Origin: Acidovorax sp. RAC01
GTDB lineage: Bacteria; Pseudomonadota; Gammaproteobacteria; Burkholderiales; Burkholderiaceae_C
Direction: 5' to 3'
DNA: 64,000 nt
Assembly: GCF_001714725.1 (NCBI RefSeq)
Contig: NZ_CP016447.1
Location: 2,991,001-3,055,000 of the forward strand
The notes beneath the pieces are model-generated. The model was not told the origin of the DNA. It did no database searches and was given only the letters and a program-made list of their open reading frames with translations. Positions 1 through 64,000 of this stretch are shown here, in pieces (within the stretch, counting starts at the first letter, position 1; each line of letters opens with the position of its first letter). Made by a program: the position numbers and the translations under genes.

Positions 1-132
1 GCGAAAGACCACCACGGCCGTCGCGGTCTGCTGCGTATGGTCAGCCGTCGTCGCAAGCTGCTGGACTATCTGAAGGCCAAGGACGCTGACCGCTACACCG
101 CGCTGATCGCGAAGCTGGGTCTGCGCAAGTAA
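1..132 (+). CDS. rpsO: 30S ribosomal protein S15, C-terminal part
   Basis: Open reading frame running in from the left edge and ending in TAA. The 43 visible residues, with the run [19 protein letters not shown] and the end [10 protein letters not shown], are typical of the C-terminal half of S15, which binds 16S rRNA in the central domain of the small subunit. The start lies outside the window. A hairpin with a T-run follows at once, then the pnp leader, which is the widely conserved rpsO-pnp order. Confidence 0.95.
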
Positions 133-149
133 GCTTTATTGCACGCAAA

Positions 150-186
150 AACGCCTGGGTTAGTCCGCTAGCTCAGGCGTTTTTTA
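150..186 (+). terminator. Rho-independent terminator after rpsO
   Basis: Perfect 7-bp stem ACGCCTG (151-157) / CAGGCGT (174-180) with a 16-nt loop, followed by a run of Ts (180-185). It sits 18 bp after the rpsO stop. The loop is long, so some read-through into pnp is plausible, as in other rpsO-pnp operons. Confidence 0.85.
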
Positions 187-215
187 CTTCGGAGACGCAA
201 AACAGAGCGAAGCTG

Positions 216-270
216 TGTCATTCCAGTGAGGTCATTGCCCGAGTGGGCGGATGGCCTCACTGGAATGGCA
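216..270 (+). promoter_or_regulatory. Long hairpin in the pnp leader (putative RNase III / PNPase autoregulation site)
   Basis: A 13-bp perfect inverted repeat, 219-231 and 255-267, encloses a smaller GCCC/GGGC hairpin (237-240 and 245-248). It lies between rpsO and pnp, 71 nt before the pnp start codon. In Escherichia coli a long stem at this place is cut by RNase III, and PNPase then degrades the duplex end to repress its own translation. Position and shape fit the same mechanism; this is inference by analogy. Confidence 0.6.
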
Positions 271-338
271 TCGTGTTCTGAATTGGTCTCCGCCCCAGTC
301 TGGCAGACCGCTGCCAGCCATTAATAAAGGAGCTGAAC

Positions 339-2579
339 ATGAGCATTTTCAATAAAGTTACCAAGACATTCCAGTGGGGTGACAAGACAGTCATCATGGA
401 AACGGGCGAGATCGCGCGCCAAGCTTCCGGTGCCGTTCTCGTCAACATCGATGACACCGTCGTGCTGGCCACGGTGGTCGCATCCAAGTCGGCAAAGCCC
501 GGGCAGGACTTCTTCCCGCTGACGGTGGACTACATCGAAAAGACGTACGCCGCAGGCAAGATTCCGGGCAGTTTTTTCAAGCGCGAAGCGAAACCCAGCG
601 AGCACGAAACGCTGACCAGCCGCCTGATCGACCGTCCGATCCGTCCGCTGTTCCCCGAAGGTTTCTTCAATGAAGTTCATGTGGTTATCCACACGGTTTC
701 GCTCAACCCTGAAGTCGATGCCGACATCGCAGCCCTGATCGCTACCAGCGCAGCGTTGGCCATCTCTGGTATCCCCTTCAATGGCCCGATCGGTGCTGCC
801 CGCGTGGGGTACATCAACGGTGAATACGTGCTGAACCCCGGTCAGACGGCGCGCAAGAATTCTCAGATGGACCTGGTGGTGGCTGGTACGGAAGCGGCCG
901 TTCTGATGGTGGAGTCCGAGGCGCAGCAGCTGTCTGAAGAAGTCATGCTGGGCGCTGTGGTGTTTGGGCACCAGCAGGGCAACGTAGCCATCAACGCCAT
1001 CCATGAACTGGTGCGCGATGCTGGCAAGCCAGTGTGGCAATGGGAGGCTCCTGCCAAGGACGAGGCCCTGATCGCCAAGGTGGTAGCGCTGGCTGACGAG
1101 AAGCTGCGCGCGGCCTACCAGATCCGTAACAAGCAGGCTCGTACGCAGGCTTGCCGCGAGTCGTATGGGTCGGTCATGGCGGCCCTGAAGGCTGACGGCG
1201 TTGAATTCGATGCGGTCAAGGTGGAGGGCATGCTGTTTGACATCGAAGCCGGCATCGTCCGCAGCCAGATTTTGGCTGGCGAGCCACGTATTGACGGCCG
1301 TGACACCCGTACTGTGCGCCCCATCGAGATCCGCGGCAGCGTGCTGCCACGTGCCCACGGTTCGTCGCTCTTCACGCGTGGCGAAACGCAGGCACTGGTG
1401 GTAACCACGCTCGGCACCGAGCGCGATGCGCAGCGCATCGATGCACTGGCTGGCGAGTACGAAGACCGCTTCATGATGCACTACAACATGCCTCCCTTTG
1501 CCACCGGCGAAGTGGGCCGCATGGGCTCGACCAAGCGCCGCGAAATCGGTCACGGCCGTCTGGCCAAGCGCGCCCTGGTTGCCGTGTTGCCGACGAAGGA
1601 AGAATTCCCTTACACCATGCGTGTGGTGTCGGAAATCACCGAGTCCAATGGCTCGTCGTCGATGGCTTCGGTCTGTGGCGGCTGCCTGTCGCTGATGGAT
1701 GCCGGCGTGCCGATGAAGGCGCACGTCGCCGGTATCGCGATGGGTCTGATCAAGGACGCCAACCGTTTTGCCGTTCTGACTGACATCCTGGGCGACGAGG
1801 ATCACCTGGGTGACATGGACTTCAAGGTGGCCGGTACCACCGCAGGCATCACCGCGCTGCAGATGGACATCAAGATCCAGGGCATCACCAAGGAAATCAT
1901 GCAGGTGGCACTGGCCCAGGCCAAGGAAGCCCGCATCCACATCCTGGGCAAGATGCAGGAAGCCATGGGCGAAGCCAAGACGGAAGTCTCCAACTTCGCG
2001 CCCAAGCTGTACACGATGAAGATTAACCCCGAGAAGATCCGCGACGTGATCGGCAAGGGCGGCTCGGTCATCCGCGCGCTGACCGAGGAAACCGGTTGCC
2101 AGATCAACATCGAGGAAGACGGCACTATCACCATTGCCGCCACCGAGAACGCCAAGGCGGATGAAGCCAAGCGCCGCATCGAGCAGATCACGGCTGAAGT
2201 CGAGATCGGCAAGATCTATGAAGGCCCGGTAACCAAGATTCTTGATTTCGGTGCACTGATCAACCTGCTGCCAGGCAAGGATGGCCTTTTGCACATCAGC
2301 CAGATCGCACACGAGCGCGTCGAGAAGGTGTCTGACTACCTGACCGAAGGCCAGATCGTGAAGGTCAAGGTCATGGAGACCGACGAGAAGGGCCGTGTCA
2401 AGCTGTCGATGAAGGTTCTTGCGGACCGTCCGGCAGGTGGTAGCGATCGTCCTGCGCCTGCCGAGCGCGGTGACCGCGAACCACGCCGCGACCACGGTCG
2501 TGACCGTCAGCCTGCCGAGCAGCAGCAGCAACAACAGGGCATGCCAGTCGGCGGGTCGTCCGACCAGCTGGCTGGTTGA
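339..2579 (+). CDS. pnp: Polyribonucleotide nucleotidyltransferase (PNPase)
   Basis: 746 residues. PNPase is a phosphorolytic 3'-5' exoribonuclease, a trimer and part of the RNA degradosome in many bacteria. Two RNase PH-like domains fill roughly residues 1-550; the second carries the [19 protein letters not shown] stretch (here [15 protein letters not shown]). A KH domain follows ([18 protein letters not shown], about 565-582), then an S1 domain ([18 protein letters not shown], about 628-645). The tail is charged, with a short Gln run near residue 732, and makes the protein about 35 residues longer than the E. coli enzyme. The ATG has a good AAAGGAG ribosome site 8 bp upstream. The leader hairpin suggests autoregulation. 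Confidence 0.98.
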
Positions 2580-2603
2580 TCGAGTGCAGGGCACTCGTCA
2601 GCG

Positions 2604-2670
2604 TTTGCTATTGAATTGATAGCTGCTGGCGCTTATGTTTTAAGCGCCAGGCGGCAATATCATTCAAAAA
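2604..2670 (+). repeat. Dispersed hairpin repeat, copy 1 (intergenic)
   Basis: Starts with TTTGCTATTGAATTGATAG and continues into GCTGC, with a perfect 9-bp stem TGGCGCTTA (2627-2635) / TAAGCGCCA (2641-2649). It shares the blocks GATAGCTGC, GCGCTT and an AAGCGC core with the other copies in this window, notably that at 46213-46276. It occupies almost the whole pnp-quinone oxidoreductase gap and could also weaken transcription between them. Confidence 0.7.
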
Positions 2671-2673
2671 CCC

Positions 2674-3672
2674 ATGAATGGCCATATGCACGCGGTAGAA
2701 ATCACTTCGTTTGGAGCGCCGGATGTTCTGCGTCTTGGCGAGCGGCCAGTGCCGCAGGCGGGCACGGGCGAGTTGCTCATCCGCGTGAGCGCAAGTGGCA
2801 TCAACCGCCCGGACGTGCTGCAGCGGCTGGGGCACTATGCCCCGCCGCCGGGCACGTCGGACTTGCCCGGACTGGAGGTCGCGGGCGTCATTGAGGCGGG
2901 CGATGCAGCTGCGATGGCGGAGGCGGGTTTCCGTATTGGCGACCGTGTCTGTGCACTGGTGGCAGGCGGCGGCTATGCGCAGTGGTGCGTAGCACCGGTT
3001 GTCCAGTGTCTGCCTGTGCCCGGAGGTCTGAGTGACGTGGAGGCAGCCTCGCTGCCGGAGACGTTTTTCACGGTGTGGAGCAACGTGTTCGACCGCGGAC
3101 GCCTGCAGCCCGGAGAAAGCCTGCTCATTCAGGGTGGCACCAGTGGCATCGGTGTGACGGCCATTCAGCTGGCGCGCGCTTTTGGTGCGACGGTGATCGT
3201 CACGGCAGGCAGCGACGCCAAATGCGCGGCATGCCTGTCGATGGGCGCTCACCACGCCATCAATTACAAGTTGCAAGACTTCGTGTCCGAAGTGCAGCGC
3301 ATTACCGCCGGCAAGGGGGTGGATGTGGTGCTCGATATGGTCGGTGGAGACTACGTGGCCCGTGAGGTCGAGTGTCTGGCCGAAGACGGACGGATCGTGA
3401 TCATCGCGGTACAGGGTGGCATCCAGAGCGGGTTCAATGCAAGCTTGGTGCTTCGTCGGCGCCTGACCATCACGGGTTCAACGCTGCGGCCGCGTCCGGT
3501 CGCGTTCAAGGGTGCCATCGCACGCGCCTTGCGCGAGCGTGTATGGCCCTTGCTTGCCTCCGGGATGATCAAGCCGGTGATTCACAGCACGTTCGAAGCA
3601 GCTGACGCGGCACAGGCACACGCCCTGATGGAATCCGGCCAACACACCGGCAAGATCGTTTTGACGTGGTAA
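2674..3672 (+). CDS. NAD(P)H quinone oxidoreductase (PIG3-type, MDR superfamily)
   Basis: 332 residues. It belongs to the zinc-independent medium-chain dehydrogenase/reductase family that reduces quinones with NADPH. The N-terminal GroES-like part contains [13 protein letters not shown] and [17 protein letters not shown]; the nucleotide-binding part contains [19 protein letters not shown] (about 150-168), the expected Rossmann motif, and a YxxxD-like segment after it. No zinc-ligand cysteines are seen. An alternative ATG at 2686 (MHAVEITS) fits the family start better; no clear ribosome site is visible for either. The stop is 17 bp from the likely tpiA start, so the two are probably cotranscribed. 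Confidence 0.88.
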
Positions 3673-3689
3673 CCCCCACGCAGTCCACC

Positions 3690-4439
3690 ATGCAGTCCAA
3701 GAAAAAACTCATAGCAGGCAACTGGAAGATGAATGGCAGCCTGGCCGCCAACCAGACGTTGCTGGATGCCATCGTTGCGGGCATGGCCGATGCGCAGTGT
3801 GATGTCGCGGTGGCGGTGCCAGCTCCCTATCTGGCACAGGTGCAGGCGCAGGTGTCCGGTTCGCTCATCGGCGTTGCCGCGCAGGACGTGTCGGCCCATG
3901 AATCCGGCGCGTATACCGGCGAGGTATCCGCGTCTATGCTCAAAGAGCATGGTGTGCGCTACGTGCTGGTCGGCCATTCCGAGCGCCGCCAGTATCACCA
4001 CGAATCAGATGCCGATGTGGCCCAGAAGGCGCAGCGTGCACTGGCGGCCGGTATCACGCCCATCGTCTGCGTGGGCGAAACGCTGCAAGAGCGTGAGGCC
4101 GGCGAGACCGAGGCTGTGGTCAAGCGCCAGCTTGCCGCGGTCATTCACCTCAACGGGCATTGCATCAGTGAAATCGTCGTGGCTTACGAGCCGGTGTGGG
4201 CGATTGGTACGGGGCGTACGGCGTCGCCCGAGCAGGCACAGGCGGTTCATGCGGTGCTTCGTACGCAGCTTGCAGCTGCCAGCGAGCACGCAGACCGCAT
4301 CCGCCTTCTTTACGGTGGGAGCATGAATGCGGCCAATGCAGCGCAGTTGCTGGCGCAGCCGGACATTGATGGCGGGCTGGTCGGCGGTGCGTCGCTCAAG
4401 GCGCCAGACTTTCTGCAGATCATCCACGCAGCGCGCTGA
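3690..4439 (+). CDS. tpiA: Triosephosphate isomerase
   Basis: 249 residues; interconverts dihydroxyacetone phosphate and glyceraldehyde 3-phosphate in glycolysis and gluconeogenesis. All active-site motifs are present: AGNWKMNG (catalytic Lys), VGHSERR (His) and [14 protein letters not shown] (catalytic Glu and flexible loop), plus LLYGGSMN near the phosphate site. An upstream in-frame GTG at 3666 overlaps the preceding stop, but the ATG at 3690 ([16 protein letters not shown]) matches the usual start. secG follows 42 bp downstream, the common tpiA-secG-tRNA-Leu-nuo order of betaproteobacteria. Confidence 0.97.
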
Positions 4440-4481
4440 GGCGGCGACTGCACAAATTATTCAATCAGGAGTGAACAGAGA

Positions 4482-4850
4482 ATGAACGTGATCGTGAATG
4501 TGGTGTTGGCTGTCCAGATGTTGACGGCCCTCGGGATGATTGGTCTGATCCTCATCCAGCATGGCAAGGGCGCTGACATGGGTGCTGCTTTCGGCAGCGG
4601 CAGCTCGGGTAGCCTTTTTGGCGCGAGCGGCAGTGCAAACTTCCTTTCGCGTACCACGGCTGTGCTGGCTGCGGTTTTCTTTGTGGCGACCCTGGCCCTG
4701 GCTTACTTCGGCAACGCGCGCCCGGCTGGTTCGGGCAGTGTGCTCGAAACGCCTGCGGCAGTGGCTCCGACAACCGGCGCACCCGCATCGGAGGCGGCGA
4801 TTGCCCCTGCGGTCCCTGCATCCGGCGCAGCCCAGATTCCGACCAAATAA
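4482..4850 (+). CDS. secG: Protein translocase subunit SecG
   Basis: 122 residues; small membrane subunit of the SecYEG translocon that aids protein export. Two membrane segments (about 4-24 and 54-74) flank the conserved cytoplasmic loop LIQHGKGADMGAAFG and GSSGSLFGASGSANFLSRTT. The C-terminal tail is Ala/Pro/Thr-rich and variable, as usual in SecG. A CAGGAG ribosome site lies upstream of the ATG. A terminator follows 14 bp after the stop. Confidence 0.97.
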   Translation: MNVIVNVVLAVQMLTALGMIGLILIQHGKGADMGAAFGSGSSGSLFGASGSANFLSRTTAVLAAVFFVATLALAYFGNARPAGSGSVLETPAAVAPTTGAPASEAAIAPAVPASGAAQIPTK

Positions 4851-4864
4851 ACTTTACAAAAATG

Positions 4865-4891
4865 CCTGCTCCGAACCGGAGCAGGGTTTTT
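4865..4891 (+). terminator. Rho-independent terminator after secG
   Basis: Perfect 9-bp stem CCTGCTCCG (4865-4873) / CGGAGCAGG (4877-4885) with a 3-nt loop and a five-T tail (4887-4891). It separates tpiA-secG from the tRNA and nuo genes. Confidence 0.92.
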
Positions 4892-4963
4892 CCGGAGTAG
4901 AATTCCGGATTGTCTGGAAAGCCAAAGCCGCAAGGTCCTCATGCCATCCAGATACAAAAATCA

Positions 4964-5048
4964 GCCGTCGTGGTGAAATTGGTAGACACGCTATCTTGAG
5001 GGGGTAGTGGCGAAAGCTGTGCGAGTTCGAGTCTCGCCGACGGCACCA
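4964..5048 (+). tRNA. tRNA-Leu (anticodon GAG)
   Basis: Full 85-nt class II tRNA with encoded CCA. The acceptor stem GCCGTCG/CGACGGC is a perfect 7 bp. The D-arm carries TGGTAGACAC, and the anticodon loop TTGAGGG gives anticodon GAG, reading CUC and CUU. A long variable arm (GTGGCGAAAGCTGT region) and the T-loop GTTCGAGTC are present. It sits between secG and nuoA, a common place for this tRNA in Burkholderiales. Confidence 0.98.
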
Positions 5049-5121
5049 AACAAAGGCCTGCCTGCACGCCCCGCACGAGGGGTCTGACGGGTAAGGCCAC
5101 AGCGGTGAGCACATCCTCAAG

Positions 5122-5481
5122 ATGAACCTCGATCAGTACCTCCCCGTCCTTTTGTTCATCTTGGTTGGCATCGCCGTTGGCGTGGTGCCCCTGGCCTTGG
5201 GTTACATCCTTGGTCCCAATCGCCCGGATGACGCGAAAAACTCCCCTTACGAATGCGGTTTCGAGGCGTTCGAAGACGCTCGCATGAAGTTTGACGTGCG
5301 CTACTACCTGGTGGCCATTCTCTTCATTCTTTTCGATCTCGAAATCGCCTTTCTGTTTCCCTGGGCAATCGCTCTTCATGAGGTTGGCATGACCGGCTTT
5401 GTGGCGGTGGTCATTTTCCTGGCCATTCTGGTCGTCGGTTTTGCCTACGAGTGGAAAAAGGGCGCCCTCGACTGGGAATGA
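5122..5481 (+). CDS. nuoA: NADH-quinone oxidoreductase subunit A
   Basis: 119 residues; membrane subunit of proton-pumping complex I near the quinone site. Three membrane helices (about 7-28, 62-82 and 88-110) are visible. The conserved loop [19 protein letters not shown] carries the invariant Glu-Cys-Gly. It is the first gene of a 14-gene nuo operon; the start has only a weak ribosome site. The usual family length is 115-125. Confidence 0.97.
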
Positions 5482-5505
5482 GCAGGCTGCAACAAGGATG
5501 ATGCA

Positions 5506-5985
5506 ATGATTGAAGGCGTGATGAAGGAAGGGTTCATCACCACGAGCTACGACTCTGTGGTGAACTGGGCCAAGACGGGCTCGCTTTGGCCAATGACTTT
5601 CGGTCTGGCGTGCTGTGCGGTCGAAATGATGCATGCAGCCGCTGCCCGTTATGACATTGGCCGGTTTGGCGCAGAGGTGTTTCGCGCCAGTCCCCGCCAG
5701 TCTGACCTGATGATCGTTGCGGGCACGCTTTGCAACAAGATGGCGCCAGCCTTGCGCAAGGTGTATGACCAGATGTCGGAGCCCCGCTGGGTTTTGTCCA
5801 TGGGTTCCTGTGCCAACGGCGGCGGCTATTACCACTACAGCTACTCTGTGGTCCGTGGCTGTGACCGTATCGTCCCGGTGGATGTGTACGTGCCCGGTTG
5901 CCCGCCCACTGCAGAAGCGCTGATCTACGGAATCATCCAGTTGCAGCAGAAGATCCGGCGTACCAACACCATTGCGCGTGTCTGA
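5506..5985 (+). CDS. nuoB: NADH-quinone oxidoreductase subunit B
   Basis: 159 residues; carries the terminal [4Fe-4S] cluster N2 that reduces quinone. Ligand motifs are visible: [10 protein letters not shown] (two adjacent Cys), MGSCANGGG and [19 protein letters not shown] lies upstream of the ATG, 24 bp after nuoA. Its stop overlaps the Shine-Dalgarno of nuoC. Confidence 0.98.
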
Positions 5986-5995
5986 AGGGTTGATG

Positions 5996-6604
5996 ATGTC
6001 TGCATATGCCATTCGGCCTGAAAAGCTCAAGGACAACATTGCTGCTGCGCTGGGCTCCCGGTTTCGCGAAATCAACGTGGCCCTCGATGAGGTGACGGTT
6101 GTGGTCGCGGTGTCGGACTATGTGGAAGCCATGCAGCTTCTGCGGGATGCCGAGGGTTGCCGTTTCGAGCAACTCATCGATCTGTGTGGTGTTGATTACT
6201 CGTCGTACGGCGATGTCCCCAACGAAGGCGCGCGCTACTGCGTGGTTTCCCATCTGCTGTCGGTGAGTCTGAACCAGCGCGTGCGCGTGAAGGTGTTCTG
6301 CGCGGATGATGATTTCCCCATGGTGCCTTCGGTGGCAGAGCTGTGGAACTCGGCGAACTGGTACGAGCGCGAGGCTTTCGACCTGTTCGGCATCGTTTTT
6401 GATGGCCACAACGACCTGCGCCGCATCCTGACCGACTACGGTTTCATTGGTCATCCGTTCCGCAAGGATTTCCCCTTGTCGGGCCATGTCGAGATGCGCT
6501 ATGACGCCGAACAAAAGCGCGTGGTGTACGAGCCGGTCTCCATCGAGCCCCGTGAAATCACCCCGCGCATCATCCGCGAAGAAAAATATGGAGGCCTGCA
6601 CTGA
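5996..6604 (+). CDS. nuoC: NADH-quinone oxidoreductase subunit C
   Basis: 202 residues; 30-kDa subunit of the peripheral arm joining the Q-module. Family signatures include DLCGVDY and the stretch [18 protein letters not shown] followed by [21 protein letters not shown] chose the second of two adjacent ATGs (5993/5996): GAAGGG at 5984-5989 gives 6-bp spacing to it. The reading frame is open back to TTG at 5972 but that would overlap nuoB. nuoC and nuoD are separate genes here, unlike the fused nuoCD of E. coli. Confidence 0.96.
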
Positions 6605-6631
6605 GCCGTGTCGCGCCTCATGTGATCCATC

Positions 6632-7885
6632 ATGGCTGAAATCAAGAACTATTCCCTGAACTTCGGGCCGCAGCATCCGGCCGCGCACGGCGTGCTGCGC
6701 CTTGTGCTGGAACTCGACGGTGAAGTGGTGCAGCGTGCAGACCCCCACATCGGTCTGCTCCACCGCGCCACCGAAAAGCTGGCAGAACACAAGACCTACA
6801 TCCAGTCGCTGCCCTACATGGACCGTCTGGACTACGTGTCCATGATGTGCAATGAGCATGCGTACTGCCTGGCCATCGAAAAGCTGCTGGGGCTGGAAGT
6901 GCCGGAGCGCGCGCAGTACATCCGCGTCATGTTCTCGGAAATCACGCGGTTGCTGAACCACCTCATGTGGCTCGGTTCGCATGGAAACGATTGCGGTAGC
7001 TCCACGATCCTGATCTACACCTTCCGCGAGCGAGAAGACCTGTTCGACATGTACGAAGCGGTCTCGGGCGCGCGTATGCACGCCGCCTATTTCCGCCCGG
7101 GCGGTGTGTACCGCGACCTGCCGGACAGCATGCCGCAGTACAAGGTCAGCAAGATCAAGAACGCCAAGGCACTGGAGGCGATGAACCAGAACCGCCAGGG
7201 TTCGCTGCTCGACTTCATCGACGACTTCACCCGCCGTTTTCCGGCCTGTGTGGACGAATACGAAACCCTGCTGACGGATAACCGGATCTGGAAGCAGCGT
7301 ACGGTCGGCATTGGCGTGGTACTGCCTGAGCGCGCACTGAACCTTGGCATGACGGGCCCCATGCTCCGCGGCTCGGGCATCGCATGGGACCTGCGCAAGA
7401 CCCAGCCCTACGATGTGTACGACCGCGTTGATTTCGACGTGCCGGTGGGCAAGACCGGCGACTGCTACGACCGTTACCTGGTACGCGTGCAGGAAATGCG
7501 GGAATCCAATCGCATCATCAAGCAATGCGTGGACTGGCTGCGCGCAAACCCCGGCCCGGTGATTACCGACAATCACAAGATCGCTCCCCCGGCACGTGAA
7601 TCGATGAAGGCGAACATGGAGGAGTTGATCCACCATTTCAAGCTGTTCACTGAAGGTTTCCGTGTGCCCGAAGGCGAAGCGTATGCAGCCGTCGAGCACC
7701 CCAAGGGTGAGTTTGGTATCTACATCGTGAGCGATGGCGCCAACAAACCGTACCGCTTGAAGATCCGCGCGCCGGGTTTCGCCCACCTGGCGACGCTCGA
7801 TGAGATGGCGCGCGGTCACATGATCGCGGACGCGGTGGCCATCATTGGCACCATGGATATCGTGTTCGGAGAAATTGACCGATGA
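6632..7885 (+). CDS. nuoD: NADH-quinone oxidoreductase subunit D
   Basis: 417 residues; 49-kDa subunit that forms the quinone pocket with NuoB. It begins with the diagnostic [15 protein letters not shown], continues with [13 protein letters not shown] and ends with the conserved DIVFGEIDR. The size is the family norm for an unfused NuoD. Its stop overlaps the nuoE start by 4 bp (ATGA), indicating translational coupling. Confidence 0.98.
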
Positions 7886-8397
7886 TTACCGAAGCCACGC
7901 GCGCGCGTTTTGCCCGTGAGGTCGCCAAGTACCCAGCCGACCAGAAGCAGTCGGCCGTGATGGCTTGCCTGGCGATCGTCCAGCAGGAACAGGGCTCCGT
8001 CAGCGCCGAAAGCGAAGCTGTCATTGCCGAATATCTGGGCATGCCGCAGATCGCTGTGCGCGAAGTCACGACGTTCTACAACATGTACAACCAGCGGCCG
8101 GTGGGTGCGTTCAAGCTGAACGTGTGCACCAACCTGCCGTGCCAGTTGCGCGACGGTCAAAAAGCGCTGCGCCACCTGGAGCACAAGCTGGGCATCTCGG
8201 CCGGTGAAACCACGGCCGACGGTCTGTTCACGCTTCAGCAGTCAGAGTGCCTGGGCGCTTGTGCCGACGCACCCGTCATGCTGGTGAACAACCGTGCCAT
8301 GTGCAGCTTCATGGACAACGGCAAGCTGGACCAACTGATTGACGGGCTCCGCGGCAGCCACGAAGCTGTCTCGGCGACCCAGGCAAAGGGCGAGTGA
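7882..8397 (+). CDS. nuoE: NADH-quinone oxidoreductase subunit E
   Basis: 171 residues; 24-kDa subunit with a thioredoxin-like [2Fe-2S] domain (cluster N1a) in the NADH-oxidising module. Visible ligand regions are [12 protein letters not shown] and [14 protein letters not shown]. The N-terminal helical part includes [15 protein letters not shown]. It overlaps nuoD by 4 bp and touches the nuoF start. Confidence 0.97.
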
Positions 8398-9755
8398 TGA
8401 CGACCACCGCAGCACAGATTCTTTCCCAGTTTCAGGCGACAGGCGTACAGACCTGTTTCCACGACCGCCACATTGAGCCGCAGATCTATGCGGGTCTGGA
8501 CGGCACCAACTGGAGCCTGAAGGATTACGAGGCCCGAGGTGGCTATCAGGCGCTTCGTCGCATTCTCGGACAGGACGGCGCCGAAGGCCTGACGCAGGAC
8601 CAGGTGATTGCAACCGTCAAGGAATCAGGTCTCCGGGGCCGGGGCGGTGCAGGCTTTCCAACGGGTCTCAAGTGGAGCTTCATGCCCCGTTCATTCCCGG
8701 GCCAAAAGTACCTGGTCTGCAATTCCGATGAAGGCGAGCCGGGCACCTGCAAGGACCGCGACATCCTGCAGTTCAATCCGCATATCGTGATCGAAGGGAT
8801 GATCATCGCGGCCTACGCGATGGGCATTTCCGTGGGGTACAACTACATCCACGGCGAAATCTTCCAGACGTACGACCGGTTTGAAGAGGCGCTGGAAGAG
8901 GCGCGTGCTGCGGGTTACCTGGGCGACAAAATTTTGGGCAGCAACTTCAGCTTCCAGTTGCACGCTGCACATGGATTTGGCGCGTACATCTGCGGTGAAG
9001 AAACCGCCTTGCTGGAGTCGCTGGAAGGCAAGAAGGGGCAGCCCCGTTTCAAACCGCCGTTTCCGGCCAGCTTCGGGCTTTACGGCAAGCCGACCACGAT
9101 CAACAACACCGAAACGTTTGCTGCGGTACCGTGGATCATCCGCAATGGCGGCGCGGCGTATCTTGCCTGCGGCAAGCCCAACAACGGCGGCACCAAAATT
9201 TTCTCGGTGTCCGGTGACGTCGAGAAGCCCGGCAATTACGAGATTCCACTGGGTACCCCGTTTTCCAAGCTTCTGGAACTGGCCGGTGGTGTGCGCAAGG
9301 GGCGCCAGTTGAAGGCAGTGATCCCTGGTGGATCGTCCTCGCCCGTGCTGCCTGCCTCCATCATGATGGACTGCACGATGGACTATGACTCCATCGCCAA
9401 GGCCGGGTCCATGCTCGGTTCCGGCGCGGTCATCGTGATGGACGACTCGCGTTGCATGGTGGAGAGCCTGCTGCGCCTCTCGTACTTCTACATGCACGAA
9501 TCGTGTGGCCAGTGCACGCCCTGCCGCGAAGGCACGGGCTGGATGTGGCGGGTGATCGACCGCATCAAGCACGGTCATGGGCGTGATACCGATCTGGATC
9601 TGCTCAATTCGGTGGCAGACAACATCCAGGGTCGCACGATTTGTGCACTGGGCGATGCTGCCGCCATGCCGGTCCGCGCAATGATCAAGCACTTCCGCCC
9701 CGAGTTCGAGGCAATGATCCAGAGCGGGGCGTCGCGCACAGCGACCTCCGTCTGA
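8397..9755 (+). CDS. nuoF: NADH-quinone oxidoreductase subunit F
   Basis: 452 residues; 51-kDa subunit that binds NADH and FMN and carries cluster N3. The motifs [13 protein letters not shown] (NADH), [17 protein letters not shown] (FMN region) and [12 protein letters not shown] plus the later GRTICALGD Cys (4Fe-4S) are all present. An in-frame GTG lies 3 bp upstream; the ATG at 8397 overlaps the nuoE stop (TGATG-type junction), which is the likelier start. Confidence 0.98.
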
Positions 9756-9769
9756 TCGCGGGAAAACAT

Positions 9770-11905
9770 ATGGTTGAAATAGAACTTGACGGTCAAAAGG
9801 TGGAAGTCGCCGAAGGCTGCATGGTGATGCATGCAGCCGAAAAGGCCGGCACCTACATTCCCCACTTCTGCTATCACAAGAAGCTCTCCATCGCTGCCAA
9901 CTGCCGCATGTGCCTGGTAGAGGTGGAGAAGGCTCCGAAGCCCATGCCCGCCTGCGCCACGCCCGTGACGCAAGGGATGATCGTCCGCACAAAGAGCGAA
10001 AAGGCCATCAAGGCCCAGCAGTCCGTGATGGAGTTCCTGCTGATCAATCACCCGCTGGATTGCCCCATCTGCGATCAGGGCGGCGAGTGTCAGCTGCAGG
10101 ATCTGGCCGTCGGCTACGGTGGCTCTGCGTCGCGTTATGCCGAAGAAAAGCGCGTCGTCCTGAACAAGGATGTCGGCCCGTTGATCTCCATGCAGGAGAT
10201 GAGCCGCTGCATCCACTGCACCCGCTGTGTGCGCTTTGGCCAGGAAGTGGCTGGCGTGATGGAACTGGGCATGATTCACCGCGGTGAACATTCCGAGATC
10301 ACAACCGTGGCCGGTGACACGGTGGACTCCGAACTGTCGGGCAACATGATCGACATTTGCCCGGTGGGTGCGCTGACCAGCAAGCCGTTCCGCTACAGCG
10401 CACGCACGTGGGAGCTTTCCCGTCGGCGCTCGGTGAGCCCCCATGATTCCACGGGTGCCAACCTGATTGTCCAGGTCAAGAACCATAAGGTCCTGCGCGT
10501 GCTTCCGTTTGAAAACGAAGCGGTCAACGAATGCTGGATTGCGGACCGCGACCGTTTCTCATACGAGGCCCTGAGCAGTGATGACCGCCTGACCCAGCCC
10601 ATGCTCAAGCAGGGCGGGGTGTGGAAGGAAGTGGACTGGCAGACGGCGCTGGAGTACGTCGCCAACGGCATCAAGAACATCAAGAACGACCACGGCGCAC
10701 AAAGCATTGGTGCGCTGGTGAGTCCGCACAGCACGCTGGAAGAGCTGTACCTGGCGGCTTCGCTGGTGCGCGGCCTTGGCAGCGACAACGTTGACTACCG
10801 TCTGCGTAACGCAGAGTTTGCGGCGCCAGAGGGCGTTCGCTGGCTGGGCACATCGATTGCATCGTTGTCCACCCTGCAGCGCGCTCTGGTCATCGGGTCC
10901 AACCTCCGCAAGGATCACCCCCTGTTTGCACTGCGCGTACGCCAGGCGGTCCGCCACGGAGCACAGGTTACGGCCATCGGCGCGCACGAGCCCGAATGGG
11001 CGATGCCACTTCACCGGTCGGTGGTGCAGCCCGCGGCGCAGTGGGTTTCTGCGTTGGGTGCCATCGCTTCTGCAGTCGCACAAGAAAAGGGGGTAACAGC
11101 TCCTGCCGGTGCACCCGCCAGCGATGCAGACGCGCTGGCGATCGCGCGTTCCCTGCTGGGGGGTGAGCGCAAGGCTGTGCTGCTGGGCAACGCTGCGGCG
11201 CACCATGCGCATGCCAGCGAGCTGCTCACACTGGCCAACTGGATCGGCAGCCACACGGGTGCCACGGTGGGCTTCCTCACCGAAGCTGCCAATACCGTGG
11301 GCGCACAGTTTGCCGGTGCCCATCCCGTCAACGGTGGCCTGAACGCCGGCCAGATGCTGGCAGGCGGGCTCAAGGCCGCGCTGCTGCTCAACACCGAACC
11401 CGTGGCCGACTCGGCCGCCGGTCGGCAGGCCGTTCAAGCGCTGTCCGGTGCTGAGATGGTGGTCACGTTGAGCCCCTTCAAGTGCAACCTGGAATTCAGC
11501 GACGTACTGCTTCCGATTGCTCCGTTCACCGAGACTTCGGGCACGTTCGTGAACGCAGAAGGACGCTTGCAAAGCTTTCATGCCGTCGTGCGCCCGCTGG
11601 GCGAAACGCGTCCTGCATGGAAGGTGTTGCGTGTGCTCGCCAACCTGCTGGGTGTGGCCGGTTTTGATTTCGAAACCTCGACCGATGTGCTGGTGCGCGC
11701 GACCAATGCAGCCGCGGGTTCTGTCACCCACATCCCCGCTGAGCAGTTGTCGAACGTCGTCAGCGCGGCTGCCCCTGCCGCGGCAGGCACCGCTGCCGAT
11801 CCGGTGGTGGCATCGATTTATCAACTCGATGGTCTGGTGCGCCGATCGCCCTCGCTGCAACTGACGGCGGATGCCCGTCTGGCCCGTGAAGGAGTGGCCG
11901 CATGA
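9770..11905 (+). CDS. nuoG: NADH-quinone oxidoreductase subunit G
   Basis: 711 residues; 75-kDa subunit that passes electrons through several FeS clusters. The N-terminal 2Fe-2S domain has [26 protein letters not shown] ligands; [18 protein letters not shown] and [11 protein letters not shown] then [14 protein letters not shown] supply clusters N4 and N5. The CxxCxxxC motif of the extra cluster N7 found in E. coli is absent; that stretch reads [16 protein letters not shown]. The remainder is a molybdopterin-oxidoreductase-like fold. An upstream frame extends to 9641 inside nuoF, but MVEIELDGQ at 9770 is the family start. Its end overlaps nuoH by 4 bp. Confidence 0.97.
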
Positions 11906-12984
11906 TTGACGCGCTGTACAACGGTGGTCTGACGCTTCTGCCGTACGGCTGGTGGTCTGCCCTGGCCTGGCCGGTCCTCTGGATTTTGCTCAAGATCGTG
12001 TGCATTCTGGCGCCGCTGATGGGCGCGGTGGCCTACCTCACGCTGTGGGAGCGGAAACTGCTGGGCTTTATGCAGGTCCGCCACGGTCCCAACCGCGTAG
12101 GTCCTTTTGGCCTGCTGCAGCCCATTGCCGACGCGCTGAAGCTGCTGACCAAGGAAATCATCCAGCCTGCTGCCGCCAGCAAGGGGCTGTTTGTGCTTGG
12201 TCCGGTCATGGCGATCATGCCCGCGCTGGCAGCCTGGGTGGTGATCCCGTTCGGACCCGACGTGGCATTGGCCAACGTCAATGCCGGGTTGTTGCTGGTC
12301 ATGGCCATCACCTCGATCGAGGTCTACGGCGTGATCATTGCGGGCTGGGCCTCCAACTCGAAGTATGCGTTTCTTGGCGCGCTGCGCGCATCTGCTCAGA
12401 TGGTGAGCTACGAAATCGCCATGGGTTTCTGCTTCCTCGTTGTGATCATGGTGTCGGGCAGCATGAACCTGACCGAGATCGTGATGAGCCAGGGCAGGGG
12501 CATGGCGGCTGACAACGGTCTCACTTTCCTGTCCTGGAACTGGCTGCCCCTGCTGCCCATCTTCCTCGTGTACCTGATCTCGGGCGTTGCTGAAACCAAC
12601 CGCCATCCGTTCGATGTCGTCGAAGGCGAAGCCGAAATCGTGGCCGGCCACATGGTCGAGTACTCGGGTATGGGCTTTGCCATCTTCTTCCTGGCCGAGT
12701 ACGCCAGCATGTGGCTGGTGTCCATTCTGGCGGCGATCATGTTCCTCGGCGGCTGGTTGCCCCCGATCGACAGTGCGGTCTTCAACTGGATTCCAGGCTG
12801 GATCTGGCTGGGTCTGAAGACTTTCCTGGTGGTGTCCATGTTCATCTGGATCCGGGCGACCTTCCCCCGCTTCCGGTATGACCAGATCATGCGTCTGGGC
12901 TGGAAGATCTTCATCCCGGTCACGCTGGTGTACTTGCTCTTTGTCGGTGGGTGGCTGCTGTCGCCCTGGAATATCTGGAAATAG
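11902..12984 (+). CDS. nuoH: NADH-quinone oxidoreductase subunit H
   Basis: 360 residues; membrane subunit linking the peripheral arm to the membrane arm and forming part of the quinone channel. About eight hydrophobic helices are visible. Conserved stretches include [19 protein letters not shown] near residue 50 and [20 protein letters not shown] near 230. It overlaps nuoG by 4 bp, so it is translationally coupled. Confidence 0.98.
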
Positions 12985-12996
12985 GCGGAACGCGAA

Positions 12997-13509
12997 ATGA
13001 CTGCTGTTGCTGCTGCTGCTCCCTTCTCTGTGAAGGACTTTTTCAAGAGCTTCATGCTCGTAGAGCTGCTCAAGGGTATGGCCCTGACCGGCCGGTATGC
13101 GTTCCGTCGCAAGGTGACCGTTCAGTTCCCTGAAGAAAAGACGCCTCTTTCTCCGCGTTTTCGTGGCCTGCACGCCCTGCGCCGCTATGAGAACGGCGAA
13201 GAGCGCTGCATTGCCTGCAAGCTGTGCGAAGCCGTGTGCCCGGCACTGGCGATTACCATCGAATCCGATGTGCGCGAAGACGGTTCACGCCGGACCACGC
13301 GCTACGACATCGACCTGACGAAGTGCATCTTCTGCGGGTTCTGTGAAGAAAGCTGCCCGGTGGATTCGATCGTTGAAACGCAGATCCTTGAGTACCACGG
13401 CGAAAAGCGGGGCGACCTGTACTTCACGAAGGAAATGTTGCTGGCTGTGGGCGACCGGTATGAAGGCGAGATTGCCGCAGCCAAGGCTGCGGACGCCAAG
13501 TACCGCTGA
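12997..13509 (+). CDS. nuoI: NADH-quinone oxidoreductase subunit I
   Basis: 170 residues; ferredoxin-like subunit holding clusters N6a and N6b. The two ligand sets [17 protein letters not shown] and [18 protein letters not shown] are intact. An amphipathic N-terminal segment attaches it to the membrane. It starts 12 bp after nuoH. A 50-bp gap precedes nuoJ, the longest within the first nine genes apart from nuoC-nuoD. Confidence 0.98.
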
Positions 13510-13559
13510 GCGGTGTCTGGTACTGCCTTCCTGCCAGAACTTCTATAAAGACCCGATTC

Positions 13560-14228
13560 ATGGACGCCAAGACTGGTTTCTTCTACCTCTTCTCGGTCGT
13601 GCTGCTGTTTGCAGCCTTCCGGGTGATCACTGCGCGCAATCCGGTGCACGCGGTGCTTTATCTCATCCTTGCGTTCTCGCAGGCTGCCGCCGTCTGGCTG
13701 TTGCTGAAGGCCGAGTTCCTGGCCATTGCGCTGGTGCTGGTGTACCTGGGCGCTGTGATGGTGCTTTTCCTCTTTGTGGTGATGATGCTCGATATCCATA
13801 TCGACTCCGTCCGCAAGGGTTTCTGGAAGCATTTCCCGCTGGCTGCCACCGTGGGCGCGCTGATCGCCCTCGAAATGGCGGCCGTGCTGATGGGCGGTTT
13901 CCGCGGTATGGAAGAGCCCAAGGCGCTGGCGCCCGTGCTCGACGCAGCAGGGCAAGCCATTCAGCACTCGAACACCAAGTCGCTGGGCAAACTGCTTTAC
14001 ACCGAATACCTTTATCCGGTTGAAATTGCGGCCGTGATCCTGCTGGTAGCGATGATCGCCGCCATTGCGCTCACCCTCCGCCAGCGCAAGGACAGCAAGG
14101 CCATCAATCCGTCGGCACAGATCCGCGTTCGCGCTGCCGACCGCCTGGCGGTCGTGAAGGTCGCTGCCACGCAAAAGCCGCTTCCTGATGAGCCTGCAGC
14201 GGCTGCAGCCGAGGAGAAGAAGGCATGA
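13560..14228 (+). CDS. nuoJ: NADH-quinone oxidoreductase subunit J
   Basis: 222 residues with five predicted membrane helices; antiporter-arm subunit of complex I. The conserved N-terminal [19 protein letters not shown] and [19 protein letters not shown] (pi-bulge helix region) are present. The C-terminal tail is longer than in E. coli, Ala/Glu/Lys-rich and presumably cytoplasmic. It overlaps nuoK by 4 bp. Confidence 0.96.
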
Positions 14229-14533
14229 CGTTGACACTGGGCCATTTCCTGTCGCTGGGCGCGATGTTGTTCGCGCTGTCTGTGATCGGCATCTTCCTCA
14301 ACCGCAAGAACCTGATCGTATTGTTGATGGCTATCGAGCTGATGCTGCTGGCGGTCAACATGAATTTCGTGGCGTTTTCGTACTACCTCGGTGACATGCA
14401 CGGACAGGTGTTCGTGTTCTTCATCCTGACGGTGGCTGCGGCCGAGTCGGCCATCGGGCTTGCCATCCTGGTGCTGCTGTTCCGCAACAAGACCAGCATC
14501 AACGCTGAAGACCTCAACACCCTCAAGGGCTGA
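14225..14533 (+). CDS. nuoK: NADH-quinone oxidoreductase subunit K
   Basis: 102 residues, three membrane helices, MrpC-like subunit of the proton-pumping arm. The conserved acidic residues lie in [19 protein letters not shown] and [18 protein letters not shown]. The length is the family norm (about 100). It begins inside the nuoJ stop. Confidence 0.98.
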
Positions 14534-14564
14534 TGAGCTACCGGTATTCGCAAGGTCCTCAAGA

Positions 14565-16604
14565 ATGAGTCAAACCCTCTCTGCATCAACGCTCCTGGCG
14601 GTTCCGCTGGCCCCGCTGGCAGGCGCGCTGCTGGCCGGCGTTTTCGGCACCACGTTCGGCGGCAACTGGATTGGCCGCCGGCTCAGCCACACGCTGACGA
14701 TTCTGGGCGTGCTGGTGGCGTTCGTACTGTCTGCCATGACGCTCAAGAGCGTAGCGGTCGATGGTGCCTATTTCAACGAAACCCTCTACACGTGGATGGT
14801 CGTTGGTGGTCTGAAGATGGAAGTCGGCTTCCTGGTCGACAGCCTCACCGCGATGATGATGGTGGTGGTGACCTTCGTGTCGCTGATGGTGCACATCTAC
14901 ACCATCGGCTACATGGAAGAGGACGACGGCTACAACCGCTTTTTTGCCTACATCTCCCTGTTCACGTTCTCGATGCTCATGCTCGTCATGAGCAACAACC
15001 TGCTGCAGCTGTTCTTTGGCTGGGAGGCGGTGGGGCTGGTGTCGTACCTGCTGATCGGCTTCTGGTTCAACAAGCCTACGGCCATCTTCGCGAACATGAA
15101 GGCGTTTCTGGTGAACCGTGTCGGTGACTTCGGGTTCATCCTGGGCATTGGCCTGATTGCGGCCTATGCTGGCACGCTGAACTACGGCGAAGTGTTCGCC
15201 AAGTCGGGGGAGCTGGGTGGCCTGGCGTTTCCGGGTACCGACTGGATGCTGATCACTGTGATCTGCATTTGCCTCTTCATCGGTGCGATGGGCAAAAGCG
15301 CGCAGTTTCCGCTGCATGTGTGGCTGCCCGACTCTATGGAAGGCCCGACCCCCATTTCTGCCCTGATCCACGCGGCCACGATGGTGACGGCAGGCATCTT
15401 CATGGTGGCACGCATGTCGCCGCTGTTCGAGCTCTCGGATGCCGCCTTGAACTTCATCCTGGTGATCGGTGCCATCACGGCGCTATTCATGGGTTTCCTC
15501 GGCATCATCCAGAACGACATCAAGCGTGTGGTGGCCTATTCCACGCTGTCCCAGCTGGGCTACATGACCGTCGCTCTGGGCGCCTCTGCCTATTCGGTGG
15601 CCGTGTTCCACCTGATGACGCACGCATTCTTCAAGGCGCTGCTGTTCCTGGGCGCAGGCTCGGTCATCATGGGCATGCACCACAACCAGGACATCCGGTG
15701 GATGGGCGGCGTACGCAAGTACATGCCGATCACCTGGATCACTTCGCTGCTGGGATCGCTGGCACTGATCGGCACGCCGCTGTTCTCGGGCTTTTACTCC
15801 AAGGACAGCATCATTGAGGCTGTGCATTTCAGCAATCTGCCAGCCGCCGGCTTCGCGTACTTTGCTGTGCTGGCAGGGGTCTTCATCACGGCGTTCTATT
15901 CGTTCCGGATGTACTTCCTTGTCTTCCACGGCAAGGAGCGCTTCGACCAGAACCCGGATGCTCACCACGATGACCACCACGGCCATGACGATCACCACCA
16001 CCACGAACCCCACGAGTCGCCCTGGGTGGTTACGGTGCCGCTGGTTCTGCTGGCTATTCCGTCGGTCGTTGTCGGCTTCATGTTCATTCAGCCGATGCTG
16101 TTTGGTGACTTCTTCAAGGACGTGATCTTTGTGGATGCTGCCAAGCACCCCGCCATGGTCAAGCTCGGCGAGATCTTCCACGGCCCCGTGGGCATGGCAT
16201 TGCACGGCCTGCAAACCGCGCCGTTCTGGCTGGCTCTGGCTGGCGTAGCCGCTTCGTACTACATGTACATGGTCAACCCTGCGCTGCCTGCCGCCATCAA
16301 GGCACGGGTGCAGCCCATCTACACGCTGCTGGAAAACAAGTACTACCTCGACTGGATCAATGAAAACATCCTGGCACGCGGTGCGCGTGCACTGGGCGTC
16401 GGGCTGTGGAAGGGCGGCGATCAGGCCATCATCGACGGTGCACTGGTCAACGGTTCCTGGAAACTGGTGCGCGGAATTTCTGGCGCAGTGCGCTGGATCC
16501 AGTCCGGCTTCGTGTTCCATTACGCGCTGGTAATGATTCTCGGCGTGTTCGCCCTGATGACGTGGTTCGTCTGGGGCGATGCCCTGGTGCAGCTCATCAA
16601 ATAA
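14565..16604 (+). CDS. nuoL: NADH-quinone oxidoreductase subunit L
   Basis: 679 residues; distal antiporter-like proton pump with the long lateral helix. Membrane helices run along the whole protein; the signature GWEAVGLVSYLLIGFW and the proton-path region MGKSAQFPLHVWLPDSMEGP are clear. A His/Asp-rich hydrophilic loop at about residues 465-484 is conspicuous. The frame is open upstream to 14460 inside nuoK, but the ATG at 14565 (MSQTLSASTLLAVPL) is the plausible start. Confidence 0.97.
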   Translation: MSQTLSASTLLAVPLAPLAGALLAGVFGTTFGGNWIGRRLSHTLTILGVLVAFVLSAMTLKSVAVDGAYFNETLYTWMVVGGLKMEVGFLVDSLTAMMMVVVTFVSLMVHIYTIGYMEEDDGYNRFFAYISLFTFSMLMLVMSNNLLQLFFGWEAVGLVSYLLIGFWFNKPTAIFANMKAFLVNRVGDFGFILGIGLIAAYAGTLNYGEVFAKSGELGGLAFPGTDWMLITVICICLFIGAMGKSAQFPLHVWLPDSMEGPTPISALIHAATMVTAGIFMVARMSPLFELSDAALNFILVIGAITALFMGFLGIIQNDIKRVVAYSTLSQLGYMTVALGASAYSVAVFHLMTHAFFKALLFLGAGSVIMGMHHNQDIRWMGGVRKYMPITWITSLLGSLALIGTPLFSGFYSKDSIIEAVHFSNLPAAGFAYFAVLAGVFITAFYSFRMYFLVFHGKERFDQNPDAHHDDHHGHDDHHHHEPHESPWVVTVPLVLLAIPSVVVGFMFIQPMLFGDFFKDVIFVDAAKHPAMVKLGEIFHGPVGMALHGLQTAPFWLALAGVAASYYMYMVNPALPAAIKARVQPIYTLLENKYYLDWINENILARGARALGVGLWKGGDQAIIDGALVNGSWKLVRGISGAVRWIQSGFVFHYALVMILGVFALMTWFVWGDALVQLIK

Positions 16605-16616
16605 GGAAAACAACAA

Positions 16617-18092
16617 ATGGGTCTGTTGAGTCTTGCCATCTGGACGCCGATCGCTTTCGGTACGGTGCTGCTCGCTCTGGGGCGGGATGAGCACGCCCGT
16701 GCGGTGCGCTGGCTTGCACTGCTCGGTGCCCTGATCGGCTTCCTGGTCACGCTGCCGCTGTACGACGGGTTCCAGCTCGGCACAGCTGCGATGCAGTTCG
16801 TCGAGAAGGCTGCGTGGATTGAGCGGTTCAACGTCAACTACCACCTCGGGGTCGACGGCATTTCCTTCTGGTTCGTTCCGCTGACGGCATTCATCACGGT
16901 CATCGTGGTCATCGCTTCGTGGGAGTCCATCACCGAGCGGGTGAACCAGTATATGGGGGCGTTCCTGATTCTGTCGGGTCTGATGATTGGCGTGTTCAGC
17001 GCGCTCGACGGCATCCTGTTCTACGTCTTCTTCGAAGCCACACTGATACCGATGTACCTGATCATCGGTATCTGGGGCGGCCCCAACAAGATCTACGCGG
17101 CGTTCAAGTTCTTCCTGTACACGCTGCTTGGCTCGCTGCTGATGCTGATCGCGCTGATCTTCCTGTACAACCAGTCGGGCGGCAGTTTTGACATCGCCAC
17201 CTGGCACCAGCTGCCGCTGGGGCGCACGGCGCAGACCCTGCTGTTCTTCGCGTTCTTCGCTGCGTTCGCCGTCAAGGTTCCGATGTGGCCCGTCCACACG
17301 TGGCTGCCCGACGTGCACGTCGAAGCGCCTACTGGTGGTTCGGCCGTGCTGGCCGCCATCATGCTGAAGCTCGGGGCCTACGGTTTCCTGCGCTTTTCGA
17401 TGCCCATCGCTCCCGATGCCGCACGCGAATGGGCTTGGCTCATGATCGCCCTGTCGCTGGTGGCCGTGATCTACGTGGGTCTGGTGGCCATGGTCCAGAA
17501 GGACATGAAGAAGCTGGTGGCCTACTCCTCTGTGGCGCACATGGGTTTCGTGACGCTGGGTTTTTTCATCTTCAACGACCTCGGCGTGTCCGGCGGCCTG
17601 GTGCAGATGATTGCCCACGGCTTTGTCTCTGGCGCGATGTTCCTGTCGATCGGTGTGCTGTATGACCGCGTGCATTCGCGTGAAATTGCAGCCTACGGTG
17701 GTGTGGTCAACACCATGCCCAATTTCACGGCATTTGCACTGCTCTTTGCCATGGCCAACTGCGGCCTGCCGGGCACGGCTGGTTTTGTGGGCGAGTGGAT
17801 GGTCATTCTCGGCGCGGTCAAGGCCAACTTCTGGATTGGTCTGGCAGCCGCCACGGCGCTGATCTTTGGTGCTGCCTACACGCTGTGGATGTTCAAGCGC
17901 GTGTACCTGGGCCCTGTGGGCAACGACAACGTCAAAGGCCTTACGGACATCAACAGCCGCGAATTCCTCGTACTGTCGCTGCTGGGTATTGCCGTGCTGG
18001 CCATGGGCCTGTACCCGCGCCCCTTCACCGACGTGATGGACAGCTCGGTGGCCGAACTGCTCAAGCATGTCGCATTGACCAAGCTGAACTGA
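16617..18092 (+). CDS. nuoM: NADH-quinone oxidoreductase subunit M
   Basis: 491 residues; second antiporter-like proton-pumping subunit, about 14 helices. Conserved segments are FFEATLIPMYLIIGIWGG (key Glu), FAVKVPMWPVHTWLPDVHVE (key Lys) and VAYSSVAHMGFVTLG. AAGGA precedes the ATG, which is 12 bp after nuoL. Confidence 0.98.
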   Translation: MGLLSLAIWTPIAFGTVLLALGRDEHARAVRWLALLGALIGFLVTLPLYDGFQLGTAAMQFVEKAAWIERFNVNYHLGVDGISFWFVPLTAFITVIVVIASWESITERVNQYMGAFLILSGLMIGVFSALDGILFYVFFEATLIPMYLIIGIWGGPNKIYAAFKFFLYTLLGSLLMLIALIFLYNQSGGSFDIATWHQLPLGRTAQTLLFFAFFAAFAVKVPMWPVHTWLPDVHVEAPTGGSAVLAAIMLKLGAYGFLRFSMPIAPDAAREWAWLMIALSLVAVIYVGLVAMVQKDMKKLVAYSSVAHMGFVTLGFFIFNDLGVSGGLVQMIAHGFVSGAMFLSIGVLYDRVHSREIAAYGGVVNTMPNFTAFALLFAMANCGLPGTAGFVGEWMVILGAVKANFWIGLAAATALIFGAAYTLWMFKRVYLGPVGNDNVKGLTDINSREFLVLSLLGIAVLAMGLYPRPFTDVMDSSVAELLKHVALTKLN

Positions 18093-18121
18093 CCAGACCA
18101 GACTGAACTGAGAGATTCGAG

Positions 18122-19615
18122 ATGATTGACAACATCAGCTGGCTTGCGATTTACCCCGAGATCGTGCTGTTGACCATGGCCTGCGTGATCGCGCTGGTCG
18201 ACCTGGGCGTTCAGAGCAAGTACCGCACGGGCACCTATGTGCTCACCATGCTCACGCTGGCGGTGGTCGCTGCGCTTCAGGCGATGTACGCCACCAGCGG
18301 CAACACGTTCTACGGCTTTGGCAACATGGTGGTGAGCGATGCCATGGGCAACTGGCTCAAGTGCTTTGCCACCATTGCCGTGATGGTGACGCTGGTCTAC
18401 AGCCGCCCGTACGCGGCCGACCGCCAGATGATGCACGGCGGTGAGCTGTTCACCCTGTCGATGTTCGCCCTGCTGGGCATGTTCATCATGATCTCCGGGA
18501 ACAACTTCCTGGTGATCTACCTGGGCCTGGAACTGATGACGCTGTCGAGCTATGCGCTGGTTGCACTGCGCCGCGACAACGCCACTGCCACCGAGGCAGC
18601 CATGAAGTACTTTGTACTGGGTGCCATGGCCAGCGGCTTCCTGCTGTACGGTCTGTCCATGATCTACGGTGCCACGGGTTCGCTGGATATCGGCCAGGTA
18701 TTCAAGGCCGTCAATTCCGGGCAGATCCGCCACCAGGTGCTCGTGTTCGGCCTCGTGTTTGTGGTCGCCGGTCTGGCCTTCAAGTTGGGCGTGGTTCCCT
18801 TCCACATGTGGGTGCCTGACGTCTACCAGGGTGCTCCGACCTCTGCAACGCTGATGATCGGCAGCGCGCCTAAGCTGGCTGCGTTTGCCATCACGATCCG
18901 CCTGCTGGTGGATGGTCTGCTTCCGCTGGCGATCGACTGGCAACAGATGCTCGGTGTGCTTGCCATTGGTTCCCTGCTGGTGGGTAACCTTGCCGCCATT
19001 GCGCAGACCAACCTCAAGCGCATGCTGGCGTACTCGACGATTTCGCAGATGGGCTTTGTGCTGCTGGGCCTGATGTCGGGTGTGATCAACGGCAATGTGG
19101 ATGCCACTGCGGTCGAGAACGCCTACAGCGCCTCGATGTTCTATGTCATCACTTACGTGCTGACCGCATTGGCAGCGTTTGGCGTGATCCTGCTGCTGGC
19201 GCGTGAAGGCTTCGAGAGCGAAGAGATCTCTGACCTGGCGGGCCTGAACCAGCGCAGTCCGCTGTATGCAGGTGTGATGGCGGTCTGCCTGTTCTCGATG
19301 GCCGGTATCCCGCCGCTGGTGGGTTTCTACGCCAAGCTCGCGGTGTTGCAGGCGCTCATCGCTTCCGGCCAGGGTCTCTACATTGCGCTCGCGGTGTTCG
19401 CCGTGATCATGTCCCTGATCGGTGCCTTCTACTACCTGCGTGTCGTCAAGGTCATGTACTTTGATCCACCGCTGACGGTCACGCACGTGTCGGCACCGCT
19501 TGATGTGCGCGTGGTACTGACCATCAACGGCGCGCTGGTGCTGGGCCTGGGTCTGCTGCCCGGTGGCCTGATGTCGCTGTGCGCCGATGCGGTAGTTCGC
19601 GCACTGGCCACCTGA
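18122..19615 (+). CDS. nuoN: NADH-quinone oxidoreductase subunit N
   Basis: 497 residues; third antiporter-like subunit and last true complex I gene of the operon. Signatures are [39 protein letters not shown] and [21 protein letters not shown] stretch lies before the ATG. The operon probably continues into the two small genes downstream. Confidence 0.98.
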
Positions 19616-19796
19616 CCCTCCGGTCCGATCTGAGCCGTATGATCTGCGCGCCTTTCATTCCTGCGGTCTCAGCCGTTGCGGCTTTCAACAGCGTGGCCGC
19701 GCAGCCGGTGCAGTGCCGTGAAGTGCACGACTCCACTGCCTCACCTGTCTTGTGTCCGGTGTCGCACTCTTGGTCCGTTTTCGGAACTTCACTCCC

Positions 19797-20102
19797 GTGT
19801 CTCTGACCGCGTCCGTCTGGCTGGTGATCATTGCGGCGCTGATTGCTGCGAACCTGCCGTTCATCAACCATCGCTGGCTGGTGGTGGGCCCCGTGGCGGT
19901 GCCGGAGAAGAAGCTCGTGGTGCGGCTGGTCGAACTGTTCGTGCTGTATCTGCTGGTGGGCGGGTTCGCCCTGCTGCTGGAACGCCGTGCAGGGCAGATT
20001 GCGCCCCAGGGCTGGGAGTTCTACGCGGTCACGGGCACCCTGTTCCTCACCCTTGCATTTCCGGGGTTCGTGTACCGCTACCTCCTGCGCCGCCACGGTT
20101 AG
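19797..20102 (+). CDS. DUF2818 family small membrane protein
   Basis: 101 residues from a GTG at 19797; the frame is open to a GTG at 19752, and the exact start is uncertain. Three hydrophobic segments are visible (about 5-20, 42-62 and 75-92), joined by NHRWLVVGPVAVPEKKLVVRL. I recognise it as DUF2818, a family of unknown function that commonly lies right after nuoN in Betaproteobacteria. This context suggests a role in complex I assembly or stability, but that is inference. Confidence 0.8.
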   Translation: MSLTASVWLVIIAALIAANLPFINHRWLVVGPVAVPEKKLVVRLVELFVLYLLVGGFALLLERRAGQIAPQGWEFYAVTGTLFLTLAFPGFVYRYLLRRHG

Positions 20103-20136
20103 TCGCACCGTCCGGCTCGCCAGGCTATCGCTCGCC

Positions 20137-20682
20137 ATGAAGGTTCTCGATCTCCAGTGTAGCCAGGGCCATGTCTTTGAGGGCTGGTTTGCGTCTGAAG
20201 ACGATTTCCAGTCGCAAAAGCAGCGCGACCTGGTGCAATGTCCCCTCTGCAATGACCATCAGGTCCACAAACGCCTGAGTGCACCCCGGCTGAACCTGGG
20301 TGCGCGCCCGCCTGCGCCGACGCGATCTGGGCATGATGCGAATCAGCCTGGCCACGCTGATGCGGGCGGCGGCAGCGCTGCTGCTGGAATAGCACGCAAA
20401 GCTGCGACTACGGCTGTGACCCGATTCGACCAGGGCGGAGCCGCCGTACCGCCCGAAGCGGTCCAGGCCGCGTGGTTGCGCCTAGCGCGACACATTGCAA
20501 GCAATACCGAGGACGTGGGCGCTGCCTTTGCCCAGGAAGCCCGCCGAATCCACCATGGCGAAGCGCCCGAACGCGGGATTCGCGGCCAGGCCACGACCGA
20601 GGAAGCCCTGGAGCTTTTGGAAGAGGGCGTGGCCATCCTGCCACTCCCGTTGCCAGTCTCCGCCAAGGAAACCTTGCAGTAG
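20137..20682 (+). CDS. DUF1178 family protein
   Basis: 181 residues, soluble. The N-terminus MKVLDLQCSQGHVFEGWFAS with CPLCNDHQVHKRLSAPRLN looks like a small metal-binding ribbon (Cys-x3-His and CPLC). The middle (about 60-95) is low in complexity, and the C-terminal half is helical with RLARHIASNTEDVGAAFAQEARRIHHGEAPERGI-type text typical of DUF1178. Function unknown. It follows DUF2818 by 34 bp and is probably the last gene of the nuo transcript. Confidence 0.85.
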   Translation: MKVLDLQCSQGHVFEGWFASEDDFQSQKQRDLVQCPLCNDHQVHKRLSAPRLNLGARPPAPTRSGHDANQPGHADAGGGSAAAGIARKAATTAVTRFDQGGAAVPPEAVQAAWLRLARHIASNTEDVGAAFAQEARRIHHGEAPERGIRGQATTEEALELLEEGVAILPLPLPVSAKETLQ

Positions 20683-21200
20683 GGTCGCCGGGGAATCCCT
20701 GGCAGCGTCGGCTGAAGCATCGGCGCCTGCCGCTACAGGTTTGCTGCACGCGGTGGGCAATGTGCTGGCTCGACACTGGCGCAGTGCGCTTGCCCAGATG
20801 GCGGCCTCCCGGAGGTTGTAGCGGCGTGATTTCGCACGAGTTTTAGATCAAATCGGCCTCTGTCGCTTGATTTGATTGCACCTTTTGCTATTCATTAAAT
20901 AGCATTGAGAGCTTCTGATGGAGTGTCTGGCCATGGGCCGCCTTGCGATCCCGGTTGGCGTTCCTTGCATCCGGTGCATCGTCTTGTGCGCACATCCTCG
21001 CACGACTCAGTGGCCGTTGCGCGTCCATTAGGGGGCGTTTACGCACCTGCGAAAAGTGCAAGTCACTGCGCGCATGCCAAAGCCTTCGTCACTGTCACGC
21101 TCGTAACCGATCAAAGCCGACAGCGCGGCATTCCCATTGTCAGGGTCGCGTGAAGAAAGCAGGGCCGCCCATCTCTCCTGCCCTGTGCCGCCACCAGCCA
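20683..21200. other. 518-bp intergenic stretch
   Basis: Between DUF1178 and the convergent exporter gene. The first 140 bp read in one frame as a plausible alpha-helical peptide (VAGESLAASAEASAPAATG up to the stop at 20821) with no credible start, so it may be a gene remnant. A dispersed repeat copy follows at 20845-20915. I see no gene or clear terminator in the last 280 bp. Confidence 0.5.
20845..20915 (+). repeat. Dispersed hairpin repeat, copy 2 (intergenic)
   Basis: GGCCTCTGTCGCTTG core followed by a small inverted repeat TGCTATT (20886-20892) / AATAGCA (20898-20904). It aligns with the copies at 38258-38325 and 53835-53906, sharing the GGCCTCTGTCGCTTG block with the latter. It is clearly more AT-rich than its surroundings. 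Confidence 0.65.
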
Positions 21201-23120
21201 TCACACCGTGAACTGCAGCGCCGCGAGGCGCGCATAGACGCCTGCGCGCTCGATCAGTGCCGCGTGGGTTCCCTCCTCCACGATCTGGCCATGCTCCAGC
21301 ACGACGATACGGTCCGCGTTCTGGACGGTGGCCAGCCGGTGGGCAATTACCAGTGTGGTCCGCCGCCCGGTGTGGCGCTGCATGGCGGTGTCGAGGGCGG
21401 CCTGCACCATGCGCTCGCTTTCGGCATCCAGAGCGCTCGTGGCTTCATCCAGCAGCAGCAGGGGCGGGTCCTTGAGCATGGCGCGGGCGATCGAGATGCG
21501 CTGGCGCTGGCCGCCTGAAAGGCGCACGCCGCGCTCGCCCAGAAAGGTCTCGTAGCCTTCAGGCAGCGCAGTGATGAAGTCGTGTGCAAACGCCGCCTGT
21601 GCGGCAGCGATCACCTCGGCCCTGGTGGCATCGGGCCGGCCGTAGCGGATATTTTCGAGCGCCGTGGCCGAGAAAATCACAGCGTCTTGTGGCACGGTGC
21701 CGATGGCTGCGCGCAGGGCGGACAGGCGCAGCGCGCGAAGGTCCACACCGTTCAGGCGAATGGCACCGCCGGCGCCGGGCCGTGGAGCCATCAGGTCACT
21801 GCTGTCAGGCCCCTGTGCGACATCGCTGGGCACCGTGCCTCCATGCGCAGCCGCACTGGCCCGGGCCTGTTGTCCGGGTGCGTCACCCACGTCATAGAAC
21901 CGCTGCAGCAATTGGAACACCGTGGTCTTGCCTGCCCCGCTGGCACCCACCAGCGCCACCGTCTCGCCCGACCGCAGCGTCAACGAAAAGCCGCGCAGGG
22001 CCGGGTGGGCAGGGCGGGAGGGGTAGTGAAAGCTCACCCCGTCAAACTCCACCGCCAGCCCCTGGCCCGAGAGCGGCAGTTCCTGGGGCTTGGGTGGATC
22101 GGCCACTGGCGAGCGGCTGGCCAATAGCTCCATCAGGCGCTCTGTGGCACCGGCTGCGCGCAGCAGGTCGCCATACACCTCGCCCAGTACGGCCACAGCA
22201 CCCGCCAGCAGGATCACGTACACCACCGTCTGCCCAAGGTGGCCTGCGGTCATGTCCCCGGCCAGCACCGCCTGTGTGCCGCGGTACAGTCCCCACAGCA
22301 GCAATGCCGCATTGGCAATGATGATGAACGCCACCAGCAAAGCGCGGGCGCTGGTGCGGCGCACGGCCACCTGGAACGCGTTCTCGGTGGCCCGGCCGAA
22401 CCGCGCTGCCTCACGCGGCTCGGCGGTGTAGCTTTGCACCACCGGCACGGCGTTGAGCACCTCGGCCGCAATGGCGCTGGAGTCGGCCACGCGGTCCTGG
22501 CTGTCGCGCGAAAGGCGGCGCACGCGCCGCCCGATCCACATCGTGGGCAAGACCACCAGCACCACCGCCAGCAGCACATGCGCCATGACGTACGGGTTGC
22601 TCCACACCAGCATGGCCAGCGCACCCACGCCCATGACGGCATTGCGAAGGCCCATTGACAGCGACGAGCCCACCACCGTCTGCACCAGCGTTGTGTCGGT
22701 GGTCAGTCGCGACAGCACCTCTCCGGTCTGCGTGGTTTCAAAAAACTCGGGGCTTTGCTGCAGCACGTGGCCGTATACCGCATTGCGCAGGTCGGCCGTC
22801 ACGCGCTCGCCCAGCCAGCTGACCATGTAGAAACGGGCGGCAGAGAACACGCCCAGGGCCACTGCAACAGCAAAAAGCGCTTCAAAATGTTCGCGCAGCG
22901 CCATGGTCTGGGCACCCCGGTCGCCTGCCAGCAGACCCCCGTCAATCAGGCCGCGCAGCGCCATCGGGAAGGCCAGCGTTGCCAGCGCTGCAAGCACCAG
23001 AAAGACACCCGCGAGTGCAATGCGCCCGCGATATGGACGCAGAAAGGGCAGCAGCCCCGAAAGCGAGCGCGGGGCCCCGCGCGCTGCGGAAGTGGAAGGC
23101 CGTGTGAGCATGGTTTGCAT
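21201..23120 (-). CDS. ABC exporter, fused membrane and ATP-binding domains (MsbA/multidrug type)
   Basis: 639 residues. The N-terminal ABC transmembrane domain has six helices (about 28-330). The ATP-binding domain has Walker A GASGAGKTT, signature LSGGQRQRISIARA, Walker B LLLLDEATSALD and the switch His IAHRLAT. An extra hydrophilic Ala/Gly/Pro-rich stretch of about 40 residues (about 410-450) lies between Walker A and the Q-loop, which is unusual for the family. It would act as a homodimer moving lipids, peptides or drugs outward; substrate unknown. It diverges from the uptake operon that starts at 23318. Confidence 0.93.
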   Translation of the reverse strand: MQTMLTRPSTSAARGAPRSLSGLLPFLRPYRGRIALAGVFLVLAALATLAFPMALRGLIDGGLLAGDRGAQTMALREHFEALFAVAVALGVFSAARFYMVSWLGERVTADLRNAVYGHVLQQSPEFFETTQTGEVLSRLTTDTTLVQTVVGSSLSMGLRNAVMGVGALAMLVWSNPYVMAHVLLAVVLVVLPTMWIGRRVRRLSRDSQDRVADSSAIAAEVLNAVPVVQSYTAEPREAARFGRATENAFQVAVRRTSARALLVAFIIIANAALLLWGLYRGTQAVLAGDMTAGHLGQTVVYVILLAGAVAVLGEVYGDLLRAAGATERLMELLASRSPVADPPKPQELPLSGQGLAVEFDGVSFHYPSRPAHPALRGFSLTLRSGETVALVGASGAGKTTVFQLLQRFYDVGDAPGQQARASAAAHGGTVPSDVAQGPDSSDLMAPRPGAGGAIRLNGVDLRALRLSALRAAIGTVPQDAVIFSATALENIRYGRPDATRAEVIAAAQAAFAHDFITALPEGYETFLGERGVRLSGGQRQRISIARAMLKDPPLLLLDEATSALDAESERMVQAALDTAMQRHTGRRTTLVIAHRLATVQNADRIVVLEHGQIVEEGTHAALIERAGVYARLAALQFTV

Positions 23121-23317
23121 GGATGGGACGTAGACCGGACGTGGACAGTAGGAATTAATACATAGGCATTAGTCCCAGTATCTACACACGGCCCCCGCGG
23201 CATACCATGCAGACCGAATGCATGCATAGTGATTGTGTGCACGGCCATCCCGCGATGAGCCGCTGCCCCTGCAGCGTGACTCCTACACCAGCACCTTTAC
23301 GGAGCGATCCAGGCGCA

Positions 23318-24088
23318 ATGAGCGACGTCATCCTTGAAACCAAAAGCCTGACCAAAGAGTTCAAAGGCTTCACCGCGGTGAGCGATGTGAACCTGGCCGT
23401 GCGCCGTGGTTCCATCCACGCCCTGATCGGCCCGAACGGGGCGGGCAAGACCACGTGCTTCAACCTGCTGACGAAGTTTCTGGAGCCCACCTCGGGCGTC
23501 ATCCGTTTCAACGGCCACGACATCACCCGCGAGCAGCCCGCGCAGATCGCGCGCCGCGGCGTAATCCGGTCGTTCCAGATCTCGGCCGTGTTCCCCCACC
23601 TCACGCTGCTGGAAAACGTGCGCCTGGGCCTTCAGCGCAAGCTGGGTACGTCGTTTCATTTCTGGCGCAGCGAACGTACCCTGCGCCAGCTGGACGACCG
23701 GGCCATGCAGCTGCTGACCGAGGTGGGCCTGGAAGACCTGGCCGATGAGGTCACGGTGAACCTGCCCTACGGCCGCAAGCGCGCGCTGGAAATTGCCACC
23801 ACGCTGTCAATGGAGCCCGAGCTGATGCTGCTGGATGAACCCACCCAGGGTATGGGCCATGAGGACGTGGATCGCGTCACGCAGCTCATCAAGAAGGTCT
23901 CCGTGGGCCGCACCATTTTGATGGTTGAACACAACATGAAGGTCGTCTCCACCATCGCCGACTGCATCACGGTGCTGCAGCGCGGCGCTGTGCTGGCCGA
24001 AGGCCCGTACGCCGAGGTGTCCAGCAACCCACTCGTGATGGAAGCCTACATGGGCACGACCGACGGCCAACTGCAAGGAGCGCATTGA
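23318..24088 (+). CDS. Branched-chain amino acid-type ABC transporter, ATPase LivG-like
   Basis: 256 residues; one of two ATPases of a HAAT-family importer. Walker A GPNGAGKTT, the LivG-type loop FQISAVFPHLTLLENVRLG, Walker B LMLLDEPTQGM and switch His MVEHNM are visible. The signature is degenerate (LPYGRKRALEIATTLS instead of LSGGxxR), which is common in this subfamily. The frame is open from 23207, but the ATG at 23318 (MSDVILETKSLTK) is the family start. Substrate unknown. Confidence 0.92.
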   Translation: MSDVILETKSLTKEFKGFTAVSDVNLAVRRGSIHALIGPNGAGKTTCFNLLTKFLEPTSGVIRFNGHDITREQPAQIARRGVIRSFQISAVFPHLTLLENVRLGLQRKLGTSFHFWRSERTLRQLDDRAMQLLTEVGLEDLADEVTVNLPYGRKRALEIATTLSMEPELMLLDEPTQGMGHEDVDRVTQLIKKVSVGRTILMVEHNMKVVSTIADCITVLQRGAVLAEGPYAEVSSNPLVMEAYMGTTDGQLQGAH

Positions 24089-24245
24089 ATGAGGCGCCCC
24101 CTGAGCCGCTTCGCGTCTTCCCCCTCTCTCGCATTGCCTTGCAATGCGGGATGGGGACGCTCCCAGCGCGGCGGGGCGGCCCTTGCGCGGGAGCACTGGC
24201 TTCGGGCATGCCAAGTTGCACGACAGCGGGCGATGGACAATTGAC
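24089..24245. repeat. Intergenic hairpin region, probable Comamonadaceae repeat
   Basis: 157-bp gap inside an otherwise compact operon. It contains CCCCCTGAGCCGCTTCGCG, a perfect GCATTGC (24131-24137) / GCAATGC (24141-24147) hairpin flanked by complementary C- and G-runs, then GCGCGGCGGGGCGGCCCTTG. From memory, similar text recurs between genes of Acidovorax-like genomes; only one copy is in this window, so the repeat status is inference. Confidence 0.45.
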
Positions 24246-24977
24246 ATGACAAATCCTCCAAGCAAAAACGGAGCGCCAGCGCTCGAAATCAGAAACCTCG
24301 AAGCCTGGTACGGCGAATCGCACGTGCTGCACGGCGTCGATATCGTCGTGCAGCCGGGCGAAGTGGTCACGCTGCTGGGCCGCAATGGCGCAGGCCGCAC
24401 CACCACCATGCGCGCGATCATGGGTCTCACGGGCTCGCGCAAGGGGTCGGTCAAGATCAATGGCGTTGAAACCATCAACATGCCCACGCACCGCATTGCG
24501 CACCTGGGCGTGGGCTACTGCCCGGAAGAGCGGGGCATCTTCTCCAGCCTGTCGTGCGAAGAGAACCTGATGCTGCCCCCGGCGCTCAAGACCGACAAGC
24601 CCGGCATGTCGGTGCAAGAGATCTACGCCATGTTCCCCAACCTGGCCGAGCGCAAGAACAGCCAGGGCACCCGCCTGTCGGGTGGCGAGCAGCAGATGCT
24701 GGCCGTGGCCCGCATCCTGCGCACGGGCGCCAACCTGCTGCTGCTCGATGAAATCTCCGAAGGCCTCGCACCGGTCATCGTCCAGGCACTGGCCCGCATG
24801 ATCATCATGCTGCGCCAAAAGGGCTTCACGGTGGTGATGGTCGAGCAGAACTTCCGTTTTGCAGCCCCGTTGGCCGACCGCTTTTATGTGATGGAGCACG
24901 GTCGCATTGTCGAAAAGTTCGGTGCGTCCGAACTGGAGCAGAAGATGCCCGTGCTCAGCGAGCTGCTGGGCGTCTGA
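24246..24977 (+). CDS. Branched-chain amino acid-type ABC transporter, ATPase LivF-like
   Basis: 243 residues; second ATPase of the importer. It has the signature LSGGEQQMLAVARIL, Walker B LLLLDEISEGLAP and VMVEQN in place of the switch His, as normal for LivF. Walker A reads GRNGAGRTT: the invariant Lys that holds the ATP phosphates is Arg. The ATG at 24246 (MTNPPSKNGAP) was chosen over 24144 because the extra residues come from the intergenic repeat. Function as an importer ATPase is inferred from the operon. Confidence 0.92.
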   Translation: MTNPPSKNGAPALEIRNLEAWYGESHVLHGVDIVVQPGEVVTLLGRNGAGRTTTMRAIMGLTGSRKGSVKINGVETINMPTHRIAHLGVGYCPEERGIFSSLSCEENLMLPPALKTDKPGMSVQEIYAMFPNLAERKNSQGTRLSGGEQQMLAVARILRTGANLLLLDEISEGLAPVIVQALARMIIMLRQKGFTVVMVEQNFRFAAPLADRFYVMEHGRIVEKFGASELEQKMPVLSELLGV

Positions 24978-25058
24978 CCGGCTGCTGAACCACCGCGCCA
25001 CCACCCGTTTTTTAGTTTTGCGTTTTCCAACCCCCACCATTCCTACAGGAGACAAGCC

Positions 25059-26255
25059 ATGAAGAACAAACTGAAAGTGCTCGCATTGATGCTGGGCGCA
25101 GCAGGCCTGGCCACCTCGGCAGCCCACGCGCAAGACAAGGTCAAGATCGGCTTCATCACCGACATGTCCAGCCTGTACGCCGACGTGGAAGGCAAGAACG
25201 GCGCCATGGCCATCCAGATGGCCATCGACGACTTCGGCGGCAAGGTGCTGGGCATGCCTATCGAGCTGCTGAGTGCCGACCACCAGAACAAGGCTGACAT
25301 CGCTGCCTCCAAGGCCCGCGAGTGGATCGACACCGAAGGCCTGACGATGATCTTCGGTGGTACCAACTCGGGTACGGCCCTGGCCACGGCCAAGGTGGCC
25401 GCCGAGAAGAAGCGCGTGTACATCAACAACGGCGCTGCCAGCTCGGCGCTGACGAACGAGCAGTGCACCCCCTACACCGTGCACTACGCCTACGACACCG
25501 TGGCTCTGGCCAAGGGCACGGGCTCGGCCATTGTGGATGGCGGCGGCAAGAGCTGGTACTTCCTCACGGCAGACTACGCCTTCGGCCACGCGCTGGAAGC
25601 CGATACCAGCACCGTGGTGAAGGCCAAGGGCGGCACGGTGGTGGGCACGGTGCGCCACCCGCTGAACGCGTCGGACTTCTCGTCCTTCCTGTTGCAGGCA
25701 CAAAACTCCAAGGCTCAGATCCTGGGCCTGGCCAATGCGGGCGGCGACACGATCAACTCGATCAAGGCTGCCAAGGAATTCGGCATCGGCAAGAACATGA
25801 AGCTGGCCGGTCTGCTGATCTTTTTGAGCGACATCCACAGCCTGGGCCTGCGCAACACCGAAGGCCTGCAGTTCACCACCAGCTGGTACTGGGACCTGAA
25901 CGACGACACGCGCAAGTTCGCAGCGCGCTTCTTCGAGAAGGCCAAGCGCATGCCTACCGAAATCCAGGCTGCCGACTACTCGGCCACCATGAACTACCTG
26001 AAGGCCGTGGAAGCCGCCAAGACGGTGGATGCCGACAAGGTGATGGCCACTTGGAAGGGCATGAAGATGAACGACTTCTTCGGTTCGGGCCAGATCCGTC
26101 CCGATGGCCGCTACGTGCATGACATGTACCTGATGGAAGTGAAGAAGCCGTCGGAGTCCACCAAGCCATGGGACTACTACAAGCTCGTCAAGAAGCTGCC
26201 GGGTGACCAGGTCTTCACGACCAAGGCCGAAAGCAAGTGCGCTCTCTGGAAGTAA
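25059..26255 (+). CDS. ABC transporter periplasmic substrate-binding protein (LivJ-like)
   Basis: 398 residues with a clear signal peptide, cleavage expected after SAAHA (residue 26). The mature part starts DKVKIGFITDMSSLYADVEG, characteristic of type I periplasmic binding proteins of HAAT importers, and includes IFGGTNSGTALA and FLTADYAFGHALE. The ligand could be an amino acid, amide or aromatic acid; the sequence alone does not decide. A good AGGAG lies before the ATG. It sits between the ATPase and permease genes, and a strong hairpin follows it. Confidence 0.92.
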   Translation: MKNKLKVLALMLGAAGLATSAAHAQDKVKIGFITDMSSLYADVEGKNGAMAIQMAIDDFGGKVLGMPIELLSADHQNKADIAASKAREWIDTEGLTMIFGGTNSGTALATAKVAAEKKRVYINNGAASSALTNEQCTPYTVHYAYDTVALAKGTGSAIVDGGGKSWYFLTADYAFGHALEADTSTVVKAKGGTVVGTVRHPLNASDFSSFLLQAQNSKAQILGLANAGGDTINSIKAAKEFGIGKNMKLAGLLIFLSDIHSLGLRNTEGLQFTTSWYWDLNDDTRKFAARFFEKAKRMPTEIQAADYSATMNYLKAVEAAKTVDADKVMATWKGMKMNDFFGSGQIRPDGRYVHDMYLMEVKKPSESTKPWDYYKLVKKLPGDQVFTTKAESKCALWK

Positions 26256-26279
26256 CCACCAGGCGCGTGTAGCCCGCCG

Positions 26280-26310
26280 CTGCAACGCACCCACGCGGGC
26301 TGCGTTGCAG
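26280..26310 (+). promoter_or_regulatory. Strong stem-loop between binding-protein and permease genes
   Basis: CTGCAACGCA (26280-26289) pairs perfectly with TGCGTTGCAG (26301-26310), and an inner CCC/GGG extends the stem to 13 bp with one bulged C and an ACGC loop. There is no T-run, so it is more likely an mRNA-stabilising or processing hairpin than a terminator. Such hairpins often raise binding-protein output over permease output. Confidence 0.6.
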
Positions 26311-26400
26311 CACGGGTGCTCTTCGCGGCCCTTTGCGGCGGAGCACCGCCGCCGCCTTCCCCCCGCCTGACCCGAAACCTCACCTTCTGCCGTCGCCCCC

Positions 26401-27285
26401 ATGGAAATCTTTGGTGTTTCACTGCCGGGCCTGCTGAGCCAGCTCCTCCTGGGGCTGGTCAACGGGTCGTTCTACGCAATTCTCAGCCTCGGGCTGGCCG
26501 TGATTTTCGGGCTGCTGAACGTCATCAACTTCGCGCACGGCGCGCTGTTCATGACGGGCGCCCTGATCACGTGGATGGCGATGAACTACTTTGGCGTCAA
26601 CTACTGGGTGATGCTGATCGCGGCGCCAGTGATCGTCGGGCTGTTCGGCGTGCTGATCGAGCGGCTGTTGCTGCGCTGGATCTACAAGCTCGATCACCTG
26701 TACGGCCTGCTGCTCACGCTCGGGCTCACGCTGCTGATCGAAGGCGTTTTCCGTTCCATCTACGGCGTGTCAGGCCTGGGCTACGACACCCCTGAAATCC
26801 TTGAAGGCGCGACCAACCTGGGCTTCATGATCATGCCGAACTACCGCGCATGGGTCGTGGTGGCCTCGGTGGTGGTGTGCCTGGCCACCTGGTACGTGAT
26901 TGAAAAGACCAAGCTCGGTGCCTACCTGCGCGCCGGTACCGAGAATCCGCGCCTGGTCGAGGCCTTCGGTATCAACGTGCCGGTGATGGTCACGCTGACC
27001 TACGCCTTTGGCGCCGGTCTGGCCGCGTTTGCCGGGGTGCTGGCTGCGCCGGTGTACCAGGTCACACCGCTCATGGGCCAGAACCTCATCATCGTGGTGT
27101 TCGCCGTGGTGGTGATCGGCGGCATGGGCTCCATCATGGGCTCCATCCTCACCGGGTTGGGCCTGGGCGTGATCGAAGGTTTCACCAAGGTTTTCTATCC
27201 TGAAGCGTCGTCCACCGTGGTGTTCGTCATCATGGTGATCGTTCTCCTCATCCGCCCCGCCGGCCTGTTCGGCAAAGAGAAATAA
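26401..27285 (+). CDS. Branched-chain amino acid-type ABC transporter, permease LivH-like
   Basis: 294 residues with about eight membrane helices. LivH signatures LGLVNGSFYAILSLGLAVIF and GLLNVINFAHGALFMTGA at the start, and GTENPRLVEAFGINV (coupling-helix region) in the middle, are plain. It ends 14 bp before the LivM gene. Forms the membrane channel with the next protein. Confidence 0.95.
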   Translation: MEIFGVSLPGLLSQLLLGLVNGSFYAILSLGLAVIFGLLNVINFAHGALFMTGALITWMAMNYFGVNYWVMLIAAPVIVGLFGVLIERLLLRWIYKLDHLYGLLLTLGLTLLIEGVFRSIYGVSGLGYDTPEILEGATNLGFMIMPNYRAWVVVASVVVCLATWYVIEKTKLGAYLRAGTENPRLVEAFGINVPVMVTLTYAFGAGLAAFAGVLAAPVYQVTPLMGQNLIIVVFAVVVIGGMGSIMGSILTGLGLGVIEGFTKVFYPEASSTVVFVIMVIVLLIRPAGLFGKEK

Positions 27286-27299
27286 CAGGGGCCGACCGC

Positions 27300-28304
27300 A
27301 TGAACACAAAGTCTTTTGCCAATATCGGCTACGGCATCCTCGTGCTGGCGCTGATTGCTGCGCCTTTCCTCGGCGCCTACCCCATCTTCGTCATGAAGCT
27401 CATGTGCTTTGCACTGTTTGCTTCTGCGTTCAATCTGCTGCTGGGCTACACGGGCCTGCTGTCGTTCGGGCACGCGGCGTTTCTGGGTGGCGCGGCGTAC
27501 GTCACCGGCCACGCCATCAAGGTGTGGGGCCTGACGCCTGAGGTGGGGCTGCTGCTGGGCACCGCCGGCGGTGCGCTGCTGGGCCTGCTGTTTGGCTGGC
27601 TGGCCATTCGCCGCCAGGGCATTTATTTCTCGATGATCACGCTGGCGCTGGCGCAGATGCTGTTCTTTGCCTGTCTGCAGGCGCCTTTCACAGGCGGCGA
27701 AGACGGCCTGCAGGGCGTGCCGCGCGGCAAGCTGTTTGGCGTTATCGACCTCAAGAGCGATCTGGTGATGTACTACGTGGCGCTGGTCATTGTGGTGCTG
27801 GCCTTCCTGCTCATCGTGCGCACCATCCACTCGCCGTTTGGCCAGGTGCTCAAGGGCATCAAGGAAAACGAGCCCCGCGCCATCTCGCTGGGTTACGACA
27901 CCCACCGCTTCAAGCTGCTGGCGTTTGTGATCTCGGCCGCGCTGGCGGGCCTGGCGGGCTCGCTCAAGACGCTGGTGCTGGGCTTTGCCACGCTGTCGGA
28001 CGTGCACTGGACGGCCTCGGGCCAGGTCATTTTGATGACACTGGTGGGCGGCCTCGGTACGCTGTCGGGCCCGCTGATTGGCTCGGCCGTGGTGGTGCTG
28101 CTGGAGAACAAGATCGGCGAGTTCGGCAACCTGCTGGCCGCGCTGACCAGTGTGGAATGGTTCAAGACCCTGGGTGAGTCGGTGACCATGGTCACGGGCC
28201 TGATCTTTGTGATCTGCGTGCTGGCCTTCCGCCGCGGCATCATGGGCGAGATCATTGCCTGGCTGGCCCGCCGCCGTGCGGGTGGTGGCACCAACGCACA
28301 CTGA
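27300..28304 (+). CDS. Branched-chain amino acid-type ABC transporter, permease LivM-like
   Basis: 334 residues, about ten membrane helices. Signatures are GYTGLLSFGHAAFLGGAAY, FFSMITLALAQ-like text (YFSMITLALAQML), GIKENEPRAISLGYDTHRFK (coupling loop) and LVGGLGTLSGPLIGSA. Last gene of the five-gene importer operon; a perfect stem-loop lies 8 bp after the stop. Confidence 0.95.
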   Translation: MNTKSFANIGYGILVLALIAAPFLGAYPIFVMKLMCFALFASAFNLLLGYTGLLSFGHAAFLGGAAYVTGHAIKVWGLTPEVGLLLGTAGGALLGLLFGWLAIRRQGIYFSMITLALAQMLFFACLQAPFTGGEDGLQGVPRGKLFGVIDLKSDLVMYYVALVIVVLAFLLIVRTIHSPFGQVLKGIKENEPRAISLGYDTHRFKLLAFVISAALAGLAGSLKTLVLGFATLSDVHWTASGQVILMTLVGGLGTLSGPLIGSAVVVLLENKIGEFGNLLAALTSVEWFKTLGESVTMVTGLIFVICVLAFRRGIMGEIIAWLARRRAGGGTNAH

Positions 28305-28311
28305 CCTGGTC

Positions 28312-28338
28312 ATCCGCTGATCCTTGGGATCAGCGGAT
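28312..28338. terminator. 12-bp perfect stem-loop at the end of the livM-like gene
   Basis: ATCCGCTGATCC (28312-28323) and GGATCAGCGGAT (28327-28338) with a 3-nt loop TTG. No T-run on either strand, so it is not a classical intrinsic terminator; it may protect the 3' end of the importer mRNA or act with Rho. It lies between convergent genes. Confidence 0.55.
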
Positions 28339-28477
28339 CGGGTCACCGGCCAGTGCCTTGCAGCCTTGCACAGGCGCTGCAGCCGGTCTTTTTCATGGGA
28401 GTCGCCTGTATGCGGCCGCCCAAAGAGGTGGCCGGGGGCGGGGCCGGCTCGGCCTGATCCGCCCACGCTGCCAGCAT

Positions 28478-29668
28478 CTACAGCCGCAGCGCCTTGGCGT
28501 AGCCCGTCATCTCCAGGTAGCCGCGGCCCACCACCTTGCCGCTGTCTGCCACGCGCAGCTCCGACAGGCCTTCCCAGTAGATCGCCCCCGTGGACGCACT
28601 GCTGTCCAGCTCCTGGCTGTCGAGCAGGCTGCGCACCTCAAAGCTTCCGGCGGGCGTCTGCACCCGCCACTGCACCGGGTAGCGCGCACCGCTTTGCGGG
28701 CTGGTCCAGAAACGCTGGGGCGTGAACACCACCTCGCTCGCACCAAAGGCTTTGGCCGTAGCCTGGTTGCCCGCCCGCCACGATCCACCCGCCCACAGCG
28801 CCGTGCCATCTGCGCGGCGCAGGCGAAACGCCGTCAGCGCGCTGCCGTCGGCGAGGTTCATGCCGATCCAGTCCCAGCCTTGCGCCTCGGGGTGCAGCAG
28901 GGCTTCGCTCCACTCATGGTCCATCCAGGCGCGGGCCTGTGCGGGGTTGATGGCCAGGCGCTCGCCGCCCAGCGCAATGGTGCCGCTCACGGTCAGCTGC
29001 GGCTGGCTGTAGTAGTAGCTGGCCTGCTCGGCATCGGGCCCCTTGCGCGACAGACCTTCGCGGCCTTGCAGCAGCACGGGTTGCGTGCTGTCGAACTGCA
29101 ATTGCAGGCCGAACTGCTCGCCCTGGATGCGGGCCGTGTAGCGGCTGCGCACCCCGGTGGTGTCCGGCCCTGCGGCGGGGCCGATGTCGCTGCGCACCAG
29201 GCTCCAGTCCTGCAGCCGCACTGCGGTGTCGGCCTCGCTGGCCTGCGCCACGCCAAAGCCTGCGCGCGCAATGCGCTGGTCGTGCAGCAGCCGCTGGCCC
29301 TGGAGGTCGGTGACCGCTGCGTGCGCAAACAGCAGTTGCCGTGCCGCAAAGGCCGAGCGCATGCCCTGCGTGGCATCCACGCGCGAGCGGAAGAACGTCA
29401 CCTGAAAACCCCACTCGCGCCCACCGGCCACTGCATGGCCGGTGATGTACCACCACTCGGTGCGCAGCTCGGGGTGGCTGCCGTGGTCGCGCGGAAACTG
29501 CAGCGTGCGCAGCGGCAGGGCCAGGGCGCTGCCCGGCCACGGTGCGGCCAGCGCACCGGCCAGGCCCAGCGCAATCGCCTGGCGGCGCGAAGGCCCGGCG
29601 CCCGCTGGTGACAGCGTGGCCGCGCTCTGCGAAGGATTGCCAAGCGGTATGGGTGTGGGCGCGGGCAT
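28478..29668 (-). CDS. Secreted lipocalin-like / carotenoid 1,2-hydratase-like protein (AttH family)
   Basis: 396 residues. The N-terminus has SRRQAIALGLAGALAAPWPG, a probable twin-arginine signal. The family marks are LRTEWWYITGHA and FGFQVTFFRS-type text (WGFQVTFFRSRV) near the start, and ARAWMDHEWS and GWDWIGMNLADGSALTAFRLR in the middle. These match predicted secreted hydrolases of the AttH/CrtC fold, usually encoded next to an FtsX-type permease and an ATPase; here those partners are at 33777-36533 and 37198-37869. Enzymatic activity is unproven. Confidence 0.85.
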   Translation of the reverse strand: MPAPTPIPLGNPSQSAATLSPAGAGPSRRQAIALGLAGALAAPWPGSALALPLRTLQFPRDHGSHPELRTEWWYITGHAVAGGREWGFQVTFFRSRVDATQGMRSAFAARQLLFAHAAVTDLQGQRLLHDQRIARAGFGVAQASEADTAVRLQDWSLVRSDIGPAAGPDTTGVRSRYTARIQGEQFGLQLQFDSTQPVLLQGREGLSRKGPDAEQASYYYSQPQLTVSGTIALGGERLAINPAQARAWMDHEWSEALLHPEAQGWDWIGMNLADGSALTAFRLRRADGTALWAGGSWRAGNQATAKAFGASEVVFTPQRFWTSPQSGARYPVQWRVQTPAGSFEVRSLLDSQELDSSASTGAIYWEGLSELRVADSGKVVGRGYLEMTGYAKALRL

Positions 29669-29717
29669 GTCGGTCGGTCAGTGCGTGGTGGTGCGCAGAT
29701 GCTGTGGGCCGGTCACG

Positions 29718-30773
29718 TCAACCCATCAGCGCCTGCAGCCGCGCTTCGGCCGCGCTGCAGTCGCCAAAGCAGCTGGCCACCCATTCGGGGTTGAAATACG
29801 TGGGCAGATACCGCTCGCCCGCATCGCACAGCAGCGACAGGATGGACCCTTGCTCGCCCGCCGCGCGCATTTCGCAAGCAAGGGTGAGCATGGCCACAAA
29901 GTTGGTGCCGGTAGACGGCCCCACGCGCCGCCCCAGCAGCTGCGACAGCGCCCGCATGGCCGCCACCGAATCCACATCGGGCACATCGACCATGCGGTCG
30001 ACCAGCGTTCGGATAAAGCTGGGCTCCACCCGCGGCCGGCCAATGCCTTCGATGCGCGAGCCGGGTGCCGTCAGTGCCGCATCGCCCGTGCGGTGGTACG
30101 CGCTGAACACCGAGCCTGCCGGGTCCGCCACACACACGCCGGTGGCGTGGCGCTGGTAGCGCACATAGCGCCCAATGGTGGCGCTGGTGCCACCCGTGCC
30201 CGCACCCACCACAATCCAGCGCGGTACTGCGTGTCGCTCGCGCGCCATTTGCGTGAACATGCTCTCGGCAATGTTGTTGTTGCCCCGCCAGTCGGTGGCG
30301 CGCTCGGCATAGGTGAACTGGTCCATGTAATGCCCGCCCGTTTCCTGCGCAATGGCACGGGCCGCGTCGTACACGTCGCCTGCGCGGTCCACAAAGTGGC
30401 AGCGCCCGCCGTGGAACTCGATCTGTGCCACCTTCTCGGGCGACGTGGTGCGCGGCATCACCGCCACAAACGGCAGGCCCAGCAGACGCGCAAAGTAGGC
30501 CTCGCTCACCGCCGTGGAGCCGCTGGACGATTCAACAATGGTCGAGCCTTCGTGCACCCAGCCGTTGCACAGGGCGTACAGAAACAGCGAGCGTGCCAGC
30601 CGGTGCTTGAGGCTACCCGTGGGGTGGGTGGATTCGTCCTTGAGGTACAGGTCAATGCCGTGTGCAGCAAAGGCAGGCAGCCGCAGCGGGATCAGGTGTG
30701 TGTCGGCACTGCGCTGGTAGTCGGCTTCGATGCGGGCGATGGCTTCGTGGAGCCAGGGGGATGGATTTGGCAT
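29718..30773 (-). CDS. PLP-dependent cysteine synthase family protein
   Basis: 351 residues from ATG at 30773; a GTG at 30794 is possible. Fold-type II PLP enzyme: the Schiff-base Lys is in [12 protein letters not shown] (about residue 59), the substrate/PLP loop is [18 protein letters not shown], and the phosphate-binding loop is [13 protein letters not shown]. It belongs to a group distinct from CysK/CysM, often annotated as cysteine synthase or L-cysteine desulfhydrase; direction of the reaction cannot be told. The stop is 49 bp from the AttH-like start, so the two are probably cotranscribed. Confidence 0.87.
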
Positions 30774-30929
30774 GGGGGGATTGTCGGGCAACACGCCTGG
30801 GCGCCAGCAATGGCGCCATCTGTCAACAAGACTCCGGTTCGGTAGGGCAATCGCTGCGGTGGTTACTCTGATAATTGGGTGCGACGATCCCGCAGTCCAG
30901 TCGGTCGTCTACCTCGTGGAGCCCCTGAG

Positions 30930-31871
30930 ATGGATCAACTACGTGCCCTGCGTGTCTATGCCAAGGTCGTCGCCGAGGGCAGCTTTGCCGGTGCTGCGCG
31001 CGCATTGGATCTGGCGCCTGCCGTGGTGACAAGGGCGATTGCCGACCTGGAGAAGCATCTGGGCGCCCGTTTGCTCAATCGCAGCAGCCGCAGTCTGGCT
31101 CTGACGGAGATCGGCCAGGCCTACCTGCTGCGCGCCACGCAGATATTGGCCGAGCTGGACGATGCCGATGCGCTGGCCGGTGCCGCCAGCAAGATGCCCA
31201 AGGGCACTTTGCGGGTGCTCTGCCCACCCGCGTTCGCCGTGCACCAGCTGGCCAGACACCTGCCGCGGTTTCACCACCAGTACCCGCAAATCCATCTGGA
31301 GGTTACCGCCACCGGTCCTGTCGATGCTGCCGGCGAGAACTTTGATGTCTCCATTGTGTCGATTGGCGAACAGCAGTTACAAGGCGACTTCGTGATCCGG
31401 CCTTTGGCCTGTTCGTCGTTCATCATCTGTGCGGCGCCCGAATACCTGGCCCGCAGCGGCACGCCGCTCGAACCCCAGGACCTGGCAGGGCATGAAGGTT
31501 TGCTACCAGCGGTATCGGCCGTGCGGCGTGAACTCACGCTCTACCGGCAAACCACCTCTCCAGCCCTTGGCGCTGACCATGCTGTGACGCTACCGCTGAC
31601 GCCCGCGGTGCTGTCCACCACGCACCTGGAACTTCTGCTGGCGGCAGCGCTGGCAGGGCTGGGCCTTGCAGGGCTTCCATCGTTCGTCGCCGATGCTGCC
31701 TTGCGTGATGGTCGACTCCAGCGTGTGCTGCCGCAGTGGCGTGGCACGACGCTCAAGCTGTATGCCGCCATGCCAACTCGCAAACAGGTCCCTGCGCGGA
31801 CCCGTGCCTTTGTCGATTTTCTGGTCGCCACCTTCGGTGGGCAGGAGCGTGACCCATGGCTCACGGCCTGA
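30930..31871 (+). CDS. LysR-family transcriptional regulator
   Basis: 313 residues. The N-terminal winged helix-turn-helix is typical: LRALRVYAKVVAEGSFAGAA, ALDLAPAVVTRAIADLEKHL and ARLLNRSSRSLALTEIG. The effector domain (about 90-300) follows. The ATG at 30930 (MDQLRALRV) was chosen over an upstream in-frame start at 30879. It resembles the subgroup that controls neighbouring oxidoreductase or efflux genes; its target here is unknown. It diverges from the cysteine-synthase-like gene. Confidence 0.93.
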   Translation: MDQLRALRVYAKVVAEGSFAGAARALDLAPAVVTRAIADLEKHLGARLLNRSSRSLALTEIGQAYLLRATQILAELDDADALAGAASKMPKGTLRVLCPPAFAVHQLARHLPRFHHQYPQIHLEVTATGPVDAAGENFDVSIVSIGEQQLQGDFVIRPLACSSFIICAAPEYLARSGTPLEPQDLAGHEGLLPAVSAVRRELTLYRQTTSPALGADHAVTLPLTPAVLSTTHLELLLAAALAGLGLAGLPSFVADAALRDGRLQRVLPQWRGTTLKLYAAMPTRKQVPARTRAFVDFLVATFGGQERDPWLTA

Positions 31872-32142
31872 CATGAGCTCCCCCCGCCACAGCGGTGACG
31901 ACTGCGGCCTGCATGGCGTGCATGGCATGCAGGATGTGCACAGGCCGGGGCCAGACGGCGCTGCCCTGTCGGTAGGTCACATGCACGGCAGAGCCCGTCC
32001 GCACGGCTTGCATTACCCTGGTATCGGATGACGGCACGGGTGGCGCGTCGCAGGCTCCATCGGACGGTGAGGCACGGCAGTTGCTGTCCTTGTCGCTACC
32101 GGATGCCTGGGCAAGCGCACCGTCGGGCGCAAGCCCTTGTCA

Positions 32143-32595
32143 TCATCCGGGCAAACGGGTGCCGCCAGCTGCCCATACGGCACAGATCACCATTGCGATG
32201 ACGCAGGCCAGCTGCAGTGAGAGGGCGACCCGCATGGCGCCGAACTGGCGAGCCGTGATCGCCGGCGTGCGGCCTGCGGCGAGTGGCTCGGCCCACCGCC
32301 GGATCTCCAGCGTGGACACCAAAGACAACCCCGTGGCGATGCCGTAGAGCACCAGCTTGCCGATGAACGGCAGGTTGTGAAAGTAGTAGTCGGGCCCTTT
32401 GCCGAAATGGAACAGCCGCACCAGACCGATGAGCAGGATCAACGTCGCGGCGACCCCATTGATCAAGTCGATCTGCTGGAGCCTTCGGGCGATCCTGGAG
32501 TCGAACGGTTGATGCAGCAGGACGAGCGCCAGAGCGGGGCCTGCGAGCACCAGAACGGCCAGGAACAGGTGGGCGTGGGACAGGAACGATGTCAT
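32143..32595 (-). CDS. DUF2214 family membrane protein
   Basis: 150 residues, four membrane helices. Recognisable by HAHLFLAVLVLAGPALALVLL at the start, then RIARRLQQIDLINGVAATLIL, LFHFGKGPDYYFHNLPFIGKL and SLVSTLEIRRWA. Function unknown. Start at the ATG (32595); upstream in-frame codons to 32658 have no coding character. Its start is 68 bp from the stop of the secreted protein gene on the same strand. Confidence 0.82.
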   Translation of the reverse strand: MTSFLSHAHLFLAVLVLAGPALALVLLHQPFDSRIARRLQQIDLINGVAATLILLIGLVRLFHFGKGPDYYFHNLPFIGKLVLYGIATGLSLVSTLEIRRWAEPLAAGRTPAITARQFGAMRVALSLQLACVIAMVICAVWAAGGTRLPG

Positions 32596-32663
32596 GGAAT
32601 GCAGTGGATCGTGGGATGTGTGAGAGCGGCACCACAGCGGCGTGCAGCGTCGCGGCACGGTGA

Positions 32664-33470
32664 CTAGCGGTATCCGGCGGCCACGGCCGTGTATTCCACC
32701 CGTGCATCAAGGTCTGCCAGTTTGCCGGCGATGGTCTGCATGGGAGGAACCCGTCCTTCATAGCGCACCCAGTTCTTGTGGGTCCGATCAAAGGTGGCTC
32801 GCATGGTGGAGAGCAGCGGGCGAACGAGCCAGCTACTTGCGGTGATCGCATACACCACCTGCCCGTCGGTGGCTGATTCCTGCCGGATGTCCAGACCGTA
32901 GGTCTGCTTTTCCTTCATCACGATGAAGCGGACCTGTATGGTTTTGCCGGCCGCCAGTTCCTGCTCGTGCGCCAGGATGAAGCCGAACAGGGAAGGTCCG
33001 CTGACAGCGGGCAAGGAGATGGATTCCTCGGCGGTGCTGACCGTACCCCGGTCGTTCAGGCGGTAGCTCAATCGACGCCCATCGCTGCTGACCTGCACTG
33101 AGCCACGGTAGTCGAGCTGGCGATTGTCGACGGCGAACCGTTGCAACCGATAGTGTGTGTTGAACTGGGCCGATTCGGTCACCACCATCTGCTTGGCGGT
33201 ATCACGGGTCAGGTGTGTTGCTTCAAGACCTGTGGGCGTGGTGCGAACGCGGCGTTCGTAGCGAAACAGTGCAGCAGGCGTTGCGCCTGAATGTTTCTGT
33301 GCGAACGTCTCGCCTTGGTAAACCAGCTCTCCCACCGCGCCGGATACGGCTTGCAGCGTGTCCATCTGGAGTTCTCTTGCGTCGTCCTCGGTGGCAAACG
33401 CCGCATTGGCAACCAGCAACAGACACAGGTACGAAAGGGCGACGGTAGCTACGGCGAAAAACGTGTTCAT
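32664..33470 (-). CDS. Secreted protein of unknown function
   Basis: 268 residues from ATG at 33470 (MNTFFAVATVALSYLCLLL), giving a good signal peptide ending near NAAFA (residue 26). The mature part is beta-rich with SVQVSSDGRRLSYRLNDRG and FIVMKEKQTYGLDIRQESA; I do not recognise a named family. The text resembles periplasmic proteins that act as outer-membrane or lipocalin-like carriers, but this is only an impression. It lies downstream of the ABC permease gene on the same strand, after a 306-bp gap. Confidence 0.7.
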   Translation of the reverse strand: MNTFFAVATVALSYLCLLLVANAAFATEDDARELQMDTLQAVSGAVGELVYQGETFAQKHSGATPAALFRYERRVRTTPTGLEATHLTRDTAKQMVVTESAQFNTHYRLQRFAVDNRQLDYRGSVQVSSDGRRLSYRLNDRGTVSTAEESISLPAVSGPSLFGFILAHEQELAAGKTIQVRFIVMKEKQTYGLDIRQESATDGQVVYAITASSWLVRPLLSTMRATFDRTHKNWVRYEGRVPPMQTIAGKLADLDARVEYTAVAAGYR

Positions 33471-33776
33471 GCGGGCCTCATGGGTGAAGAGCGGTTGCTC
33501 TTCCGAATGCCTGCACTGTAGAAATCGCCCACCCCCAGCACCAGCAGCCCGACGGCAAGGCAACATTGCCAAAACGTCAACGATCCGTTCGACCTCTTGC
33601 GCAACCCGCTGTGTGGGAGCCTTCAAGCAATGACTCCGGTGGAAGGGGCTGGTGATACTGCGCACGCTGGCTCCAGGGTACGCGGCTGCAATCGGTCCTC
33701 CCCCGGCATCTCCCTGTGGCAGCCGATCGCTCACGCGGCAGATGGCGCAACGTGAGCAGAACCCGTGGACTGTGGC
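33471..33776. other. 306-bp gap without a gene
   Basis: Lies between the FtsX-type permease stop and the secreted protein start. Short frames here lack coding character. I see an imperfect hairpin GAAGAGCGGTTGCTCTTC (33486-33503) close to the secreted protein start, and no clear promoter. Confidence 0.4.
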
Positions 33777-36533
33777 CTACCAATCCTCCTTCACCGCCAT
33801 CACTGCATCCCGCCCCGCCGCCGCCCGTCCCGCCAGCCACGCTGTCACGGTGCCCGACACGATGACCGCCAGGCACAGCGCAAACAGCCGCGGCCCGGGC
33901 AGGCTCAGGTCCATGGTCCAGTGAAAGCTCTGCGGGTTGACCACATGCACCAGCACCACCGACACCACAATCCCCAGCGCCAGCCCCGCGGCTGCGCCCA
34001 CGCTCGTCCAGGCAGCGCCTTCGCCCGCGACCACGGCCAGGATCTGGCGGCGGGTGAGGCCCAGGTGGGCGAGCAGGCCAAACTCCTTGCGGCGGGCCAG
34101 GACCTGGGCGCTGAAGCTGGCGGCCACGCCGAACAGGCCGATGCCGATGGCCACGGCCTGCAGCCAGTAGGTGACGGCAAAGCTGCGGTCAAAGATGTGG
34201 AGCGAGCGTTCGCGGATGGTGGAGGAGGACACGAATTCCACCAGGGCTCCGGCCGTTTGCGCGTCACCCGTGGCTTGGTCGCCTGGCTGCACGCTGGCGG
34301 GGGCTGTGCCTGCTGTTCCCGACACCCCCGGCGTGCCCGATATGCCATTCGCGCCCGTGCCTCCTTGCCCGGCAGGCGCGCCAGCCACTTGCGCAGCCAG
34401 CGCGCGAATCGATTGCTGCAGCGCCACCAGGTCCGCCCCTTCGCTGGGCCACAGCGCCAGGTCGCTGGTGCGGGCGTCGCCCGTGAGGGCCAGCCAGACG
34501 GCGCGGTCCATGGCGACAGCGCCTGACTGGCGGGCGTAGTCGCGCCAGACGCCTGCTATGAAAAACGTAGCTACAGATGCCCTGGAATCATGCCCTGGGG
34601 CTCTGAAAGCCTTGGAAAGTGCGGGCCATTCCATGCCAGGCGCCAATCCGTACAGGTCGACCACCGCCTCGCTGATGTACACGGCGGTGCGCCCGGCGGG
34701 CACGGCCAGTGGCTCGCCCACCAGCGGAAGGTGCTGACCGGGGTTGGTGCCCAGGGGGCGGCTCAGCACCATCAGCGCGGGGCGGGTGGGCTCCAGCTGC
34801 AGGGGGCTGGCGCGCAGGGGCTGTACGCGGTCGAGCCCCGGCAGCCGGGCCACGGCTTCTGCAAAGCCTGCGGGCAGCAGCGCGGCTTCGCTGCCGGCCT
34901 CGCTCTGCGCAGAGCGCACGTACAGGGGCGACGGCAGCACGGCATCCAGCCACTGCGTGACCGAGCCGCGAAAGCTCGACACCATCACCGTCAGCGCCAC
35001 GGCCAGGCTCAGGCTGGCCACCACGCCGCCCACGGCAATGGCGGCGCTGCCGCGCATGCGCCGGGCGCGCTCCAGCGCCAGCAACGGCAACACGCGCCGC
35101 GCGGCCAGCGGCTGCAGGATGTGCAGGGCGCGCGCCATGGCCCAGGGCAGCAGGGCAATGCCGCCCACCAGCAGCAGCGCAATGGCCACGTACGCCGCCA
35201 GCGGTATGCCCCACACCGGAGGCACGGCGGTGAGCAGCCCGCCGGTGGCCAGCAGGCCAGCGCCCAGCCAGGGTGTTTCGGCGGCACCAGCGGCGGCACC
35301 CAGGCCCTTGAGCGTCTGCGCGGGCGGCAGGCGCTGCGCGGCCCGCGCGGGCCACCAGCCGCCTGCCAGCGCGGCGGCCACGCCCAGCGCGCCGTAGATC
35401 AGGGCGGCAGGCGCGCTCCACTGCAGCGCGGGCTGCACGCCCGAGAAGTAGCCGCCGCCCAGGTCGCCGCCCAGCAGCCGCAAGGCCGTGGCAGCCAGCG
35501 CCGTACCCAGTGCAATGCCTGCCGCGCTGCCGGCCAGCCCCAGCGCGGCGGATTCGGCCAGCACCAGCGCCAGCCGTTGCCGGGGCGTGGTGCCCAGCAC
35601 CGCCAGCAACGCAAACTGCGGCGCCCGCTGCGCCACGCTGAGCGCCAGCACCGAGAACACCAGAAACGCCCCGGTGAACAGCGCCACCAGCGCCAGCACC
35701 GTGAGGTTGACGCGGTACGCGCGCGAGAGGTTGCTGATGCGCTGGGCTGCATCGCCCGGCTGGGCAAAGCTGGCGTTGGCAGGCCACCCGGCCTGGGCCT
35801 GCATGTCGCGCTGCCAGGCCGCGCGGTCGGTGCCCGGGCGCAGTTGCACATCGATGCGGCTGAGCTGCCCGGCGCGGCCAAACAGGTCCTGCGCGGCGCC
35901 AATGTCCATCACGGCCAGGGGTGCGCCACCAGCGGCGACGGTGCCGCCGACTTCCACCGTAAGGCTTTGCAACCCGGCCAGCAGCGTGATGCGCAGCGGC
36001 GCATCGCTGCCATGTTCGGTGGGCAGGCCCAGCGCCTGCAGCGCAGCGGCGTTGAGGAACACCGTGGCGGGCGCAAACAGCACCATGCGGTCGGCCCCGG
36101 GCCACGGGCGTGGCGCCAGCGCGGGGGGCATGGCGGGCACCAGCAGGGCATCGGCACCCAGCACGCGCAGGGGCGTGCGGGCCGGGGCCGCGGCCAGGTT
36201 GCCGGCGACGGGCGTGGAGGCGCCGGCAGACCTCGCCGATTGCGCCAGCGCCGACAGCTCCAGCAGGGGGCTGGCGCGGGCCACGGCCGGGTGGGTGGCC
36301 ACGCGCTCGTACAAGGCTTCAGGCAGGCTGCCTTGCATGGCGCGCAGCTCCAGGTCGGGCTGGCCGTTGACCGCCCGCACCGCCTGCGAAAACTCATCCA
36401 GCGCCGACGCATTGATCACATGCACGGCGAACGCCAGCGCCACACCGAGCATGACGGCAGCCACGGCGGCTGCGCTGCGCCAGGGGTGGTGGCGCAGGTC
36501 CTGCCAAGAGAAGGTGCGGAGCAAAGCAAGCAT
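33777..36533 (-). CDS. FtsX-like ABC transporter permease
   Basis: 918 residues from ATG at 36533 (MLALLRTFSWQDLRHHPWRS). Two FtsX domains with periplasmic parts: the first membrane helix is at about 18-38, further helices at about 255-420 and 440-545, and the last three at about 785-905. The tail RKEFGLLAHLGLTRRQILAV is typical of MacB/LolC-type permeases. A Gly/Ala/Thr-rich linker (about 717-757) lies in the second periplasmic part. Residues about 642-660 (GHDSRASVATFFIAG region) are encoded by a dispersed repeat. Likely works with the ATPase at 37198-37869 and the AttH-like protein in lipid or lipoprotein transport; this is inference. Confidence 0.88.
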   Translation of the reverse strand: MLALLRTFSWQDLRHHPWRSAAAVAAVMLGVALAFAVHVINASALDEFSQAVRAVNGQPDLELRAMQGSLPEALYERVATHPAVARASPLLELSALAQSARSAGASTPVAGNLAAAPARTPLRVLGADALLVPAMPPALAPRPWPGADRMVLFAPATVFLNAAALQALGLPTEHGSDAPLRITLLAGLQSLTVEVGGTVAAGGAPLAVMDIGAAQDLFGRAGQLSRIDVQLRPGTDRAAWQRDMQAQAGWPANASFAQPGDAAQRISNLSRAYRVNLTVLALVALFTGAFLVFSVLALSVAQRAPQFALLAVLGTTPRQRLALVLAESAALGLAGSAAGIALGTALAATALRLLGGDLGGGYFSGVQPALQWSAPAALIYGALGVAAALAGGWWPARAAQRLPPAQTLKGLGAAAGAAETPWLGAGLLATGGLLTAVPPVWGIPLAAYVAIALLLVGGIALLPWAMARALHILQPLAARRVLPLLALERARRMRGSAAIAVGGVVASLSLAVALTVMVSSFRGSVTQWLDAVLPSPLYVRSAQSEAGSEAALLPAGFAEAVARLPGLDRVQPLRASPLQLEPTRPALMVLSRPLGTNPGQHLPLVGEPLAVPAGRTAVYISEAVVDLYGLAPGMEWPALSKAFRAPGHDSRASVATFFIAGVWRDYARQSGAVAMDRAVWLALTGDARTSDLALWPSEGADLVALQQSIRALAAQVAGAPAGQGGTGANGISGTPGVSGTAGTAPASVQPGDQATGDAQTAGALVEFVSSSTIRERSLHIFDRSFAVTYWLQAVAIGIGLFGVAASFSAQVLARRKEFGLLAHLGLTRRQILAVVAGEGAAWTSVGAAAGLALGIVVSVVLVHVVNPQSFHWTMDLSLPGPRLFALCLAVIVSGTVTAWLAGRAAAGRDAVMAVKEDW
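34553..34610 (-). repeat. Dispersed hairpin repeat, copy 3 (in frame inside the FtsX permease gene)
   Basis: On the plus strand it begins CTGCTATGAAAAACGTAGCT and contains the direct repeat ATGCCCTGG twice. In the coding direction it reads ASVATFFIAG with a rare ATA codon; the copy at 62184-62250 gives ALAATFSIAE in the same frame. Confidence 0.6.
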
Positions 36534-36601
36534 CGGCGCATTGTCGCGCCGTGGCCGTGGCCCGCGGTTTTTGAGGCAGATCAACCCGCGTTGAGGCAGC
36601 C

Positions 36602-36630
36602 CTTGAAGCAGCGCGAGGCGGCGCCTATGT
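36602..36630 (+). promoter_or_regulatory. Sigma-32-like heat-shock promoter for hsp20
   Basis: CTTGAAG (36602-36608) resembles the sigma-32 -35 box CTTGAAA, and CGCCTATGT (36622-36630) resembles the -10 box CCCCATnT; the 13-bp spacing is in the accepted range. It lies 91 bp before the hsp20 ATG. Prediction only. Confidence 0.45.
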
Positions 36631-36720
36631 TGGAGTCAGGGCGGGGCCCGGAGCATTGACCCCCGTGGCCTGCGGCCCACCATTTTTTGTCCATCCTTCT
36701 TTGACATCAGGAGCAAGACC

Positions 36721-37149
36721 ATGAACTCACTCGTGACCCGCGGCAGTCTTTTTGATGACTTCTTCAAGGACATTGCGCCCGGTTTCTATGTGCGCCCGCT
36801 GCACGGCGACGGTGTGCCGTCGCCCGCGCAGATCAAGGTGGACGTGAAGGAAAGCGATGGCGGCTACACCGTGCATGCCGAGATCCCCGGCGTGTCGAAA
36901 GAGGACATCCACGTATCGCTGGAGAACAACGTGGTGAGCCTGCGCGCCGAGGTGCGCCAGCACGACGAAAAGCGCGAGGGCGAGAAAGTGCTGCGTTCGG
37001 AGCGCTACTTCGGCTCGGTGGCGCGCAGTTTCCAGCTGCCCGCCGAGGTGGACGCCGGGCAGGCCAAGGCCAAGTACGACAACGGGGTGTTGGTGCTGTC
37101 GCTGCCCAAGAAGGTCCGTGCCGCGGGCCAGCGGTTGAACATCGAATAA
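36721..37149 (+). CDS. Small heat shock protein, Hsp20/alpha-crystallin family
   Basis: 142 residues; ATP-independent holdase chaperone. The alpha-crystallin domain spans about 38-142, with IKVDVKESDGGYTVHAEIPG, SKEDIHVSLENNVVSLRAE and the C-terminal NGVLVLSLPKK. CAGGAG precedes the ATG. It is on the opposite strand between the ABC ATPase and its probable permease, so it was likely inserted there. Confidence 0.95.
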   Translation: MNSLVTRGSLFDDFFKDIAPGFYVRPLHGDGVPSPAQIKVDVKESDGGYTVHAEIPGVSKEDIHVSLENNVVSLRAEVRQHDEKREGEKVLRSERYFGSVARSFQLPAEVDAGQAKAKYDNGVLVLSLPKKVRAAGQRLNIE

Positions 37150-37197
37150 GCCCCGGCACGGCGCAGAGCGGCGCGGTGGGCGCCATGCCGACGCGCC

Positions 37198-37869
37198 TCA
37201 GCGCCGGATGCCGTCGGCCTGCAAGTGCAGCACGCGGTCGGCGCGTGCGGCGGCGGCCTCGGAGTGCGTGACGAGCACCAGCGATGCGCCATGCTCGCGC
37301 GTCTGCGCCACCAGCACATCCATGATGCGGGCCGCCGTGGTGGGGTCGAGGTTGCCGGTGGGCTCGTCGGCCAGCAGCAGGGCAGGGCGGTGCACCAGCG
37401 CACGCGCAATGGCCACGCGCTGCAGTTGCCCGCCGCTGAGCTGCTGCGGCAGCCGCGCGCCCAGCCCGGCCAGTCCGACGGCATGCAGCATCTGCTCCAC
37501 GCGGGCCGGGGCGCTCTGGCCCAGCAGCATCAGGGGCAGCGCCACGTTCTGCGCCACGTCCAGGTGCGGCAGCACATGAAAGGCCTGAAACACGAAGCCC
37601 ACATGGCTGCGCCGCCACAGGGCGCGGGCGGTGTCGTCCAGTGTGCCCAGGTCCACACCGCCATGGGTTATGTGCCCGTGGTCCCAGTGGTCCAGGCCCG
37701 CCAGGCAGTTGAGCAGGGTGGACTTGCCCACGCCCGAGTCGCCCACGATGGCGACGAATTCGCCAGGCGCTACTTCAAAGTCCACATTGGCGAACACGGT
37801 GGCATCGCCATAGTGCTTGGCGAGGTGCGCCACCCGCAAGGCGCTGCGTTCAGGTGCGGATGCCGTCAT
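37198..37869 (-). CDS. ABC transporter ATP-binding protein (LolD/MacB type)
   Basis: 223 residues, cytoplasmic ATPase. Walker [11 protein letters not shown]-loop [21 protein letters not shown], signature [15 protein letters not shown] and Walker [13 protein letters not shown] followed by LVTHSEAAA are all present; these forms are typical of the LolD/FtsE/MacB group. Its start overlaps the miaA stop by 4 bp, so translation is coupled to miaA. The matching permease is probably the FtsX-like gene at 33777-36533, now separated by hsp20. Confidence 0.93.
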
Positions 37870-38876
37870 GCGGTGGCCTTCTTCATCTGCGCCAGCCGCT
37901 GCAGCACGGCCTGCACCAGAGCGGCCACGGCGTGGGGCTGGTCGCAGGCAATGGCCTGGCGCTGCTGCATGCTGCGCAGCCAGGTGATCTGCCGCTTGGC
38001 CAGCTGGCGCGTGGCGGCAATGCCGCGCTCGCGCAGGTGGGCCAGGTTGGGCGGGGCGTCGGGCGCGCGCGCGGCCTGGAAGTCCAGTTCATCCCACACC
38101 TGGCGGTAGCCCACGCAGCGCATGGAGGGCAGGTCGGGGTGCAGGTCGCCGCGCGCGCGCAGGGCGCGCACTTCGTCCACCAGGCCGGCGGCCAGCATGG
38201 CATCAAAGCGCTGGGCGATGCGCTCGTGCAGCCAGGCCCGGTCGTCGGGTTCCAGGGAAAAAAGTGCCGTATCGCTTGCCCTGTCTGCCTTGTTTGCTAC
38301 GGATTTGGTAGTGTGAAAGCTCGACAGCGGTTGGCCCGATACATGCCACACCTCCAGCGCGCGCTGTATGCGCTGGCTGTCAGCGGGTGCCAGGCGGGCG
38401 GCAGTGGCGGGGTCTACCCGGGCCAGCTCGGCGTGCAGGGCGGGCCAGCCATGTTCGCGGGCCTGCGACTCCAGCCGCGCGCGCACTTCGGGGTCGGCCG
38501 CGGGCATGTCATCAATGCCGTCAAACAGCGCCTTGAAGTACAGCATGGTGCCGCCTACCAGCAGCGGCAGCGCCCCGCGCGCTCGGATCTCGCCCATCAG
38601 GCGGGTGGCGTCCTGCACAAACTCGGCGGCGCTGTAGGCCTGCAGCGGGTCGCGGATATCGATGAGGTGGTGGGGCACGGCGGCCAGCTCGGCGGCCGTG
38701 GGCTTGGCGGTGCCGATGTCCATGCCGCGGTAGACCAGGGCCGAATCGACGCTGATGATCTCGACCGGCTGGCCCTGGCGCGCCAGCACGGCGGCCAGCG
38801 CCAGTGCGCCTGCGGTCTTGCCCGACGCGGTGGGGCCGGCGAGGGCGATGGCGGGCAGGGCTTCAGGCGCGCTCAC
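37866..38876 (-). CDS. miaA: tRNA dimethylallyltransferase
   Basis: 336 residues; adds dimethylallyl to A37 of tRNAs that read codons starting with U. Motifs: P-loop [44 protein letters not shown] and [17 protein letters not shown], with CVGYRQVWD near the end. Start is GTG at 38876 ([14 protein letters not shown]) with GGAGAG upstream; the open frame to 39005 is inside the MFS gene. It overlaps the MFS stop by 14 bp and the ATPase start by 4 bp. Residues about 184-206, after the LSSFHTT segment, are encoded by a dispersed repeat. Confidence 0.96.
38258..38325 (-). repeat. Dispersed hairpin repeat, copy 4 (in frame inside miaA)
   Basis: The plus strand shares ATCGCTTGCC and TTTGCTA with copy 8 (53835-53906) and the same spacing of blocks. 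In miaA it encodes [16 protein letters not shown], an insertion-like segment between conserved blocks. Confidence 0.6.
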
Positions 38877-40104
38877 GGGGCTCTCCAAACTTCTGTACCA
38901 GCGTCCACGAAATGGCGGCCAGCGCCACCGACCAGAAGCAGATGCCGCCCACCAGCGGCCACACCGTGCCGTCCAGGTGGGTGCCCAGCCAGCCGCCAAT
39001 GGCAAAGGCCACCAGCATCATCATGAAACCATTGAGCGCCGAGGCCACGCCCGCCGACCGCGGAAACGGGCCCACCGCGCCGCTTTGCCCGCAGGGCTGG
39101 TGAATGCCGTGGCCCAGCATGAACAGATAAAACGGTGCCATCAGCGCCCAGGGCTGGTGCCAGCCTGCGTAGGCCACCGCGGCCATCAGCGTGCCGCCGG
39201 CAAGGCTCAGGCCCCCCGCAATGGCGACGGTGCGCTGCAGGCCGTAGCGCCCCAGCAGGCTGCGGCACAAGAAGGTGCCCGCAAAGTACGCCGCGCAGGC
39301 CGATGCCATGACGGCGCCGTAAGCGGTGCGCGAGAGCCCCAGCACATCGATGAACACAAACGACGAAGCCGCCAGAAACGTGAACAGACCGCCGTAGCTG
39401 GCCGTGGTCTGCAGCGAAAACGCCCAGAAGGTGGGGCTGCGCAGCACCAGCGCCCAGTTGCTCACCAGCACCCGGGGCTGCAAGGCTCGCGGGTTGCGTT
39501 GCAGCAGGGTCTCGGGCATGCGCAAGGCCACCAGCGCGAGCGTGACCACGGCATACACCGTCAGCGCCAGCAGCGCCGCGCGCCAGCCCAGCCATTCACT
39601 GAGCAGGCCCCCCAGCGGCGCGCAGATGCAGGCGACGATGCCCAGGCCAGTCAGCGCCTTCGACATGGCGCGTGCGCCCTCCACGGGGGTGTACAGGTCG
39701 CGCACGATGGCGCGCGCGCACATCACCACCGCGCCCATGGCGGCGCCCTGCGCAATGCGCCACACGATCAGCAGCGCCATCGAGGGTGCCAGCGCAGCAC
39801 CCAGCGACGCTGCGGTGTAGATGGCCAGCCCCGCCAGCAGCACGGGCCGCCGCCCGTAGCGGTCGGACAGGGGCCCCCACACCATTTGGGAGCAGCCAAA
39901 CGCCAGCAGCAGGCCACTGAGCGTGAGCTGCGCGGCCGACAGCTGCGCACCCAGGCTGCGGGTGAGGGCCGGCAATGCCGGAAGGTACAGGTCGGTGGTG
40001 ACGGGCTGGATGCTGAGCAGCAGCGCCAGCACCAGGATGGCCAGACCAGGCTGCACGGATGCCGAAACAGCCGCGGGCACTGCGGTGGCGGAGGGGGCGG
40101 ACAT
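38863..40104 (-). CDS. MFS efflux transporter, Bcr/CflA-type
   Basis: 413 residues, 12 membrane helices. Bcr/CflA drug-efflux marks: [18 protein letters not shown] in helix 1, [19 protein letters not shown] in loop 2-3, and [18 protein letters not shown]. Such proteins export drugs, sulfonamides or cysteine-pathway metabolites in exchange for protons; substrate unknown. First gene of an MFS-miaA-ATPase chain with overlapping ends. Confidence 0.92.
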
Positions 40105-40248
40105 ATCCAGTCGAGGGTACCAGATGGCGCTGGCGGCAGCGGCTGCCGGTCCAGGGTGCGCGAGGTGCGCAGACCGGAACGTCGCCAGGTGCGTGGCTGC
40201 AGGGTTGCGGCAGCGTTGCCGAGGGCCGAGGGTGCTGCAGCCTCGCCG

Positions 40249-41127
40249 TTATCGTGGCAGGGCGGCCGTGGTGGCGCCCGTGCCTGTCGCCAACGGCGAC
40301 AGCCTGAACAGCGATTCCACCGCCTCGCGGTACAGCGGCTGGCCCACCGAATTGGTGCTGTGGTGCGAGCCGCCTTCCACCAGCACGAAGCGCTTGGGCT
40401 CCTGTGCGGCCTCGTACAGCTTGCGACCCAGCGCGGGCAGGATCAGCCGGTCTTCGCTGCCGTGCACCACCAGCAGCGGCGATCCGATCTGCGACACCTT
40501 GCGGACCGATTCGAACCGCTGCGTGATGAGCCCCGACACCGGCAGCCATCCCCACTTGAAGGTGCTGACCACGTCGGCGATGCTGGTGAAGGTGCCTTCC
40601 ACCATGGTGCCCTGCTCGTCGTCCACCTGGCGCGCCAGATCGATCGCAATGGCCCCGCCCAGCGAGTGGCCGAAGATGTAGCGCGGCTTGCCGGGCTGCT
40701 GCTGCGCCAGCCAGCCCCAGGCAGCGCGCGCGTCTTCGGCGGCGGTGGCCTCGGACGGCAGGCCCGCGCTGCTTTGCCCGAAGCCGCGGTAGTCGATGGC
40801 CAGCACCGAAAAGCCCAGCTCCTGCATGCGCCGGATGCGGCCCGATGAGCCCGACACGTTCCAGCGCGCACCATGCAGGTACAGCATCACCGGCGCATCG
40901 GCCCGCTCGTGCGGCAGCCACAGGCCATGCAGCTTTTCTGCCTTGCCGGTGCTGTCCGAATCAAAGGCAATCCACACGTCCTGCATGCCTTCGGTGGACG
41001 ACGCGCCGCCCCAGCTGCGGTCGCTGGGCTGAAAGATCCACTCGCGCTGCTTGGCATCGAGGGTGGCACAACCGGCAGACACAAGGACGGCCAGCGCGGT
41101 GGAGATAAGGAGCAGCGCGCGTTTCAT
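40249..41127 (-). CDS. Alpha/beta hydrolase, lipoprotein
   Basis: 292 residues. A lipoprotein signal (LLLISTALAVLVSAGC, lipid Cys about residue 19) places it in the envelope. The hydrolase core has VMLYLHGARWNVSG (oxyanion loop), VLAIDYRGFGQS, nucleophile elbow FGHSLGGA (Ser), PLLVVHGSEDRLI (Asp) and VEGGSHHS (His). Substrate unknown; it resembles the peptidase S9/BAAT-like clan. Start ATG at 41127. It lies 71 bp from pilU on the same strand and could be read from it. Confidence 0.88.
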   Translation of the reverse strand: MKRALLLISTALAVLVSAGCATLDAKQREWIFQPSDRSWGGASSTEGMQDVWIAFDSDSTGKAEKLHGLWLPHERADAPVMLYLHGARWNVSGSSGRIRRMQELGFSVLAIDYRGFGQSSAGLPSEATAAEDARAAWGWLAQQQPGKPRYIFGHSLGGAIAIDLARQVDDEQGTMVEGTFTSIADVVSTFKWGWLPVSGLITQRFESVRKVSQIGSPLLVVHGSEDRLILPALGRKLYEAAQEPKRFVLVEGGSHHSTNSVGQPLYREAVESLFRLSPLATGTGATTAALPR

Positions 41128-41197
41128 GCAGTCACAGACCCGCCAGGTCGCCGAAAGTTCGCAGCCAGGGGGTGTGCACAGCCGTCTTTACAACCCG

Positions 41198-42331
41198 TCA
41201 GTACAGGCGCGATGCCGACTGCATGGGCGAGGAGGTGTCGATGGAGAGATCGCCCGCGTCCTGCGCGCTCACGCCCGCTGCCAGGCGCACGCGCAGCGCC
41301 AGGTCGGTGCGCGAGTCGGCGTTGTGCAGGGCTTCTTCGAGCGAGATGCGACCTTCGGTGTACAGCTGGTACAGCGCCTGGTCGAAGGTGCACATGCCGA
41401 TCTCGGTGCTGTGGCCCATGGTTTCCTTGATGCTTGCAAACTCGCCCTTGCCGATCAGGTCGGCGATGTAGGGCGAGTTGAGCATCACTTCCACCGCAGG
41501 CACCAGCTTTTCATGCAGGCCCGGGATGAGCCGCTGCGACACCACGCCCGCCAGGTTCAGGCTCAGGTCCATCAGCAGCTGGTGGTGGGCGTCTTCGGGG
41601 AAGAAGTTGATAACGCGTTCCATGGCCTGGTTGGCATTGTTGGCGTGCAGCGTGGTCAGGCACAGGTGCCCGGTTTCGGCAAACGCGATGGCCTGCTTCA
41701 TGGTGTTGCGGTCGCGCACCTCGCCGATCATGATCACGTCTGGCGCCTCGCGCAGCGCGTTCTTCAGGGCTTCTTCGTACGAGTGCGTGTCGATGCCCAC
41801 CTCGCGCTGGTCCACCACCGAGCGCTTGTGCGCGTGCAAGAACTCCAGCGGGTCTTCGATGGTGAGGATGTGACCGGTGACGTTTTCGTTGCGGTAGTTG
41901 ATCATCGACGCCAGCGTGGTCGACTTGCCCGAGCCCGTGGCGCCTGTCACCAGCACCAGCCCGCGCTTGTGCAGCACCAGCTTTTCCAGGATGGGCGGCA
42001 GGCCCAGTGCAGCCAGTGGCGGAATCTTGTTCTTGATGTAGCGCACCACCATGCCGGTTTCGCCGCGCTGCACGAACACGTTGACGCGAAAGCGCCCCAG
42101 ATTCTCGGCCGAGATCGACAGGTTCATCTCCTGCCGCGCCTCGAACTCGCTGATCTGCTTTTCATTCATGACCGCATAGGCCAGCTGCTTGACCTGGCCA
42201 GGCAGCAGCGCAGGCATCTTGAGCGGATGCGTGACGCCTTCGATCTTGAGGTTGACGGGGGCTCCCACGCTGAAAAACAGGTCGGAGCCGCCTTTTTCGA
42301 CCATGACATTGAGGAAGCTGAAGATCTCCAC
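41198..42331 (-). CDS. pilU: Twitching motility ATPase PilU
   Basis: 377 residues. PilU is the accessory retraction ATPase of type IV pili that works with PilT. I chose GTG at 42331 because VEIFSFLNVMVEKGGSDLFF aligns with the Pseudomonas PilU start (MEFEKLLRLMVEKGGSDLF) and CAGGAG precedes it; a longer open frame runs to 42397. Motifs: Walker A VTGATGSGKSTTLAS, Asp box ILTIEDPLEFLH, Walker B APDVIMIGEVRD and His box LCLTTLHANN. pilT, its usual neighbour, is not adjacent. Confidence 0.95.
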   Translation of the reverse strand: MEIFSFLNVMVEKGGSDLFFSVGAPVNLKIEGVTHPLKMPALLPGQVKQLAYAVMNEKQISEFEARQEMNLSISAENLGRFRVNVFVQRGETGMVVRYIKNKIPPLAALGLPPILEKLVLHKRGLVLVTGATGSGKSTTLASMINYRNENVTGHILTIEDPLEFLHAHKRSVVDQREVGIDTHSYEEALKNALREAPDVIMIGEVRDRNTMKQAIAFAETGHLCLTTLHANNANQAMERVINFFPEDAHHQLLMDLSLNLAGVVSQRLIPGLHEKLVPAVEVMLNSPYIADLIGKGEFASIKETMGHSTEIGMCTFDQALYQLYTEGRISLEEALHNADSRTDLALRVRLAAGVSAQDAGDLSIDTSSPMQSASRLY

Positions 42332-42396
42332 CGCGCACTCCTGAACCGAGTTATTTGTAACTACCCGTAGCATAGCCCGGCCTTCCCAAGCGCCCA

Positions 42397-42419
42397 CAAA
42401 AATGGGGCCGAAGCCCCAT
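42397..42419 (-). terminator. Rho-independent terminator after gdhA
   Basis: On the minus strand ATGGGGC and GCCCCAT (42413-42419 and 42402-42408) form a 7-bp stem with a TTCG loop, followed by TTTTTG. It lies 42 bp after the gdhA stop, upstream of pilU. Confidence 0.9.
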
Positions 42420-42460
42420 GTTTTGCGTGTTTGGGCGGCGCTGCGCCGGCGACTGCTGCG

Positions 42461-43804
42461 TTACACCACACCCTGGGCCAGCATGGCGTCGGCCACCTTC
42501 ACAAAACCGGCGATGTTGGCGCCGTCGATGTAGCTCACGCTGCCGTCGGCGCGCTTGCCGTAGCGCAGGCAGGCTGCGTGGATGCCCTGCATGATCTGCA
42601 AGAGGCGTGCGTCCACTTCCTCGCGCGGCCACGACAGGCGGGCCGAGTTCTGGCTCATCTCCAGGCCCGAGGTGGCCACGCCACCGGCGTTGCTGGCCTT
42701 GCCCGGCGCATACAGCACGCCGGCGGCCTCGAACGCCTTGGCGGCCTCGATGGTCGAGGGCATGTTGGCGCCTTCGGCCACGCACAGCACGCCGTTCTTG
42801 ATCAGGGTGGCTGCGTCGTGCTCGTCCAGCTCGTTTTGCGTGGCACAGGGCAGGGCCACATCCACCTTCACATGCCAGGGGCGCACGCCGGGCTCGAACT
42901 TGACGCCGGTGCGGGCAGCGTAGTCGCTCACGCGGCCGTAGTGGTGGTTCTTCACGTCCATCAGGATGGCCAGCTTCTCGGGCGTGAAGCCGTCTTCGTC
43001 CACGATGGTGCCGCTCGAGTCCGACACGGTGATCACCTTGGCGCCCAGCTCCATGGCCTTTTCGACCGCGTACTGCGCCACGTTGCCCGAGCCCGAGACC
43101 GACACGCGCAGGCCATCGAACGAGCGGCTGCGCGTCTTGAGCATTTCATCCGCAAAGTACACCGTGCCGTAGCCCGTGGCTTCGGGGCGGATGAGCGAGC
43201 CGCCGAACGACAGCCCCTTGCCGGTGAATACGCAGTCCGAGCGGTTGCTGAGCTTCTTGTACATGCCTGCCATGTAGCCCACCTCGCGGCCACCCACACC
43301 GATGTCGCCTGCTGGCACGTCGGTGTCTGCGCCCACATGGCGGAAGAGCTCCGACACAAACGCCTGGCAAAAGCGCATCACTTCGCCGGGGCTCTTGCCC
43401 TTGGGGTCAAAGTCAGAGCCGCCCTTGCCGCCGCCCATGGGCAGCGTGGTCAGGGCGTTCTTGAAGGTCTGCTCGAAGGCCAGGAACTTCAGCACCGACA
43501 GGTTGACCGACGGGTGAAACCGCAGGCCGCCCTTGTACGGGCCAATCGCCATGCTGTGCTGGATGCGGTAGCCGCGGTTGACCTGCACCGTGCCATGGTC
43601 GTCCACCCACGAGACGCGGAACATCACGATGCGCTCGGGCTCCACCAGGCGTTCCAGCAGGCCGTGCTCGGCGTAGCGCGGGTGCTTTTCAATGAACGGC
43701 CACAGGCTCTCCATGACTTCCGTGACCGCCTGGAGGAATTCAGGCTGGCCAGGGTTGCGAAGCGCTACCTGCGAGAGGAAGCTGCCTACGGACTCGTGTT
43801 TCAT
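42461..43804 (-). CDS. gdhA: Glutamate dehydrogenase, NADP-type
   Basis: 447 residues, the same length as the E. coli GdhA hexamer; assimilates ammonia into glutamate with NADPH. Motifs: GYRIQHSMAIGPYKGGLRFH, catalytic-Lys region LPMGGGKGGSDFDPKGKS, DVPAGDIGVGGREVGYM and Rossmann SVSGSGNVAQYAVEKAME. The start is ATG at 43804 (MKHESVGSF); an in-frame TTG lies 18 bp upstream. Its upstream gap has two repeated GCACCAA half-sites (see findings) but no certain promoter. Confidence 0.97.
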   Translation of the reverse strand: MKHESVGSFLSQVALRNPGQPEFLQAVTEVMESLWPFIEKHPRYAEHGLLERLVEPERIVMFRVSWVDDHGTVQVNRGYRIQHSMAIGPYKGGLRFHPSVNLSVLKFLAFEQTFKNALTTLPMGGGKGGSDFDPKGKSPGEVMRFCQAFVSELFRHVGADTDVPAGDIGVGGREVGYMAGMYKKLSNRSDCVFTGKGLSFGGSLIRPEATGYGTVYFADEMLKTRSRSFDGLRVSVSGSGNVAQYAVEKAMELGAKVITVSDSSGTIVDEDGFTPEKLAILMDVKNHHYGRVSDYAARTGVKFEPGVRPWHVKVDVALPCATQNELDEHDAATLIKNGVLCVAEGANMPSTIEAAKAFEAAGVLYAPGKASNAGGVATSGLEMSQNSARLSWPREEVDARLLQIMQGIHAACLRYGKRADGSVSYIDGANIAGFVKVADAMLAQGVV

Positions 43805-44050
43805 GACAAAGGCTTTCTGCAATAAAAAATGGGGGCAGGCAAGAGCGCGCTGCGCACCAAATTATGTCAAAAACGCATTCCTTGATGCACCAATGTCGAG
43901 CAAAGCCGATTTCCATCCGCAATTTGCGCCCTTGTTTTGTGCATTGGCACTTCGTTCGCCCTGTCTTGGTGCTGTCACACGATGTCACCACTTCGTCATG
44001 GCGCAGGGCTAGAGTGGTCTGCTTTTAAACACAACAACCGAGGAGAAGGC

Positions 44051-45220
44051 ATGCACAGAGATACAACAGGTGCGCGATGGAGTGCTTTGGCCGTGGCGGC
44101 GCTGCTGGCTGCTTGCGGCGGCAGTGACGACAGCCGCTATCCCACGCTGGACGGCAGCAAGCCGCTGGTGATTGGCCACCGTGGCGCCAGCGGTTATCTG
44201 CCCGAGCACACGCTGGAGAGCTACCGCCGTGCGGTGGAGCTGGGCGCCGACTTCATCGAACCCGACCTGGTGGCCACCAAGGACGGCGTGCTGGTGGCAC
44301 GCCACGAGCCCAACATCACCAGCACCACCGACGTTGCCACCCGCGCCGAATTCGCGTCGCGCAAGACCAAGAAGGTGGTCGATGGCGTGGAAGAAGAAGG
44401 CTGGTTTGCGTCGGACTTCACCCTGGCCGAAATCAAGACCCTGCGCGCCGTGCAGCCCATGGCCGAGCGCGACCAGTCGTTCAACGGCAGGTTCCAGATC
44501 CCCACGCTCGAGGAAGTGCTGGACCTGGCCCGGGCCGAAGGCGCCAAGGCGGGCCGCACGGTGGGCGTGTACCCCGAAACCAAGCACCCCACTTACCACG
44601 TCAACCTGGGCCTGCAGCTGGAAGACCGCCTGCTGGCCATCCTGGCCAAGTACGGCTACACCACCAAGGCCTCGCCGGTGATCGTGCAGTCGTTCGAGGT
44701 GTCGAACCTCAAGTACCTGCGCACCAAGACCCAGGTGCGCCTGGTGCAGCTGGTGGATGCCGACGACGTGAACCCCGACGGCACCATGTCGCTGGTGGCC
44801 CCGTACGACAAGCCGTATGACTTTGCCGTGGCCGGTGACCGCCGCACCTTTGCCAGCCTGCTCACGCCCGATGGCCTCAAGGAAGTGAAAACCTACGCCG
44901 ATGGCATCGGCCCCTGGAAGCCGTACCTGATCCCTTCGAAGCAGGTGGATGCCAACCGCGACGGCAAGGCCGACGACCTCAATGGTGACGGCAGGATCGA
45001 CGACCGCGACCGCGTGATGATGCCCGCCACCGATGTGGTGAAAAACGCCCATGCCGTGGGCCTGATGGTGCACCCCTACACCTTCCGCAGCGAGGCACGC
45101 CGCCTCGCCTCGGACTTCAAGGGCGACCCGAAGGCCGAGTACAAGCTGTTCTATGAACTGGGCGTGGATGGGGTGTTCAGCGACTTTCCGGACGTTGCCA
45201 AGGCGGCTCGGGACAATTGA
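44051..45220 (+). CDS. glpQ: Glycerophosphodiester phosphodiesterase, lipoprotein
   Basis: 389 residues from ATG at 44051 with GAGGAGAAGG upstream. The lipoprotein signal ends [10 protein letters not shown] (Cys about residue 21). GDPD motifs [39 protein letters not shown] and [11 protein letters not shown] are typical; GlpQ-type enzymes release glycerol 3-phosphate from deacylated phospholipids. About residues 300-323 contain two EF-hand-like acidic loops, [10 protein letters not shown] and [10 protein letters not shown], suggesting Ca2+ binding beyond the usual catalytic site. Diverges from gdhA. Confidence 0.93.
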
Positions 45221-45223
45221 ATT

Positions 45224-45280
45224 CCCCCTGAGGGGGACGCACCCGGTGGCCCGGCAAGGCCGGTTCCACGGGTGCACTGG
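45224..45280 (+). repeat. Compound hairpins after glpQ
   Basis: CCCCC-TGA-GGGGG (45224-45236) is followed by a long stem with GCACCCG (45239-45245) and CGGGTGC (45269-45275) and an inner CCGGC-AAG-GCCGG. It is intergenic, 4 bp after the glpQ stop. I suspect a dispersed Comamonadaceae repeat, but only this copy is in the window. Confidence 0.45.
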
Positions 45281-45332
45281 TCTGAGGGCGCGTCAGTGGC
45301 GGCAGCCCTTGGGCTTGACTGGGACGGAGTCC

Positions 45333-45357
45333 ATCGGCCCGCGAGGCCGATTTTTTT
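45333..45357 (+). terminator. Rho-independent terminator after glpQ
   Basis: Perfect 7-bp stem ATCGGCC (45333-45339) / GGCCGAT (45345-45351), loop CGCGA, then seven Ts. It lies in the gap between the convergent glpQ and mutL ends. Confidence 0.92.
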
Positions 45358-45371
45358 GGGTTACGGTTGCC

Positions 45372-47429
45372 TCACCGTCCACGCAAAAACAACCCGTCCA
45401 GTTCCTTCATCGTGAGCTGCCGCCACGTCGGCCGCCCGTGGTTGCACTGGTCGCTGCGGTCGGTGGTTTCCATCTGCCGCAGCAGAGCGTTCATTTCGTC
45501 GATGGTGAGCCTGCGGTTGGCGCGCACGGCGCCGTGGCAGGCCATGGTGCCCAGGATCTCGTTACGGGCACGTTGCACCACGGTGGTGGCGTCGTGCGCG
45601 GCCAGTTCGGCCAGCACGCTGCGGGCCAGCTCCACCGGGTCGCCTTGCGCCAGCGTGGTGGGCACCGCGCGCACGGCCAGGGTTTTGGGCGAGAAGGGCA
45701 CCACTTCCAGCCCCAGCGTGGCCAGCACGTCGGCAGACTCTTCCGCGGTGGCCACTTCCTGCGGCGTGGCGGCGAAGGTGGCCGGGATCAGCAGGGGCTG
45801 GCTGGCAATGCGCGCTCCACTGTCCACCTGCGCCTTCAGGCGCTCGTACACGATGCGTTCGTGTGCGGCGTGCATGTCGACGATGACCATGCCCTGGGCG
45901 TTCTCGGCCAGGATGTAGACGCCGTGCAACTGGGCCACGGCTTTGCCCAGCGGCCAGGTGCCCAGGTCCTGCGCCTGGGGCCACGCGGCTTCGTCGCCTG
46001 CCCTGGCGGGTGCGCCGGACCCGGTTGCGGCGCCTTGGGATGTGGATGCAGGGGCTGCTGACGAGGGCAGCGCAGCGGATGCCGGTGCGCCTTCGGCGAA
46101 TGCTTCGCCGCCCCAGTGGGCCAACGGGGCGACCGGCGCTGCGGGCAGTGCGTCGGCGGTGTCGTTGCGCGGCCCCCACAGCGCCTGCAGATCTGCTACG
46201 TGGTGGCCACGTTCATCAAATTTGATAGCTGCCTGCGCTTGCCAGTTCTGCGCTGGCGGCCTGTTTGGCTTGAAATGGTCACTGTCAGCCGCCGTGTCGG
46301 GCACCGTGCCGGCAGCGGCGGCGGCTGAGGTGGCGGCCAGCGCAGCGGCGCGGGGCGCGGCCAGCGCGTTTTCGACCGCGTGGCGCACGGCCTGGTGCAC
46401 CTCGCGGCTGTCCCGAAAGCGCACTTCGATCTTGGTCGGGTGTACGTTCACATCCACGCGGGCCGGGTCGATCTCGACATACAGCGCGTAGATGGGCTGT
46501 TTGTGGCCGTGCAGCACGTCTTCGTAGGCGCTGCGGGCGGCGTGGGTCAGCACCTTGTCGCGCACGAAGCGGCCGTTGACGTAGCAGTACTGGTGGTCGG
46601 GCCGCGAGCGGGCGGCATCAGGCAGGCCCGCGCGCCCGGTGACGGTGACGGGGCCCACGCGGTGCTGCACGGCGACCGACTGCGTGACGAAGTCTTCACC
46701 CAGCACGTCGGCCAGGCGGCGGGCCAGCGCGTCTTGCCCGTCCTGGGCTTGCTGGGGCTGGCCGGGCGTGAAGGTTGTGCGCCACTGCTCCACCAGCTTG
46801 CCTTCGTGCCAGATGGCAAAGCCCACGTCAGGCCGCGCCAGCGCATGGCGCCGTACGGATTCCACGCAGTGCGCCAGCTCGGTGGCGTCGGTCTTCAAAA
46901 ATTTGCGGCGCGCGGGGGTGGAAAAGAACAGCTCCTTCACCTCCACCGTGGTGCCGGTGCTGCGCGCCGCGGGGCGCAGTTCGCCGCTGCGGGCGTCCAG
47001 CAAAAAGGCGCTGCCCTGGGCGGCAGGGCGCGAGAGCAGGGTCATCTCGGACACCGAGGCAATGGCGGCCAGCGCCTCGCCGCGAAAGCCCATGGTGGCC
47101 ACGGTTTCCAGGTCGGTCAGGCTGGTGATCTTGCTGGTGGCGTGGCGGCGCAGTGCCACGGGCAGCTCGTCTTGGGGAATGCCACCGCCATCGTCTTCCA
47201 CGGTGATCAGTCGCACGCCGCCCGCCAGCAGCCGCACCGTGATCTGCGTGGCCCCGGCATCCAGCGCGTTGTCCACCAGCTCGCGCACCACCGAGGCGGG
47301 GCGCTCCACCACTTCGCCTGCGGCGATCTGGCTGATCAGCTCGTCGGGCAGGTCGCGGATGGGGCGGCGGGTGGGGGCGGAAGCGGGCTGCTGCAAGGTG
47401 ACAGCAATGGGCGGGGTGGGGTCGTTCAC
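45372..47429 (-). CDS. mutL: DNA mismatch repair protein MutL
   Basis: 685 residues. The N-terminal GHKL ATPase has IAAGEVVERPASVVRELVDN, ALDAGATQITV, DDGGGIPQDEL and MGFRGEALASI-type text (MGFRGEALAAIASVSE). The C-terminal domain has DMHAAHERIVYERL, CHGAVRANRRL and CNHGRPTW, the motifs of metal-dependent MutL endonucleases found in bacteria without MutH. The linker is long and Ala/Pro-rich (about 360-475); residues about 385-406 are encoded by a dispersed repeat. It coordinates repair after MutS. Its start is 103 bp from the divergent dedA gene. Confidence 0.97.
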   Translation of the reverse strand: MNDPTPPIAVTLQQPASAPTRRPIRDLPDELISQIAAGEVVERPASVVRELVDNALDAGATQITVRLLAGGVRLITVEDDGGGIPQDELPVALRRHATSKITSLTDLETVATMGFRGEALAAIASVSEMTLLSRPAAQGSAFLLDARSGELRPAARSTGTTVEVKELFFSTPARRKFLKTDATELAHCVESVRRHALARPDVGFAIWHEGKLVEQWRTTFTPGQPQQAQDGQDALARRLADVLGEDFVTQSVAVQHRVGPVTVTGRAGLPDAARSRPDHQYCYVNGRFVRDKVLTHAARSAYEDVLHGHKQPIYALYVEIDPARVDVNVHPTKIEVRFRDSREVHQAVRHAVENALAAPRAAALAATSAAAAAGTVPDTAADSDHFKPNRPPAQNWQAQAAIKFDERGHHVADLQALWGPRNDTADALPAAPVAPLAHWGGEAFAEGAPASAALPSSAAPASTSQGAATGSGAPARAGDEAAWPQAQDLGTWPLGKAVAQLHGVYILAENAQGMVIVDMHAAHERIVYERLKAQVDSGARIASQPLLIPATFAATPQEVATAEESADVLATLGLEVVPFSPKTLAVRAVPTTLAQGDPVELARSVLAELAAHDATTVVQRARNEILGTMACHGAVRANRRLTIDEMNALLRQMETTDRSDQCNHGRPTWRQLTMKELDGLFLRGR
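46213..46276 (-). repeat. Dispersed hairpin repeat, copy 5 (in frame inside the mutL linker)
   Basis: The plus strand reads AAATTTGATAGCTGCC, then GCGCTT, GCGCTGGCGGCC and TTTGGCTTGAAA. The last block is also present in copy 6 (48228-48296), and GATAGCTGC is shared with copy 1. It encodes QNWQAQAAIKFDERG in the mutL frame, in the variable linker where insertion is tolerated. Confidence 0.65.
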
Positions 47430-47532
47430 CCAGGCAATTCTAGGTGCCCGGGCAGAAGGGGTTTTGGCCGGGCGGCATGGCCCGGTGGGGATAATGCGCG
47501 CTTTTCATCCCCCAGCCTCTGGCCCGCCCGCA

Positions 47533-48186
47533 ATGGAAATTGTCACCTTCCTGATCGACTTCATCCTGCATGTGGACCGGTATCTGGAGAACTTCGTCAC
47601 CGCCTACGGCGCCTGGGTGTATGCGCTGCTGTTCCTGATCGTGTTTGTGGAAACGGGCGTGGTGGTGATGCCGTTTCTGCCCGGTGATTCGCTGCTGTTC
47701 ATCGTGGGCGCACTGTGTGGGGCTGGGATGATGAGCTTTCCCATTGCATGCACGGTGCTGATCGTGGCGGCCATCCTGGGCGACCAGACCAACTACACCA
47801 TCGGCCGGTACTTCGGGCCCAAGGTGTTCCAGTGGGAAGACTCGCGCTGGTTCAACCGCCGCGCCTTCAACCAGGCGCACGACTTTTACGAACGTTACGG
47901 CGGCATCACCATCGTGATTGCACGCTTCATGCCTTTCATTCGCACGTTTGCGCCGTTTGTGGCGGGCGTGGCCGAGATGAACCGCAGCAAGTTCACGGCA
48001 TACAACGTGGGTGGCGCGTTGCTGTGGGTGCTGGGCATCTGCAGCGCCGGGTACTTCTTCGGCAACTTTGCCTGGGTGCAGGAGCACCTGGACAAGATCA
48101 TCTGGGCCATGATCATCGTGCCGGGCCTGATTGCCATCTTCGGCGCGTGGCGCGCCGGGCGGCAGGCCAAGACGGCATCGTCCTGA
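47533..48186 (+). CDS. DedA family membrane protein
   Basis: 217 residues with several membrane helices. DedA marks: FVETGVVVMPFLPGDSLLF near residue 40, the FERYGG-like YERYGGITIVIARFMPFIRT, and FAPFVAGVAEMNRSKF. DedA proteins act in lipid scrambling and proton-dependent envelope homeostasis. Start at ATG 47533 (MEIVTFLIDF); no strong ribosome site is visible. Diverges from mutL. Confidence 0.93.
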   Translation: MEIVTFLIDFILHVDRYLENFVTAYGAWVYALLFLIVFVETGVVVMPFLPGDSLLFIVGALCGAGMMSFPIACTVLIVAAILGDQTNYTIGRYFGPKVFQWEDSRWFNRRAFNQAHDFYERYGGITIVIARFMPFIRTFAPFVAGVAEMNRSKFTAYNVGGALLWVLGICSAGYFFGNFAWVQEHLDKIIWAMIIVPGLIAIFGAWRAGRQAKTASS

Positions 48187-48227
48187 TCCGCCCGCCGGGG
48201 GAGTTACGCCCAACCGGCTGTCTCCAG

Positions 48228-48296
48228 CTTGCTATCAAAAAAGAAGCTCCCAGTGCTTGTGGAACAAGCGCTGGAAGCTTCTTTGGCTTGAAACGG
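48228..48296 (+). repeat. Dispersed hairpin repeat, copy 6 (intergenic)
   Basis: TTGCTATCAAAAAAGAAGC is followed by an imperfect hairpin, CCAGTGCTTGT-GGA-ACAAGCGCTGG, then TTTGGCTTGAAA, shared with copy 5. It lies between the dedA stop and the glycine-zipper gene end, which converge, so it might also end transcription. Confidence 0.68.
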
Positions 48297-48365
48297 AGCC
48301 CCCGGCAGCCGGGGCGCCGTCCAGGGCGCGCGGCGGGCGGTGCGCCCCTTGCCGCGCAGGGCCGA

Positions 48366-48596
48366 TCAGCGACGGCGCTGGTCGCGGTCCTCGCCAATTT
48401 CATGGCCGACCAGGGCGCCTGCTGCCGCGCCGCCGATGGTGCCGGCTGCCCCGCCGAAGATGGCGTTACCGGCCACCCCCCCGATCACAGCGCCTACGCC
48501 GGTGCCGACCTGGGTGTTGCTCGGGTTGGACGCACAGCCGCCGAGTGCGAGGGCTGCGGTGCAGGTGATGGCCAGGAAAAGATGACGGATCTGCAT
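48366..48596 (-). CDS. Glycine-zipper outer-membrane lipoprotein
   Basis: 76 residues. Lipoprotein signal ends ALALGGC (Cys 21). The mature part is a Gly-zipper: VGTGVGAVIGGVAGNAI and GGAAGTIGGAAAGALVGHEIG, ending in a charged EDRDQRRR tail. Similar to SlyB/YmgG-like proteins. A good AAGGAG precedes the ATG. Function unknown beyond membrane-associated, often stress-linked, lipoprotein. Confidence 0.9.
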   Translation of the reverse strand: MQIRHLFLAITCTAALALGGCASNPSNTQVGTGVGAVIGGVAGNAIFGGAAGTIGGAAAGALVGHEIGEDRDQRRR

Positions 48597-48912
48597 GGTG
48601 AAACTCCTTGGGTGAACGAAAACACATTCGTTCGGTGGGGTGGTGGCGCTCCGGAATCGCTGCCTGCCCTTCGCGGGGCGGTCGGTCGGTCGGGAGCCTG
48701 CAGTTCCACTATCGCGCTCACCGAGCCTGCGCTGCGTAAGGAGAGCGGACGCCCTGGCGTAGGACGACAGCACGAGAACGGCGAGCATCCCGCTTTCAGG
48801 CTCGGCCGGTGACGTCTGCACGCGAGCAGGCATGCGGGTTTCCCACCACCCGGATTGCGTTGCCAACGGCGAACATGATGGCCGTTGCAAAAACACACAA
48901 CTTGGAGGCGCC
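48597..48912. other. 316-bp divergent intergenic stretch
   Basis: Holds the upstream regions of the glycine-zipper gene (minus) and the chemotaxis receptor gene (plus). Features seen are the inverted repeat GAACGAA (48614-48620) / TTCGTTC (48627-48633), which lies in the leader of the glycine-zipper gene, and a short GGTC triplication near 48690. No gene or obvious sigma-70 promoter is evident. Confidence 0.45.
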
Positions 48913-50493
48913 ATGCAATCCCCAGCGATCCACCTGCGCAAACCAGCCATCGGCACGCACCTCACGGTGGCACAGCAGATAGGGCTGATCAGTGTTGTTG
49001 CCGTGATGGCGCTGGTCGTGGTTTTGGCCCTGAGCCTGGTGCGGGTGCAGCACCTGGGCGCCACGGTGGACCGGCTGGCGACCGAACAGGTCGAGCGGCT
49101 GCAGCTGGCACTGCGCTGGCGCGCCAACATTGCGGTGAACTCCACGCGCGTGTTCTCCATTGTGCAGACGGAAGGCGATGCGCTGCAGAGCTACTTCAAG
49201 GACGTGATGGCGGCCACCACGGCCGACACCAGCAAGGTGCAAAAGCGCTACACCGAACTGGAGCAAAGCCCGGAGGGCCTGCGCATCCAGCAAGATCTGG
49301 CCACCGTGCGCAAGTCCTATCTTGAAATACGCGACAAATCGCTGGAGCTGAAAAAGGCCGGCGACATGGCGCAGGCCCGCGCCTACGCGCTGGGCACCTT
49401 TGCGCCGGTGCTCGAAAGCTACAACGCGGTGGCTGACCGCATGGTGGATTACCAGGTGCGCCGGTCTGCGGAGCAGGCGGCGGAGACGGCGGAGCTCATC
49501 CGTTCGTACCGCACCGGGGTGCTGGGTGCGGGGGTGGCCGCTCTGGTGCTGCTGGTGGCCCTGTCTTGGGTGGTGGTGGGGCGTATCCGCCGGTCGCTGG
49601 CCGAGGTGAGCGCGGTGGCGCAGCGGATCGGGGCCGGTGACCTGTCGCAGCCCGTGCCGGTACAGGGGCGAGGGGAGGTAGCGCAGATGATGCAGGCCAT
49701 GGATGCGATGCAGTGCGCGCTGGTCCGCATCGTGAGCGAAGTCCGCCAGAGCAGCGACTCCATCTCGACGGGCTCCAGCGAGATCGCCATGGGCAATGCC
49801 GACCTGAGTCAGCGGACCGAGGCACAGGCCAGCAACCTGGAGGAAACCGCGGCCTCCATGGAAGAGCTCACCAGCACCGTGAAGAACAACTCTGCCACGG
49901 CGCAGCGTGCGGCCGTGCTGGCGGGCACGGCCTCTGACGCGGCAGTCAAGGGCGGCGCGGTGGTGGGGCAGGTGGTGGACACCATGCAAGAGATTTCAGC
50001 GGCCTCCCGGAAGATCACGGACATCATCAGCGTGATCGACGGCATTGCCTTCCAGACCAACATCCTGGCGCTGAATGCTGCTGTGGAAGCGGCCCGCGCA
50101 GGCGATCAGGGCCGTGGCTTTGCTGTGGTGGCCAGCGAGGTGCGCAGCCTGGCTGGGCGAAGCGCGGAAGCCGCCAAGGAGATCAAGGCGCTGATCGGCG
50201 CGAGCGTGACCAAGGTGGAAAACGGCGCCGAACTGGTCAACGTGGCAGGCCGCAACATGCAAGACATCGTGACGCAGGTGAAGCGGGTGAGCGACCTGAT
50301 CGGCGAGATCTCCAGCGCGACGGGTGAGCAGACGACCGGCATCACCCAGGTGGGCGAAGCGGTCACGCAGCTCGACCAGGTCACCCAGCAGAATGCCGCG
50401 CTGGTGGAGCAAAGCGCCGCCGCGGCCGAAAGCCTGCGCCACCAGGCGGCCAGGCTGACGGAACTGATGAGCGTGTTTCGCCTGGCCCCGTGA
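48913..50493 (+). CDS. Methyl-accepting chemotaxis protein
   Basis: 526 residues; transmembrane receptor feeding CheA/CheY. Helix 1 is at about 18-40, a periplasmic four-helix-type sensor at about 40-198, helix 2 at about 200-221, then HAMP and the signalling domain. The hairpin tip is [21 protein letters not shown]. No C-terminal CheB/CheR-binding pentapeptide is seen. Start at ATG 48913 with TTGGAGG upstream; an open frame runs back to 48832. Ligand unknown. It stands alone, without che genes nearby. Confidence 0.94.
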
Positions 50494-50550
50494 AGGCGTT
50501 CAGGCGTCAACGCGCGATGGCGTAAACCACTGCGCAGGCGGCCCTGCAGC

Positions 50551-51996
50551 TCAGACCGACCGGCTGCGCGCCAGCGGCGGATTGCGGGCAAAGTACCGCG
50601 TGATGCCGCGCATCAGCGCATCGGCCAGCCGCTCCTGGTAGGCGCTGCTGCGCAGGCGCTGCTCTTCCTCGGGGTTGCTGATGAAGGCGGTCTCGACCAG
50701 CACGCTGGGGATGTCGGGCGCCTTGAGCACGGCAAACCCGGCCTGTTCGACGCGGGGCTTGTGCAGGCGGCCCACGGTGCCGATCTCGCCCAGCAGGGCC
50801 GAGCCGAGCTTGAGGCTGTCGTTGATCTGCGCGGTGGTGCTCATGTCCAGCAGGGCGCGCTGCACATGCTGGTCGCGCGATTTGACGTTGATGCCGCCCA
50901 CCAGATCGGCCTGGTTTTCCTTGTTGGCCAGCCAGCGTGCGGCGGTGCTGGATGCGCCGCCCTGGCTCAGCGCAAACACGCTGGCGCCGCGCGCGGTGGG
51001 CACGGTAAAGGCGTCGGCATGGATGCTGATGAACAGGTCGGCCTGCACGCGCTGGGCCTTTTGCACACGCACGCCCAGCGGCACAAAGAAGTCGCCATCG
51101 CGTGTAAGGTAGGCGCGCATGGGGTTGCCGCCCACGGTGGTGGCGTTGATGCGGTCGCGCAGCAGGTACGCCACGCGCAGCACCACGTCTTTTTCGCGCG
51201 TGCCGGCGGGGCCAATGGCGCCGGGGTCTTCGCCGCCGTGGCCGGGGTCCAGCGCCACGATGATGATGCGGTCGGTGCGGGTGGCTGTGGGCTGGTTGGC
51301 GCCGGCACGCTTGCCTGCGGCGTCGGCCGCGGCCGGGGCTGCGGCCACCGTGGGGGCGCTGGTCTCGCCAGTTCCAGGGCGCTGGGTGCGTTGCGCAATC
51401 AGGTCGCCCAGCGGGTCGGCCGTGGCGGGGGTGGCCGGGGCTGCCGGTGATGTCGTGTGGGCGGTCACGGCGGGCGCTGGCGGCGCGGTGCGGCCCGCTG
51501 CTGGCGCAGGGCCGCCCGCATCGCGCAGGCGTTCGGCAATCAGTGCTTCCAGCGGGTCTACCGGATCGGCCGGGTACAGGTCAAACACCAGTCGGTGGCG
51601 GTAGGCGGCCACCGGCGGCAGGGTGAACACCTGGGGCATGGCGGGCTGCTTGAGGTCTACCACCAGGCGCACCACGCCCGGGGCATTCTGGCCCACGCGG
51701 ATGCCTGCAATGTTGGGGTCATCGGGCTTGACCTTGGCGACCAGCTCGCGCAGCTCGGGGCTCAGGTCGATGCCCTCGATGTCCACCGCGAGCCGCGGCG
51801 GCGACGTGACGAAGAACTGCTTGGCCACCAGGGCGCCGTCGGATTCGATGGTGACGCGCGAATACTCGGGCGCGGGCCACACGCGCACCGCCAGGATGGT
51901 GGCGCCGCGCGCAATCTGCTGCGTGCCGAGCAGCAGTACCAGGCTGCCGGTCTGCAACAATGCGCGTCGGGAGGGGGAGGGCGGCAGGCCGGTCAT
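50551..51996 (-). CDS. amiC: N-acetylmuramoyl-L-alanine amidase (AmiC type)
   Basis: 481 residues. The N-terminus SRRALLQTGSLVLLLGTQQIA is Tat-signal-like, as in AmiA/AmiC. AMIN domain about 33-135, Ala/Pro-rich linker about 165-240, then Amidase_3. Zn and catalytic motifs: IVALDPGHGGEDPGAIG (His), TREKDVVLRVA (Glu), FISIHADAF (His) and VLVETAFISNPEEE (Glu). It splits septal peptidoglycan during division. tsaE lies upstream on the same strand (116-bp gap), the order seen in the classical mutL cluster. Confidence 0.95.
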   Translation of the reverse strand: MTGLPPSPSRRALLQTGSLVLLLGTQQIARGATILAVRVWPAPEYSRVTIESDGALVAKQFFVTSPPRLAVDIEGIDLSPELRELVAKVKPDDPNIAGIRVGQNAPGVVRLVVDLKQPAMPQVFTLPPVAAYRHRLVFDLYPADPVDPLEALIAERLRDAGGPAPAAGRTAPPAPAVTAHTTSPAAPATPATADPLGDLIAQRTQRPGTGETSAPTVAAAPAAADAAGKRAGANQPTATRTDRIIIVALDPGHGGEDPGAIGPAGTREKDVVLRVAYLLRDRINATTVGGNPMRAYLTRDGDFFVPLGVRVQKAQRVQADLFISIHADAFTVPTARGASVFALSQGGASSTAARWLANKENQADLVGGINVKSRDQHVQRALLDMSTTAQINDSLKLGSALLGEIGTVGRLHKPRVEQAGFAVLKAPDIPSVLVETAFISNPEEEQRLRSSAYQERLADALMRGITRYFARNPPLARSRSV

Positions 51997-52112
51997 GCAG
52001 GCAGCAGCGTGGCGCAGGTGCCAACGCAGAGCGGGGCGCGCAGGCCGGGGAGGGTGGTGAGCGGGCGGGTCATGACAAGGCAGCGGTGCATGGTGCAGCG
52101 TGGGGCAACCGG

Positions 52113-52631
52113 TCAGAGCCCCATGAGCAGGCTGCGCCCTGCGGCGGTGCCGGCCTGCAGCGTGACGCGTCTTTGGTTGTCATCAATTGCTTCAATGTGT
52201 ATAGCAATATCTGCAGGCGGGGTAAGTGCTGCGGCCTTTTCTGGCCATTCTGCCACCTTGAGGCCGGGGCTGGCAAAGATGTCCCGAAAGCCAGCGTCTT
52301 CCCACTCGCGCGGGTCGTCAAAGCGGTAGAAGTCGAAGTGCCACACGGTGGTGGCCTCGGGTGCCAGGCCCGGGGCTTCGTGCGGCTCGACCACGGCGTA
52401 GGTCGGGCTTTTGACGCGGCCTTGCACGCCCAGCGCGCGCAGCAGGTGGCGCACCAGGGTGGTCTTGCCCGCGCCCAGGTCGCCATGCAGCGTGATGAAC
52501 GCGTGGGCCAGCCCGGGCTGCGCGGCCAGCCGCTGTGCAAAGGCGGCAGTGTCGTCCTCGGTGTGCCACGAGAGGGTGCGCGCTGGCGCTGCGGCATCGG
52601 GTACGGGGGGCGTTTCTACAATCGGAGGCAT
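52113..52631 (-). CDS. tsaE: tRNA threonylcarbamoyladenosine biosynthesis ATPase TsaE
   Basis: 172 residues; ATPase that supports TsaBD in making t6A37 of ANN-reading tRNAs. Walker A HGDLGAGKTTLVRHLL, SPTYAVVEPHEA and VWHFDFYRFDDP are diagnostic. The N-terminus starts at ATG 52631, which abuts the queG ATG on the other strand (CATATG). A repeat-like stretch covers residues about 131-155. No Shine-Dalgarno is visible, so the start is likely but not proven. Confidence 0.93.
   Translation of the reverse strand: MPPIVETPPVPDAAAPARTLSWHTEDDTAAFAQRLAAQPGLAHAFITLHGDLGAGKTTLVRHLLRALGVQGRVKSPTYAVVEPHEAPGLAPEATTVWHFDFYRFDDPREWEDAGFRDIFASPGLKVAEWPEKAAALTPPADIAIHIEAIDDNQRRVTLQAGTAAGRSLLMGL
52168..52240 (-). 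repeat. Possible dispersed hairpin repeat, copy 7 (inside tsaE)
   Basis: The plus strand has ATAGCAATATCTGCAGGCG and ends GTGCTGCGGCC, close to GCGCTGCGGCC of copy 9. It encodes PPADIAIHIEAIDDN with ATA codons. The match is weaker than for the other copies; it may instead be ordinary tsaE sequence. Confidence 0.4.
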
Positions 52632-53750
52632 ATGTGGTGCAGCAGTCAACTCGTTCCTCAAATGCAGGAGTGGGCCCGCGAGCTGGGATTTTCCCAAATC
52701 GGCGTGGCAGGGGTCGATTTGTCTGCCGCAGAGCCGGGCCTTGCGGCATGGCTTGCGCAGGGTTTTCATGGTGACATGCATTACATGGCATCACATGGCC
52801 TCAAGCGCGCGCGGCCCGCAGAGCTGGTGCCCGGCACCGTGAGCGTGATCACCGCCCGCATGGACTACCTGCCGCGGCACACGCCCGAACGCGCCCCCGA
52901 TGGCTGGCAGGCCCTGGAGCTGGGGCGCCTGGCCCGGCCTGCCGAGGGCATTGTTTCCATCTATGCCCGGGGCCGCGATTATCACAAGGTGCTGCGCGCC
53001 CGCCTGCAAAAGCTGAGCGACCGCATCGCCGCCGAGGTGGGCCCGTTTGGCCACCGCGTGTTCACCGACTCGGCCCCCGTGCTGGAGGCCGAGCTGGCCT
53101 CGCGCAGCGGCCAGGGCTGGCGCGGGCGGCACACGCTGGTGCTCAACCGCGAGGCGGGTTCGATGTTTTTCCTGGGCGAGATTTATGTGGACATGGCGCT
53201 GCCCGAGAGCGCCCCCGTCACGCCCCACTGCGGCAGCTGTACCGCCTGCATCGACATCTGCCCCACGCAGGCCATCATTGCGCCGCACCGGCTGGATGCG
53301 CGGCGCTGCATCTCGTACCTCACCATCGAACATGCCGGCCCCATCCCGCAGGAGCTGCGGCCGCTGATGGGCAACCGCATCTACGGTTGCGACGATTGCC
53401 AGCTGATCTGCCCGTGGAACAAGTTTGCGCAGGTCAGCCGCCTGCCCGACTTTGACGAGCGCAACGGGCTGGCGGGGCAGCAGCTGGTGCATCTTTTTGC
53501 GTGGGACGAGGCCACGTTTTTGCGCATGACGGAGGGCGGCCCCATTCGCCGCATCGGCCACGAGCGCTGGCTGCGCAACGTGGCGGTGGCGCTGGGCAAT
53601 GCACTGCGTGCAGCCACCCAAGGTAGCGCGGAAGGTATGGGCGATGTGCAGGCCTTACGCGCCGCGTTGCACTCGCGCGCTGGTGACGAAAGCGCGCTGG
53701 TGCGTGACCATGTGGCGTGGGCGCTGGCGCAGGGTGTGCAGGGCGCGTAA
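52632..53750 (+). CDS. queG: Epoxyqueuosine reductase
   Basis: 372 residues; reduces epoxyqueuosine to queuosine in tRNA with cobalamin and two [4Fe-4S] clusters. Cluster motifs HCGSCTACIDICPTQAI and YGCDDCQLICPWN with RRCISYLTIEH between them are intact. Start ATG at 52632 directly abuts the divergent tsaE ATG; GGAGG is only 3 nt upstream. The open frame extends to 51960, but that is the amiC/tsaE complement. Confidence 0.96.
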   Translation: MWCSSQLVPQMQEWARELGFSQIGVAGVDLSAAEPGLAAWLAQGFHGDMHYMASHGLKRARPAELVPGTVSVITARMDYLPRHTPERAPDGWQALELGRLARPAEGIVSIYARGRDYHKVLRARLQKLSDRIAAEVGPFGHRVFTDSAPVLEAELASRSGQGWRGRHTLVLNREAGSMFFLGEIYVDMALPESAPVTPHCGSCTACIDICPTQAIIAPHRLDARRCISYLTIEHAGPIPQELRPLMGNRIYGCDDCQLICPWNKFAQVSRLPDFDERNGLAGQQLVHLFAWDEATFLRMTEGGPIRRIGHERWLRNVAVALGNALRAATQGSAEGMGDVQALRAALHSRAGDESALVRDHVAWALAQGVQGA

Positions 53751-53834
53751 GGGCCCCTCGGACGCCCATCGCCGTGGTGCGGGGTGCGCGCACTGCCTGT
53801 CGGGCGGATTCACCCCCTCGTTGATGGAAATTTT

Positions 53835-53906
53835 TCGATCAGAAAGGCCTCTGTCGCTTGCCTATAAACGATTTATTGCTATTAAAATAATAGCAAATTG
53901 CTTCAA
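53835..53906 (+). repeat. Dispersed hairpin repeat, copy 8 (3' end of GDSL gene region)
   Basis: GGCCTCTGTCGCTTGCC followed by a perfect 9-bp stem TTGCTATTA (53876-53884) / TAATAGCAA (53888-53896). It starts 84 bp after the queG stop and touches the GDSL-gene stop (minus strand). Its AT-content contrasts sharply with the flanks. Confidence 0.68.
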
Positions 53907-54589
53907 TGTACCAGCAGCCCCGTTTCCTTCAGGGTGTCCACCAGCCCTGCAGCAAACTGCGCGTAGCCTGCCGCGTTGGCATGCACGGTGTCGGCCCGCA
54001 GGCTTGGGGTGGCCAGCACGCCAGCCCAGCCCTTGCGGTGCAGCGGGATCTTGAGTTCACCCGCGATCTCTTCGTACATCGCATGGTCGCTCAGCCTGCC
54101 CGCGGCGGCCAGCAGCGACAGCTCGGGCACGGCCACCAGCAGCACCTGTGCGCCGCTGGACAGCGCATCGCTGCAGATCCGGCGCACGTTGGCGCGGGTG
54201 TCGGCAGCGCTCTGGCGGCGCAGGAAGTCATTGCCGCCAATGCTCACGATCACCAGCGCCGGGCTGTGCCTGGCGAGCAAGGCAGCCAGCCGTTCCTGCG
54301 CCTGCGCCGAGGTGTGGCCCGACACCCCCGCGTTGACCACCTTCCAGCCGGTGAGCTGCGCCAGCCGCGCGGGGTAGGCCGTGTCGGGCGTGGCGCCCAC
54401 GCCCGAGGTGAGCGAATCGCCCAGCGCCAGCACCGTGGCGCCTGCGGGTACGGCCCTGGCGTTTGGGGCCTTGCCCTTGCAGGCAGCCAACGGGGCCAAG
54501 GAGACAGCCGCAAGTGCAGCCAGCAGCAGCCTGCGTCGGGAGTGCGTACGGCTGAGGTCGGTGAGAAGGGGCGTGGCGGCGTGGCTCAT
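53903..54589 (-). CDS. GDSL/SGNH esterase, lipoprotein
   Basis: 228 residues. Lipoprotein signal ending LAPLAAC (Cys about residue 37). SGNH blocks: VLALGDSLTSGVGA (Ser), VNAGVSGHTS (Gly), IVSIGGNDFLRR (Asn) and TVHANAAGYAQFA (Asp/His). Related to TesA-like acyl esterases. Its start overlaps the AEC permease stop by 4 bp, so it is translationally coupled to that gene. Confidence 0.93.
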   Translation of the reverse strand: MSHAATPLLTDLSRTHSRRRLLLAALAAVSLAPLAACKGKAPNARAVPAGATVLALGDSLTSGVGATPDTAYPARLAQLTGWKVVNAGVSGHTSAQAQERLAALLARHSPALVIVSIGGNDFLRRQSAADTRANVRRICSDALSSGAQVLLVAVPELSLLAAAGRLSDHAMYEEIAGELKIPLHRKGWAGVLATPSLRADTVHANAAGYAQFAAGLVDTLKETGLLVH

Positions 54590-55491
54590 CGGAGGACCCC
54601 CAGGGCGAAAGGCAGGCTTGCCATGCCCAACAGGGTTGACAGCGTGACCAGCCCCGCCACGTAAGGTCCGTTGTAGCCCATGCGCGCGGCCAGCACGTAG
54701 CAGGTGGACGCGGTGGGCAGGGCCGAGAACGCCAGCAGCACGGTGGTCTGCGCAGCGCTCAGGCCAAACAGCCGTGCCATGCCCAGCGCAATCAGCGGCT
54801 GCACCAGATGCCGAATGGCCAGCACCGAGGTACCCAGCGCCTTGCTCTGCGTGAGCAGGCCAAACTGCATGCCCGCGCCCGCCGCCATGAGCCCCAGGGG
54901 TAGGGATGCCGCGCTGATGCGGGTGACGGTGGGCTCGGCCCATGCTGGCAGCTGAAACCCCAGCAGGTTGGCCGTGAGGCCCGAAGCCGTGGCAATGATC
55001 AGCGGGTTGCGCACCAGCTCGCGCACAAATCCCTGCTGCCCATGGCGCGCCATGGGCCACACGGCCGCCACGTTGAACAGCGGCACGCACACGCCGATCA
55101 GCACGGCAATCATCAGCAGCCCCTGCGCGCCCGCCAGCCGCTCAGCAATGGCCAGGCCAATGAAGGAGTTGAAGCGAAACGCCACCTGCGCGCTGGCCGC
55201 GTGGTCGCGCCGGTCAAACTGCCGGCCCAGCCAGGGCCAGTGCGGCAGGCTGTAGGCCAGCGCGATGCCCGCAACGCCCGACAGCAGCCCCGCGCCAATC
55301 AGCCCCGACGCGGCCTGGATGTCCATCGGGCTGCGCACGATCGACTGGAACAGCAGTACCGGGAACAGCAGGTAGTACACCAGCGCCTCCACCGGCTGCC
55401 ACACGGCACGGTTCAGGGCGGTGAAGCGGCACAGCAGGTAGCCGAGCAGGATGAGCGAAAAATCGGGGAGCAGGAGCTGGGCGTAATTCAC
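54586..55491 (-). CDS. AEC-family (auxin efflux carrier-like) transporter
   Basis: 301 residues from GTG at 55491 (VNYAQLLLPDFSLILLG); an in-frame ATG lies at 55524. About eight to ten membrane helices with PDFSLILLGYLLCRFTALNR and a central NPLIIATASGLTANLLGFQLP. AEC proteins carry malate or malonate or other small metabolites in bacteria; substrate here unknown. It overlaps the GDSL gene by 4 bp. Confidence 0.88.
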   Translation of the reverse strand: MNYAQLLLPDFSLILLGYLLCRFTALNRAVWQPVEALVYYLLFPVLLFQSIVRSPMDIQAASGLIGAGLLSGVAGIALAYSLPHWPWLGRQFDRRDHAASAQVAFRFNSFIGLAIAERLAGAQGLLMIAVLIGVCVPLFNVAAVWPMARHGQQGFVRELVRNPLIIATASGLTANLLGFQLPAWAEPTVTRISAASLPLGLMAAGAGMQFGLLTQSKALGTSVLAIRHLVQPLIALGMARLFGLSAAQTTVLLAFSALPTASTCYVLAARMGYNGPYVAGLVTLSTLLGMASLPFALGVLR

Positions 55492-55643
55492 GGGTCGAGA
55501 ATAGCGGAAGCCTACGGACCCCATGCGCGAGTGACCGCGCGGCGGTCCCTTGGGGTTAGCCCTTATGTGGAATCCGCAGTGCTGCAACGGCCCGGTTGCG
55601 CCTACCATTCGGGCCATCTGTGACCCCACTGTAAGGAGACTCC

Positions 55644-56609
55644 ATGCACCGTCGTCAATGGCTCGCGCTGACCGTTCTGGCAGCTGCTGCCGGTACTGCA
55701 GCCGCTCAGGCTTATCCCAACAAGGTGATCCGCCTGGTGGTTCCGTTTGCCCCCGGTGGCACCACCGACATCATTGCCCGCGTGATTGCCGACCCGCTGG
55801 GCAAGGCCCTGGGCCAGAGCGTGATCGTGGAGAACAAGGCCGGTGGCGGCGGCGTGGTGGGCGCATCCGAAATTGCCCGCGCCACGCCCGACGGGTATGC
55901 CCTGGGTGTGGCCACCGTGTCCACCACCGCAGCCAACCCCGCCATCAACCCCAAGACACCGTACAACCCGCTGACGGACTTCACGCCCATCATCAACATC
56001 GCGGCCACGCCCAACCTGATTGCGGTGAACCCGAGCTTCCCGGCCAAGGACTACAAGTCGTTCGTGGCTGAAGTGAAGAAGAACCCCGGCAAGTATTCGT
56101 ACGCCTCGTCGGGCACGGGTGGCATCGGCCACCTGCAGATGGAGCTGTACAAGAACCTGTCGGGCACCTTCGTTACGCACATCCCCTACCGCGGCGCGGG
56201 TCCGGCCCTGAACGACACCGTGGCCGGTCAGGTGCCGATCATCTTTGACAACATCCCGTCGGCGCTGCCGTTCATCAAGGACAACCGCCTGGTGGCGATT
56301 GCCGTGGCCGCCCCCCAGCGCGTGGCGGCCCTGCCCAATGTGCCCACGTTCAAGGAACTGGGCCTGGAGCCGGTGAACCGCATGGCCTACTACGGCATCG
56401 TCGGCCCCAAGGGCCTGCCCAAGGATGTCGTGGACAAGATCAACGCCGGCGTGCGCAAGGCCCTGGAAGACCCGGCCGTGAAAAAGCGCATCGAAGACAC
56501 CGGCTCGCTGGTGGTGGGCAACACGCCCGAGCAGTTTGCCGACCAGATCAAGGCCGAGCTGGCCGTGTACAAGGATGTGGTCGCCAAGCAGAAGCTCACG
56601 CTGGAGTGA
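55644..56609 (+). CDS. Bug/TctC-family solute-binding protein, copy A
   Basis: 321 residues with a signal peptide (cleavage near TAAAQA, residue 22). Tripartite tricarboxylate transporter receptor family: [47 protein letters not shown] and [15 protein letters not shown] are family marks. No membrane partners (tctA/tctB) are nearby, as is common for Bug proteins in Burkholderiales. Ligand unknown. AAGGAG precedes the ATG. Confidence 0.93.
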
Positions 56610-56640
56610 CCGCGAGGGCAGCCGCCATCACCACCCGCAA

Positions 56641-56667
56641 AACCGCCCCTCACCGGGCGGTTTTTTT
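56641..56667 (+). terminator. Rho-independent terminator after Bug gene A
   Basis: 8-bp perfect stem AACCGCCC (56641-56648) / GGGCGGTT (56655-56662) with a 6-nt loop and seven Ts (56661-56667). It ends only 17 bp before the xerD ATG. Confidence 0.92.
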
Positions 56668-56684
56668 ACGTGCTATGGTTTTGC

Positions 56685-57584
56685 ATGTTGAATGCGAGCC
56701 TGAGTGCGATTGATCAGTTTGTCGATGCCGTCTGGCTGGAGGACGGCCTCTCGCGCAACACGCTGGCGGCCTACCGGCGCGACCTCACGCTGTATGCCCA
56801 GTGGCTGGCCGAACAGCCCGATCCCCTGCCGCTGGATGCCACGGCCGAACACCACCTGCACGGCTATTTTGCGGCCCGACACGCGCAGACCCGCGCCACG
56901 TCGGCCAACCGGCGGCTCACGGTGCTGCGCCGTTATTTCCACTGGGCCCTGCGCGAGCGCCGCATTGCAGCCGACCCCACCGTGCGGCTGCAGGCTGCGC
57001 GCCAGCCACTGCGCGTGCCCAAGACGCTGTCGCAGGCGCAGGTCGAAGCGCTGCTGGACGCGCCCGATGTGGCCACGCCTCTGGGCCTGCGCGACCGCAC
57101 CATGCTGGAGCTGATGTACGCCAGCGGCCTGCGCGTGACGGAACTGGTCACGCTTAAAACATTTCAGGTGGGCCTGAACGAAGGCCTGCTGCGCGTGATG
57201 GGCAAGGGCAGCAAGGAGCGCCTGGTACCGTTTGGCGAGGTGGCACGCCAGTGGCTGGAGCGCTACCTGGCCGAGGCCCGCGGCCCCATCCTGGGCGGGC
57301 AGCAGACGGACGATCTGTTCGTGACCCAGCGCGGCAGCGGCATGACACGCGTGATGTTCTGGATGATCGTCAAGAAGTGGGCGCAGGTCGCGGGAATCCA
57401 CGCGCCGCTGTCGCCGCACACGCTGCGCCACGCGTTTGCCACGCACCTGCTCAACCACGGAGCCGACCTGCGCGTGGTGCAGCTACTGCTGGGGCATGCC
57501 GACATTTCCACCACCACCATCTACACGCATGTGGCGCGCGAGCGGCTCAAGACGCTGCACTCCCAGCACCATCCTCGGGGCTGA
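56685..57584 (+). CDS. xerD: Tyrosine recombinase XerD
   Basis: 299 residues; resolves chromosome dimers at dif with XerC. Catalytic residues are visible: Arg in ASGLRVTELV, Lys in GKGSKERLVP, His-x-x-Arg in SPHTLRHAFATHLL, His in LLGHADISTT and nucleophile Tyr in TIYTHV. Start is the ATG at 56685 (MLNASLSAIDQF); no Shine-Dalgarno is visible and a GTG at 56670 is also in frame. It lies between two Bug genes. Confidence 0.95.
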   Translation: MLNASLSAIDQFVDAVWLEDGLSRNTLAAYRRDLTLYAQWLAEQPDPLPLDATAEHHLHGYFAARHAQTRATSANRRLTVLRRYFHWALRERRIAADPTVRLQAARQPLRVPKTLSQAQVEALLDAPDVATPLGLRDRTMLELMYASGLRVTELVTLKTFQVGLNEGLLRVMGKGSKERLVPFGEVARQWLERYLAEARGPILGGQQTDDLFVTQRGSGMTRVMFWMIVKKWAQVAGIHAPLSPHTLRHAFATHLLNHGADLRVVQLLLGHADISTTTIYTHVARERLKTLHSQHHPRG

Positions 57585-57650
57585 CGGGCGCGCACCCGTT
57601 GCTGGCTGCCCCGGGCCATCCTTTTACCGACACTGTTTTCAAGGTTTCCC

Positions 57651-58637
57651 ATGCGCTTGATTGACCGACGCCGTTTCCACCACCTGGCCGCCGCTGCTGC
57701 TTTTGCTGCGGCATTTCCGGGCGCAGCCCTGGCCCAGGCCTGGCCCGCCAAACCCATCCGCATCATCGTGGCCTACCCGGCCGGTGGCGTGAGCGACAAC
57801 GTGGCCCGCGCGCTGGCCGACAAGCTGGCCGTGCAGCTGGGCACGCCTGTCGTCATCGAGAACAAGGCGGGCGCCAGCGGCAGCATCGGCATGGATGCCG
57901 TGGCCAAGGCGCCAGCAGACGGCTACACGCTGGGGTTTGCCGCCATCAGCCCGCTGGCGCTGAACCCGCACCTGGGCAAGTCTCCTTTTGACCCTGAAAA
58001 GGACATCGTGCCCGTGGTGAGCGTGATGTATTCACCCGTGGTGCTTCTGGCCACGCCTGCGAGCAAGGCCGCGGACTTTGCCGCGCTGGTCGAAGGCGCC
58101 CGGGCGCAGCCGGGGCAGGTGCGCTGGGCCACCTCGGGGCAGGCGTCGCTCGGGCACATCATGCTGGAGCAGATCGCGAGCAAGAGCCAGGTGCAGATCA
58201 CCCACATCCCCTACAAGGGCGGCGGCCAGCAGATGACCGACGCGTTGAGCGGGCAGTTCGAGGTGCTGTCCACCAACGCGGGGCCGGCGCTGCTGCAGCA
58301 CATCAAGGCGGGCAAGCTCAGGCCGCTGGCGGTGGGCGCGCCCGCGCGGCTCGATTCGCTGCCGCAGGTGCCTACGCTGGCCGAGCTGGGGCAGCCGGCC
58401 GCCAACCTGTCGTCGTTGTTCGGCCTGTTCGCACCGGCCAAAACGTCGCCAGCCGTGCTGGACCGCATCAACGCCGAGGTGAACAAGGCCCTGGCGCTGC
58501 CGGACGTGAAGGCGCGTCTGGAGGCGACCGACAACGTGCCCACGGGCGGCAGTGCGGCCGAGTTTGGGCGGCAGATCGCGCGCGAGTCTGAGAACAACGC
58601 ACGCATCATCCGTGCGGCGGGCATCCAGGGGATCTGA
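57651..58637 (+). CDS. Bug/TctC-family solute-binding protein, copy B
   Basis: 328 residues with a signal peptide containing RRRFHHLAAAAAFAAAFPG (cleavage near ALAQA). Family marks WPAKPIRIIVAYPAGGVSD, VVIENKAGASGSIGMDAV, HIPYKGGGQQMTDALSG and VLDRINAEVNKALAL are present. It is a distant paralogue of the protein at 55644-56609. No membrane partner is nearby; ligand unknown. Confidence 0.93.
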   Translation: MRLIDRRRFHHLAAAAAFAAAFPGAALAQAWPAKPIRIIVAYPAGGVSDNVARALADKLAVQLGTPVVIENKAGASGSIGMDAVAKAPADGYTLGFAAISPLALNPHLGKSPFDPEKDIVPVVSVMYSPVVLLATPASKAADFAALVEGARAQPGQVRWATSGQASLGHIMLEQIASKSQVQITHIPYKGGGQQMTDALSGQFEVLSTNAGPALLQHIKAGKLRPLAVGAPARLDSLPQVPTLAELGQPAANLSSLFGLFAPAKTSPAVLDRINAEVNKALALPDVKARLEATDNVPTGGSAAEFGRQIARESENNARIIRAAGIQGI

Positions 58638-58704
58638 CGCACGGCCCTGGCGCCTGGACCTGGGGTGCAGTGACCTTTTTGCAGCGGCGCCGCCGGAGCC
58701 CATG

Positions 58705-58731
58705 AAAAAAGGCCCTGCATGGCAGGGCCTT
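58705..58731 (-). terminator. Rho-independent terminator after the first EAL-HDOD gene (minus strand)
   Basis: Perfect 10-bp stem AAGGCCCTGC (58709-58718) / GCAGGGCCTT (58722-58731) with a 3-nt loop; the As at 58705-58710 give a T-run on the minus strand. It terminates transcription from the 60048-58768 gene. Confidence 0.9.
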
Positions 58732-58767
58732 CGAGGACATCGGGCAGGGGTTGTGCGCCCTGCAGGC

Positions 58768-60048
58768 TTATTCGCCGTCCAGGCTTTCGGCCCAGGTGAG
58801 CGCCTGCAGGTGGGCCCAGTTGACCTGGCGGTTCGACAGATGCAGCGCGTTGGCCGCGTTGGCAAACGCTACCTCATCGCCGCTTTCGCAGGCTTTCGTC
58901 AGCTCCAGGAAGGGCGCAAACACGCCGGTGCCACGCAGCAGTGCGTCCATCACCGGCTCGGGCAGGGCGACGGATTCCAGCGCTTTCTCCAGCGGCACGC
59001 CCAGCATGGTGTCCAGCAGTGAGAACACGCCGACCACGAACGCGTTGTCGCACTCTTCGGGTTCCAGCAGCTCTGCCGCGAGCAGCTCCATGAGGCGGCC
59101 CCGAACCACAGCGGTCTGTCCTACGGCTGGTGGCGCGCCACCCGCGCGCGATGTCGTCATGAGCAGGGCCGCCCAGCGGAACAGTTTTTTCAGCCCGAGG
59201 ATCATCACCGCGTGGCGGAACGACGTGATCTCGCACGACAGCCCGAACCCCGACGAATTGATGAAACGCAACAGGTTGAACGAGAGCGTGGGGTCCTTCT
59301 TGAGCAAGTCCTCGATCTCGGCGGTGCTGGCCTGCTTTCGCACCAGGTTGATCAGCTGGATGATGGTCGCCTGCGAAGGCCGGATGGTGGTGGCCTTGAC
59401 GAGGGCCGGCTTGGCAAACCAGTAGCCCTGGAAGAGCTTGACGCCCAGGTCGCGCATCAGCTCGTACTGCTCGGCGGTCTCGACTTTCTCGGCCACCAGC
59501 GTGGCCTGGCTGTATGTGGTGGCGAACTTGACCAGGGGCGCCGCCATCTCGGGCCTGAAGGCCTGCATGTCCAGCTTGATGAAGGCGCCCAGCGGCAGCC
59601 AGCTGGTGTAGGCGCGGCGAAGTGCCTGCTGATCGAAAGCCAGGCGAAAACCCCGCGTGCGCAGGGCCTGCAGTGTGGGGACGCGGCCCTCGATCTCCTC
59701 GGGGGTGGCCCCGTCTGGCAGCGGGGGCACTTCCAGCACCACTTTTTCAGGGTGAATCAGTTCCAGGTGTCCGCCAGAGAGACTGTCGTGCGTGCAGTTG
59801 ATGAACACGGTCTTCTTGCCGACCAGCGCTTCCGTGCCTGCGTACGACAGGGCGTTGAACAGCAGCGCGGCATCGCTGGCGGCCGTGTGGGAGTCGGATG
59901 CCGTGGAGCGGTCGAACAGCTCGTAGCCGTAGACAGCGCGTGACTCGTCAACGATGGCCTGGCGCGCAATGATGGCCAGGTTCTCGTCGACCGCAACAAG
60001 GTCTTGCGGGGCGGTTTCCGGGACATCGTGTTCGGGAGTACTCGGCAT
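58768..60048 (-). CDS. EAL-HDOD signalling protein, copy A
   Basis: 426 residues. The N-terminal half (about 20-215) is a degenerate EAL fold: YGYELFDRS stands at the EAL position, IKLDMQAF, AEKVET and FQGYWFAKP are retained, but the DDFG metal motif reads AFDQQALR, so c-di-GMP hydrolysis is doubtful. The C-terminal half is an HDOD domain (IEDLLKKDPTLSFNLLRFIN, GLKKLFRWAALL). Such proteins act in signalling, motility or biofilm control. Downstream paralogue of the gene at 60141-61409; 92 bp separates the two. Confidence 0.88.
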   Translation of the reverse strand: MPSTPEHDVPETAPQDLVAVDENLAIIARQAIVDESRAVYGYELFDRSTASDSHTAASDAALLFNALSYAGTEALVGKKTVFINCTHDSLSGGHLELIHPEKVVLEVPPLPDGATPEEIEGRVPTLQALRTRGFRLAFDQQALRRAYTSWLPLGAFIKLDMQAFRPEMAAPLVKFATTYSQATLVAEKVETAEQYELMRDLGVKLFQGYWFAKPALVKATTIRPSQATIIQLINLVRKQASTAEIEDLLKKDPTLSFNLLRFINSSGFGLSCEITSFRHAVMILGLKKLFRWAALLMTTSRAGGAPPAVGQTAVVRGRLMELLAAELLEPEECDNAFVVGVFSLLDTMLGVPLEKALESVALPEPVMDALLRGTGVFAPFLELTKACESGDEVAFANAANALHLSNRQVNWAHLQALTWAESLDGE

Positions 60049-60140
60049 GGAGGGTTCGCTTTGGAAAGATCAGAATTCGCTCTGATTCTAGACCCACCTG
60101 TTACGCCAGCGAACCCTTTGATACGACCGCAGCCCCGCGT

Positions 60141-61409
60141 TCAGTCTGTCAGCTGGTCAGCCCAGGCCAGGGCCTGCAGGTGCGCGAAGTTGATTTGCTG
60201 GCTGCTCAGGTGCAGCAGCCCGGCAGTCCGGTCAAAAGCCGCGTCGTCGCTCGATTCACATGCTTCTGCAAGGGTCAGGAGGTCGCCGAGGAACCCTTCC
60301 CGGCGCAGCAGCGCTGCGGCGACGGGCTCGGGCACGTTCAGCAGCCCCACGGCGGCATCCATGGGCATCGACAGCATCACGTCGAGCAGCGAAAAGATGC
60401 CCACCACGAATGCCTGGTCTGCTTCCTCGGGTGGCAGCGTCTCCAGCGCAAGCAGTTCCATCAGACGGCCTCGCACCACCGCAGTCTGTCCCAGCGACGA
60501 GGGCGCCCCGCCGCTTCGCGACGCCGTGAGCAGCAAGGCCGCCCAGCGGAAGAGCTTCTTGAGGCCCATCAGCATCACCGCCTGGCGGAAGGACGTGATC
60601 TCGCGGTTGAGACCAAACCCTGCCGAGTTGATAAGCCGCATGAGGTTGAACGCCAGCCCTGCATCCTTCTTGAGGACCTCCTCGATCTCGTCGGTGCTGG
60701 ACTGGTTACGTACCTGGTTGATCAGCTCGATGATGCTTGCCTGCGCTGGCGCCAGCAGCTTGGTCTCCACCAGAGAGGGCCGGGCAAACCAGTAGCCCTG
60801 GAACAGCTGCACCCCCTGGCTGGACACCATGTCGTACTGTTGCGCGGTTTCCACCTTCTCGGCGATCAGCTCGGCCTCGCAGTGTCGCCCGGCGTAACTG
60901 ATCAATACCGCCAGTTGGTCGGGCGCCAGCACCGAAAGGTCGAGCTTGATGTAGTCGGCCAAAGGCAGCCAGGGCGCGTAGGCCGACTGCAGCACGGTGT
61001 GGTTGAACGCCAGATGAAAGCCCCGTTCCCGCAGGCCGCTCAGGATGGGTGTGCGCATGGCCACCTCTTCGCTGGCAGCGTGGCCCAGCGCCGGGATCTC
61101 CAGCACCACTTTGTCAGGGTCCAGCAGTTCGAGGTGCCCCCCCGAGAGGCTCTCGTGCGTGCAGTTCACGAAGATGAGCTTCTTGCCCACCAATTCTTCG
61201 CTGCCAGCATGGGAAAGCGCGTTGAACACCAGGATGACATCGGTGGCGGCGGTGTGCGTGGCTGCAGTGCGCGAGCGGTTGAACAGTTCGTATCCCACGA
61301 CCATGTGCTGCGCATTGACGATGGCCTGGCGGGCGATCATGGCCACGGGCGAAGAGCCGCAGGAGGGCGGCGTTGCATTGGGAGTCTCATGCGGATGGGG
61401 CGAAGTCAT
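60141..61409 (-). CDS. EAL-HDOD signalling protein, copy B
   Basis: 422 residues; same architecture as copy A. YGYELFNRS-type text (VGYELFNRSRT), IKLDLSVLAPD, AEKVETAQQYD and FQGYWFARP are retained, and the DDFG position is AFNHTVLQ, so catalysis is again unlikely. HDOD: IEEVLKKDAGLAFNLMRLIN and GLKKLFRWAALLLTASRSGG. It is the first gene of the tandem pair on the minus strand. Possible cooperation with copy A is inference. Confidence 0.88.
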   Translation of the reverse strand: MTSPHPHETPNATPPSCGSSPVAMIARQAIVNAQHMVVGYELFNRSRTAATHTAATDVILVFNALSHAGSEELVGKKLIFVNCTHESLSGGHLELLDPDKVVLEIPALGHAASEEVAMRTPILSGLRERGFHLAFNHTVLQSAYAPWLPLADYIKLDLSVLAPDQLAVLISYAGRHCEAELIAEKVETAQQYDMVSSQGVQLFQGYWFARPSLVETKLLAPAQASIIELINQVRNQSSTDEIEEVLKKDAGLAFNLMRLINSAGFGLNREITSFRQAVMLMGLKKLFRWAALLLTASRSGGAPSSLGQTAVVRGRLMELLALETLPPEEADQAFVVGIFSLLDVMLSMPMDAAVGLLNVPEPVAAALLRREGFLGDLLTLAEACESSDDAAFDRTAGLLHLSSQQINFAHLQALAWADQLTD

Positions 61410-61489
61410 GGTTTAGGGTGTGCGTGGACCGTTGATGGGAATGCGCCGCATGCAGGCCGGATTCATCGTCGCTGGGTCATCGTCAGGGG

Positions 61490-62293
61490 TCAGACCTGCT
61501 GGAGCCAGCGAAGTTCTGTGTCGGTGAAACCAGCGCTGCGGCGAGCGGCTTCGTTGAACGGCGGCTTCAGTCGCGGGGCCTCGTACTGATGCACCAGGGT
61601 TCCATAGTGTGCCTCGGGGTCAATACCCTCGCGTTCGCACAGCCATCGGTACCAGTGGTTGCCAATGGCGACATGGCCGACCTCATCGTGCAGGATGGTG
61701 TCGAGGATGGCGGCGGCCGCCACCGCGTCCGGTGCACCGGCATTGCGCAGCTTGGCCTGGATCTGCGGCGTGGCGTCAAGCCCGCGGGCTTCGAGCGTGC
61801 GGGGCACCAGCGCCATGCGGGCCACGATGTCATGGCGGGTCTTCTCGCACATGGTCCACAGCCCCTGGTGGGCCGGAAAGTCGCCGTAGTCATGCCCCTG
61901 CGCGCGCAGGTGGTTGCGCAAAAGCTGAAAATGCGTGGCTTCCTCGGCAGCCACCCGCGTCCAGTCAAGGTAGTAGGCGCGCGGCATGCCGTCAAACCGC
62001 CACACGGCGTCAAGCGCCAGATTGATGGCATTGAACTCGATGTGTGCAATGGCGTGGATCAGGATGGCTCGGCCCGCGGGAGTGGCGGGCGAGCGGCGGG
62101 CCACGGCAGTGTGGGTCAGCAGCTCCGGACGGTCCGGGCGCCCCGGGAGTTCGGCGGGATCGCTCGGGCCTTCGGGGGCTGACTCTGCTATTGAAAAAGT
62201 AGCTGCCAGGGCATGCATTTCAAGCGCTGCGGCCACTTTTTGTTCGGGGTCTGCCAGGCGCAGGGTCTGCAGGGCACGGTGGCGAAGCTCCAT
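61490..62293 (-). CDS. DUF455 ferritin-like protein
   Basis: 267 residues. Ferritin-like di-iron marks: IHAIAHIEFNAINLALDAV, RVAAEEATHFQLLRNHL and TILHDEVGHVAIGNHWY (Glu and His ligand pairs). DUF455 proteins have unknown function; a redox or hydroxylase role is possible. N-terminal residues about 15-37 (ATFSIA) are encoded by a dispersed repeat. Start ATG at 62293. Diverges from the gamma-carbonic anhydrase. Confidence 0.86.
   Translation of the reverse strand: MELRHRALQTLRLADPEQKVAAALEMHALAATFSIAESAPEGPSDPAELPGRPDRPELLTHTAVARRSPATPAGRAILIHAIAHIEFNAINLALDAVWRFDGMPRAYYLDWTRVAAEEATHFQLLRNHLRAQGHDYGDFPAHQGLWTMCEKTRHDIVARMALVPRTLEARGLDATPQIQAKLRNAGAPDAVAAAAILDTILHDEVGHVAIGNHWYRWLCEREGIDPEAHYGTLVHQYEAPRLKPPFNEAARRSAGFTDTELRWLQQV
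62184..62250 (-). repeat. Dispersed hairpin repeat, copy 9 (in frame inside the DUF455 gene)
   Basis: The plus strand reads CTGCTATTGAAAAAGTAGCT, GCCAGGGCATGC, then AAGCGCTGCGGCC. In the coding direction it gives ALAATFSIAE with a rare ATA codon, in the same frame as copy 3 (ASVATFFIAG). Confidence 0.62.
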
Positions 62294-62402
62294 CCTACAA
62301 TTCTAGGCCGTTTCGGTGGGCGGACCGCATGCCCCCGGGGCTGCGCCGGCCCAGGGCGGCATTCTTGTGGTAACCAATTGATCTCGGCTAAAGGGGTGGG
62401 CA

Positions 62403-62927
62403 ATGGCAGTGTATGAACTTGACGGTGTGGCACCCCAGATGGCAGCAAGCGCCTGGGTGGCCGACAGCGCCCAGGTGATGGGCAACGTGGTGCTGGGCGA
62501 AGACGCCAGCGTGTGGTTTGGCACCGTGGTGCGCGGCGACACCGAATGCATCACCATCGGGGCTGGCTCCAACATCCAGGACGCCAGCGTGCTGCATGCC
62601 GACATCGGCAAGCCCCTGGTGGTGGGCGAGCGCGTGACGGTGGGCCACCAGGTCATGCTGCACGGCTGCACCATCGGCGATGAATCGTTGATCGGCATTG
62701 GTGCCGTGGTGCTCAACGGAGCGCGCATCGGCAAGAACTGCCTGGTGGGCGCCGGGGCGCTGGTCACCGAAGGCAAGGAGTTCCCCGATGGCTCGATGAT
62801 CATCGGCAGCCCTGCCAAGGCCGTGCGCGAGCTCACGCCCGAGCAGATCGAAGGCCTGCGCCAGAGCGCGCAGCACTACATTGACAACGCGCGCCGCTTC
62901 AAGAACGGCCTGCGCAAAATCGGCTGA
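62403..62927 (+). CDS. Gamma carbonic anhydrase family protein
   Basis: 174 residues; left-handed beta-helix of hexapeptide repeats, YrdA/PaaY-like. Metal-ligand His lie in VLHADIGK, VTVGHQVMLHGC; the start AVYELDGVAPQM and the end ELTPEQIEGLRQSAQHYIDNA are typical. Likely Zn/Fe-binding trimer; enzymatic activity in this subgroup is uncertain. hslO follows 27 bp on. Confidence 0.92.
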   Translation: MAVYELDGVAPQMAASAWVADSAQVMGNVVLGEDASVWFGTVVRGDTECITIGAGSNIQDASVLHADIGKPLVVGERVTVGHQVMLHGCTIGDESLIGIGAVVLNGARIGKNCLVGAGALVTEGKEFPDGSMIIGSPAKAVRELTPEQIEGLRQSAQHYIDNARRFKNGLRKIG

Positions 62928-62954
62928 TGGCCGAATTCCCCGGGAACCCCTTGC

Positions 62955-63947
62955 GTGTCTGAACTCCACAAGTTTCTTTTTGACGGGCTGCCAGTGCGCG
63001 GCATGATCGTGCGCCTGACCGACGCCTGGACCGACATCCTGCGCCGCCGCGCCGGCAACACCAGCACCGGTGCCTACCCGGCCCCCGTGCGCGAACTGCT
63101 GGGCGAGATGGCCGCTGCCGGCGTGCTGATGCAGTCCAACATCAAGTTCAACGGCGCGCTGGTGCTGCAGGTGTTTGGCGACGGGCCCGTGAAGCTGGCC
63201 GTGGCCGAGGTGCAGTCGGACCTGACCCTGCGCGCCACCGCCACCTTCAACAGCGAAGTGGCCGAGGGCGCGCGGCTGAGCGACATGGTCAATGTGGGCG
63301 GCGGCGGCCGCTGTGCCATCACGCTCGACCCCAAGGACCGCCACCCCGGCCAGCAGCCCTACCAGGGCGTGGTGCCGCTGCACGGCGACCGGGGCGAAAA
63401 GCTCAACCGGCTCTCTGACGTGCTGCAGCACTACATGCTGCAGTCCGAACAGCTTGATACCGTGCTGGTGCTGGCTGCCAACGACCAGGTCGCAGCGGGC
63501 CTGCTGATCCAGCGCATGCCGGTCAAGGGCGAGGGCAACCTGGCCGCCAGCCTGACGCACCGCGAAAACGAGGACCAGATCGGCCACAACGAGGACTACA
63601 ACCGCATCGCCCACCTGGCCTCCAGCCTGAGCCGCGAGGAACTGCTGACGCTGGACGTGGACACCATCCTGCGCCGCCTCTTCTGGGAAGAAAAGGTGCT
63701 GCGCTTTGAGCCCCAGCAGGGCGCCAGCGGCCCGCGTTTTGCCTGCACCTGCAGCCGCGAACGCGTGAGCAACATGTTGCGCAGCCTGGGGGCGGAAGAA
63801 GCCGAGAGCATCCTGGCCGAGCGCGAGGACATCGAAGTGGGCTGCGAGTTTTGCGGCCAGCAATACCGTTTTGACGCAGTGGACGCCGCGCAGATCTTTG
63901 TCTCGCCCGCGGTGAGCCAGCCGCCCGGGCCGACCCACATCCAGTAG
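62955..63947 (+). CDS. hslO: Hsp33 redox-regulated chaperone
   Basis: 330 residues from GTG at 62955 (VSELHKFLFDGLPVRG). Hsp33 is a holdase turned on by oxidation. The Zn-binding switch is intact near the C-terminus: FACTCSRERV (CxC) and EVGCEFCGQQY (CxxC). N-terminal core: MQSNIKFNGALVLQVFGDGP and GRCAITLD. The end has a short extra tail. Pairing with gamma-carbonic anhydrase suggests one transcript. Confidence 0.96.
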   Translation: MSELHKFLFDGLPVRGMIVRLTDAWTDILRRRAGNTSTGAYPAPVRELLGEMAAAGVLMQSNIKFNGALVLQVFGDGPVKLAVAEVQSDLTLRATATFNSEVAEGARLSDMVNVGGGGRCAITLDPKDRHPGQQPYQGVVPLHGDRGEKLNRLSDVLQHYMLQSEQLDTVLVLAANDQVAAGLLIQRMPVKGEGNLAASLTHRENEDQIGHNEDYNRIAHLASSLSREELLTLDVDTILRRLFWEEKVLRFEPQQGASGPRFACTCSRERVSNMLRSLGAEEAESILAEREDIEVGCEFCGQQYRFDAVDAAQIFVSPAVSQPPGPTHIQ

Positions 63948-64000
63948 GGGCAAGGCGCAGGCGGCGGTGTTGTCTGTGCAGCCTGCTGCGCAGGCGCACC

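Follow-up and report, generated by a model that had tools for sequence, protein, structure and literature searches.

Among the closest known sequence families, the uptake signals (USS) of the Pasteurellaceae are short and strict sequences present in hundreds of copies, with preferred reading frames, a presence at gene ends (PMC1626085, PMC2346458), and genic copies that arise by substitution without gaps (PMC1626085). REP sequences are 20-40 bp partial palindromes with a GTAG or CGTC tag, occurring in high copy number and mostly extragenically at gene 3' ends (PMC3733652), and Rickettsia palindromic elements are added segments of ~150 bp that lie within protein genes with the frame kept (PMC10969869). 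Two further families involve the Comamonadaceae: BRE, which is 69% GC, 75-91 bp long, often tandem, and dispersed in Comamonadaceae and Bordetella with some genic copies (PMC3110155), and VeiPR1 of Verminephrobacter eiseniae, a palindromic repeat of very high copy number stated to be unique to that species (PMC3975124, citing Pinel 2009). In a MITE, terminal inverted repeats are expected.

The motif reported here was analysed from a 64,000-nucleotide stretch of Acidovorax sp. RAC01 (the window). It is like USS in its hundreds of copies, gap-free genic copies, preferred reading frames and gene-end locations, but it is 65 bp long and degenerate, with phage copies that are net additions. Its copy number, partial palindromes, mostly extragenic placement at gene 3' ends, and the RAYT gene in most genomes searched are as in REP, although it is longer, has no such consensus tag, does not match RAYT in its presence across genomes, and has 28 of the 97 sampled copies within genes. 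Like the Rickettsia elements it lies in frame within protein genes, but it adds no peptide in the genes tested. It shares with BRE a dispersal in Comamonadaceae and Bordetella and some genic copies, and is set apart by description through its length, lower GC content and dispersed arrangement; VeiPR1, compared likewise by description only, is similarly palindromic and numerous in the same family. Unlike a MITE it lacks terminal inverted repeats. No published description of the motif was found in the literature, in which subscription papers were poorly covered, so this is no proof of absence.

The repeat family within the window

The original prediction proposed eight and probably nine copies in the window, four or five of them in frame within genes. 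The repeat family is real. Models R1 and R2 were trained with the window copies included, and the independent test is a profile (HMM) of 27 copies that all lie outside the window; it recovers eight of the nine, with matches at 20841, 48229, 2604, 53833, 46219, 62186, 34554 and 38250, and when the same 464 kb are reversed or dinucleotide-shuffled no match is better than E 1.1. A partly palindromic dispersed family with some genic members in frame is genuine and far above chance genome-wide, copy numbers in the genome-wide search being capped by the 150 candidates scored. As predicted, the copies are more AT-rich than their surroundings (32-52% GC versus 64.7% for the window) and none lies within nuo. 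An Rfam search of the window has a tRNA as its sole match.

Four copies are intergenic. The copy at 2605..2669 (+; 37.0 bits) lies between pnp (339-2579, +) and a zinc-type dehydrogenase gene (2674-3672, +), both assigned by Pfam, and has an RNA fold z of -6.0. The others occupy convergent gaps: 20841..20905 (-; 49.3 bits) between a DUF1178 gene (20137-20682, +) and an ABC transporter gene (21201-23120, -), 48229..48293 (+; 45.5 bits; fold z -5.9) between a gene for a VTT-domain protein (47533-48186, +) and a glycine-zipper ORF (48366 onward, -), and 53832..53896 (-; 37.0 bits) between a queG-like gene (to 53750, +) and a GDSL lipase gene (53903 onward, -).

Four copies are genic and in frame. 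Two score moderately: 34553..34617 (+; 21.6 bits over model positions 4-50), antisense in an FtsX-type permease gene (33777-36533, -), and 38250..38314 (-; 18.3 bits), sense in miaA (37866-38876, -). The miaA copy is strong in A. radicis and A. facilis (relatives L032 and L035), scoring 39.3 bits under model R1, for which the window miaA copy was part of the training data. The copy at 46211..46275 (+; 34.9 bits over model positions 11-68) is antisense in mutL (45372-47429, -), in a linker between two conserved regions as judged by linker alignment and Pfam, and 62185..62249 (+; 34.6 bits) is antisense in a DUF455 gene (61490-62293, -) near its start. The proposed ninth copy and fifth genic one, at 52187..52246 (+) in tsaE (52113-52781, -), is not supported and is ordinary TsaE coding sequence: its score is 12.6 bits (E 0.033), it falls where the Pfam TsaE match ends, and the same residues with the same spacing occur at this site in relatives without the motif.

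The unit spans 65 bp and is sharply bounded, information dropping steeply at both ends, and a single reading orientation accommodates all copies, with the consensus TTGCTATTAAATTAATAGC-7-GC-9-AAGCGCTAGaGGCC-TTTg-ct-AAA. The consensus ends, TTGCTAT and TGaaAA-like, are not complementary and form no terminal inverted repeats, and neither a GTAG nor a CGTC tag is seen at them. The centres of three imperfect palindromes are separated by ~20 and 23 bp. Among 69 intergenic copies, cores such as AGC and GC stand at 100%, with other positions near 40%; the finding of copies by profile favours cores and AT-rich sequence, so core invariance and the low GC3 of genic copies (see below) are partly built in. 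Intergenic copies are 66% identical to the consensus and mean pairwise identity among copies is 0.53; the best among 97 copies from this genome is 0.82, which argues against a recent burst of copying.

Distribution and placement

Searching beyond the window, as had been proposed, reveals a family much larger than the window shows, with ~510 copies per genome (89 in a systematic sample of 800 kb). The motif is also present in many related genera, with matches in 42 of 150 family genomes (copy numbers capped at 33 scored candidates). Two complete genomes of the same genus are nearly without it (copy numbers capped at 150 scored candidates), and the motif is therefore dispensable. A plasmid search gave three records with the motif, and Verminephrobacter eiseniae plasmid pVEIS01 has no convincing copy (best E 0.068).

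Among 97 sampled copies 69 lie outside genes and 28 within them, a genic copy being by construction one within a called gene; genes in the sample were called by a hexamer script, so that starts, and hence N-terminal positions, are uncertain. Convergent gaps hold 26 copies per 104 and divergent gaps 3 per 104, with densities per kb of 1.49 in convergent, 0.59 in tandem and 0.12 in divergent gaps, a mostly extragenic, gene 3'-end placement like that of REP. No replication-strand bias is seen among the 150 best matches.

Copies persist at orthologous sites. The convergent gap between the queG-like and GDSL lipase genes has a copy in 17 of 23 loci, and that between the VTT-domain and glycine-zipper genes in 14 of 27, in the same orientation in each case. 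Motif, position and orientation are kept although the intergenic flanks do not align. Five Paracidovorax loci have no copy at E 1e-4, although the core pattern matches exactly once in L071, one of the five.

Such a placement also suits an RNA element, a hairpin that would end or stabilise transcripts or control intercistronic expression. The motif is dense between convergent genes and can occupy the entire spacer, in phages 16 of the 19 copies in tandem gaps are aligned with transcription, with several phage copies beginning directly behind a stop codon, and folding is stronger in intergenic copies than in controls (mean z -1.50 versus -0.44). Yet z is above -2 in two thirds of the intergenic copies, base-pair covariation is absent from all three helices (in 36 copies, and in the 69 intergenic and 28 genic copies), and RNAalifold returns no consensus structure. 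Between tandem chromosomal genes there is no strand preference (17 versus 22). In an intrinsic terminator test (GC-rich hairpin plus U run) over 46000-64000, terminator-like sites are no commoner than in shuffles (10 versus 11.2), and only the copy at 48229 gives one. We regard an RNA element as unlikely.

Genic copies and their orthologues

The 28 genic copies lie in open frames and show frame preferences: a single frame accounts for 9 of the 11 sense copies, and a single frame for 12 of the 17 in antisense. The original prediction likened them to Rickettsia palindromic elements, a likeness that does not extend to their origin in the genes tested. At the miaA site 31 of 47 relatives have the same length and the others differ by -3 to +2 residues; 20 of 25 DUF455 orthologues, other genera included, match in length and five are shorter by 1-2 residues; the AnmK segment has the same length in 20 of 27 (others 45-51 versus 48). 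None of these three, nor the HI0933-like orthologues, shows a gain of ~22 residues in motif-bearing species. The reading as Rickettsia-type insertions fails because possession of the motif makes little or no difference to orthologue length. Orthologues from other genera cover the same positions at the same length, which in part matches the outcome that the original prediction had named as contradicting it; the family itself is not refuted and far exceeds chance genome-wide.

A second comparison used the element-poor relative G002. Five of six testable genic copies align to it without gaps and one shows an 11-residue gap, three of the six genes having weak matches (E 1e-4 to 5e-3). In one segment 20 of 23 residues are identical in G002, which has no motif there, and the codons differ (GC3 0.26 versus 0.70). 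Across the 28 genic copies GC3 is 0.40, versus 0.84 in the flanks. In AnmK it is nearly equal in motif-rich and motif-poor genomes (0.62 and 0.70), and the RAC01 segment has 0.50 versus 0.45 in G002. Intergenic gaps are longer than in G002 by 160 and 52 nt in the two comparable pairs with a copy, too small a number to weigh. A screen for empty sites by flanks (81 sequences) often gave unreliable junctions, and gene-to-gene distances and alignments were used instead.

Judged from these alignments, the genic copies look like pre-existing sequence changed in place and not like inserted DNA, and by analogy they behave like DNA uptake sequences; a repeat within genes need not denote an insertion. 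On the other side, fifty bits is a large amount of information for substitution to have assembled at hundreds of sites. The motif could itself be a putative uptake signal like USS, propagated by biased uptake and recombination. Gap-free origin of genic copies is the criterion applied to USS in PMC1626085, and the preferred frames, the hundreds of copies kept at orthologous sites and their loss in a few close relatives agree with it. The motif is nevertheless far longer than USS, its consensus is degenerate where USS cores are strict, and its phage copies follow transcription; an uptake signal proper seems very unlikely to us.

A candidate recognition motif and its phage copies

The best reading of the observed family size, placement, near-invariant cores, persistence at orthologous sites and lack of net insertion in the tested genes, one to which we give about an even chance, is a maintained DNA recognition motif that is REP-like in location. 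Near-invariant GC-containing cores, spaced by AT-rich stretches within three imperfect palindromes, would form a 65-bp site recognised at the DNA level, most likely bound by a putative host factor, and hundreds of copies in either orientation would be retained through selection or drive on the DNA sequence itself; any benefit to the cell is presumptive. Sites would be kept wherever proteins and promoters leave room, such as convergent gaps, the stretch following a stop codon, and the variable loops, linkers or signal peptides of proteins, and in phage intercistronic gaps copies can also be gained as added DNA. The phage net additions, the similar GC3 in AnmK, the 11-residue gap and the dispensability of the motif count against this reading.

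To our knowledge, the genome-wide signals of this kind described to date are all 9-12 bp in length. More tentatively, the Comamonadaceae may keep a 65-bp multi-palindrome signal, for uptake or chromosome organisation, at ~500 chromosomal sites, reshaping codons and amino acids of housekeeping proteins in place, with phages carrying the motif too. If the motif is maintained and made by substitution, selection or drive on DNA would remodel protein loops, linkers and signal peptides family-wide, and, if it is maintained, motif-rich and motif-poor species of one genus would offer a ready comparison for finding the factor that reads it.

A core-pattern search of viral sequences gave 27 contigs, and GenBank phages gave no hit at E 0.01. 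Because the 24 viral copies were selected by core pattern, their cores are uninformative. Between recT/bet and recE, phages with a copy (L317 and L312) are longer by 56-59 nt than the related phages L319, L320 and L323, with diverged flanks and no clear target duplication; since these copies are net additions, copying occurs somewhere.

These additions bear on a further explanation, in which the motif is an old, non-autonomous mobile family of REP-like type. A transposase, perhaps RAYT or some enzyme that has since disappeared, would have dispersed the copies, most of which would now simply persist and decay, and the genic ones would be old insertions restored in length by later deletions. Related phages are empty at the same spot, with L319 and L320 having copies elsewhere, the family sits at gene 3' ends as REP does, and A. 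soli, in which the queG-like and GDSL lipase genes overlap by 49 nt, has no copy at that junction. The absence of terminal inverted repeats, of a GTAG-like tag and of a recent burst, together with genic copies that add no length, speak against a mobile family, which we consider rather improbable. RAYT itself seems an unlikely mobiliser, its presence not matching that of the motif: RAYT-type PF01797 occurs in 18 of the 19 genomes rich in the motif and in 15 of the 19 without it, motif-rich G160 lacks it and motif-poor G002 has it. In several genomes a motif-like sequence directly follows the RAYT gene, a position to be read against a background in which roughly every tenth gene end carries a motif copy.

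Copies in the window and the RAC01 genome

The nine stretches of the window (2604 to 62250) that the original prediction assigned to a family of short, AT-rich hairpin repeats were oriented and then aligned. A sequence-only model built from these stretches recovers all nine, which is circular. An independent HMM was trained on 27 copies from outside the window and applied to 464 kb, made up of the window and twenty 20-kb stretches distributed along the genome. It recovers eight of the nine, each with E 5e-4 or better; after reversal or dinucleotide shuffling of this DNA the best hit has E 1.1. The repeat thus holds for eight copies of the predicted nine; the TsaE stretch falls away at E 0.033.

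In the Acidovorax sp. RAC01 genome (4.57 Mb, one contig) the model from the window stretches gives at least 150 matches (E 3e-11 to 5e-5), all of the best 150 candidates being matches. The first twenty 20-kb stretches contain 54 copies at E < 0.005 (49 at E < 1e-4) and a second twenty contain 35 (30 at E < 1e-4); these 89 copies in 800 kb extrapolate to ~510 for the genome. Copies per stretch are near Poisson (mean 2.23, variance 1.97). The 0.82 Mb between 3.75 and 4.57 Mb holds 12 of the 150 best hits, with ~27 expected by length, and a sign change in GC skew lies close to this region.

The unit is 65 bp long, and its information content ends at both edges in intergenic and genic copies alike. 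Fixed positions among 69 intergenic copies include the AGC of ATAGC and the GC of AAGC, with other positions near 40%, a contrast that is partly built in because profile searches prefer such positions. There are three imperfect palindromes with centres ~23 and ~20 bp apart, none of which shows covariation beyond shuffles. Intergenic copies form somewhat more stable folds than their matched controls (mean z -1.50 vs -0.44), and genic copies hardly exceed controls (mean z -0.61). No pair among the 97 sampled copies is more than 82% identical, which gives no hint of recent duplication.

Placement and spread

Convergent gene gaps contain 26 of the 97 copies (104 gaps), tandem gaps 39 (537 gaps; 17 copies with transcription and 22 against) and divergent gaps three (104 gaps); 28 lie inside genes and one at a stretch end. 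At window position 53832 the copy occupies the whole gap of two convergent genes, and it is present in the same orientation in 17 of 23 loci having both genes. The intergenic bases flanking it are unalignable across loci. Acidovorax soli, whose two genes overlap, has no copy. The copy at 48229 is found in 14 of 27 loci, and those in miaA and the mutL linker occur at the orthologous place across several genera. The W..Q.AI.F form of the MutL linker (window 46215-46277; loci L031-L110), which may resemble a sliding-clamp binding motif, is kept in nearly all Comamonadaceae aligned, even without the repeat.

Ten of 12 genomes of the genus have from 54 to at least 150 matches and two have 2 and 4; eight genomes of the order that belong to other families have zero matches at E 1e-4. 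Across the family, scoring the 33 best candidates of each genome gives matches at E 1e-6 in 42 of 150 genomes and 38 of 141 genera. mutL-region loci carry copies in Acidovorax, Simplicispira, Giesbergeria, Paenacidovorax, one Diaphorobacter and one Comamonas, and lack one at E 1e-4 in five Paracidovorax, three Delftia, three Curvibacter, two Extensimonas and one Limnohabitans. The window's own MutL has its nearest relatives in Acidovorax.

Copies inside genes

Genic hits could be a by-product of codon usage in the genus. This source is ruled out for RAC01 because the motif-poor G002, of the same genus, has so few hits: six in 1.20 Mb at E < 0.005, vs 89 in 0.80 Mb of RAC01. Weak genic hits (E > 1e-4) may include some chance matches. 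One frame accounts for 9 of the 11 sense copies and one for 12 of the 17 antisense copies, the preferred frames being those with fewest stops as read from the consensus. Five copies (L129:10544, L130:9012, L130:18788, L131:18813 and L138:10058, given as locus:position), all sense and in one frame, form the signal-peptide-like N-terminal start of a called gene, with the pattern IKxIAxxAxxASAxxxF, the gene starts being those of our own gene finder.

The original prediction likened the family to Rickettsia palindromic elements, which insert in frame; comparisons of length among aligned homologues speak against insertion of the genic copies. The miaA loop has the same length in 31 of 47 relatives and differs by -3 to +2 residues in 16, motif hit or not; it is 4 residues shorter in the E. 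coli-type structure 2zm5. For DUF455, 20 of 25 aligned homologues (from 120 listed) have the same length and five are shorter by 1-2 residues. The AnmK segment is 48 residues in 20 of 27 loci, including those of the motif-poor G002, G005 and G038, and that of an HI0933-like gene is 62 residues in 20 of 27 (54-60 in outgroups, with one of 70). At its copy, PurL exceeds the Salmonella-type structure 1t3t by 7 residues. Six genic copies are testable against G002, five of them gap-free and one with 11 gapped residues. The clearest case is L120:7315, in a Glycos_trans_3N protein, where 20 of 23 residues are identical and GC3 is 0.26 in RAC01 vs 0.70 in G002, in which no motif is found, reflecting either gain in RAC01 or loss in G002. 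The AnmK segment disagrees, with GC3 of 0.50 in RAC01 vs 0.45 in G002.

Phage copies, candidate mobilisers and the nature of the motif

The exact core pattern occurs in 27 viral-contig stretches, all of which score as copies at E 1e-3. Among 29 viral copies at E 1e-5, 19 lie in tandem-gene gaps (16 oriented with transcription), eight in called genes, one in a convergent gap and one without a gene on one side; several start immediately after a stop codon. On six contigs from different phages (L312, L316, L315, L308/L313 and L300), two of which share the same sequence, a copy sits between the gene of a RecT-/Bet-like annealing protein and that of a RecE-like exonuclease, and 5 of 50 related RecE loci scored have one directly upstream. 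In phages L317 and L312 stop and start are ~69 nt apart; in L319, L320 and L323, which can be aligned as far as the stop codon, the distance is 10-13 nt. Added DNA is clear in this case alone, which is an argument that the motif can be copied as a unit too. Separately, viral contigs L290, L293, L297, L302 and L310 have a moderate match (E ~1e-6) within a gene, which in L290 encodes the terminase large subunit.

All 13 genomes of the genus, motif-poor ones included, encode Y1 transposases of the REP-associated type (RAYT; PF01797), as do 18 of 19 motif-rich and 15 of 19 motif-free genomes of the family; the motif-rich G160 has none. Some genomes have a motif-like sequence behind the RAYT gene; this is no more than a lead, because about one-tenth of gene ends carry the motif. 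Another motif-rich genome, G035, has 20 PF01797 matches, among which are near-identical 153-residue copies of the IS200 type.

Uptake signal sequences arise by substitution according to the gap test in PMC1626085, and by that test the motif behaves alike in genes. Its placement is like that of REP elements, and it matches the full definition of neither. We give about even chances to the motif being a DNA recognition sequence on which selection or drive acts and which a putative factor reads. The strongest point against a recognition sequence is the added DNA in phages, and the hardest for it to accommodate is ~40-50 bits of sequence at five hundred places. No description of the motif was found in the literature searched; the nearest reports, of the Beta-proteobacterial repeat element (BRE) and the Verminephrobacter eiseniae palindromic repeat (VeiPR1), differ in the comparable features of their available descriptions, by which rather than by sequences they are set apart, and the motif may be identical with VeiPR1.

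Elsewhere in the window, the adjacent minus-strand genes at 58768-60048 and 60141-61340 are a tandem gene duplication, with shared 282-300 nt repeats that are 71-72% identical.
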